Of a DNA stretch of 52,256 bases, positions 1-52,256 are shown in pieces (the stretch's first letter is position 1; every line of letters begins with the position of its first letter). Where the stretch lies: contig SYMW01000008.1 in assembly GCA_005805305.1 (NCBI GenBank), positions 1 to 52,256 on the forward strand, written 5' to 3'. The notes below the pieces were generated by a model. That model had not been told where the DNA came from. It saw only the letters and a program-made list of their open reading frames with translations, and ran no database searches. The DNA comes from Verrucomicrobiales bacterium. GTDB lineage: Bacteria > Verrucomicrobiota > Verrucomicrobiia > Limisphaerales > F1-80-MAGS106. Made by a program: the position numbers and the translations under genes.

Positions 1-648
1 AGCGCCGAGAAGGCGCGGCGCTACTTCCGCCTCGCGCTGCGATACACTGTCGCCGGTTCGCAGCCGATGGTGCTTGCCGTGACAGGCCGCATCGCCTCCG
101 GCAAGAGCACTCTCGCGCAAGCACTCGGCACGGGGCTGGGCTGGGAAGTTTATTCCTCCGACTACCTGCGGAAAAAGATGGCCGGCTTCCCGCTCTACGA
201 ACGCAGCAGCGCCGCCGCGCGGAAGCAGCTCTACTCGGCGGCGATGACTGAGAGCACTTATGACCGCCTGCTTGCCGCTGCCGAGGTGGAGTTGCAGAGG
301 GGGCACAGTGTGATTCTCGACGCGACGTTCGCACGCCCCGAGCATCGCGCGCTGCTGGCCGAGCGCTTTGGAAAACATGGCTTCGCCTGGCGGGTCCTCG
401 AAGCCCGGGCCAGCAACGCCGCCGTGAAAGAGCGGCTCCGCGCGCGCGAAGCCAAACCCGACGAAGTCTCCGATGCGCGGCTTGAAGACTTCGACCAACT
501 CAACCAACTATACAAACCGCCGGAGGAGCTGTCCGCTACGCAGCGCATTACCGTCCGAACGGATGGCCCGCTCAACCGGACAGTGACCAAAGCGATTCAG
601 ACTCTGGCGAGAATCCAAGTGGACGCCGTTTCGGCAAAGGGGACCTGA
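1..648 (+). CDS. AAA/P-loop kinase domain, C-terminal part of a larger protein truncated by the window edge
   Basis: Frame 1 is open from base 1 (SAEKARRYFRLALRYTVAGSQPMVLAVTGRIASGKSTLAQALG); Walker A-like GRIASGKST. The listed ATG at 67 is probably internal. Confidence 0.7.
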   Translation, partial: SAEKARRYFRLALRYTVAGSQPMVLAVTGRIASGKSTLAQALGTGLGWEVYSSDYLRKKMAGFPLYERSSAAARKQLYSAAMTESTYDRLLAAAEVELQRGHSVILDATFARPEHRALLAERFGKHGFAWRVLEARASNAAVKERLRAREAKPDEVSDARLEDFDQLNQLYKPPEELSATQRITVRTDGPLNRTVTKAIQTLARIQVDAVSAKGT

Positions 649-660
649 GCAAGGAACTGA

Positions 661-690
661 AACTTAAAACGGCCGTTGCCCAAGGCGAAA
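661..690 (-). repeat. Terminal relic of the family-1 palindromic repeat
   Basis: cttaaaacggccgttgcccaaggcgaa matches the outer end of full copies (RC of ttcgccaggggcaactgccgttttaag). Confidence 0.6.
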
Positions 691-701
691 CTACCAGGCA
701 C

Positions 702-2159
702 TCATGCCAAAACGCCCTTGATCAGTTCTCCGCCGATGTCAGTCAACCGGTAATCGCGGCCTTGGAAACGATACGTAAAATCCGTGTGCCGGATGCCGAG
801 AAGATGCATCACCGTTGCTTGAAAATCGTTGGCATGAATCGGATCCTCCACGACGTTGTAGCCAAACTCGTCCGTCGCCCCGATTGAGACGCCTTTTTTG
901 ATGCCCGCGCCGGCCATCCAAATTGAAAACGCCTTCATGTGATGGTCGCGCCCATAGTTGCCGTTGGTCGAATCGCCTTGATTCATGGGCGTGCGCCCAA
1001 ATTCCCCGCCCCAGATCACCAAGGTATCCTCCAACAACCCGCGTTGTTTGAGGTCCTTGAACAGCGCGGCAGTTGGGCGATCGACCAGCCTCGAGGTGTT
1101 CGTTATGTCCGCTGGAAGGTTGTTGTGGTGATCCCAGCCGCGGTGATAAAGTTGGATGAACCGAACCCCCCGCTCCGCCAGGCGGCGCGCCAGAAGGCAA
1201 TTGTTCGCATAAGAGGACTTTCCGGGCTCGGCTCCATAGGCGTCGATGATCTGCTTGGGCTCCTTCGCGATATCCATCAATTCGGGAACGCTCGTCTGCA
1301 TGCGATAAGCCATTTCGTAAGATTCGATGCGCGTCGCGATTTCAGGGTCGCCCACGTCGCCGAGCTTGATCTGATTCAAATCCCGGACGCCATCGAGGAG
1401 TCGGCGGCGCACTTTGGAGCTGATGCCGGACGGGTTGTTCACGAACAGGACGGGCTCTCCCCCCGACCTGAACTCCACTCCCTGGTGGCCCGTAGGGAGG
1501 AAGCCGCTGCCCCAGTAGCGGGAGAGCAGCGGCTGATCGTTTCCAAACCCCGACGCGAGGACCACAAATGCGGGCAATTGTTCGTTCTCGCTGCCGAGGC
1601 CGTAAGATATCCAAGCGCCCATCGCGGGCCTGCCAGCTTGCTGATGGCCAGTCTGCATCAGCGTGACTCCGGGATCATGGTTGATGGCTTCGGTGTGCAT
1701 CGATTTGATGATTGCGATGTCGTCCGAAATGGAGGCGATGTTGGGCAGCAGCTCCGAAATCTCGGCCCCTGATCCGCCGTGTTTGGTGAATTTGAACTTG
1801 GACCCAACGCAATTGAGGGGCTGTCCCATGAGCTGGGCAATGCGCTGGCCCTTGGTCAAGCTTTCGGGCATGGGTTTGCCGTTCATCTCGGTGAGCTTAG
1901 GTTTGTAGTCGAACAAATCCAGCTGCGAGGGCGCTCCGGACTGAAACAAATAAATGACGCGCTTGGCTTTCGGCTCGAAATGAAGAGAGGTCAAGGCGCG
2001 GGCCGAATTGGCAGACGCCGCCGGCGTGAGGCCGATGGCGCTTGAACGCATCAATGAGGTGAGCGCGGCCACTCCGATGCCCCGGGCGGCGCGATTGAAG
2101 AAATGACGGCGCGTCATCCGGGCGCAAGCGGCGTCGAAGGAGATCAAATGAGAGTTCAT
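702..2159 (-). CDS. DUF1501 domain-containing protein with Tat-like signal
   Basis: TRRHFFNRAARGIGVAAL N-terminus; FLFQSGAPSQLDLFDYKP and GGEFGRTP motifs typical of DUF1501. Confidence 0.9.
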   Translation of the reverse strand: MNSHLISFDAACARMTRRHFFNRAARGIGVAALTSLMRSSAIGLTPAASANSARALTSLHFEPKAKRVIYLFQSGAPSQLDLFDYKPKLTEMNGKPMPESLTKGQRIAQLMGQPLNCVGSKFKFTKHGGSGAEISELLPNIASISDDIAIIKSMHTEAINHDPGVTLMQTGHQQAGRPAMGAWISYGLGSENEQLPAFVVLASGFGNDQPLLSRYWGSGFLPTGHQGVEFRSGGEPVLFVNNPSGISSKVRRRLLDGVRDLNQIKLGDVGDPEIATRIESYEMAYRMQTSVPELMDIAKEPKQIIDAYGAEPGKSSYANNCLLARRLAERGVRFIQLYHRGWDHHNNLPADITNTSRLVDRPTAALFKDLKQRGLLEDTLVIWGGEFGRTPMNQGDSTNGNYGRDHHMKAFSIWMAGAGIKKGVSIGATDEFGYNVVEDPIHANDFQATVMHLLGIRHTDFTYRFQGRDYRLTDIGGELIKGVLA

Positions 2160-2169
2160 GGTTTATTGG

Positions 2170-5100
2170 CTATTCTCGAGTCACCGTTTCATCCAGGTTC
2201 AAGATCACATTCGCGACGCCCGTCCACGCCGCCAATTCGCCCCGGTCGAACTGGCCCGAGACGCTGGCCCGGCCCAGTTTCAAGATATCCCCCGCCGCAG
2301 TCTCATCCGCCGCATAACTCCTTCGCACATCACTCAAGACCCCCTCCAGAATCTTTTCCTCGTGAGGTCCGGGAGGCCTGCCCAAGGCGGCTCTGAGAGC
2401 AAATTTGAGCCGCGAAGCGGTGTCCGATCCGCCTTCGCGGAAGATTCTCTGGGCGAACACGCGAGCGGCTTCCACGAAGGTCACGTCGTTCATCGTGACC
2501 AATGCCTGCAGGGGCGTGCAAGTGGTGGGCCGGCTCACAGAGCAAATCGCGCGATCCGGGGCGTCGAAAGTTTGCATGGTGGGATTCAGGATCGAACGTT
2601 TCCACAGCGTGTAAAGGCTGCGGCGATAGAGTTCATCGCCACTGCCCAGTTCGTATTTGTTCCCGGCGAACATTTTTTCTTCCCATAAACCGGGAGGCTG
2701 GTAGGGACGCACGCTGGGGCCGCCTATTTTCTCGACCAACAGACCGCTGATCGCCAGCGCGTTGTCGCGCACCATCTCGGCGGGCAACCGGAACCGCGCA
2801 CCCCGCGCCATGAGACGGTTCTCGGGATCTTTGGTGATGTGGTCGGGGCGGACCTTTGAAGACTGCCTGTAGGTGGCGCTCATCAGCACTTCCTTGATGA
2901 ACCCTTTCACGTTCCAGCCGCTGTCGACAAACTCGCGCGCCAGATAATCGAGAAGCTCGGGGTGCGACGGCGGCTCGCCCTGCGTGCCGAACTCGTTAGC
3001 CGTGTTCACGATCGGGCGCTGAAAAAAGAGCGCCCAAAACCGGTTCACCGCCACTCTGGACGTCAAGGGATGGTTGCGTTGCACCAGCCACTCGGCAAGC
3101 GCGAGGCGGTTGGTGCGTCCGACCGCTTGCATCGGGGGCAGAGCGCTCGTGGGCACTCCGGCGGAAACCACTTCGCCTTTGGTCCGATAATCACCCCGCA
3201 CCCGAATATAGCTCTCTCTCGGCTTCGGCATGTCCTCCATCACTCGGATCGTGGCGATCGATTTGTCGATGTCCGACTCCTGCTTCCTCAACGCCGCTAA
3301 TTCCTCCGCGAGTTTCTTGATTTCCGGGATCTCGCGTTCGCGATAGGCCTGCTTCAACTCGGCCAGTTGCTCCGGCTTTCTCTTTTCCTGGGAGATCTTG
3401 GCCAATTCCCGAAGCTTGATGATTTTCTCATCCCCGGCCTCCTTGTCTGTGGAGAAGTAATAAGCATACGCGCCGCCGTAGTTCACCACTTTCAGCAACA
3501 GCCGATTGTGCCCCGCCTCCAGGGTCACTTCCACGGTGTCCTGATTCGCGGCCACCCCTCGATTGATATCCTTTGAGATTACTTCCTTCCCATTCAGCCA
3601 GACGCGGAGGGCGTCGTCGCTACCCAGATAAAGAACGAGTGGCTTCTGGCTCTCGGCCGTGATCGTTCTAAAAAGGTAGGTCGCGGCGTTGGATCCATTC
3701 AATTCCTGCGGCTTTCCGTCCTTCCATTTCGGCTGCTTTTTCCACTTGAGCTTCCCATCCGCGTAAGTCCGCGACGCGTCTGCGTCCGTCTCCGGCCCGA
3801 ATTCGGTCTTGAACGCTTCTCCTCCAGAGCCGGCTTCGAACGGGCCCACGCTGCTCCATTCGCCCAGCTTGAACCCTTCTGTGGCGGCCGCGGCATTCCT
3901 GAGCCTTTCCTCCCACAAAATCTGCGCCTGATCCCACTCAGGGCGGGCTAAATCGATTTGCGTTTTGTGCTCAGCTGCTTTGGCCGAAGCCTCATGTCTT
4001 GCTTTCTCCAACATCGCCGCCTGCCGCCCCACGGGGACTTTCACAAACGGGGGCGCGGGATCGGCGTCGAGCCCCTTCTCGGGAACTCGATTGAAGAAAT
4101 CGTAGAGCTCGTAATATTCACGCTGAGTGAAGGGGTCATATTTATGGTTGTGACACTCGGCGCACTGAATCGTGGAACCGAGGAAGACCGTCCCGAACGT
4201 GTTCACCCGATCCGTGACATACTTGTTCATGTATTCATCGGGATCGGCGCCGCCTTCGGTGCTCGACATGCCGTTGCGATTGAAAGCCGTTGCAATGCGC
4301 TGCTCAAGGGTGGGCTTCTCCAACAAATCCCCGGCGAGTTGCTCGACCACGAAACGATCGAAGGGCAGGTTCTTGTTGAACGCCCCAATCACATAATCCC
4401 GATACTGCCACATGGATCGTTGGATGTCGGCGTGATAACCATCGGAATCTGCAAATCGAGCTAAATCGAGCCATTGGATCGCCATGCGCTCCCCGAACTG
4501 TTCCGAGGCCAGGAGTTTGTCCAAAAGCTTTTCGTAAGCCTCCGGGCTCTTGTCCGACAGAAACCGATCCACCTCTTCAGCCGTGGGCGGCAACCCCGTC
4601 AAATCGAATGAAAGCCGCCGCGCCAAAGTGTGGCGATCAGCCTCCGGGGAAGGCGGAAGCTTTTCCTGCTCGAGCCTCGCGAGAACGAATCGGTCGATCT
4701 GCTTCCTCGGCCACGCCTCGTTTTTCACTGCAGGAACCGGCGGACGCTCGGGTGGCACATAAGCCCAGTGAGCCTCCCACTCGGCGCCTTCCTGAATCCA
4801 CCGGGTCAAGGTGTCGATTTGGGTCTTGTTCAACCGCCTCCCGGTTTTGGCGGGAGGCATCCGGTCGTCCGAATCCTCGGTCGCGGTCAAATGCAAGAGC
4901 CGGCTCTTGGCCGGATCCCCGGGCACAATCGCGAAATGACCTGACTCCAACTTGCTTGTTGCCCCGGCGCGTTCATCTAGCCGAAGCCCGGCCTTCCTCT
5001 TGGCTGTGTCCGGCCCATGACAATTGTAGCAATTATCGGCAAAGATGGGGCGGACATCCCGGTTGTAACTCACCTTGCCATGGGAACCGGCCCCCTGCCC

Positions 5101-5241
5101 CGCGGACGCTGACACCATCAAGATAGCCAGAGGAATCAACCCACCGAGAGTCGCGGCCACATTGAACCCTGGCCGGCGTCGCCACAACAGGCACTCGCGG
5201 CCAAGGGAGCCATCGCAAAAATTTTCCGATTCGGGAAGCAT
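2170..5241 (-). CDS. PSCyt1/DUF1549/DUF1553 (Planctomycete cytochrome c-type) protein
   Basis: CYNCHGPD heme-type motif near the N-terminus, CAECHNHKYDP, DUF1549 (WLDLARFADSDGYHAD) and DUF1553 (NRFWALFFQRPIV) signatures; 10 bp from the DUF1501 gene. Confidence 0.9.
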   Translation of the reverse strand: MLPESENFCDGSLGRECLLWRRRPGFNVAATLGGLIPLAILMVSASAGQGAGSHGKVSYNRDVRPIFADNCYNCHGPDTAKRKAGLRLDERAGATSKLESGHFAIVPGDPAKSRLLHLTATEDSDDRMPPAKTGRRLNKTQIDTLTRWIQEGAEWEAHWAYVPPERPPVPAVKNEAWPRKQIDRFVLARLEQEKLPPSPEADRHTLARRLSFDLTGLPPTAEEVDRFLSDKSPEAYEKLLDKLLASEQFGERMAIQWLDLARFADSDGYHADIQRSMWQYRDYVIGAFNKNLPFDRFVVEQLAGDLLEKPTLEQRIATAFNRNGMSSTEGGADPDEYMNKYVTDRVNTFGTVFLGSTIQCAECHNHKYDPFTQREYYELYDFFNRVPEKGLDADPAPPFVKVPVGRQAAMLEKARHEASAKAAEHKTQIDLARPEWDQAQILWEERLRNAAAATEGFKLGEWSSVGPFEAGSGGEAFKTEFGPETDADASRTYADGKLKWKKQPKWKDGKPQELNGSNAATYLFRTITAESQKPLVLYLGSDDALRVWLNGKEVISKDINRGVAANQDTVEVTLEAGHNRLLLKVVNYGGAYAYYFSTDKEAGDEKIIKLRELAKISQEKRKPEQLAELKQAYREREIPEIKKLAEELAALRKQESDIDKSIATIRVMEDMPKPRESYIRVRGDYRTKGEVVSAGVPTSALPPMQAVGRTNRLALAEWLVQRNHPLTSRVAVNRFWALFFQRPIVNTANEFGTQGEPPSHPELLDYLAREFVDSGWNVKGFIKEVLMSATYRQSSKVRPDHITKDPENRLMARGARFRLPAEMVRDNALAISGLLVEKIGGPSVRPYQPPGLWEEKMFAGNKYELGSGDELYRRSLYTLWKRSILNPTMQTFDAPDRAICSVSRPTTCTPLQALVTMNDVTFVEAARVFAQRIFREGGSDTASRLKFALRAALGRPPGPHEEKILEGVLSDVRRSYAADETAAGDILKLGRASVSGQFDRGELAAWTGVANVILNLDETVTRE

Positions 5242-5289
5242 GTTGTACTTTTTACCGGTCAGTCAGAACTGTCAATCGCGCAAACCCCA

Positions 5290-6537
5290 TCAAACCCCGT
5301 AGTAAGTCTCGTAAACGTGGGCGGATCGGCGCCGCGCGTCGTCCCAGTCGAAGCTGGCCTCGGTGAACCTATCCGGGCTGAGGCTTCGGACGTACTCGGA
5401 TGGATTTGGATCGAGCATCGACTCCACCAGGAGCTTCCCAATGCCGCCGGAACCGGAGATGCCATGCGCGTTGCAACCGCCGGCCATGACGAAGCCTTTC
5501 ACTCGGGAGCTTTCTCCGATGATAAACCGGCCATCAGGAGTGAATGTTGGCCAACCCTTTCCCACCCAGCTTTTCTCCGCGGCGCGAGCCGAGGGGAACA
5601 ACGACGCGAAACTATCTTCAAAGGAAGACAGCACCGGCCAGTCCGTCACCACGGGCGGCGCCTCCGAGCTCAGATCAAACGCCCCGGGATCCAAATGACA
5701 CGACTGGGGTTCCCATCCACCGAGCAGAAGCCCCCCGTCGCGAACTCGACCGTACAGTGTCAGCTCAGGGACGCGGAAACAGGGCAACTCCGGGGTCAGA
5801 CCGTCCATGGGCACGGTGACAAAATATTCGTGGCGCACCGGAAAGATAGGCAACACCAAACCTGCCAATTTCGCGATATGGTGCGCGTGAGCCCCGGCGG
5901 CGTTGACCAACCAGCCGCACTCGGCGGCGCCTCGATCGGTCTTGACGCCTCGCACGCGCCCTTCTTTGACCAGGACATCCTCCAGGGCCGTCCCCGTGCT
6001 GAATCGGACACCGAGCTTTTCCGCGTTATGCCGGTAGGAAGCGGCGACGGCCCGTGGCGTCATATAGCCATCCGTGGGGCACCAGAGAATCGCGGAAGCC
6101 TTCTGAAAATCCATTTGCGGGAATCGCCGCTTGGCCTCGGCGGAGTTGATCAAATCGGCTTCCAATCCCGCCTCGACGGCGACCGCCCGCAATCGTCGGA
6201 ACTCTTCAGCTCGCCGAGCGCCAAGCGCGACGCGAAGGGATCCCGTTTCGTGCCAGTCAGGCTTTACCGAGCTGGCCTGGAGCTCACGGAAAGTTCGCAC
6301 GGAATGCATCGCGAGTTTCGTGCGTTCAACGGAATCACGCACTTGGCCGCAAAGTCCGGCCCCTTGAGCGGTCGTGACGGCCCCCACGTCACCGCATCGC
6401 TCCACGACGAGGATGTCCGTGCGGCCCGCTTTGGCGAGGGCATAAGCGCATCCGACCCCTACGGCGCCTCCGCCGACAACGATGATTTCAGAGCTCGGAA
6501 TCGAGCTCAAGGCCTCTGGAGCATTCGAAGATACCAT
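5290..6537 (-). CDS. FAD-dependent oxidoreductase, DAO family (sarcosine/dimethylglycine oxidase-like)
   Basis: IIVVGGGAVGVGCAYALAKAG dinucleotide-binding motif; likely start MVSSNAPEAL at 6537 rather than 6663. Confidence 0.85.
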   Translation of the reverse strand: MVSSNAPEALSSIPSSEIIVVGGGAVGVGCAYALAKAGRTDILVVERCGDVGAVTTAQGAGLCGQVRDSVERTKLAMHSVRTFRELQASSVKPDWHETGSLRVALGARRAEEFRRLRAVAVEAGLEADLINSAEAKRRFPQMDFQKASAILWCPTDGYMTPRAVAASYRHNAEKLGVRFSTGTALEDVLVKEGRVRGVKTDRGAAECGWLVNAAGAHAHHIAKLAGLVLPIFPVRHEYFVTVPMDGLTPELPCFRVPELTLYGRVRDGGLLLGGWEPQSCHLDPGAFDLSSEAPPVVTDWPVLSSFEDSFASLFPSARAAEKSWVGKGWPTFTPDGRFIIGESSRVKGFVMAGGCNAHGISGSGGIGKLLVESMLDPNPSEYVRSLSPDRFTEASFDWDDARRRSAHVYETYYGV

Positions 6538-7781
6538 TTTACAAAGCCTTCCACATTGTATTCTTTGAAAGTTGAGTAGGGTCCTGGGGCATAGGCGGTG
6601 GAATTGATCCCTTTTTGCTGGCGTTCGCAGATCACCCAGTCCTGTTCGCTTGTCAGCTGCCAAAACGGCATGATGTCGGCAAGCTCGTAATCACGTCCCT
6701 CGACCGCGTTTTCATCCACCAGCCACGAAACACGAATCCTGGTCAGCCGAGGTCCCCCCGGCAGCAGCCGCGTGCTGACGCCGTGGTCGCAGCTTGAGTG
6801 GTTCCAAAAGTTGGGGAGCGCGCGTACGCGAACGGTGCCAACGTCCGGGTCACGATAGTCGCCCATCAGTGGCGCGACTTGTTTTCCGGTCATGCTCTCG
6901 CTCAGCCAGCCGTCCACGAGCGGGGTGCGGTTCGCGCTGAACCAAATCCCATTTTCGGCATCGGGAAAGGTCGTCATGCCCGGATCCCGATGAGTGCTTG
7001 CCAGCCCTTCGGAGGCCCACTTGTCCTCCCCGCGTCGAACCGCAGCCGCGATCTCGCTTCGGATGCGGGGCGTCGTGTCGTCCGCGTTATAATGGTCGAA
7101 ATTCGCCTTGATGTACTGGGGATGGTTCGCGTTGCAATGGAAACATTCCCGGTTGTTCTCCCACACGATCTTCCAGTTGGCTTGAACGAGGTAATCCACT
7201 GACTTGGCTACTTTAGCCCTCGCGAGTCCCTGAGGCCGCAGGATGGGTGAAAGACATTCCCGAGCCGGGTCGAAAGGAATCGGGTTAGAGGCCAGGTTGA
7301 TGAAGATAAGCCCTTCAACCTCGCGCACATGAACTGTTCGCAACGCAAAGTCGGCCTTGTTCAGTTCCGGTTGCATGCCGCGCCAACTGGAAAGGCGTCC
7401 GTCCAGAGCATACGACCACTGATGATAGGGACAGACGAGTTTTGAAACATGTCCGCAGGGTTCATCGCATATCAGAGAACCGCGGTGTCGGCAGACATTG
7501 TAAAGGCCGTGGATGACGCCCTCTTCCCCGCGGATGATCAATATGGAATCGGCATCCATTTCCACTAAAAAGTAATCGCCAGGACGTCGAATTTCACAAG
7601 TGTGCCCGGCAAACAGCCAGCCTTGCCTCCAAATACGGTCGAGATCGGCCTGGTAGACCGCAGCATCTCCATAGAATTGCTGTGGCATTGTCCATCCGTC
7701 ACGGCGGGAATCGATGAGAGGCGCCCATGGGTCTATTCCCCGTTTCGGCTCGATTGAAGGGCTGTGCAAATCTGATGGCAT
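6507..7781 (-). CDS. Rieske aromatic-ring-hydroxylating oxygenase alpha subunit
   Basis: Rieske motif CRHRGSLI...CPYHQW; NNRECFHCNANHP region of the mononuclear iron domain. Confidence 0.9.
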   Translation of the reverse strand: MPSDLHSPSIEPKRGIDPWAPLIDSRRDGWTMPQQFYGDAAVYQADLDRIWRQGWLFAGHTCEIRRPGDYFLVEMDADSILIIRGEEGVIHGLYNVCRHRGSLICDEPCGHVSKLVCPYHQWSYALDGRLSSWRGMQPELNKADFALRTVHVREVEGLIFINLASNPIPFDPARECLSPILRPQGLARAKVAKSVDYLVQANWKIVWENNRECFHCNANHPQYIKANFDHYNADDTTPRIRSEIAAAVRRGEDKWASEGLASTHRDPGMTTFPDAENGIWFSANRTPLVDGWLSESMTGKQVAPLMGDYRDPDVGTVRVRALPNFWNHSSCDHGVSTRLLPGGPRLTRIRVSWLVDENAVEGRDYELADIMPFWQLTSEQDWVICERQQKGINSTAYAPGPYSTFKEYNVEGFVKWYLRMLQRP

Positions 7782-7892
7782 GCGATTCAGGGCTGGATAA
7801 AAGGCCAGCCATGCGAGGAAACTATCCAGGCAAGAACTCAGTGGCCAGTGATTTCAGAGAGCCGCCGGTTCGGACTCTCTTTTTCAACTCAT

Positions 7893-8052
7893 CCTTAAAA
7901 CGGCAGTTGCTCATCGTACAGACTTGCAAAAGCCAGGATGAGAAAGGTTTGACGAAGAGCGAGGCATATTTTTTATGCATCTGGCGAGTGATTTGGAAAA
8001 ATTTTACCCCCAGTATCTTGCGAAGATAAAACAGGGACAACTGACGTTCTCA
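7893..8052 (+). repeat. Family-1 imperfect palindromic repeat, copy A
   Basis: ccttaaaacggcagttg...caactgacgttct; aligns along its length with copies B-D. Confidence 0.8.
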
Positions 8053-8162
8053 GGATCATCCTTCTACGGCCGCAAATCCGCCACACGCGGCGATCTCCGA
8101 CCGAAGACCGCTCTCCGCTTTTCAGGCTTGCGCAAGGCCCAGCCCAGGCACAAATTCAAGGC

Positions 8163-9539
8163 ATGATCTCCCGCGCTCCGATTTGCTCCGCCCCGTCTCG
8201 CGTGATCCTGGCGCTACTTGTTCTTGCCGCCGGCGCCGGCGCCGAGGAAACAGGTTTCAGACAGATCTTTGACGGCTCAACTCTCGGGGGCTGGCATGTG
8301 AGCGCGAAAACCGGGCACAGCCGTGCCAGCGGCAACAAGACCGGAGGAAAATGGGAGGTCAAAGAAGGCGCGTTGACAGGCGCCCAGGACATCGTCGGGA
8401 ATGGAGGCATCATCCTCACGGACGAATTGTTCGATGATTTTGAGGTGGCCCTTGAGATGAACAACGACTACGGGCCGGACAGCGGGCTCTTTCTTCGAAG
8501 CACCGAGGATGGAACCGCATTTCAAGCGATGATTGACTATCATTCCAATGGGAATTTGATGGGGCTCTACGGGGAGGGAAAACTCGGGGCGCGACCCAGC
8601 GTCCGAAATTTTTCTTTCCTGGGCCCAGTCACCGAGATCGCCGCAGAACCCGCTCCGTTTGCGCTCCCTGTGAAAGCGGAGTCTTGGGCTCATTTCTGGC
8701 GGCATGGACAATGGAACGAGTTGCGGGCTCGCATAGTGGGTAATCCTCCCACGATTGCCACGTGGATCAATGGAGTTCAGTTCATGCAATGGACCGAGAC
8801 CGAACGCCGCCACCCCGACTCCGGCGCCATTGGATTGCAAGTGCATGGGGGAGGCGATTTCACCAAACAATTCGTTCGCTACAGAAATATCCGGGTCAAG
8901 AGGATCCCCAGGGACAATTCCCTTTCGGATGAAGAGCGGAAAGCGGGCTGGCATCTCCTCTTTGACGGAAAAACGCTTGAGGGATGGATGACCAGCTCCA
9001 AGCAGCCCAGCAAAACTCCAGTGGAAGAATCCAGCCTCAATCCGCACAAGAGTGGCCATTACATGCTGGTGCATGAGAGACCCTGGACCAATTTCGTCCT
9101 CGCGTTGGATTTCAAAATCAGCAAGGGGTGCAACAGCGGCATTTTTATCCGCACCTCCTCGCTCACCCCGCGGCCAGGAAAAGATGTGGGCTTCAATGGA
9201 ATCGAAATAGCGATTGACGACACCCTCGGAGCGGGATTCCACGATACGGGCGCGGTTTATGACTTGGCCAAGCCTTCCCGAAATGCCATGAAACCCGCGG
9301 GGCAATGGAATCATATCGAGATCACGAGCCAAACCAACTCAATCAGCGTGCGCGTGAACGACGAACTCGTCACCAAAATGAACGGCAACCTCTTCAAAAA
9401 AGCGAACCGCCGGCCGGACGGCAGCGAACACAAATTCGACATCGCCTTCGCGGATCATCCGCAGTCGGGCTTCATCGGACTCCAAGATCACGGAAGCCCT
9501 TGTTGGTACAAGAACATCAAGTTGCGTCCGCTGCCTTGA
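8163..9539 (+). CDS. Tandem DUF1080 (3-keto-disaccharide hydrolase-like) secreted protein
   Basis: Two DUF1080-like halves: FRQIFDGSTLGGWHV... and WHLLFDGKTLEGWMTS...; signal-like N-terminus. Confidence 0.85.
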   Translation: MISRAPICSAPSRVILALLVLAAGAGAEETGFRQIFDGSTLGGWHVSAKTGHSRASGNKTGGKWEVKEGALTGAQDIVGNGGIILTDELFDDFEVALEMNNDYGPDSGLFLRSTEDGTAFQAMIDYHSNGNLMGLYGEGKLGARPSVRNFSFLGPVTEIAAEPAPFALPVKAESWAHFWRHGQWNELRARIVGNPPTIATWINGVQFMQWTETERRHPDSGAIGLQVHGGGDFTKQFVRYRNIRVKRIPRDNSLSDEERKAGWHLLFDGKTLEGWMTSSKQPSKTPVEESSLNPHKSGHYMLVHERPWTNFVLALDFKISKGCNSGIFIRTSSLTPRPGKDVGFNGIEIAIDDTLGAGFHDTGAVYDLAKPSRNAMKPAGQWNHIEITSQTNSISVRVNDELVTKMNGNLFKKANRRPDGSEHKFDIAFADHPQSGFIGLQDHGSPCWYKNIKLRPLP

Positions 9540-9540
9540 A

Positions 9541-9706
9541 CCTTGGAATGGCAGCTGCCCAAGGCGAATCTCGGCAAGATCCGGGCGGTATAGTTTTTCC
9601 GAATCACTCACCGGATCCACGGGAGATAGGCCTCCCTCTTCGTCACGCTTTTCTCGTCCGGCGTAGTTGCAGATCTCCACGAGGTTCAACTGCCGTTTTA
9701 AGGTTC
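9541..9706 (-). repeat. Family-1 imperfect palindromic repeat, copy B
   Basis: Inverted relative to copy A; cagctgcccaaggcgaatc...gttcaactgccgttttaaggttc. Confidence 0.8.
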
Positions 9707-9721
9707 AAAGAACACGACTGA

Positions 9722-9896
9722 TCAGACCTCAGAAAAGAAGGGAGGGGATTCGTTGCCAACCAATCGTTTTCCATTTGCTTGAAACCCTCATTGCAACCAG
9801 CTCCCTCGCCCCATCCGATGGGGAGAGAGGCGTGTTTCGAGGGAAATGAACACCCAATTCTTTTACACAAATGGCCTCGGAAATACTGAGGTCTGA
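9722..9896. repeat. 175-bp element bounded by 11-bp perfect inverted repeats
   Basis: TCAGACCTCAG (9722-9732) and CTGAGGTCTGA (9886-9896); internal hairpin ccccatccgatgggg. Confidence 0.55.
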
Positions 9897-9899
9897 CTC

Positions 9900-10868
9900 A
9901 TGATTCCTGATATTACTTCGCCTCCCGCGGTTGGCACGGTGGTCCGTCCGGTGACTTTCGTGGAGGCACCGCGTTTGGGCCGGCGTTTGGGAGTGGAACT
10001 CACGATCGCGAGCGAGACGTTTCAGCACACGGGAAGCTTCAAATTCCGCGCGGCTTATCATCTCGCGTCTCAGGTCCCCCAGCGACTCTTCATCACTGCT
10101 TCGTCGGGAAACTTTGGCCAGGGATTGGCTCGCGCCTGCCAAATGTTAGGGAAGAATTGTATCGTCGTCATGCCTGACACATCGGCCGATATCAAGATCG
10201 ATGCAGTCCGGGAGTTCGGCGGCCAGGTGGAGTTGATCGACGTGACGCAAACTTCACGCGCGGCTCGAGTGAGTGAATTGGCGACGATCCACAGCGGCGC
10301 CTACGTCGCCAGCCCGTATGACGACGCCCTGGTTATCGAAGGAAATGCCACCCTGGGTTTGGAACTGGCGGCTTCGGGCAGATCCTTCGACGCCGTCCTC
10401 GCGCCCATTGGAGGCGGCGGCTTGGCATCGGGCATCATACAAGGTCTCCGCGCCGGCGGCAGCCAGGCACAAGTTCATGGAGCCGAACCGGCGTCGGCCA
10501 ACGACGCCGCGCGCTCTCTACGTTCCGGCCGCCTTGAATCGAATGAAACGGAACCGGCCACCATCGCCGATGGTGTCCGGACACTGAGCCTCGGCCGGCT
10601 GAACTGGATGATTCTCAGGGATAGCCTGAGGGGCATCGTTGAAGTCACCGAGGATCAGATCAAGGAATCAGTGCGCCTCTTGTTTTCGCTGGCCAACCTG
10701 AAAGTGGAGCCTACCGGCGCCCTGAGCTTGGCCGCCATTCTCGCCTCCCCGGATGCTTTTCGTGGGCAATCCGTTTGCTGCATTGCCAGCGGCGGCAATG
10801 TAGACCAGGCAGTCTTTCGCGACGTGCTCGCTGGCAAGATTCAGGATTCGAAATCCGCTCCGTCCTAG
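9900..10868 (+). CDS. PLP-dependent threonine/serine dehydratase-like enzyme
   Basis: TGSFKFRAA PLP-lysine motif; ASSGNFGQGLA; IGGGGLASG glycine loop. Confidence 0.85.
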   Translation: MIPDITSPPAVGTVVRPVTFVEAPRLGRRLGVELTIASETFQHTGSFKFRAAYHLASQVPQRLFITASSGNFGQGLARACQMLGKNCIVVMPDTSADIKIDAVREFGGQVELIDVTQTSRAARVSELATIHSGAYVASPYDDALVIEGNATLGLELAASGRSFDAVLAPIGGGGLASGIIQGLRAGGSQAQVHGAEPASANDAARSLRSGRLESNETEPATIADGVRTLSLGRLNWMILRDSLRGIVEVTEDQIKESVRLLFSLANLKVEPTGALSLAAILASPDAFRGQSVCCIASGGNVDQAVFRDVLAGKIQDSKSAPS

Positions 10869-10907
10869 GGTCCTTGGTAATTCTAGAAGAAGACTGCAAC
10901 AAATGCT

Positions 10908-11900
10908 ATGAGAACTGGCTTCTTTGCTGGATGGACCAATGTAAACCTGGCAAACCCCCAACCTATGAAAACGCGCTTCCGACTCCTCCCCACACTCTCC
11001 ATGATCGCCCTCCTGGTCTTCATCACCGGAGGTCGAACACAAGCCGCCAATGCCGAAAGGCGCGAGCACAAAGAACTCCCCGTCGCCAAAGCAGGCACCC
11101 TGACATTCAAGGCCATGGTCGGTTCGATCGAAATCAGAACCGCCAATCAGGAGCAAGTAACCTTCGACTCGGTTATCAAACGTGGAGGATGGGGGCTCAG
11201 CCTTCCGAGCGATTTGATCGAGTTGGTTGAGTTCCATTACGAAACCTCCGGAGCGGATGCAAAAATCGAGGTGAAGTGGAAAGCCAACCGAGGTCCTCGA
11301 TTCTCAAACTTGAACGTCCGGCACACACTGATCGTCCCGACCCATTACAATGTTGATGTCAGCACCGCGGGAGGCAGCATCCAATCGGACAACATCGGCG
11401 GCAACGTCGTAGCGGCCACATCGGGTGGGCGAATTCAACTGTCGAAAGTCGGCGGCCAAGTGAAAGCTCGGACCAGCGGTGGCAGCATCGCCTTGGAGAA
11501 GGCTCTCGGGGACGCCGACTTGAGAACCTCAGGTGGCAGCATCAAAGTGGGACTGGTCGATGGCCGCGTGAATGCTTCAACTTCTGGCGGCAGCATCTCC
11601 GTGGAAGGCGCCAAGGGGAATCTGCGCGCAAGAACTTCTGGAGGCTCCGTCAGCGCGTCGGTTGCCAGTCAAATCAATTCCCCTCTCGAACTCAGCACGT
11701 CAGGGGGAAGCATCCGCCTGACGGTGCCCTCGGATTTCCGAGCTGATTTGGACGCCAGCACTTCCGGAGGCGGCGTGTCCTGCGACCTGCCGGTCGATGG
11801 CTCTGTGAAACGAAACTTCATTCGCGGCAAGCTCAACGGCGGCGGGCCCCAAGTCACGCTCAGAACATCGGGAGGGAGTGTCCGGGTTTCGACACACTGA
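10908..11900 (+). CDS. DUF4097-like secreted beta-repeat protein
   Basis: Recurrent TSGGS(I/V) repeats; signal peptide (alternative start 10965, MKTRFRLLPTLSMIALLVF). Confidence 0.75.
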   Translation: MRTGFFAGWTNVNLANPQPMKTRFRLLPTLSMIALLVFITGGRTQAANAERREHKELPVAKAGTLTFKAMVGSIEIRTANQEQVTFDSVIKRGGWGLSLPSDLIELVEFHYETSGADAKIEVKWKANRGPRFSNLNVRHTLIVPTHYNVDVSTAGGSIQSDNIGGNVVAATSGGRIQLSKVGGQVKARTSGGSIALEKALGDADLRTSGGSIKVGLVDGRVNASTSGGSISVEGAKGNLRARTSGGSVSASVASQINSPLELSTSGGSIRLTVPSDFRADLDASTSGGGVSCDLPVDGSVKRNFIRGKLNGGGPQVTLRTSGGSVRVSTH

Positions 11901-12315
11901 AGGATGCTTGCTTCGGGCGTTGCTTCCATCCGCCAGGGAACTTCATCGGTCCGCCAGACTCTTCGATTTCTCGCTATTTCAGCGGAGTGAAGTTATTGCC
12001 GAGAGCCAATGGCGGACGCCTGGCTGCCGTGCTCGCTGCTGCATTGTCCCGATTCTAATCCAGAACTTCGAAACTCCGAAAACCTTCGAACGATGAACCT
12101 TCCCATTGTTGTCCTTCAGAGTTAGCATTGATCAACTTACAGACAATGAACGGGAACGAGCGTTTTTTGGTTTACTTGACGGCGAAAGTCTTACCCCATC
12201 CGAATCGGGTGCCATCCGGCTCCGGGCGCCGCGCAACCAACCGCCGTTGCCCGCCCATTCTCAGGTTTTGCTTCTGTTTGTTCAGGCATCTGCGCACTCC
12301 AGTATCAATACTCCT

Positions 12316-14076
12316 ATGCATTGGCTCTCACTTCTTTGTGTCTTGCTTCTTGTGGCGGCCTGCCCACAGGCCGTGAACGCCGCTCTGTCCGAAGGGCTTG
12401 TGGGCCACTGGAAGCTGCAAGGCGATTGCCGCGATCACTCCGGCAACGGAAACCACGGCGTCAATCATGGCGTCGGCTTGGGTAATGGCCAGCACGGGGT
12501 GTTCGATGGTCAGAGAGCGTTTATTGAAGTGCCCGCGAGCAACTCTCTGCAACTCGGAACCGGCAACTTCTCCTTCAGCGTGTGGATTCATACGGAGGCT
12601 CAAGTAGACGATGCCATCGGGGATGTGCTCGACTGTTACGACCCTTCCATCCGCAGGGGAATCACCCTCTCCGTCAACTCAAGCGCCAGTGGCTATCAAT
12701 CCCAGGGAACCGATCGACATGTCTACTTTGGCATCGACAATGCGAAGTTGGGCGAATGGGAGGACTGCGGTCGCCCGAGTCCCACGAGCCCCTATGTGTT
12801 CAACTCGATGGTGGTCTTCAAAGGGCGCCTTTATGCCGCCACGAGCGAAGGAGCCACGGAGGCCGACTGGCGCCATGTCTACCGCTATGAAGGTGGAAAA
12901 AGGTGGATGGACTGCGGACGCGTCGGCGACCGACGCAACACGGGAGTCGGGCCACTCGTCGTCCACCAGGGCGCGTTGCACGCGGTGACCACCACGTATG
13001 ACTGGACTCGAGTGCGGGAGGACGGTTTCGACCCAGGCCGGGTGTATCGTTATGCAGGCGGGACGAATTGGGTCGACCTAGGCGCACCCAGCGCCGCCAA
13101 CCGGACCCTCAACTGCGCCGCGAGTTTTATGGGCAAACTCTACGTTGGTGGCGGTCCAAAATCGTGGGGCGTCTCGGCGATTCAGGACGACGGCTCATGG
13201 AAGGAATCCATTCAGTTTCCCATGAAAGGCTCCAGAAAATGTTTTCCGCACACGATGTCCCGGCACAACGGCCGGCTCTTCGTCGGTTGGCCGAGCGTGT
13301 ATTCATTCGATGGCAGGGAGTGGCGTTATGCCGGGGTGCCCAGCGAGCCCGAGAGCACCTTGCAGACTCATAGTTTGGCGATTTTCCAAGGCCACCTCAT
13401 CGCGGGCACGTGGCCGCTCGCAAAAGTAGCGAGGCACCTCGGAGAAGAAAAATGGGAGGAGCTGGGGCGTGTCGGAGAAGACGGCACGGAGGTCAATTCG
13501 TTGCTGGTCTACAACGGAGCCCTTTACGGCGGCTCCATCCCGCGCGCGGAAATCTGCCGCTACGATGGAAAAACTCAATGGACATCGTTGCGCCGGTTCC
13601 ATTCCCCCGCGGGCTGGACCCCTGTGCCGCCCACAGAAAATGGCGGCAATCCAACGAGGGAACAGGTTGCGGAATGGAGCCGGGTGACCAGCTTGACCGT
13701 GCATCGCGGACGCCTCTTCGCCAGCATCGGCAATTGCACCAGCTCCAGCAAGGATTCCCCCGCCGACATCCGAGGCACAGTCCACAGCCTGGAGGCAGGC
13801 AAATGTGTTTCCTACGACGAGGAATTGGCGCCGGGCTGGCGTCACCTGACCGCCGTGCGCCACGCGAATCGCCTGCGACTGTACGTGGACGGCCAACTCG
13901 CCGCCGAGTCCTCCGCCTTCAATCCTGCTGAATTCGACCTAACCACGCGGCGCCCCTTGCGGCTCGGGTTTGGCCAGACAGATTATTTCAACGGGAAGAT
14001 GAGTGACATGCGCGCCTACAACCGGGCGCTCACCAATGAAGAAATCCGCTCCCTGGCGGACGCCAAACCCCTGTGA
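12316..14076 (+). CDS. Secreted LamG/concanavalin-like protein with an internal kelch-like propeller
   Basis: Signal MHWLSLLCVLLLVAACPQAVNA; LamG-type GNHGVNHGVGLGNGQHGVFDGQ at the N-end and WRHLTAVRHANRLRLYVDGQL...MSDMRAYNRALTNEEI at the C-end; repeated GRLYAAT/GALHAVT/GKLYVGG blades between. Confidence 0.7.
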   Translation: MHWLSLLCVLLLVAACPQAVNAALSEGLVGHWKLQGDCRDHSGNGNHGVNHGVGLGNGQHGVFDGQRAFIEVPASNSLQLGTGNFSFSVWIHTEAQVDDAIGDVLDCYDPSIRRGITLSVNSSASGYQSQGTDRHVYFGIDNAKLGEWEDCGRPSPTSPYVFNSMVVFKGRLYAATSEGATEADWRHVYRYEGGKRWMDCGRVGDRRNTGVGPLVVHQGALHAVTTTYDWTRVREDGFDPGRVYRYAGGTNWVDLGAPSAANRTLNCAASFMGKLYVGGGPKSWGVSAIQDDGSWKESIQFPMKGSRKCFPHTMSRHNGRLFVGWPSVYSFDGREWRYAGVPSEPESTLQTHSLAIFQGHLIAGTWPLAKVARHLGEEKWEELGRVGEDGTEVNSLLVYNGALYGGSIPRAEICRYDGKTQWTSLRRFHSPAGWTPVPPTENGGNPTREQVAEWSRVTSLTVHRGRLFASIGNCTSSSKDSPADIRGTVHSLEAGKCVSYDEELAPGWRHLTAVRHANRLRLYVDGQLAAESSAFNPAEFDLTTRRPLRLGFGQTDYFNGKMSDMRAYNRALTNEEIRSLADAKPL

Positions 14077-15146
14077 ACCACCCAGTCGAACCACCCAACC
14101 GTCGCCAATTACATCCACTCTGCACCAGGCTGTGCGCCGTGGCGTTTCTGATGGCGGCCTGGTTCCCGGAGCCGCTCCCGCTCCGCGCGGCGGATCCCCT
14201 GCCATCCGGTCCGGGACTCGCCGCGAAATATCCCGGAGACGCGGGGATCGAGAAGGATCCTCGCGTGCTGCTGGTGGAGAGGTTTGAACAACCGGACATC
14301 GCGACCCTGGCCGCGCAGTGGGAGACCGTAAGCGCCAGGGGCGACATGCGATTCGATCGTGACGTGCCCCCCGGCAGTTCGGGAAAACAATCCCTGATCA
14401 TGCATCGGCAATCCGGGCCGGGCGGCTCTCTTTATCGCCGATTGAAGAACGTGAAAGGCGGCTATGGCCACGACCGCGTGTTTGCCCGCTACCACGTGAA
14501 GTTCTCTGAAGAAAGCGGCGAGTTGCATCATTTCGGAACCTGCCTCGGCGGAAACTTCCCGGCAACTCCTTGGCCGAGCGTCAAGGCGGGCATCCGCAAC
14601 GACGGCGGAAAATCGTTTTGGTCGGGCATCGAGCCGTTCGGCAAGTCGTGGACCTGGGATTTCTACACCTACTGGTGCGAGATGCGTGGAAGCCCGCCGC
14701 GAGGCCAAACGTGGGGCAACAGTTTTATTCGTGACCCGGATCTCTCGGTGGCGCGCGGGCGCTGGATTTGCATCGAACACATGATCCGCATGAACGACCT
14801 CGGGGATTCGAACGGAGAGCAGGCTTTGTGGCTCGATGGCAAGCTCATCACACATCTCGGCAAGGGCTTCCCCAGAGGGCGCTGGACTTTTGATAAATTC
14901 GAGCCAGGCAAGAGCGGCGATGGAGTCCGCTGGAACGACGCGAAAAACGATCGCGAGCATTTCAAAGTGCCTGAGGGTGGCGCGCCGTTCGAGGGCTACC
15001 GATGGCGCACGGTCCCCGAGCTGAATGTGAACTTTGTTTGGCTGTACGTGTACACCCAAAAGGAACCGGGCCACCGCATCCAGGTCGGGTATGATGACGT
15101 CGTCATCGCCACCGATTACATTGGGCCGCTCGCGGCCAAACCTTGA
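14073..15146 (+). CDS. Secreted hypothetical protein, possibly polysaccharide-lyase/jelly-roll-like
   Basis: GTG start overlapping the preceding stop (GTGA); hydrophobic signal; no confidently recognised motif. Confidence 0.6.
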   Translation: MNHPVEPPNRRQLHPLCTRLCAVAFLMAAWFPEPLPLRAADPLPSGPGLAAKYPGDAGIEKDPRVLLVERFEQPDIATLAAQWETVSARGDMRFDRDVPPGSSGKQSLIMHRQSGPGGSLYRRLKNVKGGYGHDRVFARYHVKFSEESGELHHFGTCLGGNFPATPWPSVKAGIRNDGGKSFWSGIEPFGKSWTWDFYTYWCEMRGSPPRGQTWGNSFIRDPDLSVARGRWICIEHMIRMNDLGDSNGEQALWLDGKLITHLGKGFPRGRWTFDKFEPGKSGDGVRWNDAKNDREHFKVPEGGAPFEGYRWRTVPELNVNFVWLYVYTQKEPGHRIQVGYDDVVIATDYIGPLAAKP

Positions 15147-15166
15147 ACCTCGTCGACATCCACTCC

Positions 15167-16444
15167 ATGAACCGCCGCGCTTTTCTTTCAACGGCCACCC
15201 TTGGTTCCGCAGCCGCGCTGCCACTCGCCTCGCAGAACTACTCGGACTACACCAACGATCCGCGGCCCGATGTCGCGGAGGGAACTTATACGGCGGGCGC
15301 GACCCAGGGGCCGGTCTTCGCCGGCAATCCGGTCGTGGCGGGGCCATCGCCGGATGCCACCTCAGTTCTGCAACCGCTCCAGCGCGATGCGACGGGCTGG
15401 CTTGAATTCGCCGTGGAAGACGATCCTTGGAGGCGCGTGGACGCGGGGGAGGCCGGCTTGCTGCCTTTCAACAAGCATGTGCTGAAATTTCAACTGCCGC
15501 CACTGCCTCGTGGAAAGATCGTGCGCTACCGATTGACCGCGCGAACCGCAGGCTGGATCAAAGTGAAGCAATTCTATCATGGCGAACTGAAAGTAGGCGA
15601 GCCGCAGGCGAGTCCCGAATACTCCTTCCGCACTCTGGACCCCGCCGCCTCTTCGACGACTTTCGTTGTTTGGAATGACACCCACGAAAACCCGGAGACG
15701 CTTCGGGCCCTGAACGAGCAGACGGCCGCGGTGAAGCCGGATTTCCTGCTTTGGAACGGAGACCAATCAAACGATGCCCACTTCGAGAAAGACATGGCCG
15801 GCCAGTTCCTCATGCCCGCGGGACTGGCCATTGCGGATCGCTGGCCCTTGGCGTACGTGCGGGGAAACCACGATGTGCGGGGCCCTGCGGCTCGCAGCCT
15901 CCCCGAGTTCACCGGCACGCCGGGCAATCGATTTTACTACGGATTTCGCAGCGGTCCCCTCGCCGCGCTGGTCATGGACACGGGCGAGGACAAGCCCGAT
16001 GATAGCCCCTACTTTGGAGGAATGGCCGCGTTTCAGCAAATGCAGCGGATTCAGTCAGAATGGCTGAAGCAGATCGTGAAGGAGTCATGGTTTCGGGACG
16101 CGCCTCACAAGGTGCTGTTCTGCCACATCCCGCTTTGGTTTACCCGGGACATTTTTCCAACCCAAAGGAGGTGGGAATGCCACTCCTATTGCCGGGATCT
16201 CTGGCTTGAAACGCTCGTCAATGCCGGAGTGAAACTGGTGGTCTCCGGCCACACTCACACGCACCGATGGATGCCTGCGAAGGATGGCCAACCCATCGCC
16301 CAGCTCATCGGCGGCGGGCCTGAACCGGATGCTGCAACGATTATTCAAGGCACCGCCACAGCCCAAGAACTCAAGTTCAAGATGGGCAAACTGAACGGCA
16401 TCGTGCTGGCCGAAACGACACTCAAATCAAACCGCGCGCTCTGA
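15167..16444 (+). CDS. Metallophosphoesterase with Tat-like signal
   Basis: MNRRAFLSTATLG; VVWNDTHENPE, WNGDQSND, YVRGNHDVRG, VSGHTHTHRW metal-ligand motifs. Confidence 0.85.
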   Translation: MNRRAFLSTATLGSAAALPLASQNYSDYTNDPRPDVAEGTYTAGATQGPVFAGNPVVAGPSPDATSVLQPLQRDATGWLEFAVEDDPWRRVDAGEAGLLPFNKHVLKFQLPPLPRGKIVRYRLTARTAGWIKVKQFYHGELKVGEPQASPEYSFRTLDPAASSTTFVVWNDTHENPETLRALNEQTAAVKPDFLLWNGDQSNDAHFEKDMAGQFLMPAGLAIADRWPLAYVRGNHDVRGPAARSLPEFTGTPGNRFYYGFRSGPLAALVMDTGEDKPDDSPYFGGMAAFQQMQRIQSEWLKQIVKESWFRDAPHKVLFCHIPLWFTRDIFPTQRRWECHSYCRDLWLETLVNAGVKLVVSGHTHTHRWMPAKDGQPIAQLIGGGPEPDAATIIQGTATAQELKFKMGKLNGIVLAETTLKSNRAL

Positions 16445-16498
16445 CTGTGCTGTCCGTGGCCGGGAGGGCCTTGCACCGCCCGCAACCGAGCGGACATC

Positions 16499-17233
16499 TC
16501 ACGGGGAGAGGAGGTAATACCAATCGATCCTGTTGTTCACCCCCGCCGCCATGACTTTCCAGGGCGTCATCGTAACGTGCCCGTCCGCCCATGAGTAGTT
16601 CCCGCCTTTTCCGTGGCGCACATAAGGTCCAATGGGCACTGAAGGAGGGTAAAGGTAACCGTACTGCCACCACGAACGCCCCGTCGCAGGATCGAGGCCA
16701 TCGCCATTCATGCACGTGTCCACGGGTTTTCCCACCGCGCTCAACTTCTTGCGATCCGCCGCGGTGTATCCCATGTAAGCATAGTTGTGGCCGTAGCCGC
16801 CATAGCCCTGATAGCCAGGAACGGAGGCGGGAATCACGTTTGTGCCAATTTTGGCGGAGGGACAGACAACCACCTTCTCCTTGGCCACGAGATTCGTGAA
16901 ATCGGTGCTCACAGTGGCGATATAAGGAGTGATTTCCAGAAACCAGCGGCTCGGCGCCACCCAACCCGAGCCCACAGGGACTTCCGTTCCCGCGACGGGC
17001 AGAAAGTCCGTCTGATCTCCCGCGTAGAGGAAATAACACATCGCTATCTGCTTCTCGTTGCTGGCGCATCGGATCGCCTTGGCCTTTCCTTTTGCCTTGG
17101 CCAGCGACGGCAATAACATGCCGGCAAGTATCGCGATAATCGCGACCACCACGAGCAGCTCGATCAGCGTGAACCCAAGCCCCGGAGGCTTCCCCGGCAT
17201 GTGGAATTCTGGACGAAGCAACCCGGATCTCAT
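16499..17233 (-). CDS. Prepilin-type N-terminal cleavage/methylation domain protein
   Basis: [34 protein letters not shown]-terminal YVRHGKGGNYSWADGHV (H-X9-DG-like). Start may be 17200. Confidence 0.85.
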   Translation of the reverse strand: MRSGLLRPEFHMPGKPPGLGFTLIELLVVVAIIAILAGMLLPSLAKAKGKAKAIRCASNEKQIAMCYFLYAGDQTDFLPVAGTEVPVGSGWVAPSRWFLEITPYIATVSTDFTNLVAKEKVVVCPSAKIGTNVIPASVPGYQGYGGYGHNYAYMGYTAADRKKLSAVGKPVDTCMNGDGLDPATGRSWWQYGYLYPPSVPIGPYVRHGKGGNYSWADGHVTMTPWKVMAAGVNNRIDWYYLLSP

Positions 17234-17330
17234 TGGACCTGCTTATCAAAAGGATCTCCATGAGTCAAATCCCGTGGCGCTCTTCGAACGAAACCCACTG
17301 CGTCGTCGGAGCGACAACGCGAAAGCCCAG

Positions 17331-19043
17331 CTATGGTTTCTCCCGGATCAGCCGAAGAGCGCTTGCGTCAAACCAGAGATCGGCGGAATCAACGTTGATC
17401 GAACAAACAATCTCAATCTCTTCCGGCGCCCTAGACTCCAAAACTCGAAACGAATGAGCGATGGGCCCGCCGTGGAATGTTTGCCGCACCAAGCCGAATC
17501 GATCGCTGGAATATCGCAACAAAGCCGCGGGAACGAATTGAATGGCTTCTCCCGCATCCGTGGTCCTGATGGAACCTGTCAAGCGGTAGGCGCCGCGCGG
17601 CAATGCGATCTTGGCGCGTATCGAGACCCGCATCGGCCTCTCGGACGCTCGCAAATGAAGCACTTTCTTTCCACCCCGATCCGCTTCCTCGAACGAGAAT
17701 CGGGGCTCCAGGACGTTCGAATTCGCTTTCCAGCCGTTGATACGAGCGGTGCCGCTTTCGTCGAAATCAGGGCACGGAACCACAGCGGTCACTTCCTCCA
17801 ACTTCGCAAATTGGGCGGAAAGATGGGCCGCTCGATCTGAAATCCGGCCGCAGAGGTTTTCGGCGTCTCGCGACCGCGGGCCGAACCCGGCAGTAAGGCT
17901 CGATGCGGGGCGGGCCGCAGCTACGTTTCCTTTCACGCGGGAAATCCTGGCGTCGATTTCACGGACTCTAAGGCAAAGAGCGTCCGGCAGGAAAAAATTC
18001 GTGAATAATGTGCCGACTCGCTCGATGTGCCGGCGGCGCCCTTCGCCGGTGGAGAGCACTGCCCGAGCCACCAGCCCGAGCAGTGGAGGCAGAATGGACA
18101 GATCCATCCCGCTGCGGTGGGCCCCGAGCACGCGATCCATTCCGTGGGGGATGAACACGATCTTGTCGCTGCCTGGATCGTGGTAAAGGCGGTAATTATT
18201 CCGATTCATCGAATAGCTGTCCGAGTGACAAAGAATCGTCTCCATCGCGACCATGGAAAGGAACCTGTCCATATCCAGTGAAGCTTCGAGTGCCCGCCAT
18301 CGTTCCTCAGCATCGGGCTCGCGCGAGGCTTGGAGCAACCGCTGCACGGCGGACTTGTTCGCCGGGTCCTTTCCTGTGGTCGCTTTGAGCGGACCTTCGA
18401 TGTCTTGCAGGATGCCGCCTTCGAACAGATTCCCATCCGCGTTCTTGAAATGTCGCTTGAGGAACGTCCTGTCGAAACCTTCCACGAGCACATAAAGCCC
18501 CAAATCACGACCATTCAAAGTGACCAACGCGTAATCCGCTCGCGGCACCGGCACGCCAGCCGCGGCAAACAGCTCACGCGAGAATTTCTCGTTGAGCCTC
18601 GTGGGGTCTTGGGCGGAATTGTTGAGCGACAGCTTGGACAATCCTCGAAATCTTTGCCCCGGCGCGGACTTATCGAAATTCAATGTCAAACTCGGCGACC
18701 GATCCACGGACTGAAACGATGTGAAACCCTTCAACTGCACCGTGACATTGGTGTAGAGGAGCCCGTTCTCGGTCACTTGGGCAAGAGCTGTGGGCTTCGC
18801 CTCGATGTTCCTCCGGGGAACCGACCACCGAAGAGACTGCATCCCCCGCTCGGATATTTGAATCGCGATCCTGGGAAGTTCGCCACTGCGAAACAGGTCG
18901 GCGTCCAGGGCCTCCACGCGATTCGAGGCAAGCGTCTCGGCTCCCAAGCATCGCATCAAAAAATCGCCCGCCACGGCGGCGGTCGCGAGTGATAGCCGGA
19001 CAAACCGCAGCCGCCTCTCCAGGTGGGCCCACTCAGACCGCAT
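17331..19043 (-). CDS. CotH kinase-like protein
   Basis: VTVQLKGFTSFQS..., RADYALVTLNGRDLGLYVLVEGFDRTFLKRHF typical of CotH; likely start MRSEWAHLERRL at 19043. Confidence 0.75.
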   Translation of the reverse strand: MRSEWAHLERRLRFVRLSLATAAVAGDFLMRCLGAETLASNRVEALDADLFRSGELPRIAIQISERGMQSLRWSVPRRNIEAKPTALAQVTENGLLYTNVTVQLKGFTSFQSVDRSPSLTLNFDKSAPGQRFRGLSKLSLNNSAQDPTRLNEKFSRELFAAAGVPVPRADYALVTLNGRDLGLYVLVEGFDRTFLKRHFKNADGNLFEGGILQDIEGPLKATTGKDPANKSAVQRLLQASREPDAEERWRALEASLDMDRFLSMVAMETILCHSDSYSMNRNNYRLYHDPGSDKIVFIPHGMDRVLGAHRSGMDLSILPPLLGLVARAVLSTGEGRRRHIERVGTLFTNFFLPDALCLRVREIDARISRVKGNVAAARPASSLTAGFGPRSRDAENLCGRISDRAAHLSAQFAKLEEVTAVVPCPDFDESGTARINGWKANSNVLEPRFSFEEADRGGKKVLHLRASERPMRVSIRAKIALPRGAYRLTGSIRTTDAGEAIQFVPAALLRYSSDRFGLVRQTFHGGPIAHSFRVLESRAPEEIEIVCSINVDSADLWFDASALRLIREKP

Positions 19044-20385
19044 AATGACGGTGTACTTTGCGGATCGCCCGGACCACGCCCCCGATGTATTCCTCGGACA
19101 TGCCCTCATGAACCGTGATCCGCACGCCCGTGGCGAGGATCGCCTCCGCCTCGGGAGTTTCCCATTTCGAATAATCCATGGTCGTGAGGCCAAGATCCTT
19201 GACAGGCCACCGGCCCGCGAAGAATCCGTGCTTTTGAAATACTGGATTGCGATGAAGGGTCGCCGCGATGTAGCCCGCGCCAGCTTCGACACCTTCCGCG
19301 GCCAGCGCCTTGGCGAACTCCGCCCGATCACACCTGAAAGCCTCGGGCCGTAATCGGAAGAAGTAAAACCAAAAACCACATCGATCCTCGGGATGCGTCT
19401 GGGGAGGCAGAATTCCCGCCAAGCCAGCGATGCCCTCGGTCAGCAGAGCGCCCAGCCGCGACCGCTTGACGACGATTCCCTCCAGCCGATCCAACTGGGC
19501 TCCCGCAATGGCCGCCTGCTCTTCCGTCATGCGGTAATTGGTGGCGAATGCTTCGAGCAATCCGCCCTTGACGCGGTCATAGCCCTTGTCTCCGAACCTC
19601 TGAAGCAGAGGCCCATAACGCTCGTCATTGGACGCCACCACGCCTCCGTCACCGCACGTGATGTGCTTCGCTTGCTGCAAGGACCAGCAAGCGATGTGGC
19701 CGAACACTCCAACGGGCTGGCCACGATGCCTCGATCCCCATGCCTGGGCAGCGTCCTCGATCAAGACGAGGCGATGCTTGTCGGCGATGGCTTTCAATGC
19801 TGTCAAGTCGCACGGGTTGCCGCAGAGATGAACCGCGATGATGGCCTTGGTTCGCGACGTGATGCGCCGTTCCACCTGGCCCGGGTCAAGATTGTAAGTG
19901 CTGCCTCCAAGATCCGCAAAAACCGGAACGCCTTGCTGGAACAAGACGCCTATCACGGTTCCGATGTCAGTGATGGGCGACGTGATGACTTCGTCCCCGG
20001 GACCGACGCCCGCCGCGGCCACGGCAATATGCAGTGCGGCGGTTCCCGAGGAGCAAGTCATCACATGTTTCAACGGAGTTGTCATCTGGAAGCGCTCGAT
20101 AAAGCGGGCCGTCTGAGGGCCTTTCCAATAGAAAAGGGAATCCTGCCCCAACAAAGCTTCCAAACGCTGCCGCTCGGGCTCGCCCCATCGCGGGCCCAGC
20201 TTCGCGGGTGGCTTGACGGACTTCTCCCCTCCGTGCAACGCAAGCTTGGACGACGACGCCTCCGCTGGCGCTGCTTCCCCGCGCGCCGCGAGCGCGGCGC
20301 TCGCCAGCGTGGAGGACGAAGCCACGATGAATTCCCGGCGCGACACAGTCTGCCCGGTTGCCGGTTGCCAAGGTTTCTTTTGCAT
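19033..20385 (-). CDS. DegT/DnrJ/EryC1/StrS aminotransferase-family protein with Tat-like signal
   Basis: SRREFIVASSSTLASAALAARGE signal; IEDAAQAWGSRHRGQPVG and LQQAKHITCGDGGVV (PLP lysine region). Confidence 0.85.
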   Translation of the reverse strand: MQKKPWQPATGQTVSRREFIVASSSTLASAALAARGEAAPAEASSSKLALHGGEKSVKPPAKLGPRWGEPERQRLEALLGQDSLFYWKGPQTARFIERFQMTTPLKHVMTCSSGTAALHIAVAAAGVGPGDEVITSPITDIGTVIGVLFQQGVPVFADLGGSTYNLDPGQVERRITSRTKAIIAVHLCGNPCDLTALKAIADKHRLVLIEDAAQAWGSRHRGQPVGVFGHIACWSLQQAKHITCGDGGVVASNDERYGPLLQRFGDKGYDRVKGGLLEAFATNYRMTEEQAAIAGAQLDRLEGIVVKRSRLGALLTEGIAGLAGILPPQTHPEDRCGFWFYFFRLRPEAFRCDRAEFAKALAAEGVEAGAGYIAATLHRNPVFQKHGFFAGRWPVKDLGLTTMDYSKWETPEAEAILATGVRITVHEGMSEEYIGGVVRAIRKVHRHYAV

Positions 20386-20413
20386 CAGCGAAATGGTGTT
20401 TAGGCAAATGCCA

Positions 20414-21328
20414 TCAAAACTCCTGGAGGCGGCGCGCATTCCCGCGCCCGATAGCCCGCATCTGGGCTGTCGTCAGCGCGGATTCCTTAAGTTTGAGCAA
20501 AGCGGACTCAAAATAATACATAGGCGCGTGCGATCCAAAAAGTAATCGATTGACCGGCGCTTGAGCAAGCAGCGCCGCAACGCCTCCAACACCTTCCAGA
20601 GTGGCGATCTCCACCGAAACGTCTCCTGCCGCCATCACATCCAGCAACGGCTTCGCCCTTAGTGTTCGGAGGGCGTTCAGAAGTATTAACCGCAATCCAG
20701 GCACTTGCCGAACCACCCCCGCCAAGGGCGAGGCATCCACCGGCGCTACCCGCATCAACGGGTGCATCATGCGCTCGTCCTCCATCACCAGCGCCAGCTG
20801 CACGATCAACCGCTGCCGCGAGGCTCGCTCGAGCAAACGCGCGAAAACCGGATCTTCTAGCCCGTAACCGTGATAGTTCGGGTGGAGCCGAATCCCTCGC
20901 ATCCGATGCCGTCGAGCACACCGATCCAACTCCTCTTCCCAGTCCGGCAGATTGGGATTGATGGTCCCAAAAGGGATCAACAGTCCACGGCCAAATTCAC
21001 GGCACTGGTCCGCCAGTCTCGCGTTCGCGGCCCCCACATCCTTGTGCAGCACCCCCTCCAACGTCCCGGCCCAAGCCTCCAACACGCCGTTGCGGCGAAG
21101 ACAGTTCGCGAGCTCCTTCGGATCATCGCAACGGACCCGCCGCATGGGCCAATGCCCGAGGCTCACGTTGACATCGATCAAACCCTCCCCGCCCCAGCGC
21201 AGACCATGTACGGGAGCGCCAGGCGCAGCCGACTTCGAGATCGGCACGCCTGCCGCGCCGATCGCTCCTTGCAAAAACCTCCGGCGCGACGTCGACGCCG
21301 ATGGCCACCCGGTGCCGCATGGATTCAT
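20414..21328 (-). CDS. Amidohydrolase-family protein with Tat-like signal
   Basis: SRRRFLQGAIGAAG; GIRLHPNYHGYGLED and IDVNVSLGHWP; amidohydrolase_2-like. Confidence 0.7.
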   Translation of the reverse strand: MNPCGTGWPSASTSRRRFLQGAIGAAGVPISKSAAPGAPVHGLRWGGEGLIDVNVSLGHWPMRRVRCDDPKELANCLRRNGVLEAWAGTLEGVLHKDVGAANARLADQCREFGRGLLIPFGTINPNLPDWEEELDRCARRHRMRGIRLHPNYHGYGLEDPVFARLLERASRQRLIVQLALVMEDERMMHPLMRVAPVDASPLAGVVRQVPGLRLILLNALRTLRAKPLLDVMAAGDVSVEIATLEGVGGVAALLAQAPVNRLLFGSHAPMYYFESALLKLKESALTTAQMRAIGRGNARRLQEF

Positions 21329-22110
21329 GCCGCGCGGCCTTTCTTCGCAAGTATGGGCTCCAGCAGTCGGCGAAGATTGCCGCCCAAAAGCAGTTCGCGG
21401 TCACGGTCACGAATGTCCGCGCCGAAGACTTTCCCGAGCTGCGAGGCAAAACTGCGCCCTCCCGCATCGCTCCCGTACAAAACTCGCCTCGCTCCCAGTT
21501 CTCGGACCGCCATCTCAGTCAATCCCGCCACGGGATCGCCCCCGGCGAGATCCGCGTAAATGTTCGAATGAGGGCGAATGGCACGCAAACCCACCTCCCA
21601 GTCGCCCCCAGAATGTCCGCAGATGAGAGTCGCCGCCGGATGCCGGCTCGCCAGCGCCGCAAGCTCCGCGGGGGTTGATTCTCCCGGCAAGTTTCCTGTG
21701 ACCTTGATCCACGTGTATTGGAACACAACTGCCCGCAGCTCGGTGGCACGCGCGATGATAGGATCCAACGCGCTCGAGGAACAACGCTCCGCCACCCACA
21801 GCTTGACCCCTACCATCGGACCATCACGAACACAGCGGTCGAGCTCGTCCAAACTGGCCTGAAGATGTTTGGGGTTCAGGTAAACAAATCCAAGCAGCCG
21901 GCCGGGATTCGCGCGGACAGCGCGCAAAACCTCGTTGTTGTCTTCCCGCAAGCGCTCGGGTGACGGATCATAAGCGAACTCCATCCCCATGAACACGCAG
22001 AGTCGGGCGATTCCGAGCCGGTCCGCGAATTCCAGCAACCGGCCGGCGCGCGCCTCCGGTGTGTTCCCCGGAACTCCGTTCAAATGGCAATGAAGATCCC
22101 AAATTTCCAT
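21325..22110 (-). CDS. Amidohydrolase-family (TIM-barrel metal-dependent hydrolase)
   Basis: N-terminal IWDLHCHL; GVKLWVAE; LICGHSGGDW; RVLYGSDAGG. Confidence 0.8.
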   Translation of the reverse strand: MEIWDLHCHLNGVPGNTPEARAGRLLEFADRLGIARLCVFMGMEFAYDPSPERLREDNNEVLRAVRANPGRLLGFVYLNPKHLQASLDELDRCVRDGPMVGVKLWVAERCSSSALDPIIARATELRAVVFQYTWIKVTGNLPGESTPAELAALASRHPAATLICGHSGGDWEVGLRAIRPHSNIYADLAGGDPVAGLTEMAVRELGARRVLYGSDAGGRSFASQLGKVFGADIRDRDRELLLGGNLRRLLEPILAKKGRAA

Positions 22111-22163
22111 ATGTCCGCCGCGTGCTCAAACTGACGATGCGAGCCAGCAAAACCCCACTCCAT

Positions 22164-23654
22164 TCAGTCGGCTTTGCGCGGGGGCTGAGGGTTTTGCTCA
22201 CCCGGCCAAACGGGGCGATGCCTCGGGATTTCCGAGCGAAAGTCCCCAAGACTGGACCAGTAAAGCCGCTGGCCCAAATCGACCTCGGCGACAGCAACGG
22301 TTCCCCACTCGCGGGCCTGCGCCACCACGCGGCCTTCTTGATCGTATATCGCCGAGATCATCCAATTCAGCGATGCATCGCTGTAAGTGCTGCTGGCGAT
22401 GAACACGTGATTTTCGCAGGCGCGCGCGGCGGCAAGAAGCGGGTTGCACCCAGCCACCGGAAAAGCGATCACCTCGGCGCCCCGCATGCTCAACTGGCGG
22501 GCAGGCTCGGGAAAAAAACCATCGTAACAAACCATCATTCCTATCCTGCCCAAGGAGGTTTCGAAGACCGGATAATCAACGCCCGGCGTGATCCCGGCCT
22601 CGATCTCGGTGCGGGGCAACGTCACCTTGCGGTATTTTCCGATGAGCCCGCCGTGGGGGCCTATCAGTACCGCCACGTTATAGATCAAATGATTGTCGCG
22701 CTCCACCAATCCCACAACGAGATGAAAGCCATGCTTTCGGGCCAATTCGCCAAAATAAGCCGTCGAAGGCCCCGGAATCGGCTCCGATGCCTGCGCGTAG
22801 CTCAATCCGTTCCCCGTGGCCGTCAGCGTCTCCGGCAAGACGACCAGATCGGCTCTTTTCAGCGCCGCTTCCTCAAGCAAAGGGGCAAACTGCCGGCAGC
22901 TGTCCATGGCCGTATTGCCGTTGCGAGGAATGTAATGAACGGTCGCAAGCCGGACCTTGCGCGCCGGCGGCGGGTGGATCTCCACCAGGGCCACGTCCTG
23001 CCATTCCACGCTCGCATTCGCGGCCCAGCGAAAATGCAACTCGATGATCGCTTTGGCCGCTTTCGCAGGCGCGCGATACACGCCACCCACTTCAGTCCAA
23101 CCCGCCCCGTCCGCCGCTCCATCCGCCGGGTACTCAGGCTCTGCGGCAGGCGCCACGCCGGGCGCGTAACTGATAGCTCCAGGAGCGTCGTGCCGCACCG
23201 GGCGCCCCGCGGCGTCGCGCCAAAGGAGGCGAGCGAGAACGGAGCGCCGGGGCGAAGAAACATTGTCCGCCCGCCGGCGAGCTCGAAATTGGAAGTGCTT
23301 TCCTCCCTCCACAATAAAAGTTCTCTCCCAATGGCCCGCGAGGCCCTCGCGGGAGTCGGATCGAATCACAAGCCCGCCATTGGATGAGGTTTCGAAAAAT
23401 GGCCGTATTTCTTCCCTTGCCGCCACGCCGTGCCAGGCGTTGCTCGCAATGGCCGGTGCCGAGGCGCCACGGCACAGCCCGGAAACCAAAAGCGCCGCCC
23501 AGACGGCCGCCAAAGCCCCCAACGGCATGGCGCTCCGGGATGCCAAAACAACCCTCCGCCTCCCCGGGCAGCCGGGTCCCCGGAGATCCTGCTCGCGAGA
23601 CTTCCCATGATTCAGTGAGTCCTTTGATGACAAATTCATAAGGTCAACCTCCAT
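22164..23654 (-). CDS. Carbon-nitrogen hydrolase (nitrilase superfamily) with N-terminal secreted extension
   Basis: E-K-C triad contexts [29 protein letters not shown]; alternative start 23528 gives signal [19 protein letters not shown]. Confidence 0.85.
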
Positions 23655-25456
23655 AACTCCGCCCCAGACCCAAAGTAAACCGCCCCAGACTCAACGGCGA
23701 ATCCACAGTCGATCCGCTTGGGCGCCACGCCTTGCTCAGTCACTTTCCCATCACGAATATCCACCGTATAAACGGCGCGAGTCGTCAAGCCAACGAGCTG
23801 GTCACCGTGCTGGCCTAGGGAGATTTCAACCTGCGTTCCAGGGAGGGGGTGGGTGGACGCCACCTTCATGCTGCGCGGGTCAAACACGTAAAGCTTGTCT
23901 CCGGCCGTCGTGAAGACTTTTCCACCCGCGGCGACGGTGGCCGCGTAGCTTCGCGCGCCCGTGGCGAGCGGCGCCTCGAAAACATTGCGCCTGACACGGG
24001 GATCGAAAGCGAAAAACACCGCCTCCTTTTCTGTTGATTTTGTTCCACCGCCCCCAAAGTTGCCGCTGCCGCCAAAGATCAAGCCGCTTTCCCTCTCCCA
24101 GGCCAGTGAGACGATGCTTTGATTCGTGATCAAATGTCGATAGTTCTCGACGGTCTTGTTCGATTTTGGATCCCACACTCCCATCGCCCCGCCGAGTTCA
24201 CCATAAGGCGGCTCGCTGCCGATGTAGAGCATCTCATTTGGCCCTCGAATCATGGCGCGAGGCCGCAGATGGCCGTCGCCCACGCCGCCGTGTGAAATTG
24301 GATTGGAATCAGGCCCGGAACCAAACTTCCAAAACGCCTTGGCCGGATCGTACAAGTTCATGATCGCTCCCCCGTAGTAACAGAGGTAAAGTTTCTCCTC
24401 GTGCACTGACATGGAGTAGACCTCCCCTCCCGGCATGCCACCCAAATGCTCGCTCCTCCCCGCGCGCGGATCGAATCGGAACACCTCCAGCGGCATCGCC
24501 GTGCTGCCATAAACACAGCCGCCAGGCCCATTCCCCACCACGAAAATTCGATCTCCAGCACCCGCATATTTGAACCGTCGCTCAACCACCTCCCCCGTGC
24601 GTGGATCTTTCAGCGAAAATCTTCCCCGATCGAAGAACACGACTTCCCGGCCATCTTTGAGTGTTTTCAAGGGCCGTGACGGCGCGGTTTGCACTCGGGC
24701 CACCCTTTCGTCATCCAAACGCATCAAGTTTGTCCCAAACTCGGCATAAACGAGGCCGTCGGCCCGCTTGGAAACGCCAACGGTGCCCCAGCCTGGGGCG
24801 CCCCGCATGCCTTCCGGAAGCACGCTGCGATGAGTTTTCGACGAGGGATCAAACACCACCAAGTCACCCTTCTGAGTCCCGATTCCCACATAGACTTTCC
24901 CATTCGGTCCCACGGCCAAGCTGCGCGCATACATTTCCGTGGGATGCATCCGCCCAAGATCTTCCATCGCTCCGGACCTGGGATCGTAGCGCACCAACTT
25001 GGCTTGCGGATACGTGCAGGCGTAAAGCCATCCATCCGCTCCGACATCATACTGCCACAGGTAGTCCTCCGTCTTGGATGGTTTTCCCACGACCTCGATT
25101 CCTCGGCTCGGCCGTGCCGGATCGAAACGCAGAATCAGGGCTCCATCCCACGTTCCCAGATAAATCCGCTGGTCCGGCCCAACCTCAAACGCCCAAGCGC
25201 CGGGCCCTTCGGGCGCGTCAAACTGCCGGGCTTCTCCGGTGTCAGGATCGACTTGAACGAGAAACAGTGTCCCGCTCAATTGATTGAAATTAAAGTAAAG
25301 CGCCTCCCCCCCGCTTCCATTCGGTCCCACGATGCCACCCATCAATCCTCCCATCCTCACTGGTATGCCCAGAGACTCGAATCGAGGAGCGCTGATCACG
25401 CTGTTCAGGGTGATCAGCCAGGCGGCGAAGAAGCCAACGATGCCAGGGAAGTTCAT
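23636..25456 (-). CDS. Secreted beta-propeller (SMP-30/YVTN-like) hypothetical protein
   Basis: Repeated blade-like phrases ([59 protein letters not shown]). Confidence 0.65.
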
Positions 25457-25948
25457 TTACGGCGCGCACACCACAGGGGTCACCCCATTCGGCCCCGGGA
25501 CGGCCCATTCATTGACGATCTGACCCGCCTCCGCGGAGTTCATGGGGTGCCAATCCTTGTCTTTCACCCGCCGCACGAACCGATGGGTCATTCCCTCGGA
25601 GCGGCCGATTTGAGGAGTCCCGCCCGTGGCCTGAGCGGTCTCCATTTGCTTTTTGAATTCTGGCGAGTAAATCTCCAAGTAAGCCACCTTGTGGGATGAG
25701 GCGTCGTCACAATTGCCCGTCATAGAAATCACCACGGCCCGAACCCCATCGAGTTCCTCTCCATGAGGGCCTTTGATCGGCGGAATCAAGGTGCGAGGCG
25801 CGGTGAAAAGCTTGCCAGCGCTGACGTCGTAGAAATAGGACTTGTCCGAGACGCCGTCGCCTTCTCGCCAAAAACGCAGGAAGAAAAACCCCGACAACCC
25901 CAGCATCGCCAGAGCCAGCAACAACTTGATCAGAGTCGGCCGCTGCAC
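25457..25948 (-). CDS. Small membrane-anchored hypothetical protein
   Basis: N-terminal TM helix (LIKLLLALAMLGLSGFFFLRF); stop adjacent to the downstream gene start. Confidence 0.6.
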   Translation of the reverse strand: MQRPTLIKLLLALAMLGLSGFFFLRFWREGDGVSDKSYFYDVSAGKLFTAPRTLIPPIKGPHGEELDGVRAVVISMTGNCDDASSHKVAYLEIYSPEFKKQMETAQATGGTPQIGRSEGMTHRFVRRVKDKDWHPMNSAEAGQIVNEWAVPGPNGVTPVVCAP

Positions 25949-25966
25949 AATCCGGTGGCTGGAATT

Positions 25967-26752
25967 TTAGTGCGGGTCGGCCTTGGCCGACCACCAACAC
26001 TCCTCCTTGTTGCAGGGGATGCGCGCTGGATCCAGGAGTGTGGCGCTGCCGTCCGCCAATCCATAATTCGCCTTGCGGTTGTGGCGAACCGCGCCTTTGT
26101 CTCCCTGCGCCAACCGGTTGAAACCCGGCCCATTGACATCGCCCACCTCCTTCCAAATCCACCACCGATCACGCGGGTAAACCCCGAAAACATCGCTATG
26201 CCCATCCCCGAACATCAGGAGCTTGGACGCGGACTCAACGGCCGGCCATCGGCACAGGTTGTCCTCGTAACCCTTGCCCCGCCCAAAAGGGGGAGGCGCC
26301 CCACCCGAGGTCCAATGCACGTTGACCGCCCCAAGGCCGCTCGGAACATCGATTTCTCCAGCCATCAACTGCCCCAGAACCGCCGTGTTGCCCACTTTCG
26401 CCTTCGGCAGCCTGCCGCTCGCATAAACCTCTTCCTTCTCCGTCGGGCAATCGTATAACCGCGGATTCTTCCCCACGTAAGTATAGAGGTGCGCCCGCCA
26501 ACTCGACTCGGCCCCGCCTGGCAGGGAGTCTTGTATGGGTGGAAACCACTCGTTGTTGTCGTCCGCGTAGAGGTGCACTGCCAATCCCAGTTGCTTCTGG
26601 TTGCTGAGGCAAAAGGTTTGCTGCGCCTTCCCCTTGGCCTTGCTCAAGGCTGGCAACAGCATCGAGGCCAGCAACGCGATGATCGCGATCACCACCAGCA
26701 GTTCTATCAGAGTGAACCCTCGAGGCTTCGTGAATCGATTGTTGACGATCAT
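25967..26752 (-). CDS. Prepilin-type N-terminal cleavage/methylation domain protein
   Basis: [35 protein letters not shown]-terminal [23 protein letters not shown] extends to 26878. Confidence 0.85.
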
Positions 26753-27028
26753 GATGTCGCTCTTTCGGTTGCAGTTTTTCAACCCTCGCGCCACGCCATG
26801 GACGATGTGCCCCATCATAAGCTCCGCCCGCGCTTGGCGCAACAGATCGTTTGAGGGTCCCCCTCTCGTTTTCCTCACGTCCAGTGGGAATTGAAAACTG
26901 GGTCAATCTTCAATTCGAATCAACACAACCTTGGCTGCGCGGCAAGGCAGCCCTTCCAGGCATTGCATAGTCACGGCTAAAGATCTTGATCGGATGGCCA
27001 AGCGGGTGCCAAATGAGCCAAGACTTGC

Positions 27029-30000
27029 GTGACTCACAACCTTTGGCTCGTGCGCAGCTTCCTTCCATGGCTCCTCTGCCTTTCGTGGCTCGAATCCACC
27101 GCGGCGGAGTGGCCGGCCGCGCGCGGCGAAGGCGGACGAACCGCAACGTCCTCCTTCGGGCCTCCAGACGCCTTAACCCTCTTGTGGACGCACCCGACCG
27201 GGCCACCCATGCCGGCTTGGCCAATGGAAGCGCGAGGAAGTCTTTGGCAGCGCATCGAGGATCCGATGACTCCCCGGGCATCCGACGATGTGGCCCCGGT
27301 GCCCATCCTGGCGGCGGGTTTGGCGATCTTCGCCACCACTCATGACGAAGTGCGCGCCCTGGATCTCACCACGGGCAGGACACGCTGGCGCTATTTCTGC
27401 GGCGGACCGGTTCGTTTCGCCCCCGCGGCGCAGGACGGCGCTCTCTTCGTGGGATCGGACGATGGTTTCGTCCACGGGTTGGACTTGGCCAGCGGAACGT
27501 TCCGCTGGAAAACCCGCATCGGTCCAGCCTCTCGCCTCGTCGTGGGCAATGGACGTCTGATTAGCCCTTGTCCAATCCGGGCAGGGCTGCTCGTCCACCA
27601 AGGGGTGATCTACATCGCGGCAGGGCTCTTTCCGATCGAAGGCGCTTATTTGGCGGCTCTAGAAACTGTCACCGGCCGAATCCTGTGGCGGCGGCACCTG
27701 GGCAAATCCTCGCCCCAGGGCTATCTCGTGGACGCAGGCTCGGAGATCATCGTGCCTTTTGGCCGCGCCTCGCCCCGGGCTTACACCAAGCGCGACGGCA
27801 GCCCCACGCGCGACATCCCGTCCACGACCGGCACTCTGGCGGTGGTCTCGCAGGATGAAACGCTTTCCGGTCCCGGACCCCGGGGAAACATCCAAAGCGG
27901 CAACCTTCAATCGTCGGGAGCCAAGCTCGTCACCTATCCCGGCCGGCAAATGGCTGTCACTTCCAGGGTGGCGTATCTGGCGAGCGGAAAGGAATTGACG
28001 GCGCTGGACCGCCAGATCCTCCGGGAAAGCCGGGGCGATTTCGAACAGGCGGTGCTTTGGAGAGCGCCCTCCACGGCGTCGGCGTCACTGATCGTGGCTG
28101 GCAACCGAGTCTACGCCGGCGGAGCGGGAAGAATCGAAGTGTTCGAAGCCACCACCGGTCAATCGCTTGATACGTTGAAAGTGTCGGGCATCGCGCACGC
28201 GCTGGCGGCAAACGAAGCGAGCCTCGTCGCCGGCACCAGCGATGGCAGCATCCAAGCATTCCTGGAGCGCCCTCGTCCACCAGTGGCAGAAACGCCAAAA
28301 CCACTCGTGAAACCCGCCGAGAATAGGCGCCGACAAACGCCCCATTGGATCGCGGACCTGCCTTTGCTACGAGGTCTCGCCCTCTGGGCCGGATCCGGAG
28401 ATCCCCTGCCCGACGTGCGCGCCCTGGCGGAGTCCACGGAGCTGCACATCGTGGTCAGGGCAGACCACAGCAACGCCGCAAGCATGCGCCTCCGCCTTGC
28501 CGAGGAGGGCCTGCTGGGAGCTCGCGCCGCGATCGTTGAACTCGACGCCAATGGCGCTTTCCCCGTCGTGGATCATGTGTTCAACCTTGTGGTCGCCGAT
28601 GGTCTCAAGGACGACGAAGCGCTCCGATTATCGTGTCCTGCCCCCTCGGGTATCGTGCTCCGAAACGGTCAAGCGACCCGCCCTCCGACCGAAGCTAAAC
28701 CCGGAACCTGGACTCATCTTTATGGCACTGCAGCGAACCTCTGCGCCTCCGCGCAACGAATGGACGGGTCGCCACGGCTGCAATGGTTTGGGGGGCATGG
28801 ACCGGAGAGGATGCCGGATCGACACACCCGGGGGCACGCTCCCCTCGCTGCGGGCGGTTTGCTGCTCTCCATGGCGGAGAACGCCCTCATCGCCACGGAT
28901 GCCAGAAATGGGACGGTGCGATGGGAATTAGACCTGCCCCATTCCATGCGCTACGCGATGCCCTACGACGCCGGTTACGCCGTTCTCCAGGAGGATGGCG
29001 CCCAAGCCTGCGTGGCCGTGAACGAAGCCCTCTGGATCATCGACACCCGAGCCGGCCGCGTTCGTGACAAAATCCCCTGCCCGCTCCCGGACCAACACTG
29101 GGGCTGGGTTGCCATGGAAGGAACCGCCCTTTACGGCAGCACGTTGCGACCGTCCGCGCCTCGGACCAAGAAAGAGTATGATTTGGTGGATTTAGAATAC
29201 CGGTCTGGCCGCCCCATGGTTTGTTCCAAGAGTGTTTTTAGAACTGGTCTGGAGAACACTCCGCCTCTATGGATTTATGAGGTTCCCGGAGCCCTCGTGA
29301 ACCCAACCCTGAGCGTCTCTCAAGGCCGGATCTATGCCATCGAATCCCGCGGCTCCAAGGCCGCCACAGACCACGCCGGGAGGCTGACGTGCACGGAAAT
29401 CATGGAAGGCGCGTTCGTGATCTGCCTGGACGGAAGGAGCGGGAAAAAGCTTTGGGAACGAGCCCTGCGATGGCCCGAGGCCAAGGACATCCTGGGCCTG
29501 GCGGTCACCGGCGATAAACTGTTGATCTCCTGCGCGCAAAGTGTGGGAACGCAAGCATCCTATCACCTCAAGTGTTGGCGAACCGCGGACGGAGGAGAAC
29601 TATGGCAAGCCAGCTCATTGAATCCCATCCAAGATCTGTTCCACGGACAACAGGTCAAACGGCCAGTCGTGCTGCGAAACCGCGTGGCTTTTGAAAGCGG
29701 CCTTTTCGACCTTGAGACAGGAGCCCGGTGGTCCCCTCCTGGTGCCCCGAAGGATTGGATTCTCTCCCGTCCTGGTCACGCTTGCGGGGGCATGACCGGG
29801 GCAGATGACGGACTCCTTTTCCGGGCCGATAACCCCACTTTCTTTCGATTCACGGATGGAAAATTCACGGCTTTAGCCCCCACACGCCCTGGCTGCTGGC
29901 TCAACATTCTTCCAGTTCAAGGCGGCGTCCTGATCCCCGAGGGCAGCGCGTCGTGCATTTGCGCCTACCCAATCCAGGCTTCCATGGGCTTCGCTTTTTC

Positions 30001-30055
30001 CCCCGAACCGGCGCCCCAACTCCCTGATATTCTTCCTTCCGCCGGGAGGAAGTAG
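27029..30055 (+). CDS. Secreted PQQ-like beta-propeller repeat protein
   Basis: LDLTTGRTRWRYFCGGPV, LDLASGTFRWKTRIG, LDGRSGKKLWERAL blades. Confidence 0.75.
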   Translation: MTHNLWLVRSFLPWLLCLSWLESTAAEWPAARGEGGRTATSSFGPPDALTLLWTHPTGPPMPAWPMEARGSLWQRIEDPMTPRASDDVAPVPILAAGLAIFATTHDEVRALDLTTGRTRWRYFCGGPVRFAPAAQDGALFVGSDDGFVHGLDLASGTFRWKTRIGPASRLVVGNGRLISPCPIRAGLLVHQGVIYIAAGLFPIEGAYLAALETVTGRILWRRHLGKSSPQGYLVDAGSEIIVPFGRASPRAYTKRDGSPTRDIPSTTGTLAVVSQDETLSGPGPRGNIQSGNLQSSGAKLVTYPGRQMAVTSRVAYLASGKELTALDRQILRESRGDFEQAVLWRAPSTASASLIVAGNRVYAGGAGRIEVFEATTGQSLDTLKVSGIAHALAANEASLVAGTSDGSIQAFLERPRPPVAETPKPLVKPAENRRRQTPHWIADLPLLRGLALWAGSGDPLPDVRALAESTELHIVVRADHSNAASMRLRLAEEGLLGARAAIVELDANGAFPVVDHVFNLVVADGLKDDEALRLSCPAPSGIVLRNGQATRPPTEAKPGTWTHLYGTAANLCASAQRMDGSPRLQWFGGHGPERMPDRHTRGHAPLAAGGLLLSMAENALIATDARNGTVRWELDLPHSMRYAMPYDAGYAVLQEDGAQACVAVNEALWIIDTRAGRVRDKIPCPLPDQHWGWVAMEGTALYGSTLRPSAPRTKKEYDLVDLEYRSGRPMVCSKSVFRTGLENTPPLWIYEVPGALVNPTLSVSQGRIYAIESRGSKAATDHAGRLTCTEIMEGAFVICLDGRSGKKLWERALRWPEAKDILGLAVTGDKLLISCAQSVGTQASYHLKCWRTADGGELWQASSLNPIQDLFHGQQVKRPVVLRNRVAFESGLFDLETGARWSPPGAPKDWILSRPGHACGGMTGADDGLLFRADNPTFFRFTDGKFTALAPTRPGCWLNILPVQGGVLIPEGSASCICAYPIQASMGFAFSPEPAPQLPDILPSAGRK

Positions 30056-30165
30056 CCGTTGCCTGAAAACAGCGATCAACGGAATGGCGACGATCACCGC
30101 CCCGCGCTGTTTTAAGGTTTAAGGATGATTCCGAGCGGCTCATCGGCGGTTGATGCCCTGGATCC

Positions 30166-30786
30166 CTATCCATGATTTTTCTTGGCCACCCATGCGCCGG
30201 CGATGGCTCCGCTCAAATGCCCTTCCCATGAAATCGGTCCAGTTTGCGGAAGGACGCCTAGATACATGCCCCCGAAAACGAGCAACACCAGGATGGCGAC
30301 CAGCGCTTGACGCCAGCTTTTGATGAAGATTCCCGCGGCGATGAAATAAGTCACCAGGCCAAACACGAGGCCGCTGGCCCCGATGTGCACAATCTCCACC
30401 CCCCGCCACAAGCCGCCGCGGCCGATGATCCAAGTGCCCAACCCGCTCGCGATCCAGATCAAAAGCAAGGTCGTCTTAGGGCGATAACGCCGATCGCAAA
30501 ACAAAAGAGTCAACAGAATGAAGAGAGGCCCGGCGTTGGCGAGGAGATGCGCGAAATTGGCATGCAACAACGGCATGAACATCACGCCTGGAAGCCCAGA
30601 GAGAGTCCGGGGTCGAACCCCATAAGTCTCCAATGGGTAAGGCGCAAACCGGCCCGCAAGGAAGACAAGGAACAGGAGCAAAATCCACGCGCCTCCGATT
30701 CGGGATGCTTGCTGGAGATTGCCGCCGCTCGTGTTTTCCATGCCTTTTTGCAACCTCACGTTGCCGTGGCCTGGGACGATCGGCAA
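30166..30786 (-). CDS. Rhomboid-family intramembrane serine protease
   Basis: HIGASGLVFGLV (GxSG serine) and SWEGHLSGAIAGAW histidine; multiple TM helices. Confidence 0.85.
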   Translation of the reverse strand: MPIVPGHGNVRLQKGMENTSGGNLQQASRIGGAWILLLFLVFLAGRFAPYPLETYGVRPRTLSGLPGVMFMPLLHANFAHLLANAGPLFILLTLLFCDRRYRPKTTLLLIWIASGLGTWIIGRGGLWRGVEIVHIGASGLVFGLVTYFIAAGIFIKSWRQALVAILVLLVFGGMYLGVLPQTGPISWEGHLSGAIAGAWVAKKNHG

Positions 30787-30960
30787 TCGTGAAATGGGGT
30801 GTGAGTGGGTGAAGAGATTTTAGACGGACGTTCATCGCCGAGCCATGAAGCAGCATCGCGGGGGGGGGTGGTCTGAGTCAGGACCGTTGTCTGTCACGAC
30901 GGACGGGACGACGGGTAGGTTGGGCCATTTTCACGTTCCATTCCCGCGCAATCTGTTATT

Positions 30961-31123
30961 CTCAAAACGGCAGTTGAACCTCGTGGAGATTTGCAAAAGC
31001 CTGGATGAGAAAGGTTTGACGAAGAACGAGGCATATCCCTTGTGGATCTGGTGAGTGATTCGGAAAATCTTTATCCCCAGGATCTTGCGAAGATTCGCCA
31101 GGGGCAACTGCCGTTTTAAGGGT
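30961..31123 (+). repeat. Family-1 imperfect palindromic repeat, copy C
   Basis: caaaacggcagttg...caactgccgttttaag: 13-bp perfect inverted ends (aaaacggcagttg). Confidence 0.85.
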
Positions 31124-31336
31124 TATCGCCCCGTTCCGAAGGGCGTCCTTTGGGATGCCCGATGACCGTTGACTGGATTCCCACCCACATTTCTTGGAAG
31201 CATGAAAACAGCCAGTGTTTCACCAACCGAACGACTGCAGGCACACCGGCCACATTCATGCTGTCTTTCGAACGGAACCTCTGCGAATTTTAAAACTCGA
31301 AGGCAGCGCGCCTGAAACACCAACTCGATCAGACAT

Positions 31337-32164
31337 TTGTTTATGCACAATCCTTCCGCGCTGGTTACCGGAGCGTCGCGCGGCATTGGGCGGGAGATTG
31401 CCTTGAGCCTCGCGCGATACGGCTTCGATATCCTTATCAATTATTCCGGCAACAAAGCCGCGGCCATGAGCGCCGCGTCGGAGTGTGTCCAAGCCGCGTC
31501 CCTGTCAGGGAGAACCATCCGAACGGTGGCCATTCAGGCGGACATCGGCGATTCCGCGTCCCGAAACCGTCTGATGATGGAAGCGCGCCGGTGGTCCCCT
31601 GCCCTGCACTTGTTGGTCAACAACGCGGGCATCGCACCGGCCGAGCGGGCCGATATTCTCGAGGGAAGCGAGGCCAGTTTCGACCGCGTGCTCGCTGTGA
31701 ATTTGAAAGCTCCTTATTTCCTCAGCCAACTCGCGGCGAAATGGATGCTGGAAGGGACACCGGCGGATTCGACTCCGCCGCCGGACCGGAGAGCCGACGC
31801 CCGCTGGCAACCTAAAATCATCAACATCTCGTCTGTGAGCGCCTACGCCGCCTCGATCAACCGAGGTGAATACTGCGTCTCCAAGGCCGGGCTATCCATG
31901 GTCACCGCTCTTTTCTCGCAACGGCTGGCGGCTCACGGGATTAACGTCTTTGAGATCCGCCCCGGAGTCATCACAACGGACATGACCGAAGCCGTCAAAG
32001 AAAAGTATGACACTCTCATCGCCGAAGGGCTAACCCCCATCCCCCGCTGGGGATCGCCCAGTGATGTCGCCCGAGCTGTGATCGCCATCGCCGAAGGAGC
32101 GTTCCCTTTCAGCACGGGCGAGGTCCTCAACGTGGACGGCGGCTTTCACCTTCGGAAACTTTGA
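31337..32164 (+). CDS. Short-chain dehydrogenase/reductase (3-ketoacyl-ACP reductase-like)
   Basis: [30 protein letters not shown] (YxxxK). Confidence 0.9.
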
Positions 32165-32194
32165 CCGGTCTCGCGCCTCAACCCAGACACATCC

Positions 32195-33574
32195 ATGCCA
32201 CTCAAGATCGACCTCGCGCTCAACGCAAAAGATTTGATGCCGCGCATCCAGCGGCTCTGGGACCTATCCGCCGACAAAATTCTCGACATCGAGCGCTCCT
32301 GGCCGGAAAAGAGAGGAACTCCGGTGTTCACGGCCAACGGGACTTACACGACGCGTGGATGGACGGAGTGGACGCAAGGCTTTCAATACGGCGCGGCGCT
32401 GCTGCAGTTCGACGCGACAGGAGATCGTCGATTTATTGAGCTCGGGAGGAGCAAGACGATTCAGAGAATGGCCCCTCACGTGTCCCATGTGGGAGTGCAC
32501 GATCACGGCTTCAACAACATCTCGACCTATGGCAACCTTCATCGCTTGATGCGCGAGGGCCGAATTGAGGCGAACGACGAGGAACGTCATTTTTACGAGC
32601 TCGCCCTGAAGGTTTCAGGAGCGGTGCAAGCCGCGAGATGGACCGCGATCGAAGGCGGTCTGGGCTTCATTTACTCATTCAACGGACCCCACTCGCTGTT
32701 CATCGACACCATGCGATCGCTGAGATCGTTGATCGTGGCCTGGCAGCTCGGCCACGTGCTCATGGGGGAACGGGACACCGCCGTCTGCTTGCTCGAACGC
32801 GCCGTCATGCACGCGGAAGTGACGTCTCGCTTTAACGTGTACTTCGGCAAGGGTCGTGACCATTACGATGTCGCGGGACGCGTCGCTCACGAAAGCCTCT
32901 TCAATGTGAAAGACGGCGGTTATCGCTGCCCCAGCTCGCAGCAAGGATTCTCGCCATTCACGACCTGGACGCGGGGACTTGCCTGGGCCGTGTGCGGCTT
33001 CTCGGAGCTGCTCGAGTTTTTGCTCGAGCTGAACGACGGCACGCGAATCGGGAGCCGTTCCCTCTCACAAGTGATCGAGGGGTTTCTCGGCGCCGCGCGG
33101 GCGACCGCCCGGTTTTACGTGGAGAACACGTGCACCGACGGGGTTCCGTATTGGGACACAGGCGCCCCGTTATTGTGGCGGATCCAGGACGCCCTCGAAA
33201 AGCCCGCCCAGCCATTCAACGAATGGGAGCCCGTCGACAGCTCAGCCGCCGCGATCGCCGCCCAGGGACTGATCCGGCTCTCGAATGTGGAGCTCGCTCT
33301 TGGGAAACGCGCGGCATCCCGCCAATTGCAAAAGGCTGGTTTGACGATCGCCCGCACCTTGTTCTCGGATCCGTATCTCTCCCAATCCACAGCGCATCAA
33401 GGGCTGCTGCTCCACTCGGTTTATCACCGCCCCAACGGCTGGGATCACGTGGCCCGCAAACAGCGTGTGCCGAACGGGGAAAGCTCCATGTGGGGCGACT
33501 ACCATTTGAGGGAACTGGCCCTCTTGATCCAACGCCAGGCCACCCAGCAAAGGCCGTTGAAATTCTACATCTAG
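32195..33574 (+). CDS. Glycoside hydrolase family 88-like (unsaturated glucuronyl hydrolase-like)
   Basis: (alpha/alpha)6-like sequence; HDHGFNNIS, GYRCPSSQQGFSPFTTWTRGLAWAVCGF, DSSAAAIAAQGL typical of GH88-like proteins. Confidence 0.7.
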   Translation: MPLKIDLALNAKDLMPRIQRLWDLSADKILDIERSWPEKRGTPVFTANGTYTTRGWTEWTQGFQYGAALLQFDATGDRRFIELGRSKTIQRMAPHVSHVGVHDHGFNNISTYGNLHRLMREGRIEANDEERHFYELALKVSGAVQAARWTAIEGGLGFIYSFNGPHSLFIDTMRSLRSLIVAWQLGHVLMGERDTAVCLLERAVMHAEVTSRFNVYFGKGRDHYDVAGRVAHESLFNVKDGGYRCPSSQQGFSPFTTWTRGLAWAVCGFSELLEFLLELNDGTRIGSRSLSQVIEGFLGAARATARFYVENTCTDGVPYWDTGAPLLWRIQDALEKPAQPFNEWEPVDSSAAAIAAQGLIRLSNVELALGKRAASRQLQKAGLTIARTLFSDPYLSQSTAHQGLLLHSVYHRPNGWDHVARKQRVPNGESSMWGDYHLRELALLIQRQATQQRPLKFYI

Positions 33575-33641
33575 AATCCTGGCGGAACTAATTCCAAGGA
33601 ATGGTGTTCGAGGAACTGGTGTTCATCTTCAATCTTATTCG

Positions 33642-35357
33642 GTGAAACCCCACCGCATCGCCTGCTCGATCGTGATCTGGATGGCCGTCAATGGCTGCTC
33701 GACGAAGCACTATCGGCACTCGGCGGACAAGGAAGTGGCATCGGCGATCGCCCGGAAGACTCCCTCGGTCCCCAACATGGACCCGCGTTTCACCATCGAA
33801 CAAACCAATGCGCTGTCCTTGGAGAATCTCACGCTTTCGACAAATATCCCCAGCTTTCTTGGGACTGAAGGCGAAGTGGAGAAAACGGCGCGAGTGCTCT
33901 CCTTGGACAAAGCTATCGGGCTGGCGGTTCGCCACAGCCGCCTCTACCAAAACCGAAAGGAGCAGGTATTTCTCGAGGCCCTCGACCTGACTTTGGCACG
34001 GCACCAATTCACCCCCATTTTCGCCGCCGGCGCCGACGCCACCCACGAGGTCGGGACGGTTGAAGCCCTCGAGGCTCGTTTGGATCCCGTGACCGGCAGA
34101 CTTGTTCCTTTGCTGAGTGACAACCTTGTTGAACGTCATAGCGTCCGCGGCAATGGCAACGTCAACACGGGATGGATGATTCGGGATGTTGGCCGTATCA
34201 GCACGGCTTTCACCACTGATTTCTTCCGGTTCCTGACAGGCGGCCCGGAAACAATCGCCTCCTCGCGCGTGGGCGCGACGCTGATTCGCCCGCTGTGGCG
34301 GAATGCGGGATTCAAAGCGGAAATGGAGAATCTGACCCTGGCCGAAAGAGGCCTGCTGTATTCGCTGCGGGAGTTCACTCGGTTCAGGAAACAGTTCTCG
34401 GTGGATATCGCCGCTTTTTATTATCGGGTGTTGCAGAGCCGGGACGCGGCGCGGAACACCTATCTGGGCTATCAGAACTTCAAGCGAAGTGCTGAGCGCA
34501 CGCGCGCGCTGGTCAAAGAAAACCGCGTGAAGCTGGCCGAACTGGGCCGCTTGGAACAACAAGAACTGTCCCAGGAAACGCTCTGGATCTCCGCCATTCG
34601 AAATTACAAACTGGCTCTGGATAATTTCAAGATGCAGCTCGGGCTCTCCACGGAATCCAACATCGTGCTGGACGACCACGATTTGGAGCGCCTGTCGATC
34701 GTCCATCCAAACATGACCATGGAAAGCGCGATGGAGGTCGCGATGGCCTCGAGGCTCGACCTTCAGAACCTCAGGCAGCAGCACGAAGACACGGGCCGGG
34801 AAATCAAACTCGCGTCAAGCCGATTGAAACCCCAGGTGGATCTGATCGCCTCGGCCGGGTTTGAAAGCAAGCAGCAATCAGCCGCCAAACTCGCCGTGCC
34901 GGATATTGACCGTTATCGCTGGAGCGCCGGACTCAACCTGGATCCCGGCTTGGATCGGAAAGGAGAGCGGAATCTGTACCGAAGCGCTCTCATCCGGCAT
35001 GAGCGGTCGGCCCGGGCGATCGCCGAAGCCGAGGACAGCGTCAGACTCCAGGTTCGCGAAGATTTGAGAGCCCTCGACCAAGGAAAGCGCAGCCACGAGA
35101 ACAGTGAGCTGGGCGTGAAGCTCGCGGCCCGCCGCCTGGAGGAGCAAGATCTCCTGGCTGAACTGGGCCGTGGCCGCGCCCAGGACCAGGTGGACGCGCA
35201 AAACGATCTCACAGCGGCGAAGAATCAGCGCACCCAAGCCCTCGTCGAGCACACGGTCGCCCGGCTGCGGTTCTGGGAGCACTTGGGCATTCTCTTCATC
35301 AAAGAAGGCGGTCAGTGGCGGGAATTATCTGAAAATGGCGAAAGCCAACAACCCTGA
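33642..35357 (+). CDS. TolC-family outer-membrane efflux protein
   Basis: Lipobox-like MAVNGCSTKH; LDKAIGLAVRHSRLYQNRKEQVFLEALDLTLARHQF; coiled-coil duplications. Confidence 0.85.
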   Translation: MKPHRIACSIVIWMAVNGCSTKHYRHSADKEVASAIARKTPSVPNMDPRFTIEQTNALSLENLTLSTNIPSFLGTEGEVEKTARVLSLDKAIGLAVRHSRLYQNRKEQVFLEALDLTLARHQFTPIFAAGADATHEVGTVEALEARLDPVTGRLVPLLSDNLVERHSVRGNGNVNTGWMIRDVGRISTAFTTDFFRFLTGGPETIASSRVGATLIRPLWRNAGFKAEMENLTLAERGLLYSLREFTRFRKQFSVDIAAFYYRVLQSRDAARNTYLGYQNFKRSAERTRALVKENRVKLAELGRLEQQELSQETLWISAIRNYKLALDNFKMQLGLSTESNIVLDDHDLERLSIVHPNMTMESAMEVAMASRLDLQNLRQQHEDTGREIKLASSRLKPQVDLIASAGFESKQQSAAKLAVPDIDRYRWSAGLNLDPGLDRKGERNLYRSALIRHERSARAIAEAEDSVRLQVREDLRALDQGKRSHENSELGVKLAARRLEEQDLLAELGRGRAQDQVDAQNDLTAAKNQRTQALVEHTVARLRFWEHLGILFIKEGGQWRELSENGESQQP

Positions 35358-37140
35358 ACCCATGTCAATACGAAGCGTTTGGAAAATAGGGGCTCTTCTC
35401 GGGGTTATACTCCTTGGGGGGGCGTTCCTGAAAACACGCACCAAGCCCGCCGATATCGGGAGCACTTTCGCCGCACGCCGCGGTCCGCTCGATATCACGG
35501 TGCTCGAAGGGGGAGGCATCGAATCGGAGGAAAAGGGCGAGATCAAATGCGAAGTCAAAGGAGGTCAAGGCATCAAAATCCTGAAGATCGTGGAGGAAGG
35601 ATATCAGGTCACCGAGCAGGATGTGAAAACCAACAAAGTCCTCGTCCTGCTCGATTCGGCGGATCTGCGCACCAAGATCTTGCAGCAGGAAATCGCTTTC
35701 GGTTCGACCGCGGCATCTCTCGTCGACGCGCAGCAGGCTTACGACATCCAATTGAACCAAAACCTCAGCGATGTGAAAGCCGCCGAGCAAAAATCGGCGT
35801 TCGCGCGGATGGACTTTGACAAATACCTCGGTGATCGAGCTTCGCAGGATATTCTCGAAGAGCTGGATCTCGAACCCAGCCTGGCCGTTCCAACACTCGG
35901 TCAGACCAACTCCGTTCTAAAGGTTGCCGCCGGATCGCCCGCCTCCGCCGACGCATCGGCGGTCAAAGCACCCGCGGCGCCAGGGGCCCGCTCATCGGGA
36001 AGCATCGACTTCTCGAAATACGCGGACATCAACCTGCTCGGCGACGGCGAGGCCAAGCAGAAACTGCGCGAGCTGCAAGACGCGGTTCAAATCGCCCAAA
36101 AAGAGCTGCAGCAAGCCCAGTCGAAACTCGACGGGACGAAGCGCCTTTTTGAGAAGGATTTTGTGACCAAGATCGAGCTGGAGGGAGACCAGTTGGCTTA
36201 CGAAAACTCGGTGTTGAAAGTCAAAAAGGCGGAGACCGCTCTCAACCTCTTCGCCAAGTACGAGTTCAAAAAGGCGGCCCAAGAGTTTCTTTCAAAATAC
36301 GCCGAATCTCTCAGAGAGCTTGATCGCACGCGGAAGGGCGCCGTATCAAAACTCGCCCAGGCCGATGCCAAGCTTAAGTCGGCCCAGGCGCGTTCGTCGG
36401 TGGAGGAAACGCAGCTTTCCGAACTGAAGGAGCAACTCGAGAAGTGCGTCATCAAGGCGCCGCGGCCGGGCCTCGTGGTTTATGGATCGGGCGGAGAAAC
36501 GCGGTATTGGCGCGATGAAGAGCAAATCCGCGAGGGCGCCAGCGTGCGCGAAGGGCAAACAGTGCTGACCATCCCGGACATGAGGAAGATGTGCATCAAG
36601 GTAAAGATCCACGAATCCTACATCAAAAAGATCCTGAAAGGGCAATCGGTGCGCATCACGCCCGACTCGTTCCCGGAGCGGAAACTGGAGGGCCTCGTCA
36701 GCCAGGTCGGCGTGCTTCCGGACTCCGAAAACTCCTGGCTGAATCCGGACATGAAAGTTTACCGATGCACTATTTCGATCGTCGGGCATCATGACTGGAT
36801 AAGGCCCGGCATGAGCACCAAAGTGCAAATCGTGGTCAACCAATTGAGCGATGTCGTGCATGTGCCGCTCCAAGCCGTAAGCCCGATGGACAACAGGCGA
36901 GTTTGTTACGTGGTGCGGGGAGATCAACTGGAGCGGCGCGAGGTCGAAGTGGGTGAATTCAATGATGAATTCATCGAGATCAAAAGCGGGCTCCAGGCAA
37001 CCGAACGAGTCGCCTTGCGCCCACCCGCCGGCAGTGAGGACAAGGACAGCGCCAAAGAGGGCAAGAAATCCTCCGAACCCGCGGAGACTCCCAAGCCTGG
37101 GGCGCCCGGCGTTTCCACGGCCCTCAAAGGGGGCAAATGA
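35335..37140 (+). CDS. Efflux periplasmic adaptor subunit (HlyD/MacA-like)
   Basis: TM helix, long coiled coil, IKAPRPGLVVYGSG barrel-lipoyl motif; start overlaps the TolC gene end (alternative 35362). Confidence 0.8.
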   Translation: MAKANNPEPMSIRSVWKIGALLGVILLGGAFLKTRTKPADIGSTFAARRGPLDITVLEGGGIESEEKGEIKCEVKGGQGIKILKIVEEGYQVTEQDVKTNKVLVLLDSADLRTKILQQEIAFGSTAASLVDAQQAYDIQLNQNLSDVKAAEQKSAFARMDFDKYLGDRASQDILEELDLEPSLAVPTLGQTNSVLKVAAGSPASADASAVKAPAAPGARSSGSIDFSKYADINLLGDGEAKQKLRELQDAVQIAQKELQQAQSKLDGTKRLFEKDFVTKIELEGDQLAYENSVLKVKKAETALNLFAKYEFKKAAQEFLSKYAESLRELDRTRKGAVSKLAQADAKLKSAQARSSVEETQLSELKEQLEKCVIKAPRPGLVVYGSGGETRYWRDEEQIREGASVREGQTVLTIPDMRKMCIKVKIHESYIKKILKGQSVRITPDSFPERKLEGLVSQVGVLPDSENSWLNPDMKVYRCTISIVGHHDWIRPGMSTKVQIVVNQLSDVVHVPLQAVSPMDNRRVCYVVRGDQLERREVEVGEFNDEFIEIKSGLQATERVALRPPAGSEDKDSAKEGKKSSEPAETPKPGAPGVSTALKGGK

Positions 37141-37176
37141 CGCTCGGGAAACGGGCGCACTTCCGGGGCCGCATCC

Positions 37177-38538
37177 ATGGCTGACCTTTCCACCCCATCA
37201 GCCATCGAAGAAACGCGGGATGGGTCGAAGCCAGCCTTCGATCGCCGGGCTCTTTTTCTGGCCCGGTTGTGGCGGGTGATGCGACTCGGTCTTCGCAGTC
37301 TTTGGCTGCATCGGCTGCGCTCGTTGTTGACGGTCTTGGGCATCGTTTTCGGCGTCTGTTCGGTGATCGCGATGCTGGCCATCGGCGAGGGCGCCAGCTT
37401 CGCCGCCCAGGAGCAGATAAAAAGTCTTGGCAGTCAGAACATCATCCTGCGCAGCGTGAAACCACAGCAAGAGCAGAAAGTCACCCAACAGAGCGGCCAG
37501 TTCCTGCTAAACTACGGGCTGACCTACGACGATATTCGAGCGATCCAGGCGACGATCCCCGGCGTGGTGGTCGTGGTGCCGGGACGCATTCTTCAGGACT
37601 TCGTCTGGAACATCAGCCGCAGGGTCGACTCAGAAATCGTCGGCACCGTCCCGTGGTATCCGGAAATGAGAAACCATCCGGTGGCGCGAGGACGATTTTT
37701 TACCGATCTCGAGATGGAAGCGAAGGCCAAGGTCTGTGTGCTCAGCGCTGAAGCGGCCGAAAAGCTGTTTCCACTGGACCTGCCCCTGGGGCATTCGGTG
37801 CGAGTCGGCGCCCGATACTACCAGGTGATCGGCGTGATGGAGCGCGACGCGGGTCATACAGGTGACAACGAGATCAATCAAAACGGCGCGCCCGCGGTGG
37901 AAAGCCGCATTTATCTGCCCTTGGAAACGCTGAAGACACATTACGGCGATGTCATCTTCAAGCGGCGAGTCGGCAGCCGCGAGATGGAGAAGGTGGTGCT
38001 GCACGAAATCACCGTCAAAGTCGAGGACCGAGAGCAAGTGATCAATGTGTCACTGGCGATCCAGGATTTGTTGAAGAGGAAACACAAGAAAACCGACTAT
38101 CGAATGATCGTGCCGCTCGAATTGCTCAAACGAGCTGCTGAGACGAAGCGCATTTTCAGCATCGTCCTCGGCTCGATCGCGGCCATTTCCCTGCTGGTTG
38201 GCGGCATTGGCATCATGAACATCATGCTCGCCAGTGTGACGGAACGAACACGGGAGATCGGCATTCGCCGCGCCATGGGCGCCAAAAGGCGCGACGTGGT
38301 GCTGCAGTTCCTGGCGGAAACGGTAATCCTCTCGGGCGCGGGCGGCATCCTCGGCGTGGTTCTTGGCGTGGCCATCCCGAATCTCGTGACGCTATTCTCC
38401 GGCCTGCCAACGATAGTGACCTTGTGGGCTCCACCTCTGGCATTTTCGATTTCCGCCTTCGTGGGGGTCGTTTTCGGCATCTACCCCGCTCTCCGGGCCG
38501 CTCGGATGGACCCCGTGGAGGCGCTGCGCCATGGGTGA
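37177..38538 (+). CDS. ABC transporter permease (MacB/FtsX family)
   Basis: LRSLLTVLGIVFGVCSVIAMLAIGEGA; IGIMNIMLASVTERTREIGIRRAMGAKRRDV; FGIYPALRAARMDPVEALRHG. Confidence 0.9.
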   Translation: MADLSTPSAIEETRDGSKPAFDRRALFLARLWRVMRLGLRSLWLHRLRSLLTVLGIVFGVCSVIAMLAIGEGASFAAQEQIKSLGSQNIILRSVKPQQEQKVTQQSGQFLLNYGLTYDDIRAIQATIPGVVVVVPGRILQDFVWNISRRVDSEIVGTVPWYPEMRNHPVARGRFFTDLEMEAKAKVCVLSAEAAEKLFPLDLPLGHSVRVGARYYQVIGVMERDAGHTGDNEINQNGAPAVESRIYLPLETLKTHYGDVIFKRRVGSREMEKVVLHEITVKVEDREQVINVSLAIQDLLKRKHKKTDYRMIVPLELLKRAAETKRIFSIVLGSIAAISLLVGGIGIMNIMLASVTERTREIGIRRAMGAKRRDVVLQFLAETVILSGAGGILGVVLGVAIPNLVTLFSGLPTIVTLWAPPLAFSISAFVGVVFGIYPALRAARMDPVEALRHG

Positions 38539-38621
38539 ATTCCAAGGCGCTGCGGCTCGTGCCGTTGGAAACCGCCGGTCATTTCTGGCACCAGCCGCGC
38601 GAGGTCGCGCTCGTCATCCTA

Positions 38622-39701
38622 TCAGGGCTGGCTTGGGGTGTTCTCCGATACCGAGCCCTGGTCACTGAACGCGGGCTGGGTGCCCTCGCTTTTCTTGCGT
38701 CCGAGCAATTCCTTCTCCAATTCCGCAACGCGCCGCAAGAGTTCAGGAAGTTGTTGAGCCGCGAGCATCTGCCGCTTCATTTGTCGGTCAGGCGCCGCCG
38801 GGGAGCCGAACCATTTCTCGCCATCCGGGACATGGCTCATCACGCCTGACTGAGCTGAGATGATGACCCGATTGCCAATCTTCAAGTGGCCCGCAATGCC
38901 TGCTTGCCCGGCAACCGTGACATAGCTGCCTAGTTTTGTGCTTCCTGCAACACCCACTTGGGACACCAAAATGCAATGATCCCCCGTGACCACGTTGTGC
39001 CCCAGCTGCACCAGGTTGTCGATCTTCGTGCCGCGCCCGATCACCGTAGGCCCCAAAGCTCCACGATCCACCGTCGTGTTGGCCCCGATTTCCACATCAT
39101 CGTGGACCAGGACGTGCCCCACCTGAGGGACCTTCCTGTGGGCTCCTCCATCCAGCACATACCCAAAACCGTCCGAGCCAAGGACGGCTCCAGCGTGGAT
39201 TCGGACCCGATTGCCCACCAGAGTTCCGGGGTAAAGGGTGACCCGGGGAAACAAGTGAGTGTGGGCGCCCAAGGAACAATGGTCTCCGACATAACAACCC
39301 GTCTCCACAATCGAGTTGGGACCGATCTTAACTTCCTCTCCGATCGTGCAGAATGGGCCGATGAAAGCGCTGGCGTCGATCGACGCGCTGGGGGCGACGA
39401 CCACCGTGGCGTGGATGCCCGGCTTGAATTCGGGCTCTGGAAAAAACAAGGGCAAGATCTTGGCGAACGCTATCCTTGAATTGGGGACGTGAATCAGGGT
39501 TTTGACGCCCCCGGAATACAGGGTATCCACGAGGATCGCCGACGCGGCGGTTTGCTCGGCCAGACGAAAGTAGGTCTCGTTTTCGGCGAACGTCAGATCC
39601 CCTTTCTTGGCGGCGTAGGCGGGTGAGAATCCCAGCAAATCAAGATTCGAATCGCCGACAACCCGGCCTCCGACTTGCCGTGCAATCTCGCAGACCTTCA
39701 T
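38622..39701 (-). CDS. lpxD: UDP-3-O-acylglucosamine N-acyltransferase
   Basis: Hexapeptide-repeat left-handed beta-helix; LGSDGFGYV, VQLGHNVVTGDHC; likely start MKVCEIARQVGG at 39701. Confidence 0.9.
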   Translation of the reverse strand: MKVCEIARQVGGRVVGDSNLDLLGFSPAYAAKKGDLTFAENETYFRLAEQTAASAILVDTLYSGGVKTLIHVPNSRIAFAKILPLFFPEPEFKPGIHATVVVAPSASIDASAFIGPFCTIGEEVKIGPNSIVETGCYVGDHCSLGAHTHLFPRVTLYPGTLVGNRVRIHAGAVLGSDGFGYVLDGGAHRKVPQVGHVLVHDDVEIGANTTVDRGALGPTVIGRGTKIDNLVQLGHNVVTGDHCILVSQVGVAGSTKLGSYVTVAGQAGIAGHLKIGNRVIISAQSGVMSHVPDGEKWFGSPAAPDRQMKRQMLAAQQLPELLRRVAELEKELLGRKKSEGTQPAFSDQGSVSENTPSQP

Positions 39702-40063
39702 TGTCCCTTTTGTTGGTTCACGATGCGGTTGTTTTCTCCCAAAACGATGACGCTCGGACTCCAGGAGGCGGCGGCCGTTGGATCGGCCCACGTGTAGCTC
39801 ATGATCGTCAGCCTGTCGCCCGCCTTTCCGAGATGCGCGACGGCGCCGTTCAAGATGACATCGCCAGAACCCCGGCGGCCCTTGATGGCGTAAGTTTCAA
39901 AGCGGTTGCCATTCGCCAAATTGCCACAAAGAATCCGCTCGTAGGGCAGCATTCCCACCGTCTCCATCAAGCTCTCGTCTATGGTCAAGCTACCCTCGTA
40001 ATCGAGGCAAGATTCGGTCACTTGCGCCCGATGAATTTTGGTTCGTAAAACCTGTATCTGCAT
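39698..40063 (-). CDS. panD: Aspartate 1-decarboxylase
   Basis: MQIQVLRTKIHRAQVTESCLDYEGSLTID: conserved N-terminus with Gly-Ser self-cleavage site; ALGENNRIV-like C-end. Confidence 0.93.
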   Translation of the reverse strand: MQIQVLRTKIHRAQVTESCLDYEGSLTIDESLMETVGMLPYERILCGNLANGNRFETYAIKGRRGSGDVILNGAVAHLGKAGDRLTIMSYTWADPTAAASWSPSVIVLGENNRIVNQQKGQ

Positions 40064-40094
40064 AGCAATTCGTTGACTTGACAAATGGCGATCA

Positions 40095-40134
40095 CTATAA
40101 AGACCGGCCGGGCCAATTCAACATCTCTTTATAG
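40095..40134. promoter_or_regulatory. Perfect 9-bp inverted repeat in the panD / Gfo-Idh divergent gap
   Basis: CTATAAAGA (40095-40103) and TCTTTATAG (40126-40134), ending one base before ATG 40136. Confidence 0.5.
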
Positions 40135-40135
40135 C

Positions 40136-41299
40136 ATGTCCAAGACACTGCGAGTCGGCATGATAGGTTATCGTTTCATGGGGAAAGCCCACTCAAACGC
40201 CTGGCGTCAAGCCCCCCATTTTTTTCCGCTCGCGGCGGGTGTCTCCATGCACACCATATGCGGGCGGGACGCCGGCGCCGTTGAAACAGCTCGAGCCCAA
40301 CTCGGATGGGAGAACGCCTCCACGGACTGGAAAGCGGTCGTCCGGTCGCCGGACATCGATATCGTGGACATCAACACGCCCAATGATTCCCACGCGGAAA
40401 TCGCGATCGAGGCCGCCAGGGCGGGCAAGCATGTGCTCTGCGAAAAGCCCCTCGGGATGAACGTCGCGCAGTGCCAGGAAATGGTGGATGCGGTGAAGAA
40501 GGCGAAAGTGGTCGCGATGGTTTGCCATAACTACCGGCGGATACCCGCCATCGCCCAAGCCAAAAAAATGATCGAGGAAGGGGCGATCGGGAACATCTTT
40601 CATTACCACGCGCGCTACGCCCAGGACTGGATCGTGGATCCCGAGTTTCCACTCGTGTGGCGATTGCAGAAAGGAGTCAGCGGAAGCGGCGCCCACGGCG
40701 ATATCAACGCGCACATCATCGATCTGGGACGGTATTTGGTGGGCGAGTTCAAGGAGGTCTGCGGGCTCATGAACACATTCATCAAAGAACGACCGCTGAT
40801 GGATCAGGGAGGAAAAGGCGATGGACTGGGCGCCAAGGCCACCAGGAAGATGGGCAAAGTCACCGTGGACGACGCCGCGCTGTTTATTGGGCGTTTCAAG
40901 AATGGCGCCTTGGCGAACCTCGAAGCCACGCGGTTCGCGCTGGGCAGAAAAAACCACATCGCGATCGAGATCAACGGCTCGAAAGGCTCGCTGCAGTTCG
41001 ACTTCGAAGATATGAACCGCTTGAAATTCTTCGACAATACCCAACCTCCGGATCGCCAGGGATTCAACGACATCTTGATCACGCAGCCAGGAGGCGTGCA
41101 CCCCCATGTCGGCCAGTGGTGGCCTCCAGGTCATATCATCGGCTACGAGCACACTTTCGTGCATACCATCGCCGACTTCGTGAACGCGGTGGTCAATGGA
41201 CAATCCGTTCAACCCACGTTTGAGGACGGCATGAGGAATCAGCGAGTGCTGGAAGCCGTCGAAGAATCCGCGAAAACCGGGCATTGGGTGAAAGTCTAA
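40136..41299 (+). CDS. Gfo/Idh/MocA-family oxidoreductase
   Basis: VGMIGYRFMGKAHSNAW; CEKPLGMN; start MSKTLRVGMIG. Confidence 0.9.
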   Translation: MSKTLRVGMIGYRFMGKAHSNAWRQAPHFFPLAAGVSMHTICGRDAGAVETARAQLGWENASTDWKAVVRSPDIDIVDINTPNDSHAEIAIEAARAGKHVLCEKPLGMNVAQCQEMVDAVKKAKVVAMVCHNYRRIPAIAQAKKMIEEGAIGNIFHYHARYAQDWIVDPEFPLVWRLQKGVSGSGAHGDINAHIIDLGRYLVGEFKEVCGLMNTFIKERPLMDQGGKGDGLGAKATRKMGKVTVDDAALFIGRFKNGALANLEATRFALGRKNHIAIEINGSKGSLQFDFEDMNRLKFFDNTQPPDRQGFNDILITQPGGVHPHVGQWWPPGHIIGYEHTFVHTIADFVNAVVNGQSVQPTFEDGMRNQRVLEAVEESAKTGHWVKV

Positions 41300-42384
41300 T
41301 GAAAAGCAAGATTGGAATTGGCCTGATCGGCTGCGGCGGGATCGCCCTCGCGAATCATGTTCCGGGGATTGCTCTCAGCCCCGTGGCCAGAATTACCGCG
41401 CTTTGTGACGCCGACGGCGCCGTTCTAAATCGCGCGTCGGAACAAACCGGCGTAAGTTCCAAAACGAGCCGCTACGAGGAATTGCTGGCGATGGACAGCG
41501 TCGATGCGGTCATCATCGCGACGCCCAATTTGTTCCACGCCCCGATCGCATTAGCCGCCATCAAGGCTGGAAAACACGTTCTCTGCGAGAAACCGATCGC
41601 CATGAATGCGCCGGAAGCCGCGGCCATGTGCGACGAGGCGCGAAAGGCCGGGGTCCGCCACATGACGGCGTTCACCTACCGTTTCGTGCCCGCCATGCGC
41701 TATATGGCGCATCTTCTGTCCACGGGAGCGATCGGGGTCCCGTACCATTTCCGGGCCCAACGCTTTCAAGATTGGGGCATGCGCTCCATTGGGTGGCGTC
41801 AAGTCGCCCGCATGGCTGGAAGCGGGGAACTGGGGGACATGCTCTCCCATCGCATCGATTTCGCTCATCTTCTCTTTGGCGGCTTCACAGAAATCGTGGC
41901 GTCGCTGCGGAAGTACATCGATGTGCGAGAAGGCCAAGCTTCCGACCTCGACGATTGGGTCTCGATACTTGGCTCGTTCGAGAACGGCGCGACCGGTGTG
42001 CTCGAAAGTTCGAAGCTCGTCACGGGAGGCGGCGAAGGGGGGCGAAGCCGGGATCTCTGCGAGGTCAATGGGAGCGAAGGCAGCTTGGTTTACGAATTGG
42101 GAATGCCTTTCCATATCCGCGTCGGTAAAAAAGGCGGGTCCGGTTTCGAAACCGTTTCTCTTCCGAAAGAGTTTCTAACCCTCCCCGGCTCCAATCGGGA
42201 TCCCCATGCCACGGATCCGCTGGTCGGATTCCGTTACGATCAAGACGTGGAATTCATTCAGGCCATCCTTGAACAACGGGATTGCAGACCCTCTTTCGTC
42301 GACGGCCTCAGGGCCCAAATCGTCATGGACGCCGCGATGGAGTCTGATCGCACAAAACAATGGGTCAAGATTCGGCCTTGTTGA
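41299..42384 (+). CDS. Gfo/Idh/MocA-family oxidoreductase (tandem paralogue)
   Basis: GIGLIGCGGIALANHVPG; CEKPIAMN; TAATG overlap with the preceding gene. Confidence 0.9.
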   Translation: MKSKIGIGLIGCGGIALANHVPGIALSPVARITALCDADGAVLNRASEQTGVSSKTSRYEELLAMDSVDAVIIATPNLFHAPIALAAIKAGKHVLCEKPIAMNAPEAAAMCDEARKAGVRHMTAFTYRFVPAMRYMAHLLSTGAIGVPYHFRAQRFQDWGMRSIGWRQVARMAGSGELGDMLSHRIDFAHLLFGGFTEIVASLRKYIDVREGQASDLDDWVSILGSFENGATGVLESSKLVTGGGEGGRSRDLCEVNGSEGSLVYELGMPFHIRVGKKGGSGFETVSLPKEFLTLPGSNRDPHATDPLVGFRYDQDVEFIQAILEQRDCRPSFVDGLRAQIVMDAAMESDRTKQWVKIRPC

Positions 42385-42418
42385 GTGCCTGGTCTTTTAA
42401 TTAGTGAGTTCCTCTGAT

Positions 42419-42446
42419 TTGACAGCATCCTCGGGATAACTTATAC
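42419..42446 (+). promoter_or_regulatory. Candidate sigma70-type promoter for the peroxiredoxin gene
   Basis: TTGACA (42419-42424), 16-bp spacer, TTATAC (42441-42446), about 48 bp upstream of the ATG. Confidence 0.55.
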
Positions 42447-42494
42447 CCGACCGTGGTTTCCGTGCAGCGCACAAAACGTTAAATTCTATCTATT

Positions 42495-42974
42495 ATGGCA
42501 ATATCTGTAGGCTCCAAAGCTCCTGATTTCAGTCTCAAATCGAAAACCGCGTCGGGGCTTTCCGACGTGACCCTGAGCAAGAACGCGGGTGTCAAGAACA
42601 CGGTCATTCTCTTTTTCCCGCTGGCGTTCACCGGAGTTTGCACCACGGAGATGTGCGACATCAGCGGGGGCATTCAAGCGTATTCAGACCTGAACGCTGA
42701 AGTTATCGGGATCAGCGTCGACAGCCCTTTCGCTCAAGAAGCGTGGGCGCAGAAAGAAAAGATTTCCATCACCCTCGCCAGCGACCTCAACAAAAAGACC
42801 GCAGAAGCCTATGGCGTGCTGCTCCCCGACCTTGTCGGCCTGGGATCAGTCAGCGCCCGAGCCGCGTTCGTGGTCGATAAAGGCGGCGTTGTGCGTTACG
42901 CCGAGGTCACCCCCACTGTTAAAGACTTGCCGAACTTCAGTGCGGTGAAGCAAGCCTTGGCCAGTTTGACCTGA
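42495..42974 (+). CDS. Peroxiredoxin (AhpC/TSA-like redoxin)
   Basis: VGSKAPDFSLKS; FFPLAFTGVCTTEMC peroxidatic Cys motif. Confidence 0.9.
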   Translation: MAISVGSKAPDFSLKSKTASGLSDVTLSKNAGVKNTVILFFPLAFTGVCTTEMCDISGGIQAYSDLNAEVIGISVDSPFAQEAWAQKEKISITLASDLNKKTAEAYGVLLPDLVGLGSVSARAAFVVDKGGVVRYAEVTPTVKDLPNFSAVKQALASLT

Positions 42975-43000
42975 GTTTCAGATCTCTTGTTCGGCCACCG

Positions 43001-43035
43001 GCCGGCGCCTGAATTCTAAAAGGATTCACGCCGGC
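43001..43035. terminator. Candidate bidirectional terminator hairpin between convergent peroxiredoxin and glcF
   Basis: GCCGGCG-cc-TGAAT-tctaaaagg-ATTCA-CGCCGGC (7+5 bp stem, 2-nt bulge); no strong U-tract. Confidence 0.45.
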
Positions 43036-44282
43036 AGGTGCGCCGCCAAAAAGTCGGCGATGTGCATGACTTGAGTCGCACGGTTTTTAGCCGACTCAAG
43101 TCCGGCTTTCATCTGCAGCAAGCAGCCCGGATTTGATGTGACAACGATATCCGCCCGGGATTCGAGGATGTGCCCGATCTTCCGGCGACGGAGCCGTCCG
43201 GCCATTTCGGGTTGGGTGAGATTGTAACTCCCCGCGCTGCCGCAGCACACGTCCGATTCCGACATCTCCACGTAGCCGCCGCGGGCCACATGCCGCACGA
43301 GTCTTCTCGGAGCTTCCGTGATTCGTTGGGCATGGGCCAAGTGGCAGGCATCTTGATAAGTGACTCTTCCAAATCGAGGAGGCAGCCAGTCGATGCACTC
43401 CGGCTCAATCATTTCGGACAAATCTCGAGCTTTGGCGGAAAAAGCCATCGCTGACGGCGCCCATCGAGGATCGTTCGAGAGCAATTGGCCGTATTCCTTC
43501 AAAGTGGATCCACACCCGGCCGCATTGATGACCACGGCCTTCAAGTCAGGCGCGTTGAACGAGCCCAGATTATGGGCGGCGCACCGTCTTGCTTCCGCCA
43601 TGTTCCCGCCATGGGCAAAAAGCGCGCCGCAGCAGCCCTGAGCCTCCGGGACGACGACGTCAAAGCCCGCCCTCTGCAACAATCGTATCGTGGACCTGTG
43701 GGTTTCCCTGAACATCACGTCCATGACACATCCAACAACCAACGCGACCGTGCCTCGCGAAGGGTCTCTGGCAGTCTGCGAAAAAGGAGGAAGACTCTCT
43801 TGTGCAGGGCGATGCGGATCGACAAATGCCAGGGGCTCCCGCAAGCCAGCGGGTAGGAATCGATCCATTGCCGCGGCCTTGATCCAACGGGCGGGCGTCA
43901 GGGCAATTTCCATGCGCTCGGGATGCGGCAGAATCCCTTCGATGAACACTTTGGTGAGGAGGGTCTCCATCCACCCCCGCGGAACTGAACGGTTGATGTG
44001 CTCGCGTGTCTCCTCAAGCAGTTCTCCGTAACGCACGCCGCTTGGGCACGCGGCTTCGCAGGCCCGGCATCCCAGGCATGTGTCAATCGCACTCGCGCTG
44101 GCCTCTGTGACCGGCACGGCGCCCTTGTCCATGGCGCGCATCAAGTAAATGCGCCCGCGGGGCGACAGATTTTCATTACCGGTTTCCAAATAAGTCGGGC
44201 ACGACGCCAAGCACAAGCCGCAATGAATGCAGGCGGAAGCTTTGCGGTTGTCGAGAAAACCGCCTGGCCGGTCAGTGTTCAT
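43026..44282 (-). CDS. glcF: Glycolate oxidase iron-sulfur subunit
   Basis: Two CxxCxxCxxxCP clusters (CIHCGLCLASCP, CLGCRACEAACP); CCG domains with CCGALFAHGG and CCGSAGSYN. Confidence 0.88.
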   Translation of the reverse strand: MNTDRPGGFLDNRKASACIHCGLCLASCPTYLETGNENLSPRGRIYLMRAMDKGAVPVTEASASAIDTCLGCRACEAACPSGVRYGELLEETREHINRSVPRGWMETLLTKVFIEGILPHPERMEIALTPARWIKAAAMDRFLPAGLREPLAFVDPHRPAQESLPPFSQTARDPSRGTVALVVGCVMDVMFRETHRSTIRLLQRAGFDVVVPEAQGCCGALFAHGGNMAEARRCAAHNLGSFNAPDLKAVVINAAGCGSTLKEYGQLLSNDPRWAPSAMAFSAKARDLSEMIEPECIDWLPPRFGRVTYQDACHLAHAQRITEAPRRLVRHVARGGYVEMSESDVCCGSAGSYNLTQPEMAGRLRRRKIGHILESRADIVVTSNPGCLLQMKAGLESAKNRATQVMHIADFLAAHLPA

Positions 44283-45238
44283 AGCAGCGGAGGCAGCGAT
44301 GGTAAAATGTGGTTCGGATCAAACGCCATCTTGGCTCGTGTTTCCAGTCGTGTGCTGGGCGGCTCGTGCCCAGGGTCTCTGATTTCCGCGGTGTAGAGAA
44401 CGCCGTTTCCCGCCCTGGCCAAAAAGGGCATCGAAGCGAGGCCGGCAATCGCTGCCGCCAGGCCCGTGGGAACTACAGACACCCGCCGCGTCATGAGGCG
44501 TGAGCGCGAGATCCAGAAATCGCGGTCGTAAGAAAGGTCCGAAGGCTTCGAAAACCCAAGCGCAGCCGCGTGATGCGCTTGCCACGCCACCTCCGCCTCT
44601 GTTCCGGAGAAGCCCAAGACCACCATCATCCCATTCCCGGACGTCAGGGATGGTCCGCCACGCCAACAATCGATGATGGACGGGCGAAGGCTCGAGCTCC
44701 TAAGGCTGGCGAGGACCGAACTCAGTTCATCGACTGAAGCGCAGTTCTTTCCGAAGAACAGCTCCGCTCGTGGCCGGGGAAGGAGCTTGAAAGTCGCTTC
44801 AACAATGATTCCGAGAGCGCCGCCCGCTCCAATGAAGAGTTTGCCCAAATCGTAGCCGGCCACGTTCTTGACCACTTTTCCCCCGGTACGAATCAAGGAT
44901 CCGTCCGCCAGCGCCACTCGAAGCCCAAGCACATAGTCGCGAGCTTTGCCAAACCCGAACCGCCGCGGTCCATTGAGATCATGATTCAACACGTCGAGCA
45001 CAGTCAGTGTTTCGGGAAGCGCGGGATCCAGGGGAACCCACTGGCCTCGTTCCCCCAATGCGTGTTGCAGAGTGTCCAACCGCATGCCCGATTGAACCGT
45101 GGCGGTGAGATCCTCCGGACAGTGCTCGACGATTCGGTTAAAATGGGACAAGTCCACGCACTCGACCGGGGTCCGCTCGCGCGAAGCCTTGGCGAGTTGA
45201 GTGCCCAGCTCGATCTCGGTCAGGGGTTCGAGTCGCAT
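44279..45238 (-). CDS. glcE: Glycolate oxidase FAD-binding subunit
   Basis: RFGFGKARDYVLGLRVALADGSLIRTGGKVVKNVAGYDLGKL typical of GlcE; likely start MRLEPLTEIEL at 45238. Confidence 0.85.
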   Translation of the reverse strand: MRLEPLTEIELGTQLAKASRERTPVECVDLSHFNRIVEHCPEDLTATVQSGMRLDTLQHALGERGQWVPLDPALPETLTVLDVLNHDLNGPRRFGFGKARDYVLGLRVALADGSLIRTGGKVVKNVAGYDLGKLFIGAGGALGIIVEATFKLLPRPRAELFFGKNCASVDELSSVLASLRSSSLRPSIIDCWRGGPSLTSGNGMMVVLGFSGTEAEVAWQAHHAAALGFSKPSDLSYDRDFWISRSRLMTRRVSVVPTGLAAAIAGLASMPFLARAGNGVLYTAEIRDPGHEPPSTRLETRAKMAFDPNHILPSLPPLL

Positions 45239-45242
45239 GGGA

Positions 45243-46703
45243 TCAAACGGAAATCTGACGGCGAGGCGCGAAATCCATGCAACGTTTGCCATTCGGAAAC
45301 ATTTTGTGAGGATTGCAGCGATGAAGGGGATCGAACATCCGGCGCAACGAGCGCATGGCGTCGAGATCGGGCTGGGAAAATTGTTTCTCCATGAAATCCG
45401 CTTTTTCCACACCGATGCCATGCTCTCCTGACACACTGCCCCCGAGTTCGAGGCAGCGCTCGAGAATCCGGTTCCCCGCCTGGACTGCGCGTTTGACTTC
45501 ATCGGGGTTGGATTCATCGTAGAGAATCAGGGGATGAATGTTGCCATCTCCCGCGTGAAACACGTTGGGAATCCTCAATCCAAATTCCGCGCTGGTGTGC
45601 TGGATGAACCGCATGATCTCGGGCAGTTTCGAGCGCGGCACGACTCCATCCTGAGTCAGAAAATTGGGGCTCAATCGGCCGATGGCGCCAAATGCCCGCT
45701 TGCGGCATTTCCAAAGATCGGCCCTCTCCTTGTCCGTGCGGGCGCGGCGCACTTCGGTGGCGCGATTGGCCTTGCAGAGCCGCTCCACTTCCATCGCCTG
45801 TTGCTCCAATCCCTCCTCGAGCCCGTCAAGTTCCACGATCAGCAACGCTCCCGCATCCAGGGGGAACCCGAAATGGTAGGCGGCTTCAACCGCCTGGGTG
45901 ATGAGCTGATCCATCATTTCAAGTGCCGCCGGCACAATCCCCGAAGCGATGATGTCGCTGACGGCTTGGCTGGCATCATCGACGGAAGCAAACACGCCCA
46001 GGAGGGTTCGCCAAGACTGGGGAATTTGGCTCAAATTCACAACGACGCGGGTGACGATGCCAAACATGCCTTCGGAGCCGATCACGGCGCCGCGAAGATC
46101 AAGACCGCCTGTCTCCTCCCCTCCTTCCAGAGTCGTTCCCAGCCACACGATCTCACCGTCTGGGAGGACCATCTCCAAACCAAGCACATGATTGGTCGTG
46201 ACCCCGTATTTCAGCGTGTGCGGCCCGCCGGAATTTGTGGCGACATTCCCTCCGATCGTGCAAGCCGTTTGGCTCGATGGATCGGGAGCGTAAAGGAGGC
46301 CTGCCGAACGTACCGCGTTGGTGATCCAAATGTTGACGCAGCCGGCTTCCACGAGCGCTCTTCGATTTTCCAAATCAACCTGCTGCACCTGGTTCATCCG
46401 CGTCAAAGAGATGACCACCGCGTTTTCTATCGGGAGGATGGCGCCGCTCAAATTCGTGCCCGCGCCCCGGGGGATGAAGGGGGCCTGGTGCTTGTTGCAG
46501 CAGCGAACGATCTCCGCCACTTCAAACGGGGAATTTGGCAAGACCACGATCGATGGAATTTTCTTCTCAAGAGTGTAGGCATCGCATTCATACACAAGCA
46601 ATTCCAAGGGATCGGAGAGGATTTGAGGGCTCCCGAGGATCAGCCGCAAATCCGCCAACAGAGCCGATTCATCCTGTGTTGCGCGGTGCATGCCCAGCTT
46701 CAT
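45243..46703 (-). CDS. glcD: Glycolate oxidase subunit, FAD-linked
   Basis: PFIPRGAGTNLSGAILP; NVATNSGGPHTLKYGVTTNHVLGLEMVLPDGE; GEHGIGVEKADFM. Confidence 0.9.
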   Translation of the reverse strand: MKLGMHRATQDESALLADLRLILGSPQILSDPLELLVYECDAYTLEKKIPSIVVLPNSPFEVAEIVRCCNKHQAPFIPRGAGTNLSGAILPIENAVVISLTRMNQVQQVDLENRRALVEAGCVNIWITNAVRSAGLLYAPDPSSQTACTIGGNVATNSGGPHTLKYGVTTNHVLGLEMVLPDGEIVWLGTTLEGGEETGGLDLRGAVIGSEGMFGIVTRVVVNLSQIPQSWRTLLGVFASVDDASQAVSDIIASGIVPAALEMMDQLITQAVEAAYHFGFPLDAGALLIVELDGLEEGLEQQAMEVERLCKANRATEVRRARTDKERADLWKCRKRAFGAIGRLSPNFLTQDGVVPRSKLPEIMRFIQHTSAEFGLRIPNVFHAGDGNIHPLILYDESNPDEVKRAVQAGNRILERCLELGGSVSGEHGIGVEKADFMEKQFSQPDLDAMRSLRRMFDPLHRCNPHKMFPNGKRCMDFAPRRQISV

Positions 46704-46793
46704 AAAGCCCCGCGAATTATTTGGCCACACCTTTATTCCGGGCCTTGGGACTTTCTATTGCCGCACGCCGCGAGGTTGGTCTAAGTTTTCAGA

Positions 46794-47954
46794 ATGATAT
46801 CGATCAACCCTTTCAATCCACCGTCGCGCTTGCTGATGGGCCCCGGCCCGAGCGACGTGCCTCCTTCGGTTTTATTATCGATGGCTCGCCCCGTTTTGGG
46901 CCACCTCGACCCCGTCTTTGTCGGGATGATGGAGGAACTGAAAGGGATGCTGCGCGAGGTCTATCAAACGGCCAACGACATGACATTCCCGGTCAGCGGC
47001 ACCGGCAGCGCCGGGATGGAGTTTTGCCTGGTGAATCTGATCGAACCGGGCGATGAAGTGATCATTGGTGTCAATGGAGTCTTCGGAACTCGCATGGCGG
47101 ACGTGGCGAGCCGCTGCGGAGCGAAAGTGATCAAAGTCGAATCGCCCTGGGGCACGATCATCACGCCGGAACAGATCGCCCAAGCCCTGGTTGGGCGAAA
47201 CCCCAAACTGGTGGCCGTGGTGCACGCTGAAACCTCCACCGGCGCGCTGACACCCGTGGAAGAAATCTCGCGGCTGTCGCGCGAGGCGGGAGCGCTCTTC
47301 GTTCTGGATGCCGTCACTTCGCTCGCGGGCTGCCCCGTGCGGATCGACGCCTGGGGAGTGGACGCGGTCTATAGCGGCACGCAAAAATGCTTGAGCTGCC
47401 CCCCCGGGCTGTCGCCGGTATCCATGAGTGCCCGCGCCGTGGAAACCGCGGCTCGTCGCAAATCCAAAGTCCAGAGCTGGTATCTGGACGTGAACCTGCT
47501 GGCGGCTTATTGGGGCCAAGACAGGGTCTACCATCACACGGCTCCCATCTCCATGAATTACGCCCTGCACGAAGCGCTCCGGCTCGTCCTGGCGGAGGGC
47601 CTCGAATCGAGATGGCGCAGACATGAGCAAAACCACGGCATGCTCAAGCGCGCTCTGGAAGCCATGGGCCTCTCGTTCGCCGCGCAACCAGGTCATCAAC
47701 TGTGGCAACTGAACGCCATCAGCGTGCCCGAAGGGATTGAAGAATCCGTCGTCCGCCGCCGCTTGCTCCTTGAGGACGGCATAGAGATTGGCGCTGGCTT
47801 GGGGCCGTTGAAAGGCAAGATCTGGCGCGTCGGCCTGATGGGCGCCACGTCCACGGGAGCAAACGTGCGCCGGTTTGTGGCGGCTTTCGGCCGGATTTTG
47901 AAAGACTGCGGAAACCGCTGCGACGTGGCGGCCGCCCTCAAAGAGTGCGCTTGA
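46794..47954 (+). CDS. Alanine-glyoxylate / serine-pyruvate aminotransferase-like (class V)
   Basis: LLMGPGPSDVPPSVL; VVHAETSTGALTPV; DAVYSGTQKCLSCPPGLSPVS (PLP lysine). Confidence 0.88.
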   Translation: MISINPFNPPSRLLMGPGPSDVPPSVLLSMARPVLGHLDPVFVGMMEELKGMLREVYQTANDMTFPVSGTGSAGMEFCLVNLIEPGDEVIIGVNGVFGTRMADVASRCGAKVIKVESPWGTIITPEQIAQALVGRNPKLVAVVHAETSTGALTPVEEISRLSREAGALFVLDAVTSLAGCPVRIDAWGVDAVYSGTQKCLSCPPGLSPVSMSARAVETAARRKSKVQSWYLDVNLLAAYWGQDRVYHHTAPISMNYALHEALRLVLAEGLESRWRRHEQNHGMLKRALEAMGLSFAAQPGHQLWQLNAISVPEGIEESVVRRRLLLEDGIEIGAGLGPLKGKIWRVGLMGATSTGANVRRFVAAFGRILKDCGNRCDVAAALKECA

Positions 47955-48014
47955 TCCTCAGGGCAATCCCGTCGGCGCCCCTGAAAATTGGAGGCGTCAG
48001 TGGGTACGACCCTC

Positions 48015-48881
48015 TTATTTTGAGGAAACACCGCGGAGATAAGAAAGGATCAATTCGGGCAATTGGGTGCTGTAACCCCCTTCCAAAACGCTCAGCATGG
48101 GAATGCCGAGTTTTGCCAGGGATTTGCCGATCCACTCGAAGTCCTCGGCCTCAAGGGTTTCCTGGGCCAGCGGATCGCGTGCGTAGGCATCGAACCCGGC
48201 GGAGACAAGAATGAGCGCGGGTTTGGCGGCGGACATGCCCGCGATGGCTTTTCCAATGATCTTGCGATAATCCTCGCGAGGGGTGCGGGGAGGGACGGGA
48301 AAATTAAAGCAGTTCTTGCCCACGTCGGAAGTGCCCGTTCCAGGATAGCACGGGTGTTGGTGGATGGAGTAAAACGAGGTGTTGGGGTGGTTCAGCAAGA
48401 TGGCCTCCGTTCCGTTTCCGTGGTGCACGTCGAAATCGAACACGGCCACGCTTTTCGAGCCGGTTTCAAGCGCCTCGAGAGCCGCCACGGCGATGGAGTT
48501 GAAGTAGCAAAAGCCCATTGCGTGATTCCGCGTGGCATGATGGCCGGGGGGGCGCAGAAGGCTCAACGAAGGCTCCCCGGCGCGCGCGCAATTCAAGGCC
48601 CGCAATGCGCCCCCCACGCTGCGTTTGGCGTGGATAAAGATGTCCGGATGATTCGGAGTGTCATTATCGAATGGATCACGGGCGGCTTTCACCTGAGCCA
48701 CATGCTCCGCCGTGTGAGCCCGCAAGATGGTTTTCTCGGGCGCCTCGCTCGGCTCCAGCCACTCCAGCGCGAGTTCGGTCTGGGTCTTTAGGTGATCGAC
48801 GGTCCTCGAAATCCTCGCCGGCCTTTCGGGATGTCCCGGCGATTGATAAGTCGTGCAGTCTTTGTGCGTGATGATTTTCAT
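48015..48881 (-). CDS. Histone deacetylase / acetoin-utilisation family protein
   Basis: LRPPGHHATRNHAMGFCYFN; VFDFDVHHGNGTE; SAGFDAYARDPLA. Confidence 0.92.
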   Translation of the reverse strand: MKIITHKDCTTYQSPGHPERPARISRTVDHLKTQTELALEWLEPSEAPEKTILRAHTAEHVAQVKAARDPFDNDTPNHPDIFIHAKRSVGGALRALNCARAGEPSLSLLRPPGHHATRNHAMGFCYFNSIAVAALEALETGSKSVAVFDFDVHHGNGTEAILLNHPNTSFYSIHQHPCYPGTGTSDVGKNCFNFPVPPRTPREDYRKIIGKAIAGMSAAKPALILVSAGFDAYARDPLAQETLEAEDFEWIGKSLAKLGIPMLSVLEGGYSTQLPELILSYLRGVSSK

Positions 48882-48902
48882 CGAGAACTCCGTCGGTGGC
48901 CG

Positions 48903-49880
48903 CTATCGCGCGATCTCGCCACGAATTCTTTCAAGCAATCTCCGCGTGGCCCAAACACCCTCGAGCTCGCTGAGATTCCGGCCTTCGTATTCTATCCCCA
49001 CGTACCCATGATAACCGGCCTTGAGCACGATCTTCAACATCCGTCGATAATCCGTGTGGATCTCGTTGCCGTTGAAGTCAAAATCATGCGACTTGGCGCT
49101 CACGGCCTTGGCAAAGGGCATCATTTCCTCCACCCCCTTATAGCGGTCGTAAACCTTGCCGTTCCCGAGGTCGAAATTGCCAAAGTCAGGAAGCGTGCCG
49201 CAGTTCGGCAAGTTCACGAGCTTCATGACGCCGGCAAGCCAGCTCCCGTTTGACGAGAGGCGTCCATGGTTCTCCACGAGGCAGTTCAAACCGAGCGTCG
49301 AACAGTATTGGGAAAGCTGGGTCAGGCCGTCGGCGGCTCGCTTTTGCTGGTCCTCGAAACTGCCGACTCCTCGAGTTTCCGCGTTGACTCGGATGGAATG
49401 GCATCCAAGAAACTTCGCGGCGTCGGCCCATTTGCGATGGTTCTCCACCGCTCGCGCGATTCTCTTGGCATCCGTATCGCCCAGATAGCCTTCGTCATCG
49501 CACATGATGAGCAGTATTCTGACCCCCTCGCCATCAGCTCGGCTCTTGAACTCGGCGAGATAGCGTCGATCCCGGGCCCGGTTCTTGAAGAACTGATTGA
49601 CGAGCTCGATGGCGTCCACGCCGCACATGAGCTTCGCCGTTTGTGGGAACTGCATGTGGGTCGTGCGGTTCGCAAGGAGAGACCGGTGAAACGACCATTC
49701 GGCGAGGGATATCTGAAAAGGCTCCTGGCGTTGAGCCATTAAAGACGTTCGCCAACCAACGGCGGTGGAGGCCAGAGCGACTGTCGAATGGGCCAAAAAC
49801 GAGCGCCGATCCAGTGTGCCCCCAACGCCGACTCGCGTCCTCGGGCGAGTCTTCGGGTTCAATTGCGGTTGCGTGTTCAA
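48903..49880 (-). CDS. Sugar phosphate isomerase/epimerase-like (AP-endonuclease-2 fold) with Tat-like signal
   Basis: DRRSFLAHSTVALASTAVG; LVENHGRLSSNGSWLAGVM; GYVGIEYEGRN. Confidence 0.82.
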   Translation of the reverse strand: MNTQPQLNPKTRPRTRVGVGGTLDRRSFLAHSTVALASTAVGWRTSLMAQRQEPFQISLAEWSFHRSLLANRTTHMQFPQTAKLMCGVDAIELVNQFFKNRARDRRYLAEFKSRADGEGVRILLIMCDDEGYLGDTDAKRIARAVENHRKWADAAKFLGCHSIRVNAETRGVGSFEDQQKRAADGLTQLSQYCSTLGLNCLVENHGRLSSNGSWLAGVMKLVNLPNCGTLPDFGNFDLGNGKVYDRYKGVEEMMPFAKAVSAKSHDFDFNGNEIHTDYRRMLKIVLKAGYHGYVGIEYEGRNLSELEGVWATRRLLERIRGEIAR

Positions 49881-49901
49881 CAGGCGCGGTGGTTTCGCCG
49901 A

Positions 49902-51221
49902 TCAATGCGCGGGCGCCGAACCTCCTCCGGCGGCTTGGGGCGCCTTCTTGGAAGGCGGATGGAAAAACAGCGCCAGCGCGATCGCCGCGATGAGAGCCGT
50001 CGCACAGGGCAGGAGGAACAATCCCTTAAAATCCGTGACGCCGTTTGTGGTGAACATATTTTGCAGCAACCACGGACAAATGGAATTAGCCACCAGCGCC
50101 CCGACCCCCAAAATCATGACGTTAAACAGCCCCTGCGCGCTCGAACGCACGTCCTTGGGAAAGTGTTCGTCCACGAAGATGTACACCGTGGCAAAGAAGA
50201 AGGCGTAACAAATTCCGTGAAGGACGTTCACCAGGACGATGAGCGCTTTGTGCTCGGGGAGAAACGCGAACACGGCAAACCTGCCCGCATGCCCCAGGAT
50301 CCCAATGACCATCGTCTTCTTCCAACCAAGCGCCTTCAGGCAGGCGCCCAGGACGAACATGGTCGCAATTTCAGCCAGTTGTCCGATGCTCATGACGGGC
50401 ATGATCCAGTTGCCGGGAATCCCCACTTGCGCACTCCCCAGAAAAGTGCCAGTCCAGTTAAAATAGCAGTTGTGGACGAAGGCATCCACGAACGTAATGA
50501 TCCATAGAATGAGGACGAAGGGATGCTTCAACAGCCGCGTCGCCTCAAGCCAAGCCAGGCTTTCCGACCCCTTCGAAGCCGGCTTCGGCGGAGTGTGCGG
50601 CAGGATCAAACTGAAGAGCGCCAGCAGAATGGAGGCAACTCCCGCGACGATGAACGTCCATTTCGTTGCCTGTTGCAATGCGGGCCCGGTCAATCCGGAA
50701 GCCAGCACGGTTCCAAGCCATTCGACGAACCCATTCGGATTCGCGGCATTCACTTTTCCCCAGTCAACGAGAATAAAAGTGAACGGCCAGGCAGCCAATA
50801 TCCATCCGATCGTGCCTCCCATGCGGATAATCCCGAATTCGTTCTGGGGATCCTTCATGTTCGCGAACGCAATCGAATTAGTGATGGAAATCGTGGGCAC
50901 GTAAAGGAGGCAGTGGACAAGCATGAGCAGGAAGAATGGCCAAAATGTATTGACGAAGCCCAATCCGAGCATTGCCACGCCTCCCACCAAATGGCTGAAA
51001 GCGAGGAACTTCTCAGCCGCGAAATTTCGATCCGCGAACTGGTTGCTGAAAAACATGCCCACGATGGCGGCGACGGGAAAAGCGTTCAAAATGAATGCCT
51101 GTTCCGTCGGCGAGAACCCCAAGCTCGGCAAGTAGCCGAAAATAAGGGGCAGCCAAGCGCCCCAAATAAAAAACTCCAGGACCATCATGAGGAAAAGCTT
51201 CAGTCGAATAGTTTGATTCAT
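49902..51221 (-). CDS. MFS transporter, nucleoside:H+ symporter-like
   Basis: Likely start MNQTIRLKLFLMMVLEFFIWGAWLPLIFGYL at 51221; about 12 TM segments. Confidence 0.82.
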   Translation of the reverse strand: MNQTIRLKLFLMMVLEFFIWGAWLPLIFGYLPSLGFSPTEQAFILNAFPVAAIVGMFFSNQFADRNFAAEKFLAFSHLVGGVAMLGLGFVNTFWPFFLLMLVHCLLYVPTISITNSIAFANMKDPQNEFGIIRMGGTIGWILAAWPFTFILVDWGKVNAANPNGFVEWLGTVLASGLTGPALQQATKWTFIVAGVASILLALFSLILPHTPPKPASKGSESLAWLEATRLLKHPFVLILWIITFVDAFVHNCYFNWTGTFLGSAQVGIPGNWIMPVMSIGQLAEIATMFVLGACLKALGWKKTMVIGILGHAGRFAVFAFLPEHKALIVLVNVLHGICYAFFFATVYIFVDEHFPKDVRSSAQGLFNVMILGVGALVANSICPWLLQNMFTTNGVTDFKGLFLLPCATALIAAIALALFFHPPSKKAPQAAGGGSAPAH

Positions 51222-51293
51222 AGGCTGTGGGCGCATGCTAGTGGACTTCGCCCCAGGGAGGCAAGACAGGAACTCACGACGCTGCGCGGGGCA

Positions 51294-51450
51294 GTGCATC
51301 CGCAGGTTGACGGTGAATTTGGCTGGCAGCCCGGAGCGCGGTTGTGTGCGAGGCACCAGCCGCAGCAGGTTTGGCGTGATAGCGAGCCTGAGATGCTGCT
51401 GCGACTGGCTTTCAGCACAGTCGCGCTCCACCGACAACTCGCGGATGCAC
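51294..51450. repeat. Family-2 imperfect palindrome (~157 bp)
   Basis: Left arm GTGCATCCGCAGGTTGACGGTGAA...GGAGCGCG...CCAGCCGCAGCAG; right arm (minus strand) GTGCATCCGCGAGTTGTCGGTGGAGCGCG...CCAGTCGCAGCAG. Confidence 0.7.
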
Positions 51451-51730
51451 CATGCGCGGGGTTCCGCTCGTGAAAGCACCGGCGAACCATCCCCGAAGGC
51501 TCAAGGCTGGCTCTTTGGGAAACAACCGCCTGGTGTTGCGTATCGCGGAGAATCCGGGGAAGTTTATACAGAAATCTGCGGAGATTGAGTATGGGTCGAA
51601 GGGAGTGGCGTTGGATTTTTCGCGCTGAACAGCTCCGTCAGAAGCGTTGGCCGCGCGACAGTGGGGCCGCCCCAATTTCTTTGCTGCTAAGGAGGGCTCA
51701 AAGTTCTCCGACCGCCCGTTCAACCTTGGA

Positions 51731-51893
51731 CCTTAAAACGGCAGCTGAACCCATTGAAGATGCGCAACAGCCTGGATGACAAAGGCTTGAGGAAGAGGGA
51801 GGCATATCCCTTGTGGATCTGGCGAGTGATTCGGAAAGATTTTATCGCCAGGATCTTGCGAAGATTCACCATGGGCAACTGCCGTTTTATGGT
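51731..51893 (+). repeat. Family-1 imperfect palindromic repeat, copy D
   Basis: ccttaaaacggcagctg...caactgccgttttat; aligns along its length with copy C. Confidence 0.85.
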
Positions 51894-52114
51894 TGGAGGC
51901 TCTGCCTCCTTGTGCTGCCGGTTGGGATGTTGCCAGCCCCAACCAGAGTTCTCCCAGCTTACCTTCGTTTCCCGTCCCGTCGTGTCACCCTCGCTAACCC
52001 CGCCGGAATCAACAGCGCCAAGGCGACGATTTGATGACGATGCGTGGCTGCCTTCGCCGTCTAGGTGGCGGCTTGGCTTACCGGATCTAGCCATTTCGAG
52101 TTTGAAATGGTGAT

Positions 52115-52137
52115 GTTGCATCCGCGAGTTGTCGGTG
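52115..52137. repeat. Family-2 terminal arm interrupted at the intron junction
   Basis: GTTGCATCCGCGAGTTGTCGGTG matches the minus-strand arm ending at 51450. Confidence 0.65.
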
Positions 52138-52256
52138 ATCGGGTCGGGTGCCGGGGATTGCGCCCCGGCACCCTCCCACACCACCGTACGTGCGGTTTTC
52201 CGCATACGGCGGTTGAACGATGCAGCCCTGTTTACATGGTGGCTGCTAGGTCTGAC
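52138..52256 (-). mobile_element. Group II intron 3' end (domains V and VI), truncated by the window edge
   Basis: Minus strand: D5 CCGTATGCGG-AAAA-CCGCACGTACGG (5+5 bp stem with 2-nt CG bulge, CGC triad) then D6 GGGTGCCGGGG-loop-CCCCGGCACCC and 3' end GACCCGAT. Confidence 0.75.

Follow-up and report, generated by a model that had tools for sequence, protein, structure and literature searches.

An element with IS1380-type ends and a hairpin maintained by compensatory change between bacterial lineages

Introduction

Bacterial MITEs such as Correia, NEMIS and ERIC are short, non-coding elements of high copy number, with terminal inverted repeats and the capacity to form hairpins; they are found between genes and duplicate the dinucleotide TA. 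Some NEMIS, Correia and ERIC elements have been described as acting on neighbouring mRNAs. The interiors of MITEs are usually viewed as unconstrained filler. Autonomous insertion sequences of the IS1380 family start with CC and duplicate 4–5 bp of target. The family mobilises resistance genes through ISEcp1; its transposition pathway has been described as unknown (PMC9330008).

The hairpin element described here was found in an uncultured Verrucomicrobiales bacterium. Like the complete IS1380 elements of the order, it has the terminal repeats of IS1380 insertion sequences (for example ISEcp1 and ISPme1), which start with CCT or CCG, and it shares the 5-bp target duplication of the family, as made by ISEcp1 (PMC2887853). 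However, it lacks a transposase gene, for which its 162 bp are too short, it has one-tenth of the length of an IS1380 insertion sequence, and it contains a conserved hairpin, a feature not known for that family. Its target is NTNAN, whereas TATGA has been reported for ISEcp1. The likeness to Correia, NEMIS and ERIC lies in the short, non-coding, abundant, inverted-repeat-ended, hairpin-forming and intergenic nature of the element; by contrast, its duplication is 5 bp long, it groups with IS1380, the palindrome spans the whole unit, and there is covariation between lineages. REP/BIME sequences are likewise extragenic, palindromic and present in many copies; however, their units measure 20–40 bp (PMC3733652), and the 162-bp hairpin element has a target duplication and terminal inverted repeats and shows no association with the RAYT genes that were checked. 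The Tn3-derived TIME elements (PMC4133298) are also non-autonomous, reduced to transposon ends and mosaic-forming, but they belong to another transposon family with other ends and are not known to contain a conserved hairpin.

Rfam gave no match at the gathering threshold, plasmid and phage searches gave no match, and viral contigs contained no exact match to the core pattern. Within the part of the literature that was covered, neither the end sequence in this context nor IS1380 MITEs of this kind were found. The first-pass annotation of the DNA, which recognised no named family, agrees with the searches of Rfam and of this part of the literature. The hairpin element is a MITE, unusual in having a conserved fold that is specific to one strand, and it is apparently new.

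Results and discussion

Copies of the element in the window and in the genome

The window, which is the whole stretch of 52,256 nucleotides that was analysed, is one entire contig of a 4.56-Mb assembly (82% complete, 319 contigs). The four copies proposed in the first-pass annotation are real, with boundaries slightly corrected to those given in Table 1. Their inverted-repeat ends have been borne out as the 17-bp sequence CCTTAAAACGGCAGTTG, which is present in inverted orientation at the two ends. The description of all copies as intergenic is nearly right: copies A and D overlap only doubtful open reading frames of ~100–160 amino acids, and copy B lies directly 3′ of the stop codon of the open reading frame 8163–9539. 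The proposed relic at 661–690 matches the right end of copy C with 87% identity over 30 bp, a length too short for proof, and the segment near 661–692 is a plausible remnant of a family end.

Table 1 Copies of the hairpin element, their exact target duplications and a probable relic in the window.
Feature	Position	Strand	Description
Copy A	7893–8054	+	Full-length hairpin element, 162 bp; flanking 5-mers CTCAT/ATCAT (4/5)
Copy B	9541–9703	-	Full-length hairpin element, 163 bp; flanking 5-mers TTGAA/TTCAA (4/5)
Copy C	30960–31121	+	Full-length hairpin element, 162 bp; top score among the four window copies
Copy C left target duplication GTTAT	30955–30959	.	Right GTTAT at 31122–31126; exact
Copy D	51731–51892	+	Full-length hairpin element, 162 bp
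Copy D left target duplication TTGGA	51726–51730	.	Right TTGGA at 51893–51897; exact
Probable right-end relic	662–692	-	17-bp end with 2 mismatches, plus ~13 bp

The source genome (G000) has several hundred copies of the hairpin element; a lack of further copies, which would have refuted the proposal in the first-pass annotation, did not occur. The 17-bp end, with at most 2 mismatches, has 429 matches in the 4.56 Mb, compared with 1 for a reversed-pattern control. A profile search of 1.53 Mb, a sample enriched in the element because some contigs were picked for having the end, found 170 copies or fragments, 128 of which cover at least 100 of the 162 positions. The 72 full copies, all with the 17-bp terminal inverted repeats at both ends, have a median identity of 90% to the consensus and of 82% to each other, and they are probably of different ages. 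An exact 5-bp repeat flanks 23 of the 72, whereas shuffled flanks give 2.1; repeats of 3, 7 and 8 bp show no excess, and those of 4 and 6 bp were found in one copy each. The consensus of the target is NTNAN, with TTNAA as the best form. In a second genome of the genus (G002), the flanks are only ~65–75% identical to those in the source genome; one orthologous gap measures ~64 bp there and ~690 bp, with elements, in the source genome, the flanks being too diverged for a clean empty site. The alternative that the copies are decayed pieces of a coding gene was dropped: inspection by eye showed no reading frame consistent across copies, and no coding parent was found.

Ends shared with IS1380 insertion sequences

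Because of the CC start and the 4–5 bp duplication of IS1380 elements, transposases of this family were searched for. Of 293 genomes of the order that were searched for the end of the hairpin element, 41 have it with at most 1 mismatch, mostly joined to other interiors. In a related genome, a complete IS1380 element of 1,721 bp (L202) has CCTAAAAACGGCAGT at both ends and is flanked by GTCAT on either side. A further IS1380 locus (L200) has near-identical ends on both sides, and three IS1380 loci of a same-genus genome (L282, L284 and L286 of G001) have one near-identical end each. The proteins of L202 and of L201 match DDE_Tnp_1_4 and DDE_Tnp_1. Other IS1380 elements of the order, L195 and L198 (CTTAG) and L319 (TTGAA), have different ends and exact 5-bp duplications of the form NTNAN. 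The overlap of the hairpin element with the insertion sequences is limited to the 17-bp ends, and the internal sequence is not in common. The ends and the 5-bp duplication correspond to those of complete IS1380 elements in relatives; therefore, the assignment of the hairpin element as an IS1380-dependent, non-autonomous MITE is supported, and its transposition in trans is predicted. The proposal of a non-autonomous MITE made in the first-pass annotation has thus gained a candidate family of partners.

The source genome gave 0 matches to NF033539 or to the same-genus transposase in its assembly of 82% completeness and 319 contigs. None was found in the fragmented and incomplete assembly of G002 despite its many copies of the element, and a search of genome G031 returned fragments or weak matches only. 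Since the assemblies are fragmented and incomplete, the missing gene is weak counter-evidence. Lone matches to the end in the source genome, inspected as candidates for an autonomous insertion sequence, are truncated relics or repeat-interrupted copies. We infer that IS1380 transposases probably mobilised the element within this genome in the past. In G085, an element end next to an IS1380 gene was at first taken as a match to it; this pairing was discarded, as the end faces away from the gene.

A hairpin kept between lineages while copies decay within one genome

The consensus of the hairpin element folds from end to end into a single stem of −78 kcal/mol, in agreement with the full-length hairpin that had been proposed. 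Among 132 copies from the source genome, no covariation was found at the 59 pairs (mean z 0.02), none of which ranks among the top 1% of column pairs, and paired and unpaired sites are kept equally (0.899 and 0.904). Selection on a structured RNA in each resident copy is rejected on the basis of these two results. Column 21 had at first seemed to covary with its partner in these copies, but this did not hold in the covariation test.

By contrast, covariation between lineages is strong. All pairs with both sides changed are still paired in G084 (10/10; null 2.1) and in G130 (12/12; null 3.2). A structure-blind plain MAFFT alignment of 17 sequences contains 19 pairs with 44 cells changed on both sides, compared with 13.4 ± 3.3 cells after shuffling (0/500) and 5–12 cells for slid-partner controls. 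The sequences from G084, from G130 and in the alignment were found by sequence search, and therefore these tests are less exposed to ascertainment. The hairpin is maintained by compensatory change between lineages, while the resident copies decay; the covariation anticipated in the first-pass annotation is thus a property of lineages and not of the copies of one genome.

When 320 genomes of the order were searched with a covariance model built from the 17-sequence MAFFT alignment, 19 genomes from 13 genera gave matches, most of which are 161–164 nucleotides long. A few weak matches, in G054 and G039, come from elements that share the ends but have other arms. The elements of G131, G214, G018 and G242 differ in end sequence, yet each still forms a palindrome over its full length; exact 5-bp duplications (ttaaa, gttaa, cttag) flank several copies from this set. 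In 13 divergent sequences outside the model, 44 of the 59 pairs have 144 cells changed on both sides, compared with 53.9 ± 5.9 after shuffling and 24–49 for slid controls; this pairing is partly ascertained, as the sequences were recruited by a model that rewards pairing. An apical motif, approximately GCATAYCC..GGWTCTGGTGAG, and GA mismatches are common to most lineages, which suggests that the members of the family are related by descent and do not just resemble each other as palindromes.

The fold is specific to one strand. Across 11 lineages, G.T outnumbers A.C by 49 to 18 and tandem GA/GA outnumbers TC/TC by 29 to 0, and the plus strand forms the more stable fold in 11/11; the associated p of 0.0002 is only indicative, because the lineages are related and the counts are not phylogenetically independent. 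In this count, no tandem GA signal is seen for the element of G242. The GA/GA at 29–30/133–134 and a single-A bulge at 46 persist beside covarying pairs, and some internal loops of the G084 element have turned into pairs. The pattern fits a single-stranded molecule derived from one strand, either RNA or one strand of DNA. The earlier suggestion of a mobile structured RNA is therefore upheld in part, as to structure, by the covariation between lineages and the strand-specific fold, with RNA as one possible form.

Possible exchange of ends and arms

Elements that have the ends of the hairpin element and unrelated arms, with repeats such as CCACAGATGGACACAGAT and CCACGAAAGACACGAAAG, are mostly long palindromes as well. 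Their stability exceeds that of shuffled controls by ~4–9 standard deviations, L169 being among the weaker cases, and several of these elements have exact duplications (TTCAG, TTGAA, GTGAC). The hairpin of G242 has the ends CCGGAACCATGCAAT with CTTAG, unlike those of the main type; they resemble, with 3 mismatches in 15, the ends of the IS1380 elements L195 (CCGGAACGATTCAGA) and L198 (CCGTAACGATGCAGT), both of which are flanked by CTTAG. The G242 element, the one clear case so far, suggests a modular exchange of ends and interiors.

Proposed role of the hairpin in mobility

The explanation to which we assign a probability of about 0.72 is that the element is moved by an IS1380 transposase in trans, and that a hairpin of one strand is needed for its spread or safe propagation and not for regulation of the host. 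IS1380-family DDE transposases would move, or have moved, the ~162-bp element of fixed length by recognising its 17-bp terminal inverted repeats, and insertion at NTNAN sites would create the 5-bp duplication. One strand of the entire element encodes the long imperfect hairpin with its kept tandem GA mismatches and apical motif. Compensatory change preserves the hairpin in lineages that are still transposing, whereas resident copies decay neutrally. The hairpin, as RNA or single-stranded DNA, would be required for spread or safe propagation and would have no regulatory role in the host.

A strand-specific fold in the interior of a MITE, compensatory mutation across several bacterial families and copies that decay freely point to mobility and not to host biology. 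The constraint acts on lineages while single copies decay freely; therefore, we infer that the role of the hairpin lies in mobility or element survival and not in the host, and its shape probably matters for the spread of the element. A natural substrate of this small size, whose structural requirement can be put to the test, would give a direct handle on the IS1380 pathway, and the finding may explain abundant intergenic palindromes in genomes of Verrucomicrobiota.

A bolder and tentative proposal, less probable than the requirement for a one-strand hairpin itself, is that mobile hairpins of structured RNA or single-stranded DNA form one lineage, which has endured in several bacterial families and swaps its ends to suit different IS1380 transposases. 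The folded strand would act in transposition itself, and same-end elements would keep unrelated palindromic arms for the same reason.

The main rival to a functional hairpin is the homogenisation of arms by template switching. The element would be an ordinary palindromic IS1380 MITE with a functionless hairpin, whose arms are made alike in the active lineage by template switching during replication (quasipalindrome correction), one arm serving as the template for the other. Several unrelated types of same-end elements are full-length palindromes, as expected of a palindrome-making process; the resident copies lack covariation, and the internal loops of the G084 element have been partly lost to pairing. 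However, the GA/GA mismatches and the single-A bulge persist beside covarying pairs, and the ratios of 49:18 and 29:0 favour one strand, a preference that is not obviously expected of template switching. Template switching accounts for the palindromes and not for the kept mismatches or the strand asymmetry, and we consider it an improbable explanation of the hairpin as a whole.

Position relative to genes

Scored genome-wide, 87 copies lie between open reading frames and 30 overlap one of at least 100 amino acids. The copies are enriched in convergent gaps and near gene 3′ ends, with 36/100 at most 20 bp away, compared with 11/74 for 5′ ends. This position near genes, together with the great stability of the hairpin, would be expected of a regulatory RNA or terminator that serves the host, spread by transposition and acting on neighbouring mRNAs. 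However, the copies between tandem gene pairs show no orientation bias (24:26) of the kind expected of host regulation, which agrees with a non-host role of the hairpin; the base pairs are not kept as the copies decay, and the loss of harmful insertions, those in promoters, explains the enrichment at 3′ ends equally well. A role in host regulation is therefore very unlikely.

The least probable explanation, that a RAYT (Y1 transposase) mobilises an element of the REP/BIME type, as implied by the label REP-like in the first-pass annotation, would agree with the nine Y1_Tnp matches encoded by the source genome and with the extragenic, palindromic nature of the copies, but membership of that group is contradicted by the target duplications of 5 bp, the terminal inverted repeats, the 162-bp unit, the matching ends on IS1380 elements, and the lack of clustering at the RAYT loci checked, which are not flanked by the family except for one fragment in L289. 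Forms of the hairpin element with an internal deletion, 126 bp in length, also occur, and some copies are broken up by other palindromic repeats.

Derivatives and relatives of the family-1 hairpin

Three 126-bp derivatives of the hairpin element family 1 (loci L070, L080 and L089) carry an internal deletion, retain both ends intact, and are flanked by direct or near-direct 5-mers. Therefore, either the shortened hairpins moved or the deletion occurred after insertion. The 17-bp ends of family 1 also occur in other genomes within the order, where they enclose palindromes of near-simple repeats (CCACAGATGGACACAGAT, CCACGAAAGACACGAAAG, and GCTAATCTNCGCTNAT), often with TCACC..GGTGA at the centre. 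Such palindromes may explain the common intergenic palindromes in assemblies of the order.

Other repeats and the contig end

The genome contains several MITE-like families. A different inverted-repeat element, approximately 270 bp long with ends GTGTGCCGTTCACGAATT, interrupts the family-1 copy in L083, and the copies in L074, L096, and L100 hold an insertion of another palindromic repeat, with ends TCAGACCTCAGAATTTCTGAGG. The genome also encodes nine RAYT-like matches to Y1_Tnp, at L288-L291 and other places. A match to domain V of a group II intron (RF00029, 47 bits) is located at the end of the contig, and the contig break probably lies inside the intron. A 25-bp sequence adjoining the 3' end of domain V occurs a second time, inverted, in the window.

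Positions of repeats and intron features
Feature	Location	Strand
Near-simple-repeat palindromes with family-1 17-bp ends	L166, L167, L173, L175, L179, L180, L184, L185, L188, L189	
Element interrupting family-1 copy	L083, 8561-8829	
Intron domain V	window, 52138-52214	-
25-bp sequence adjoining domain V	window, 52113-52137	
Inverted second occurrence	window, 51429-51453
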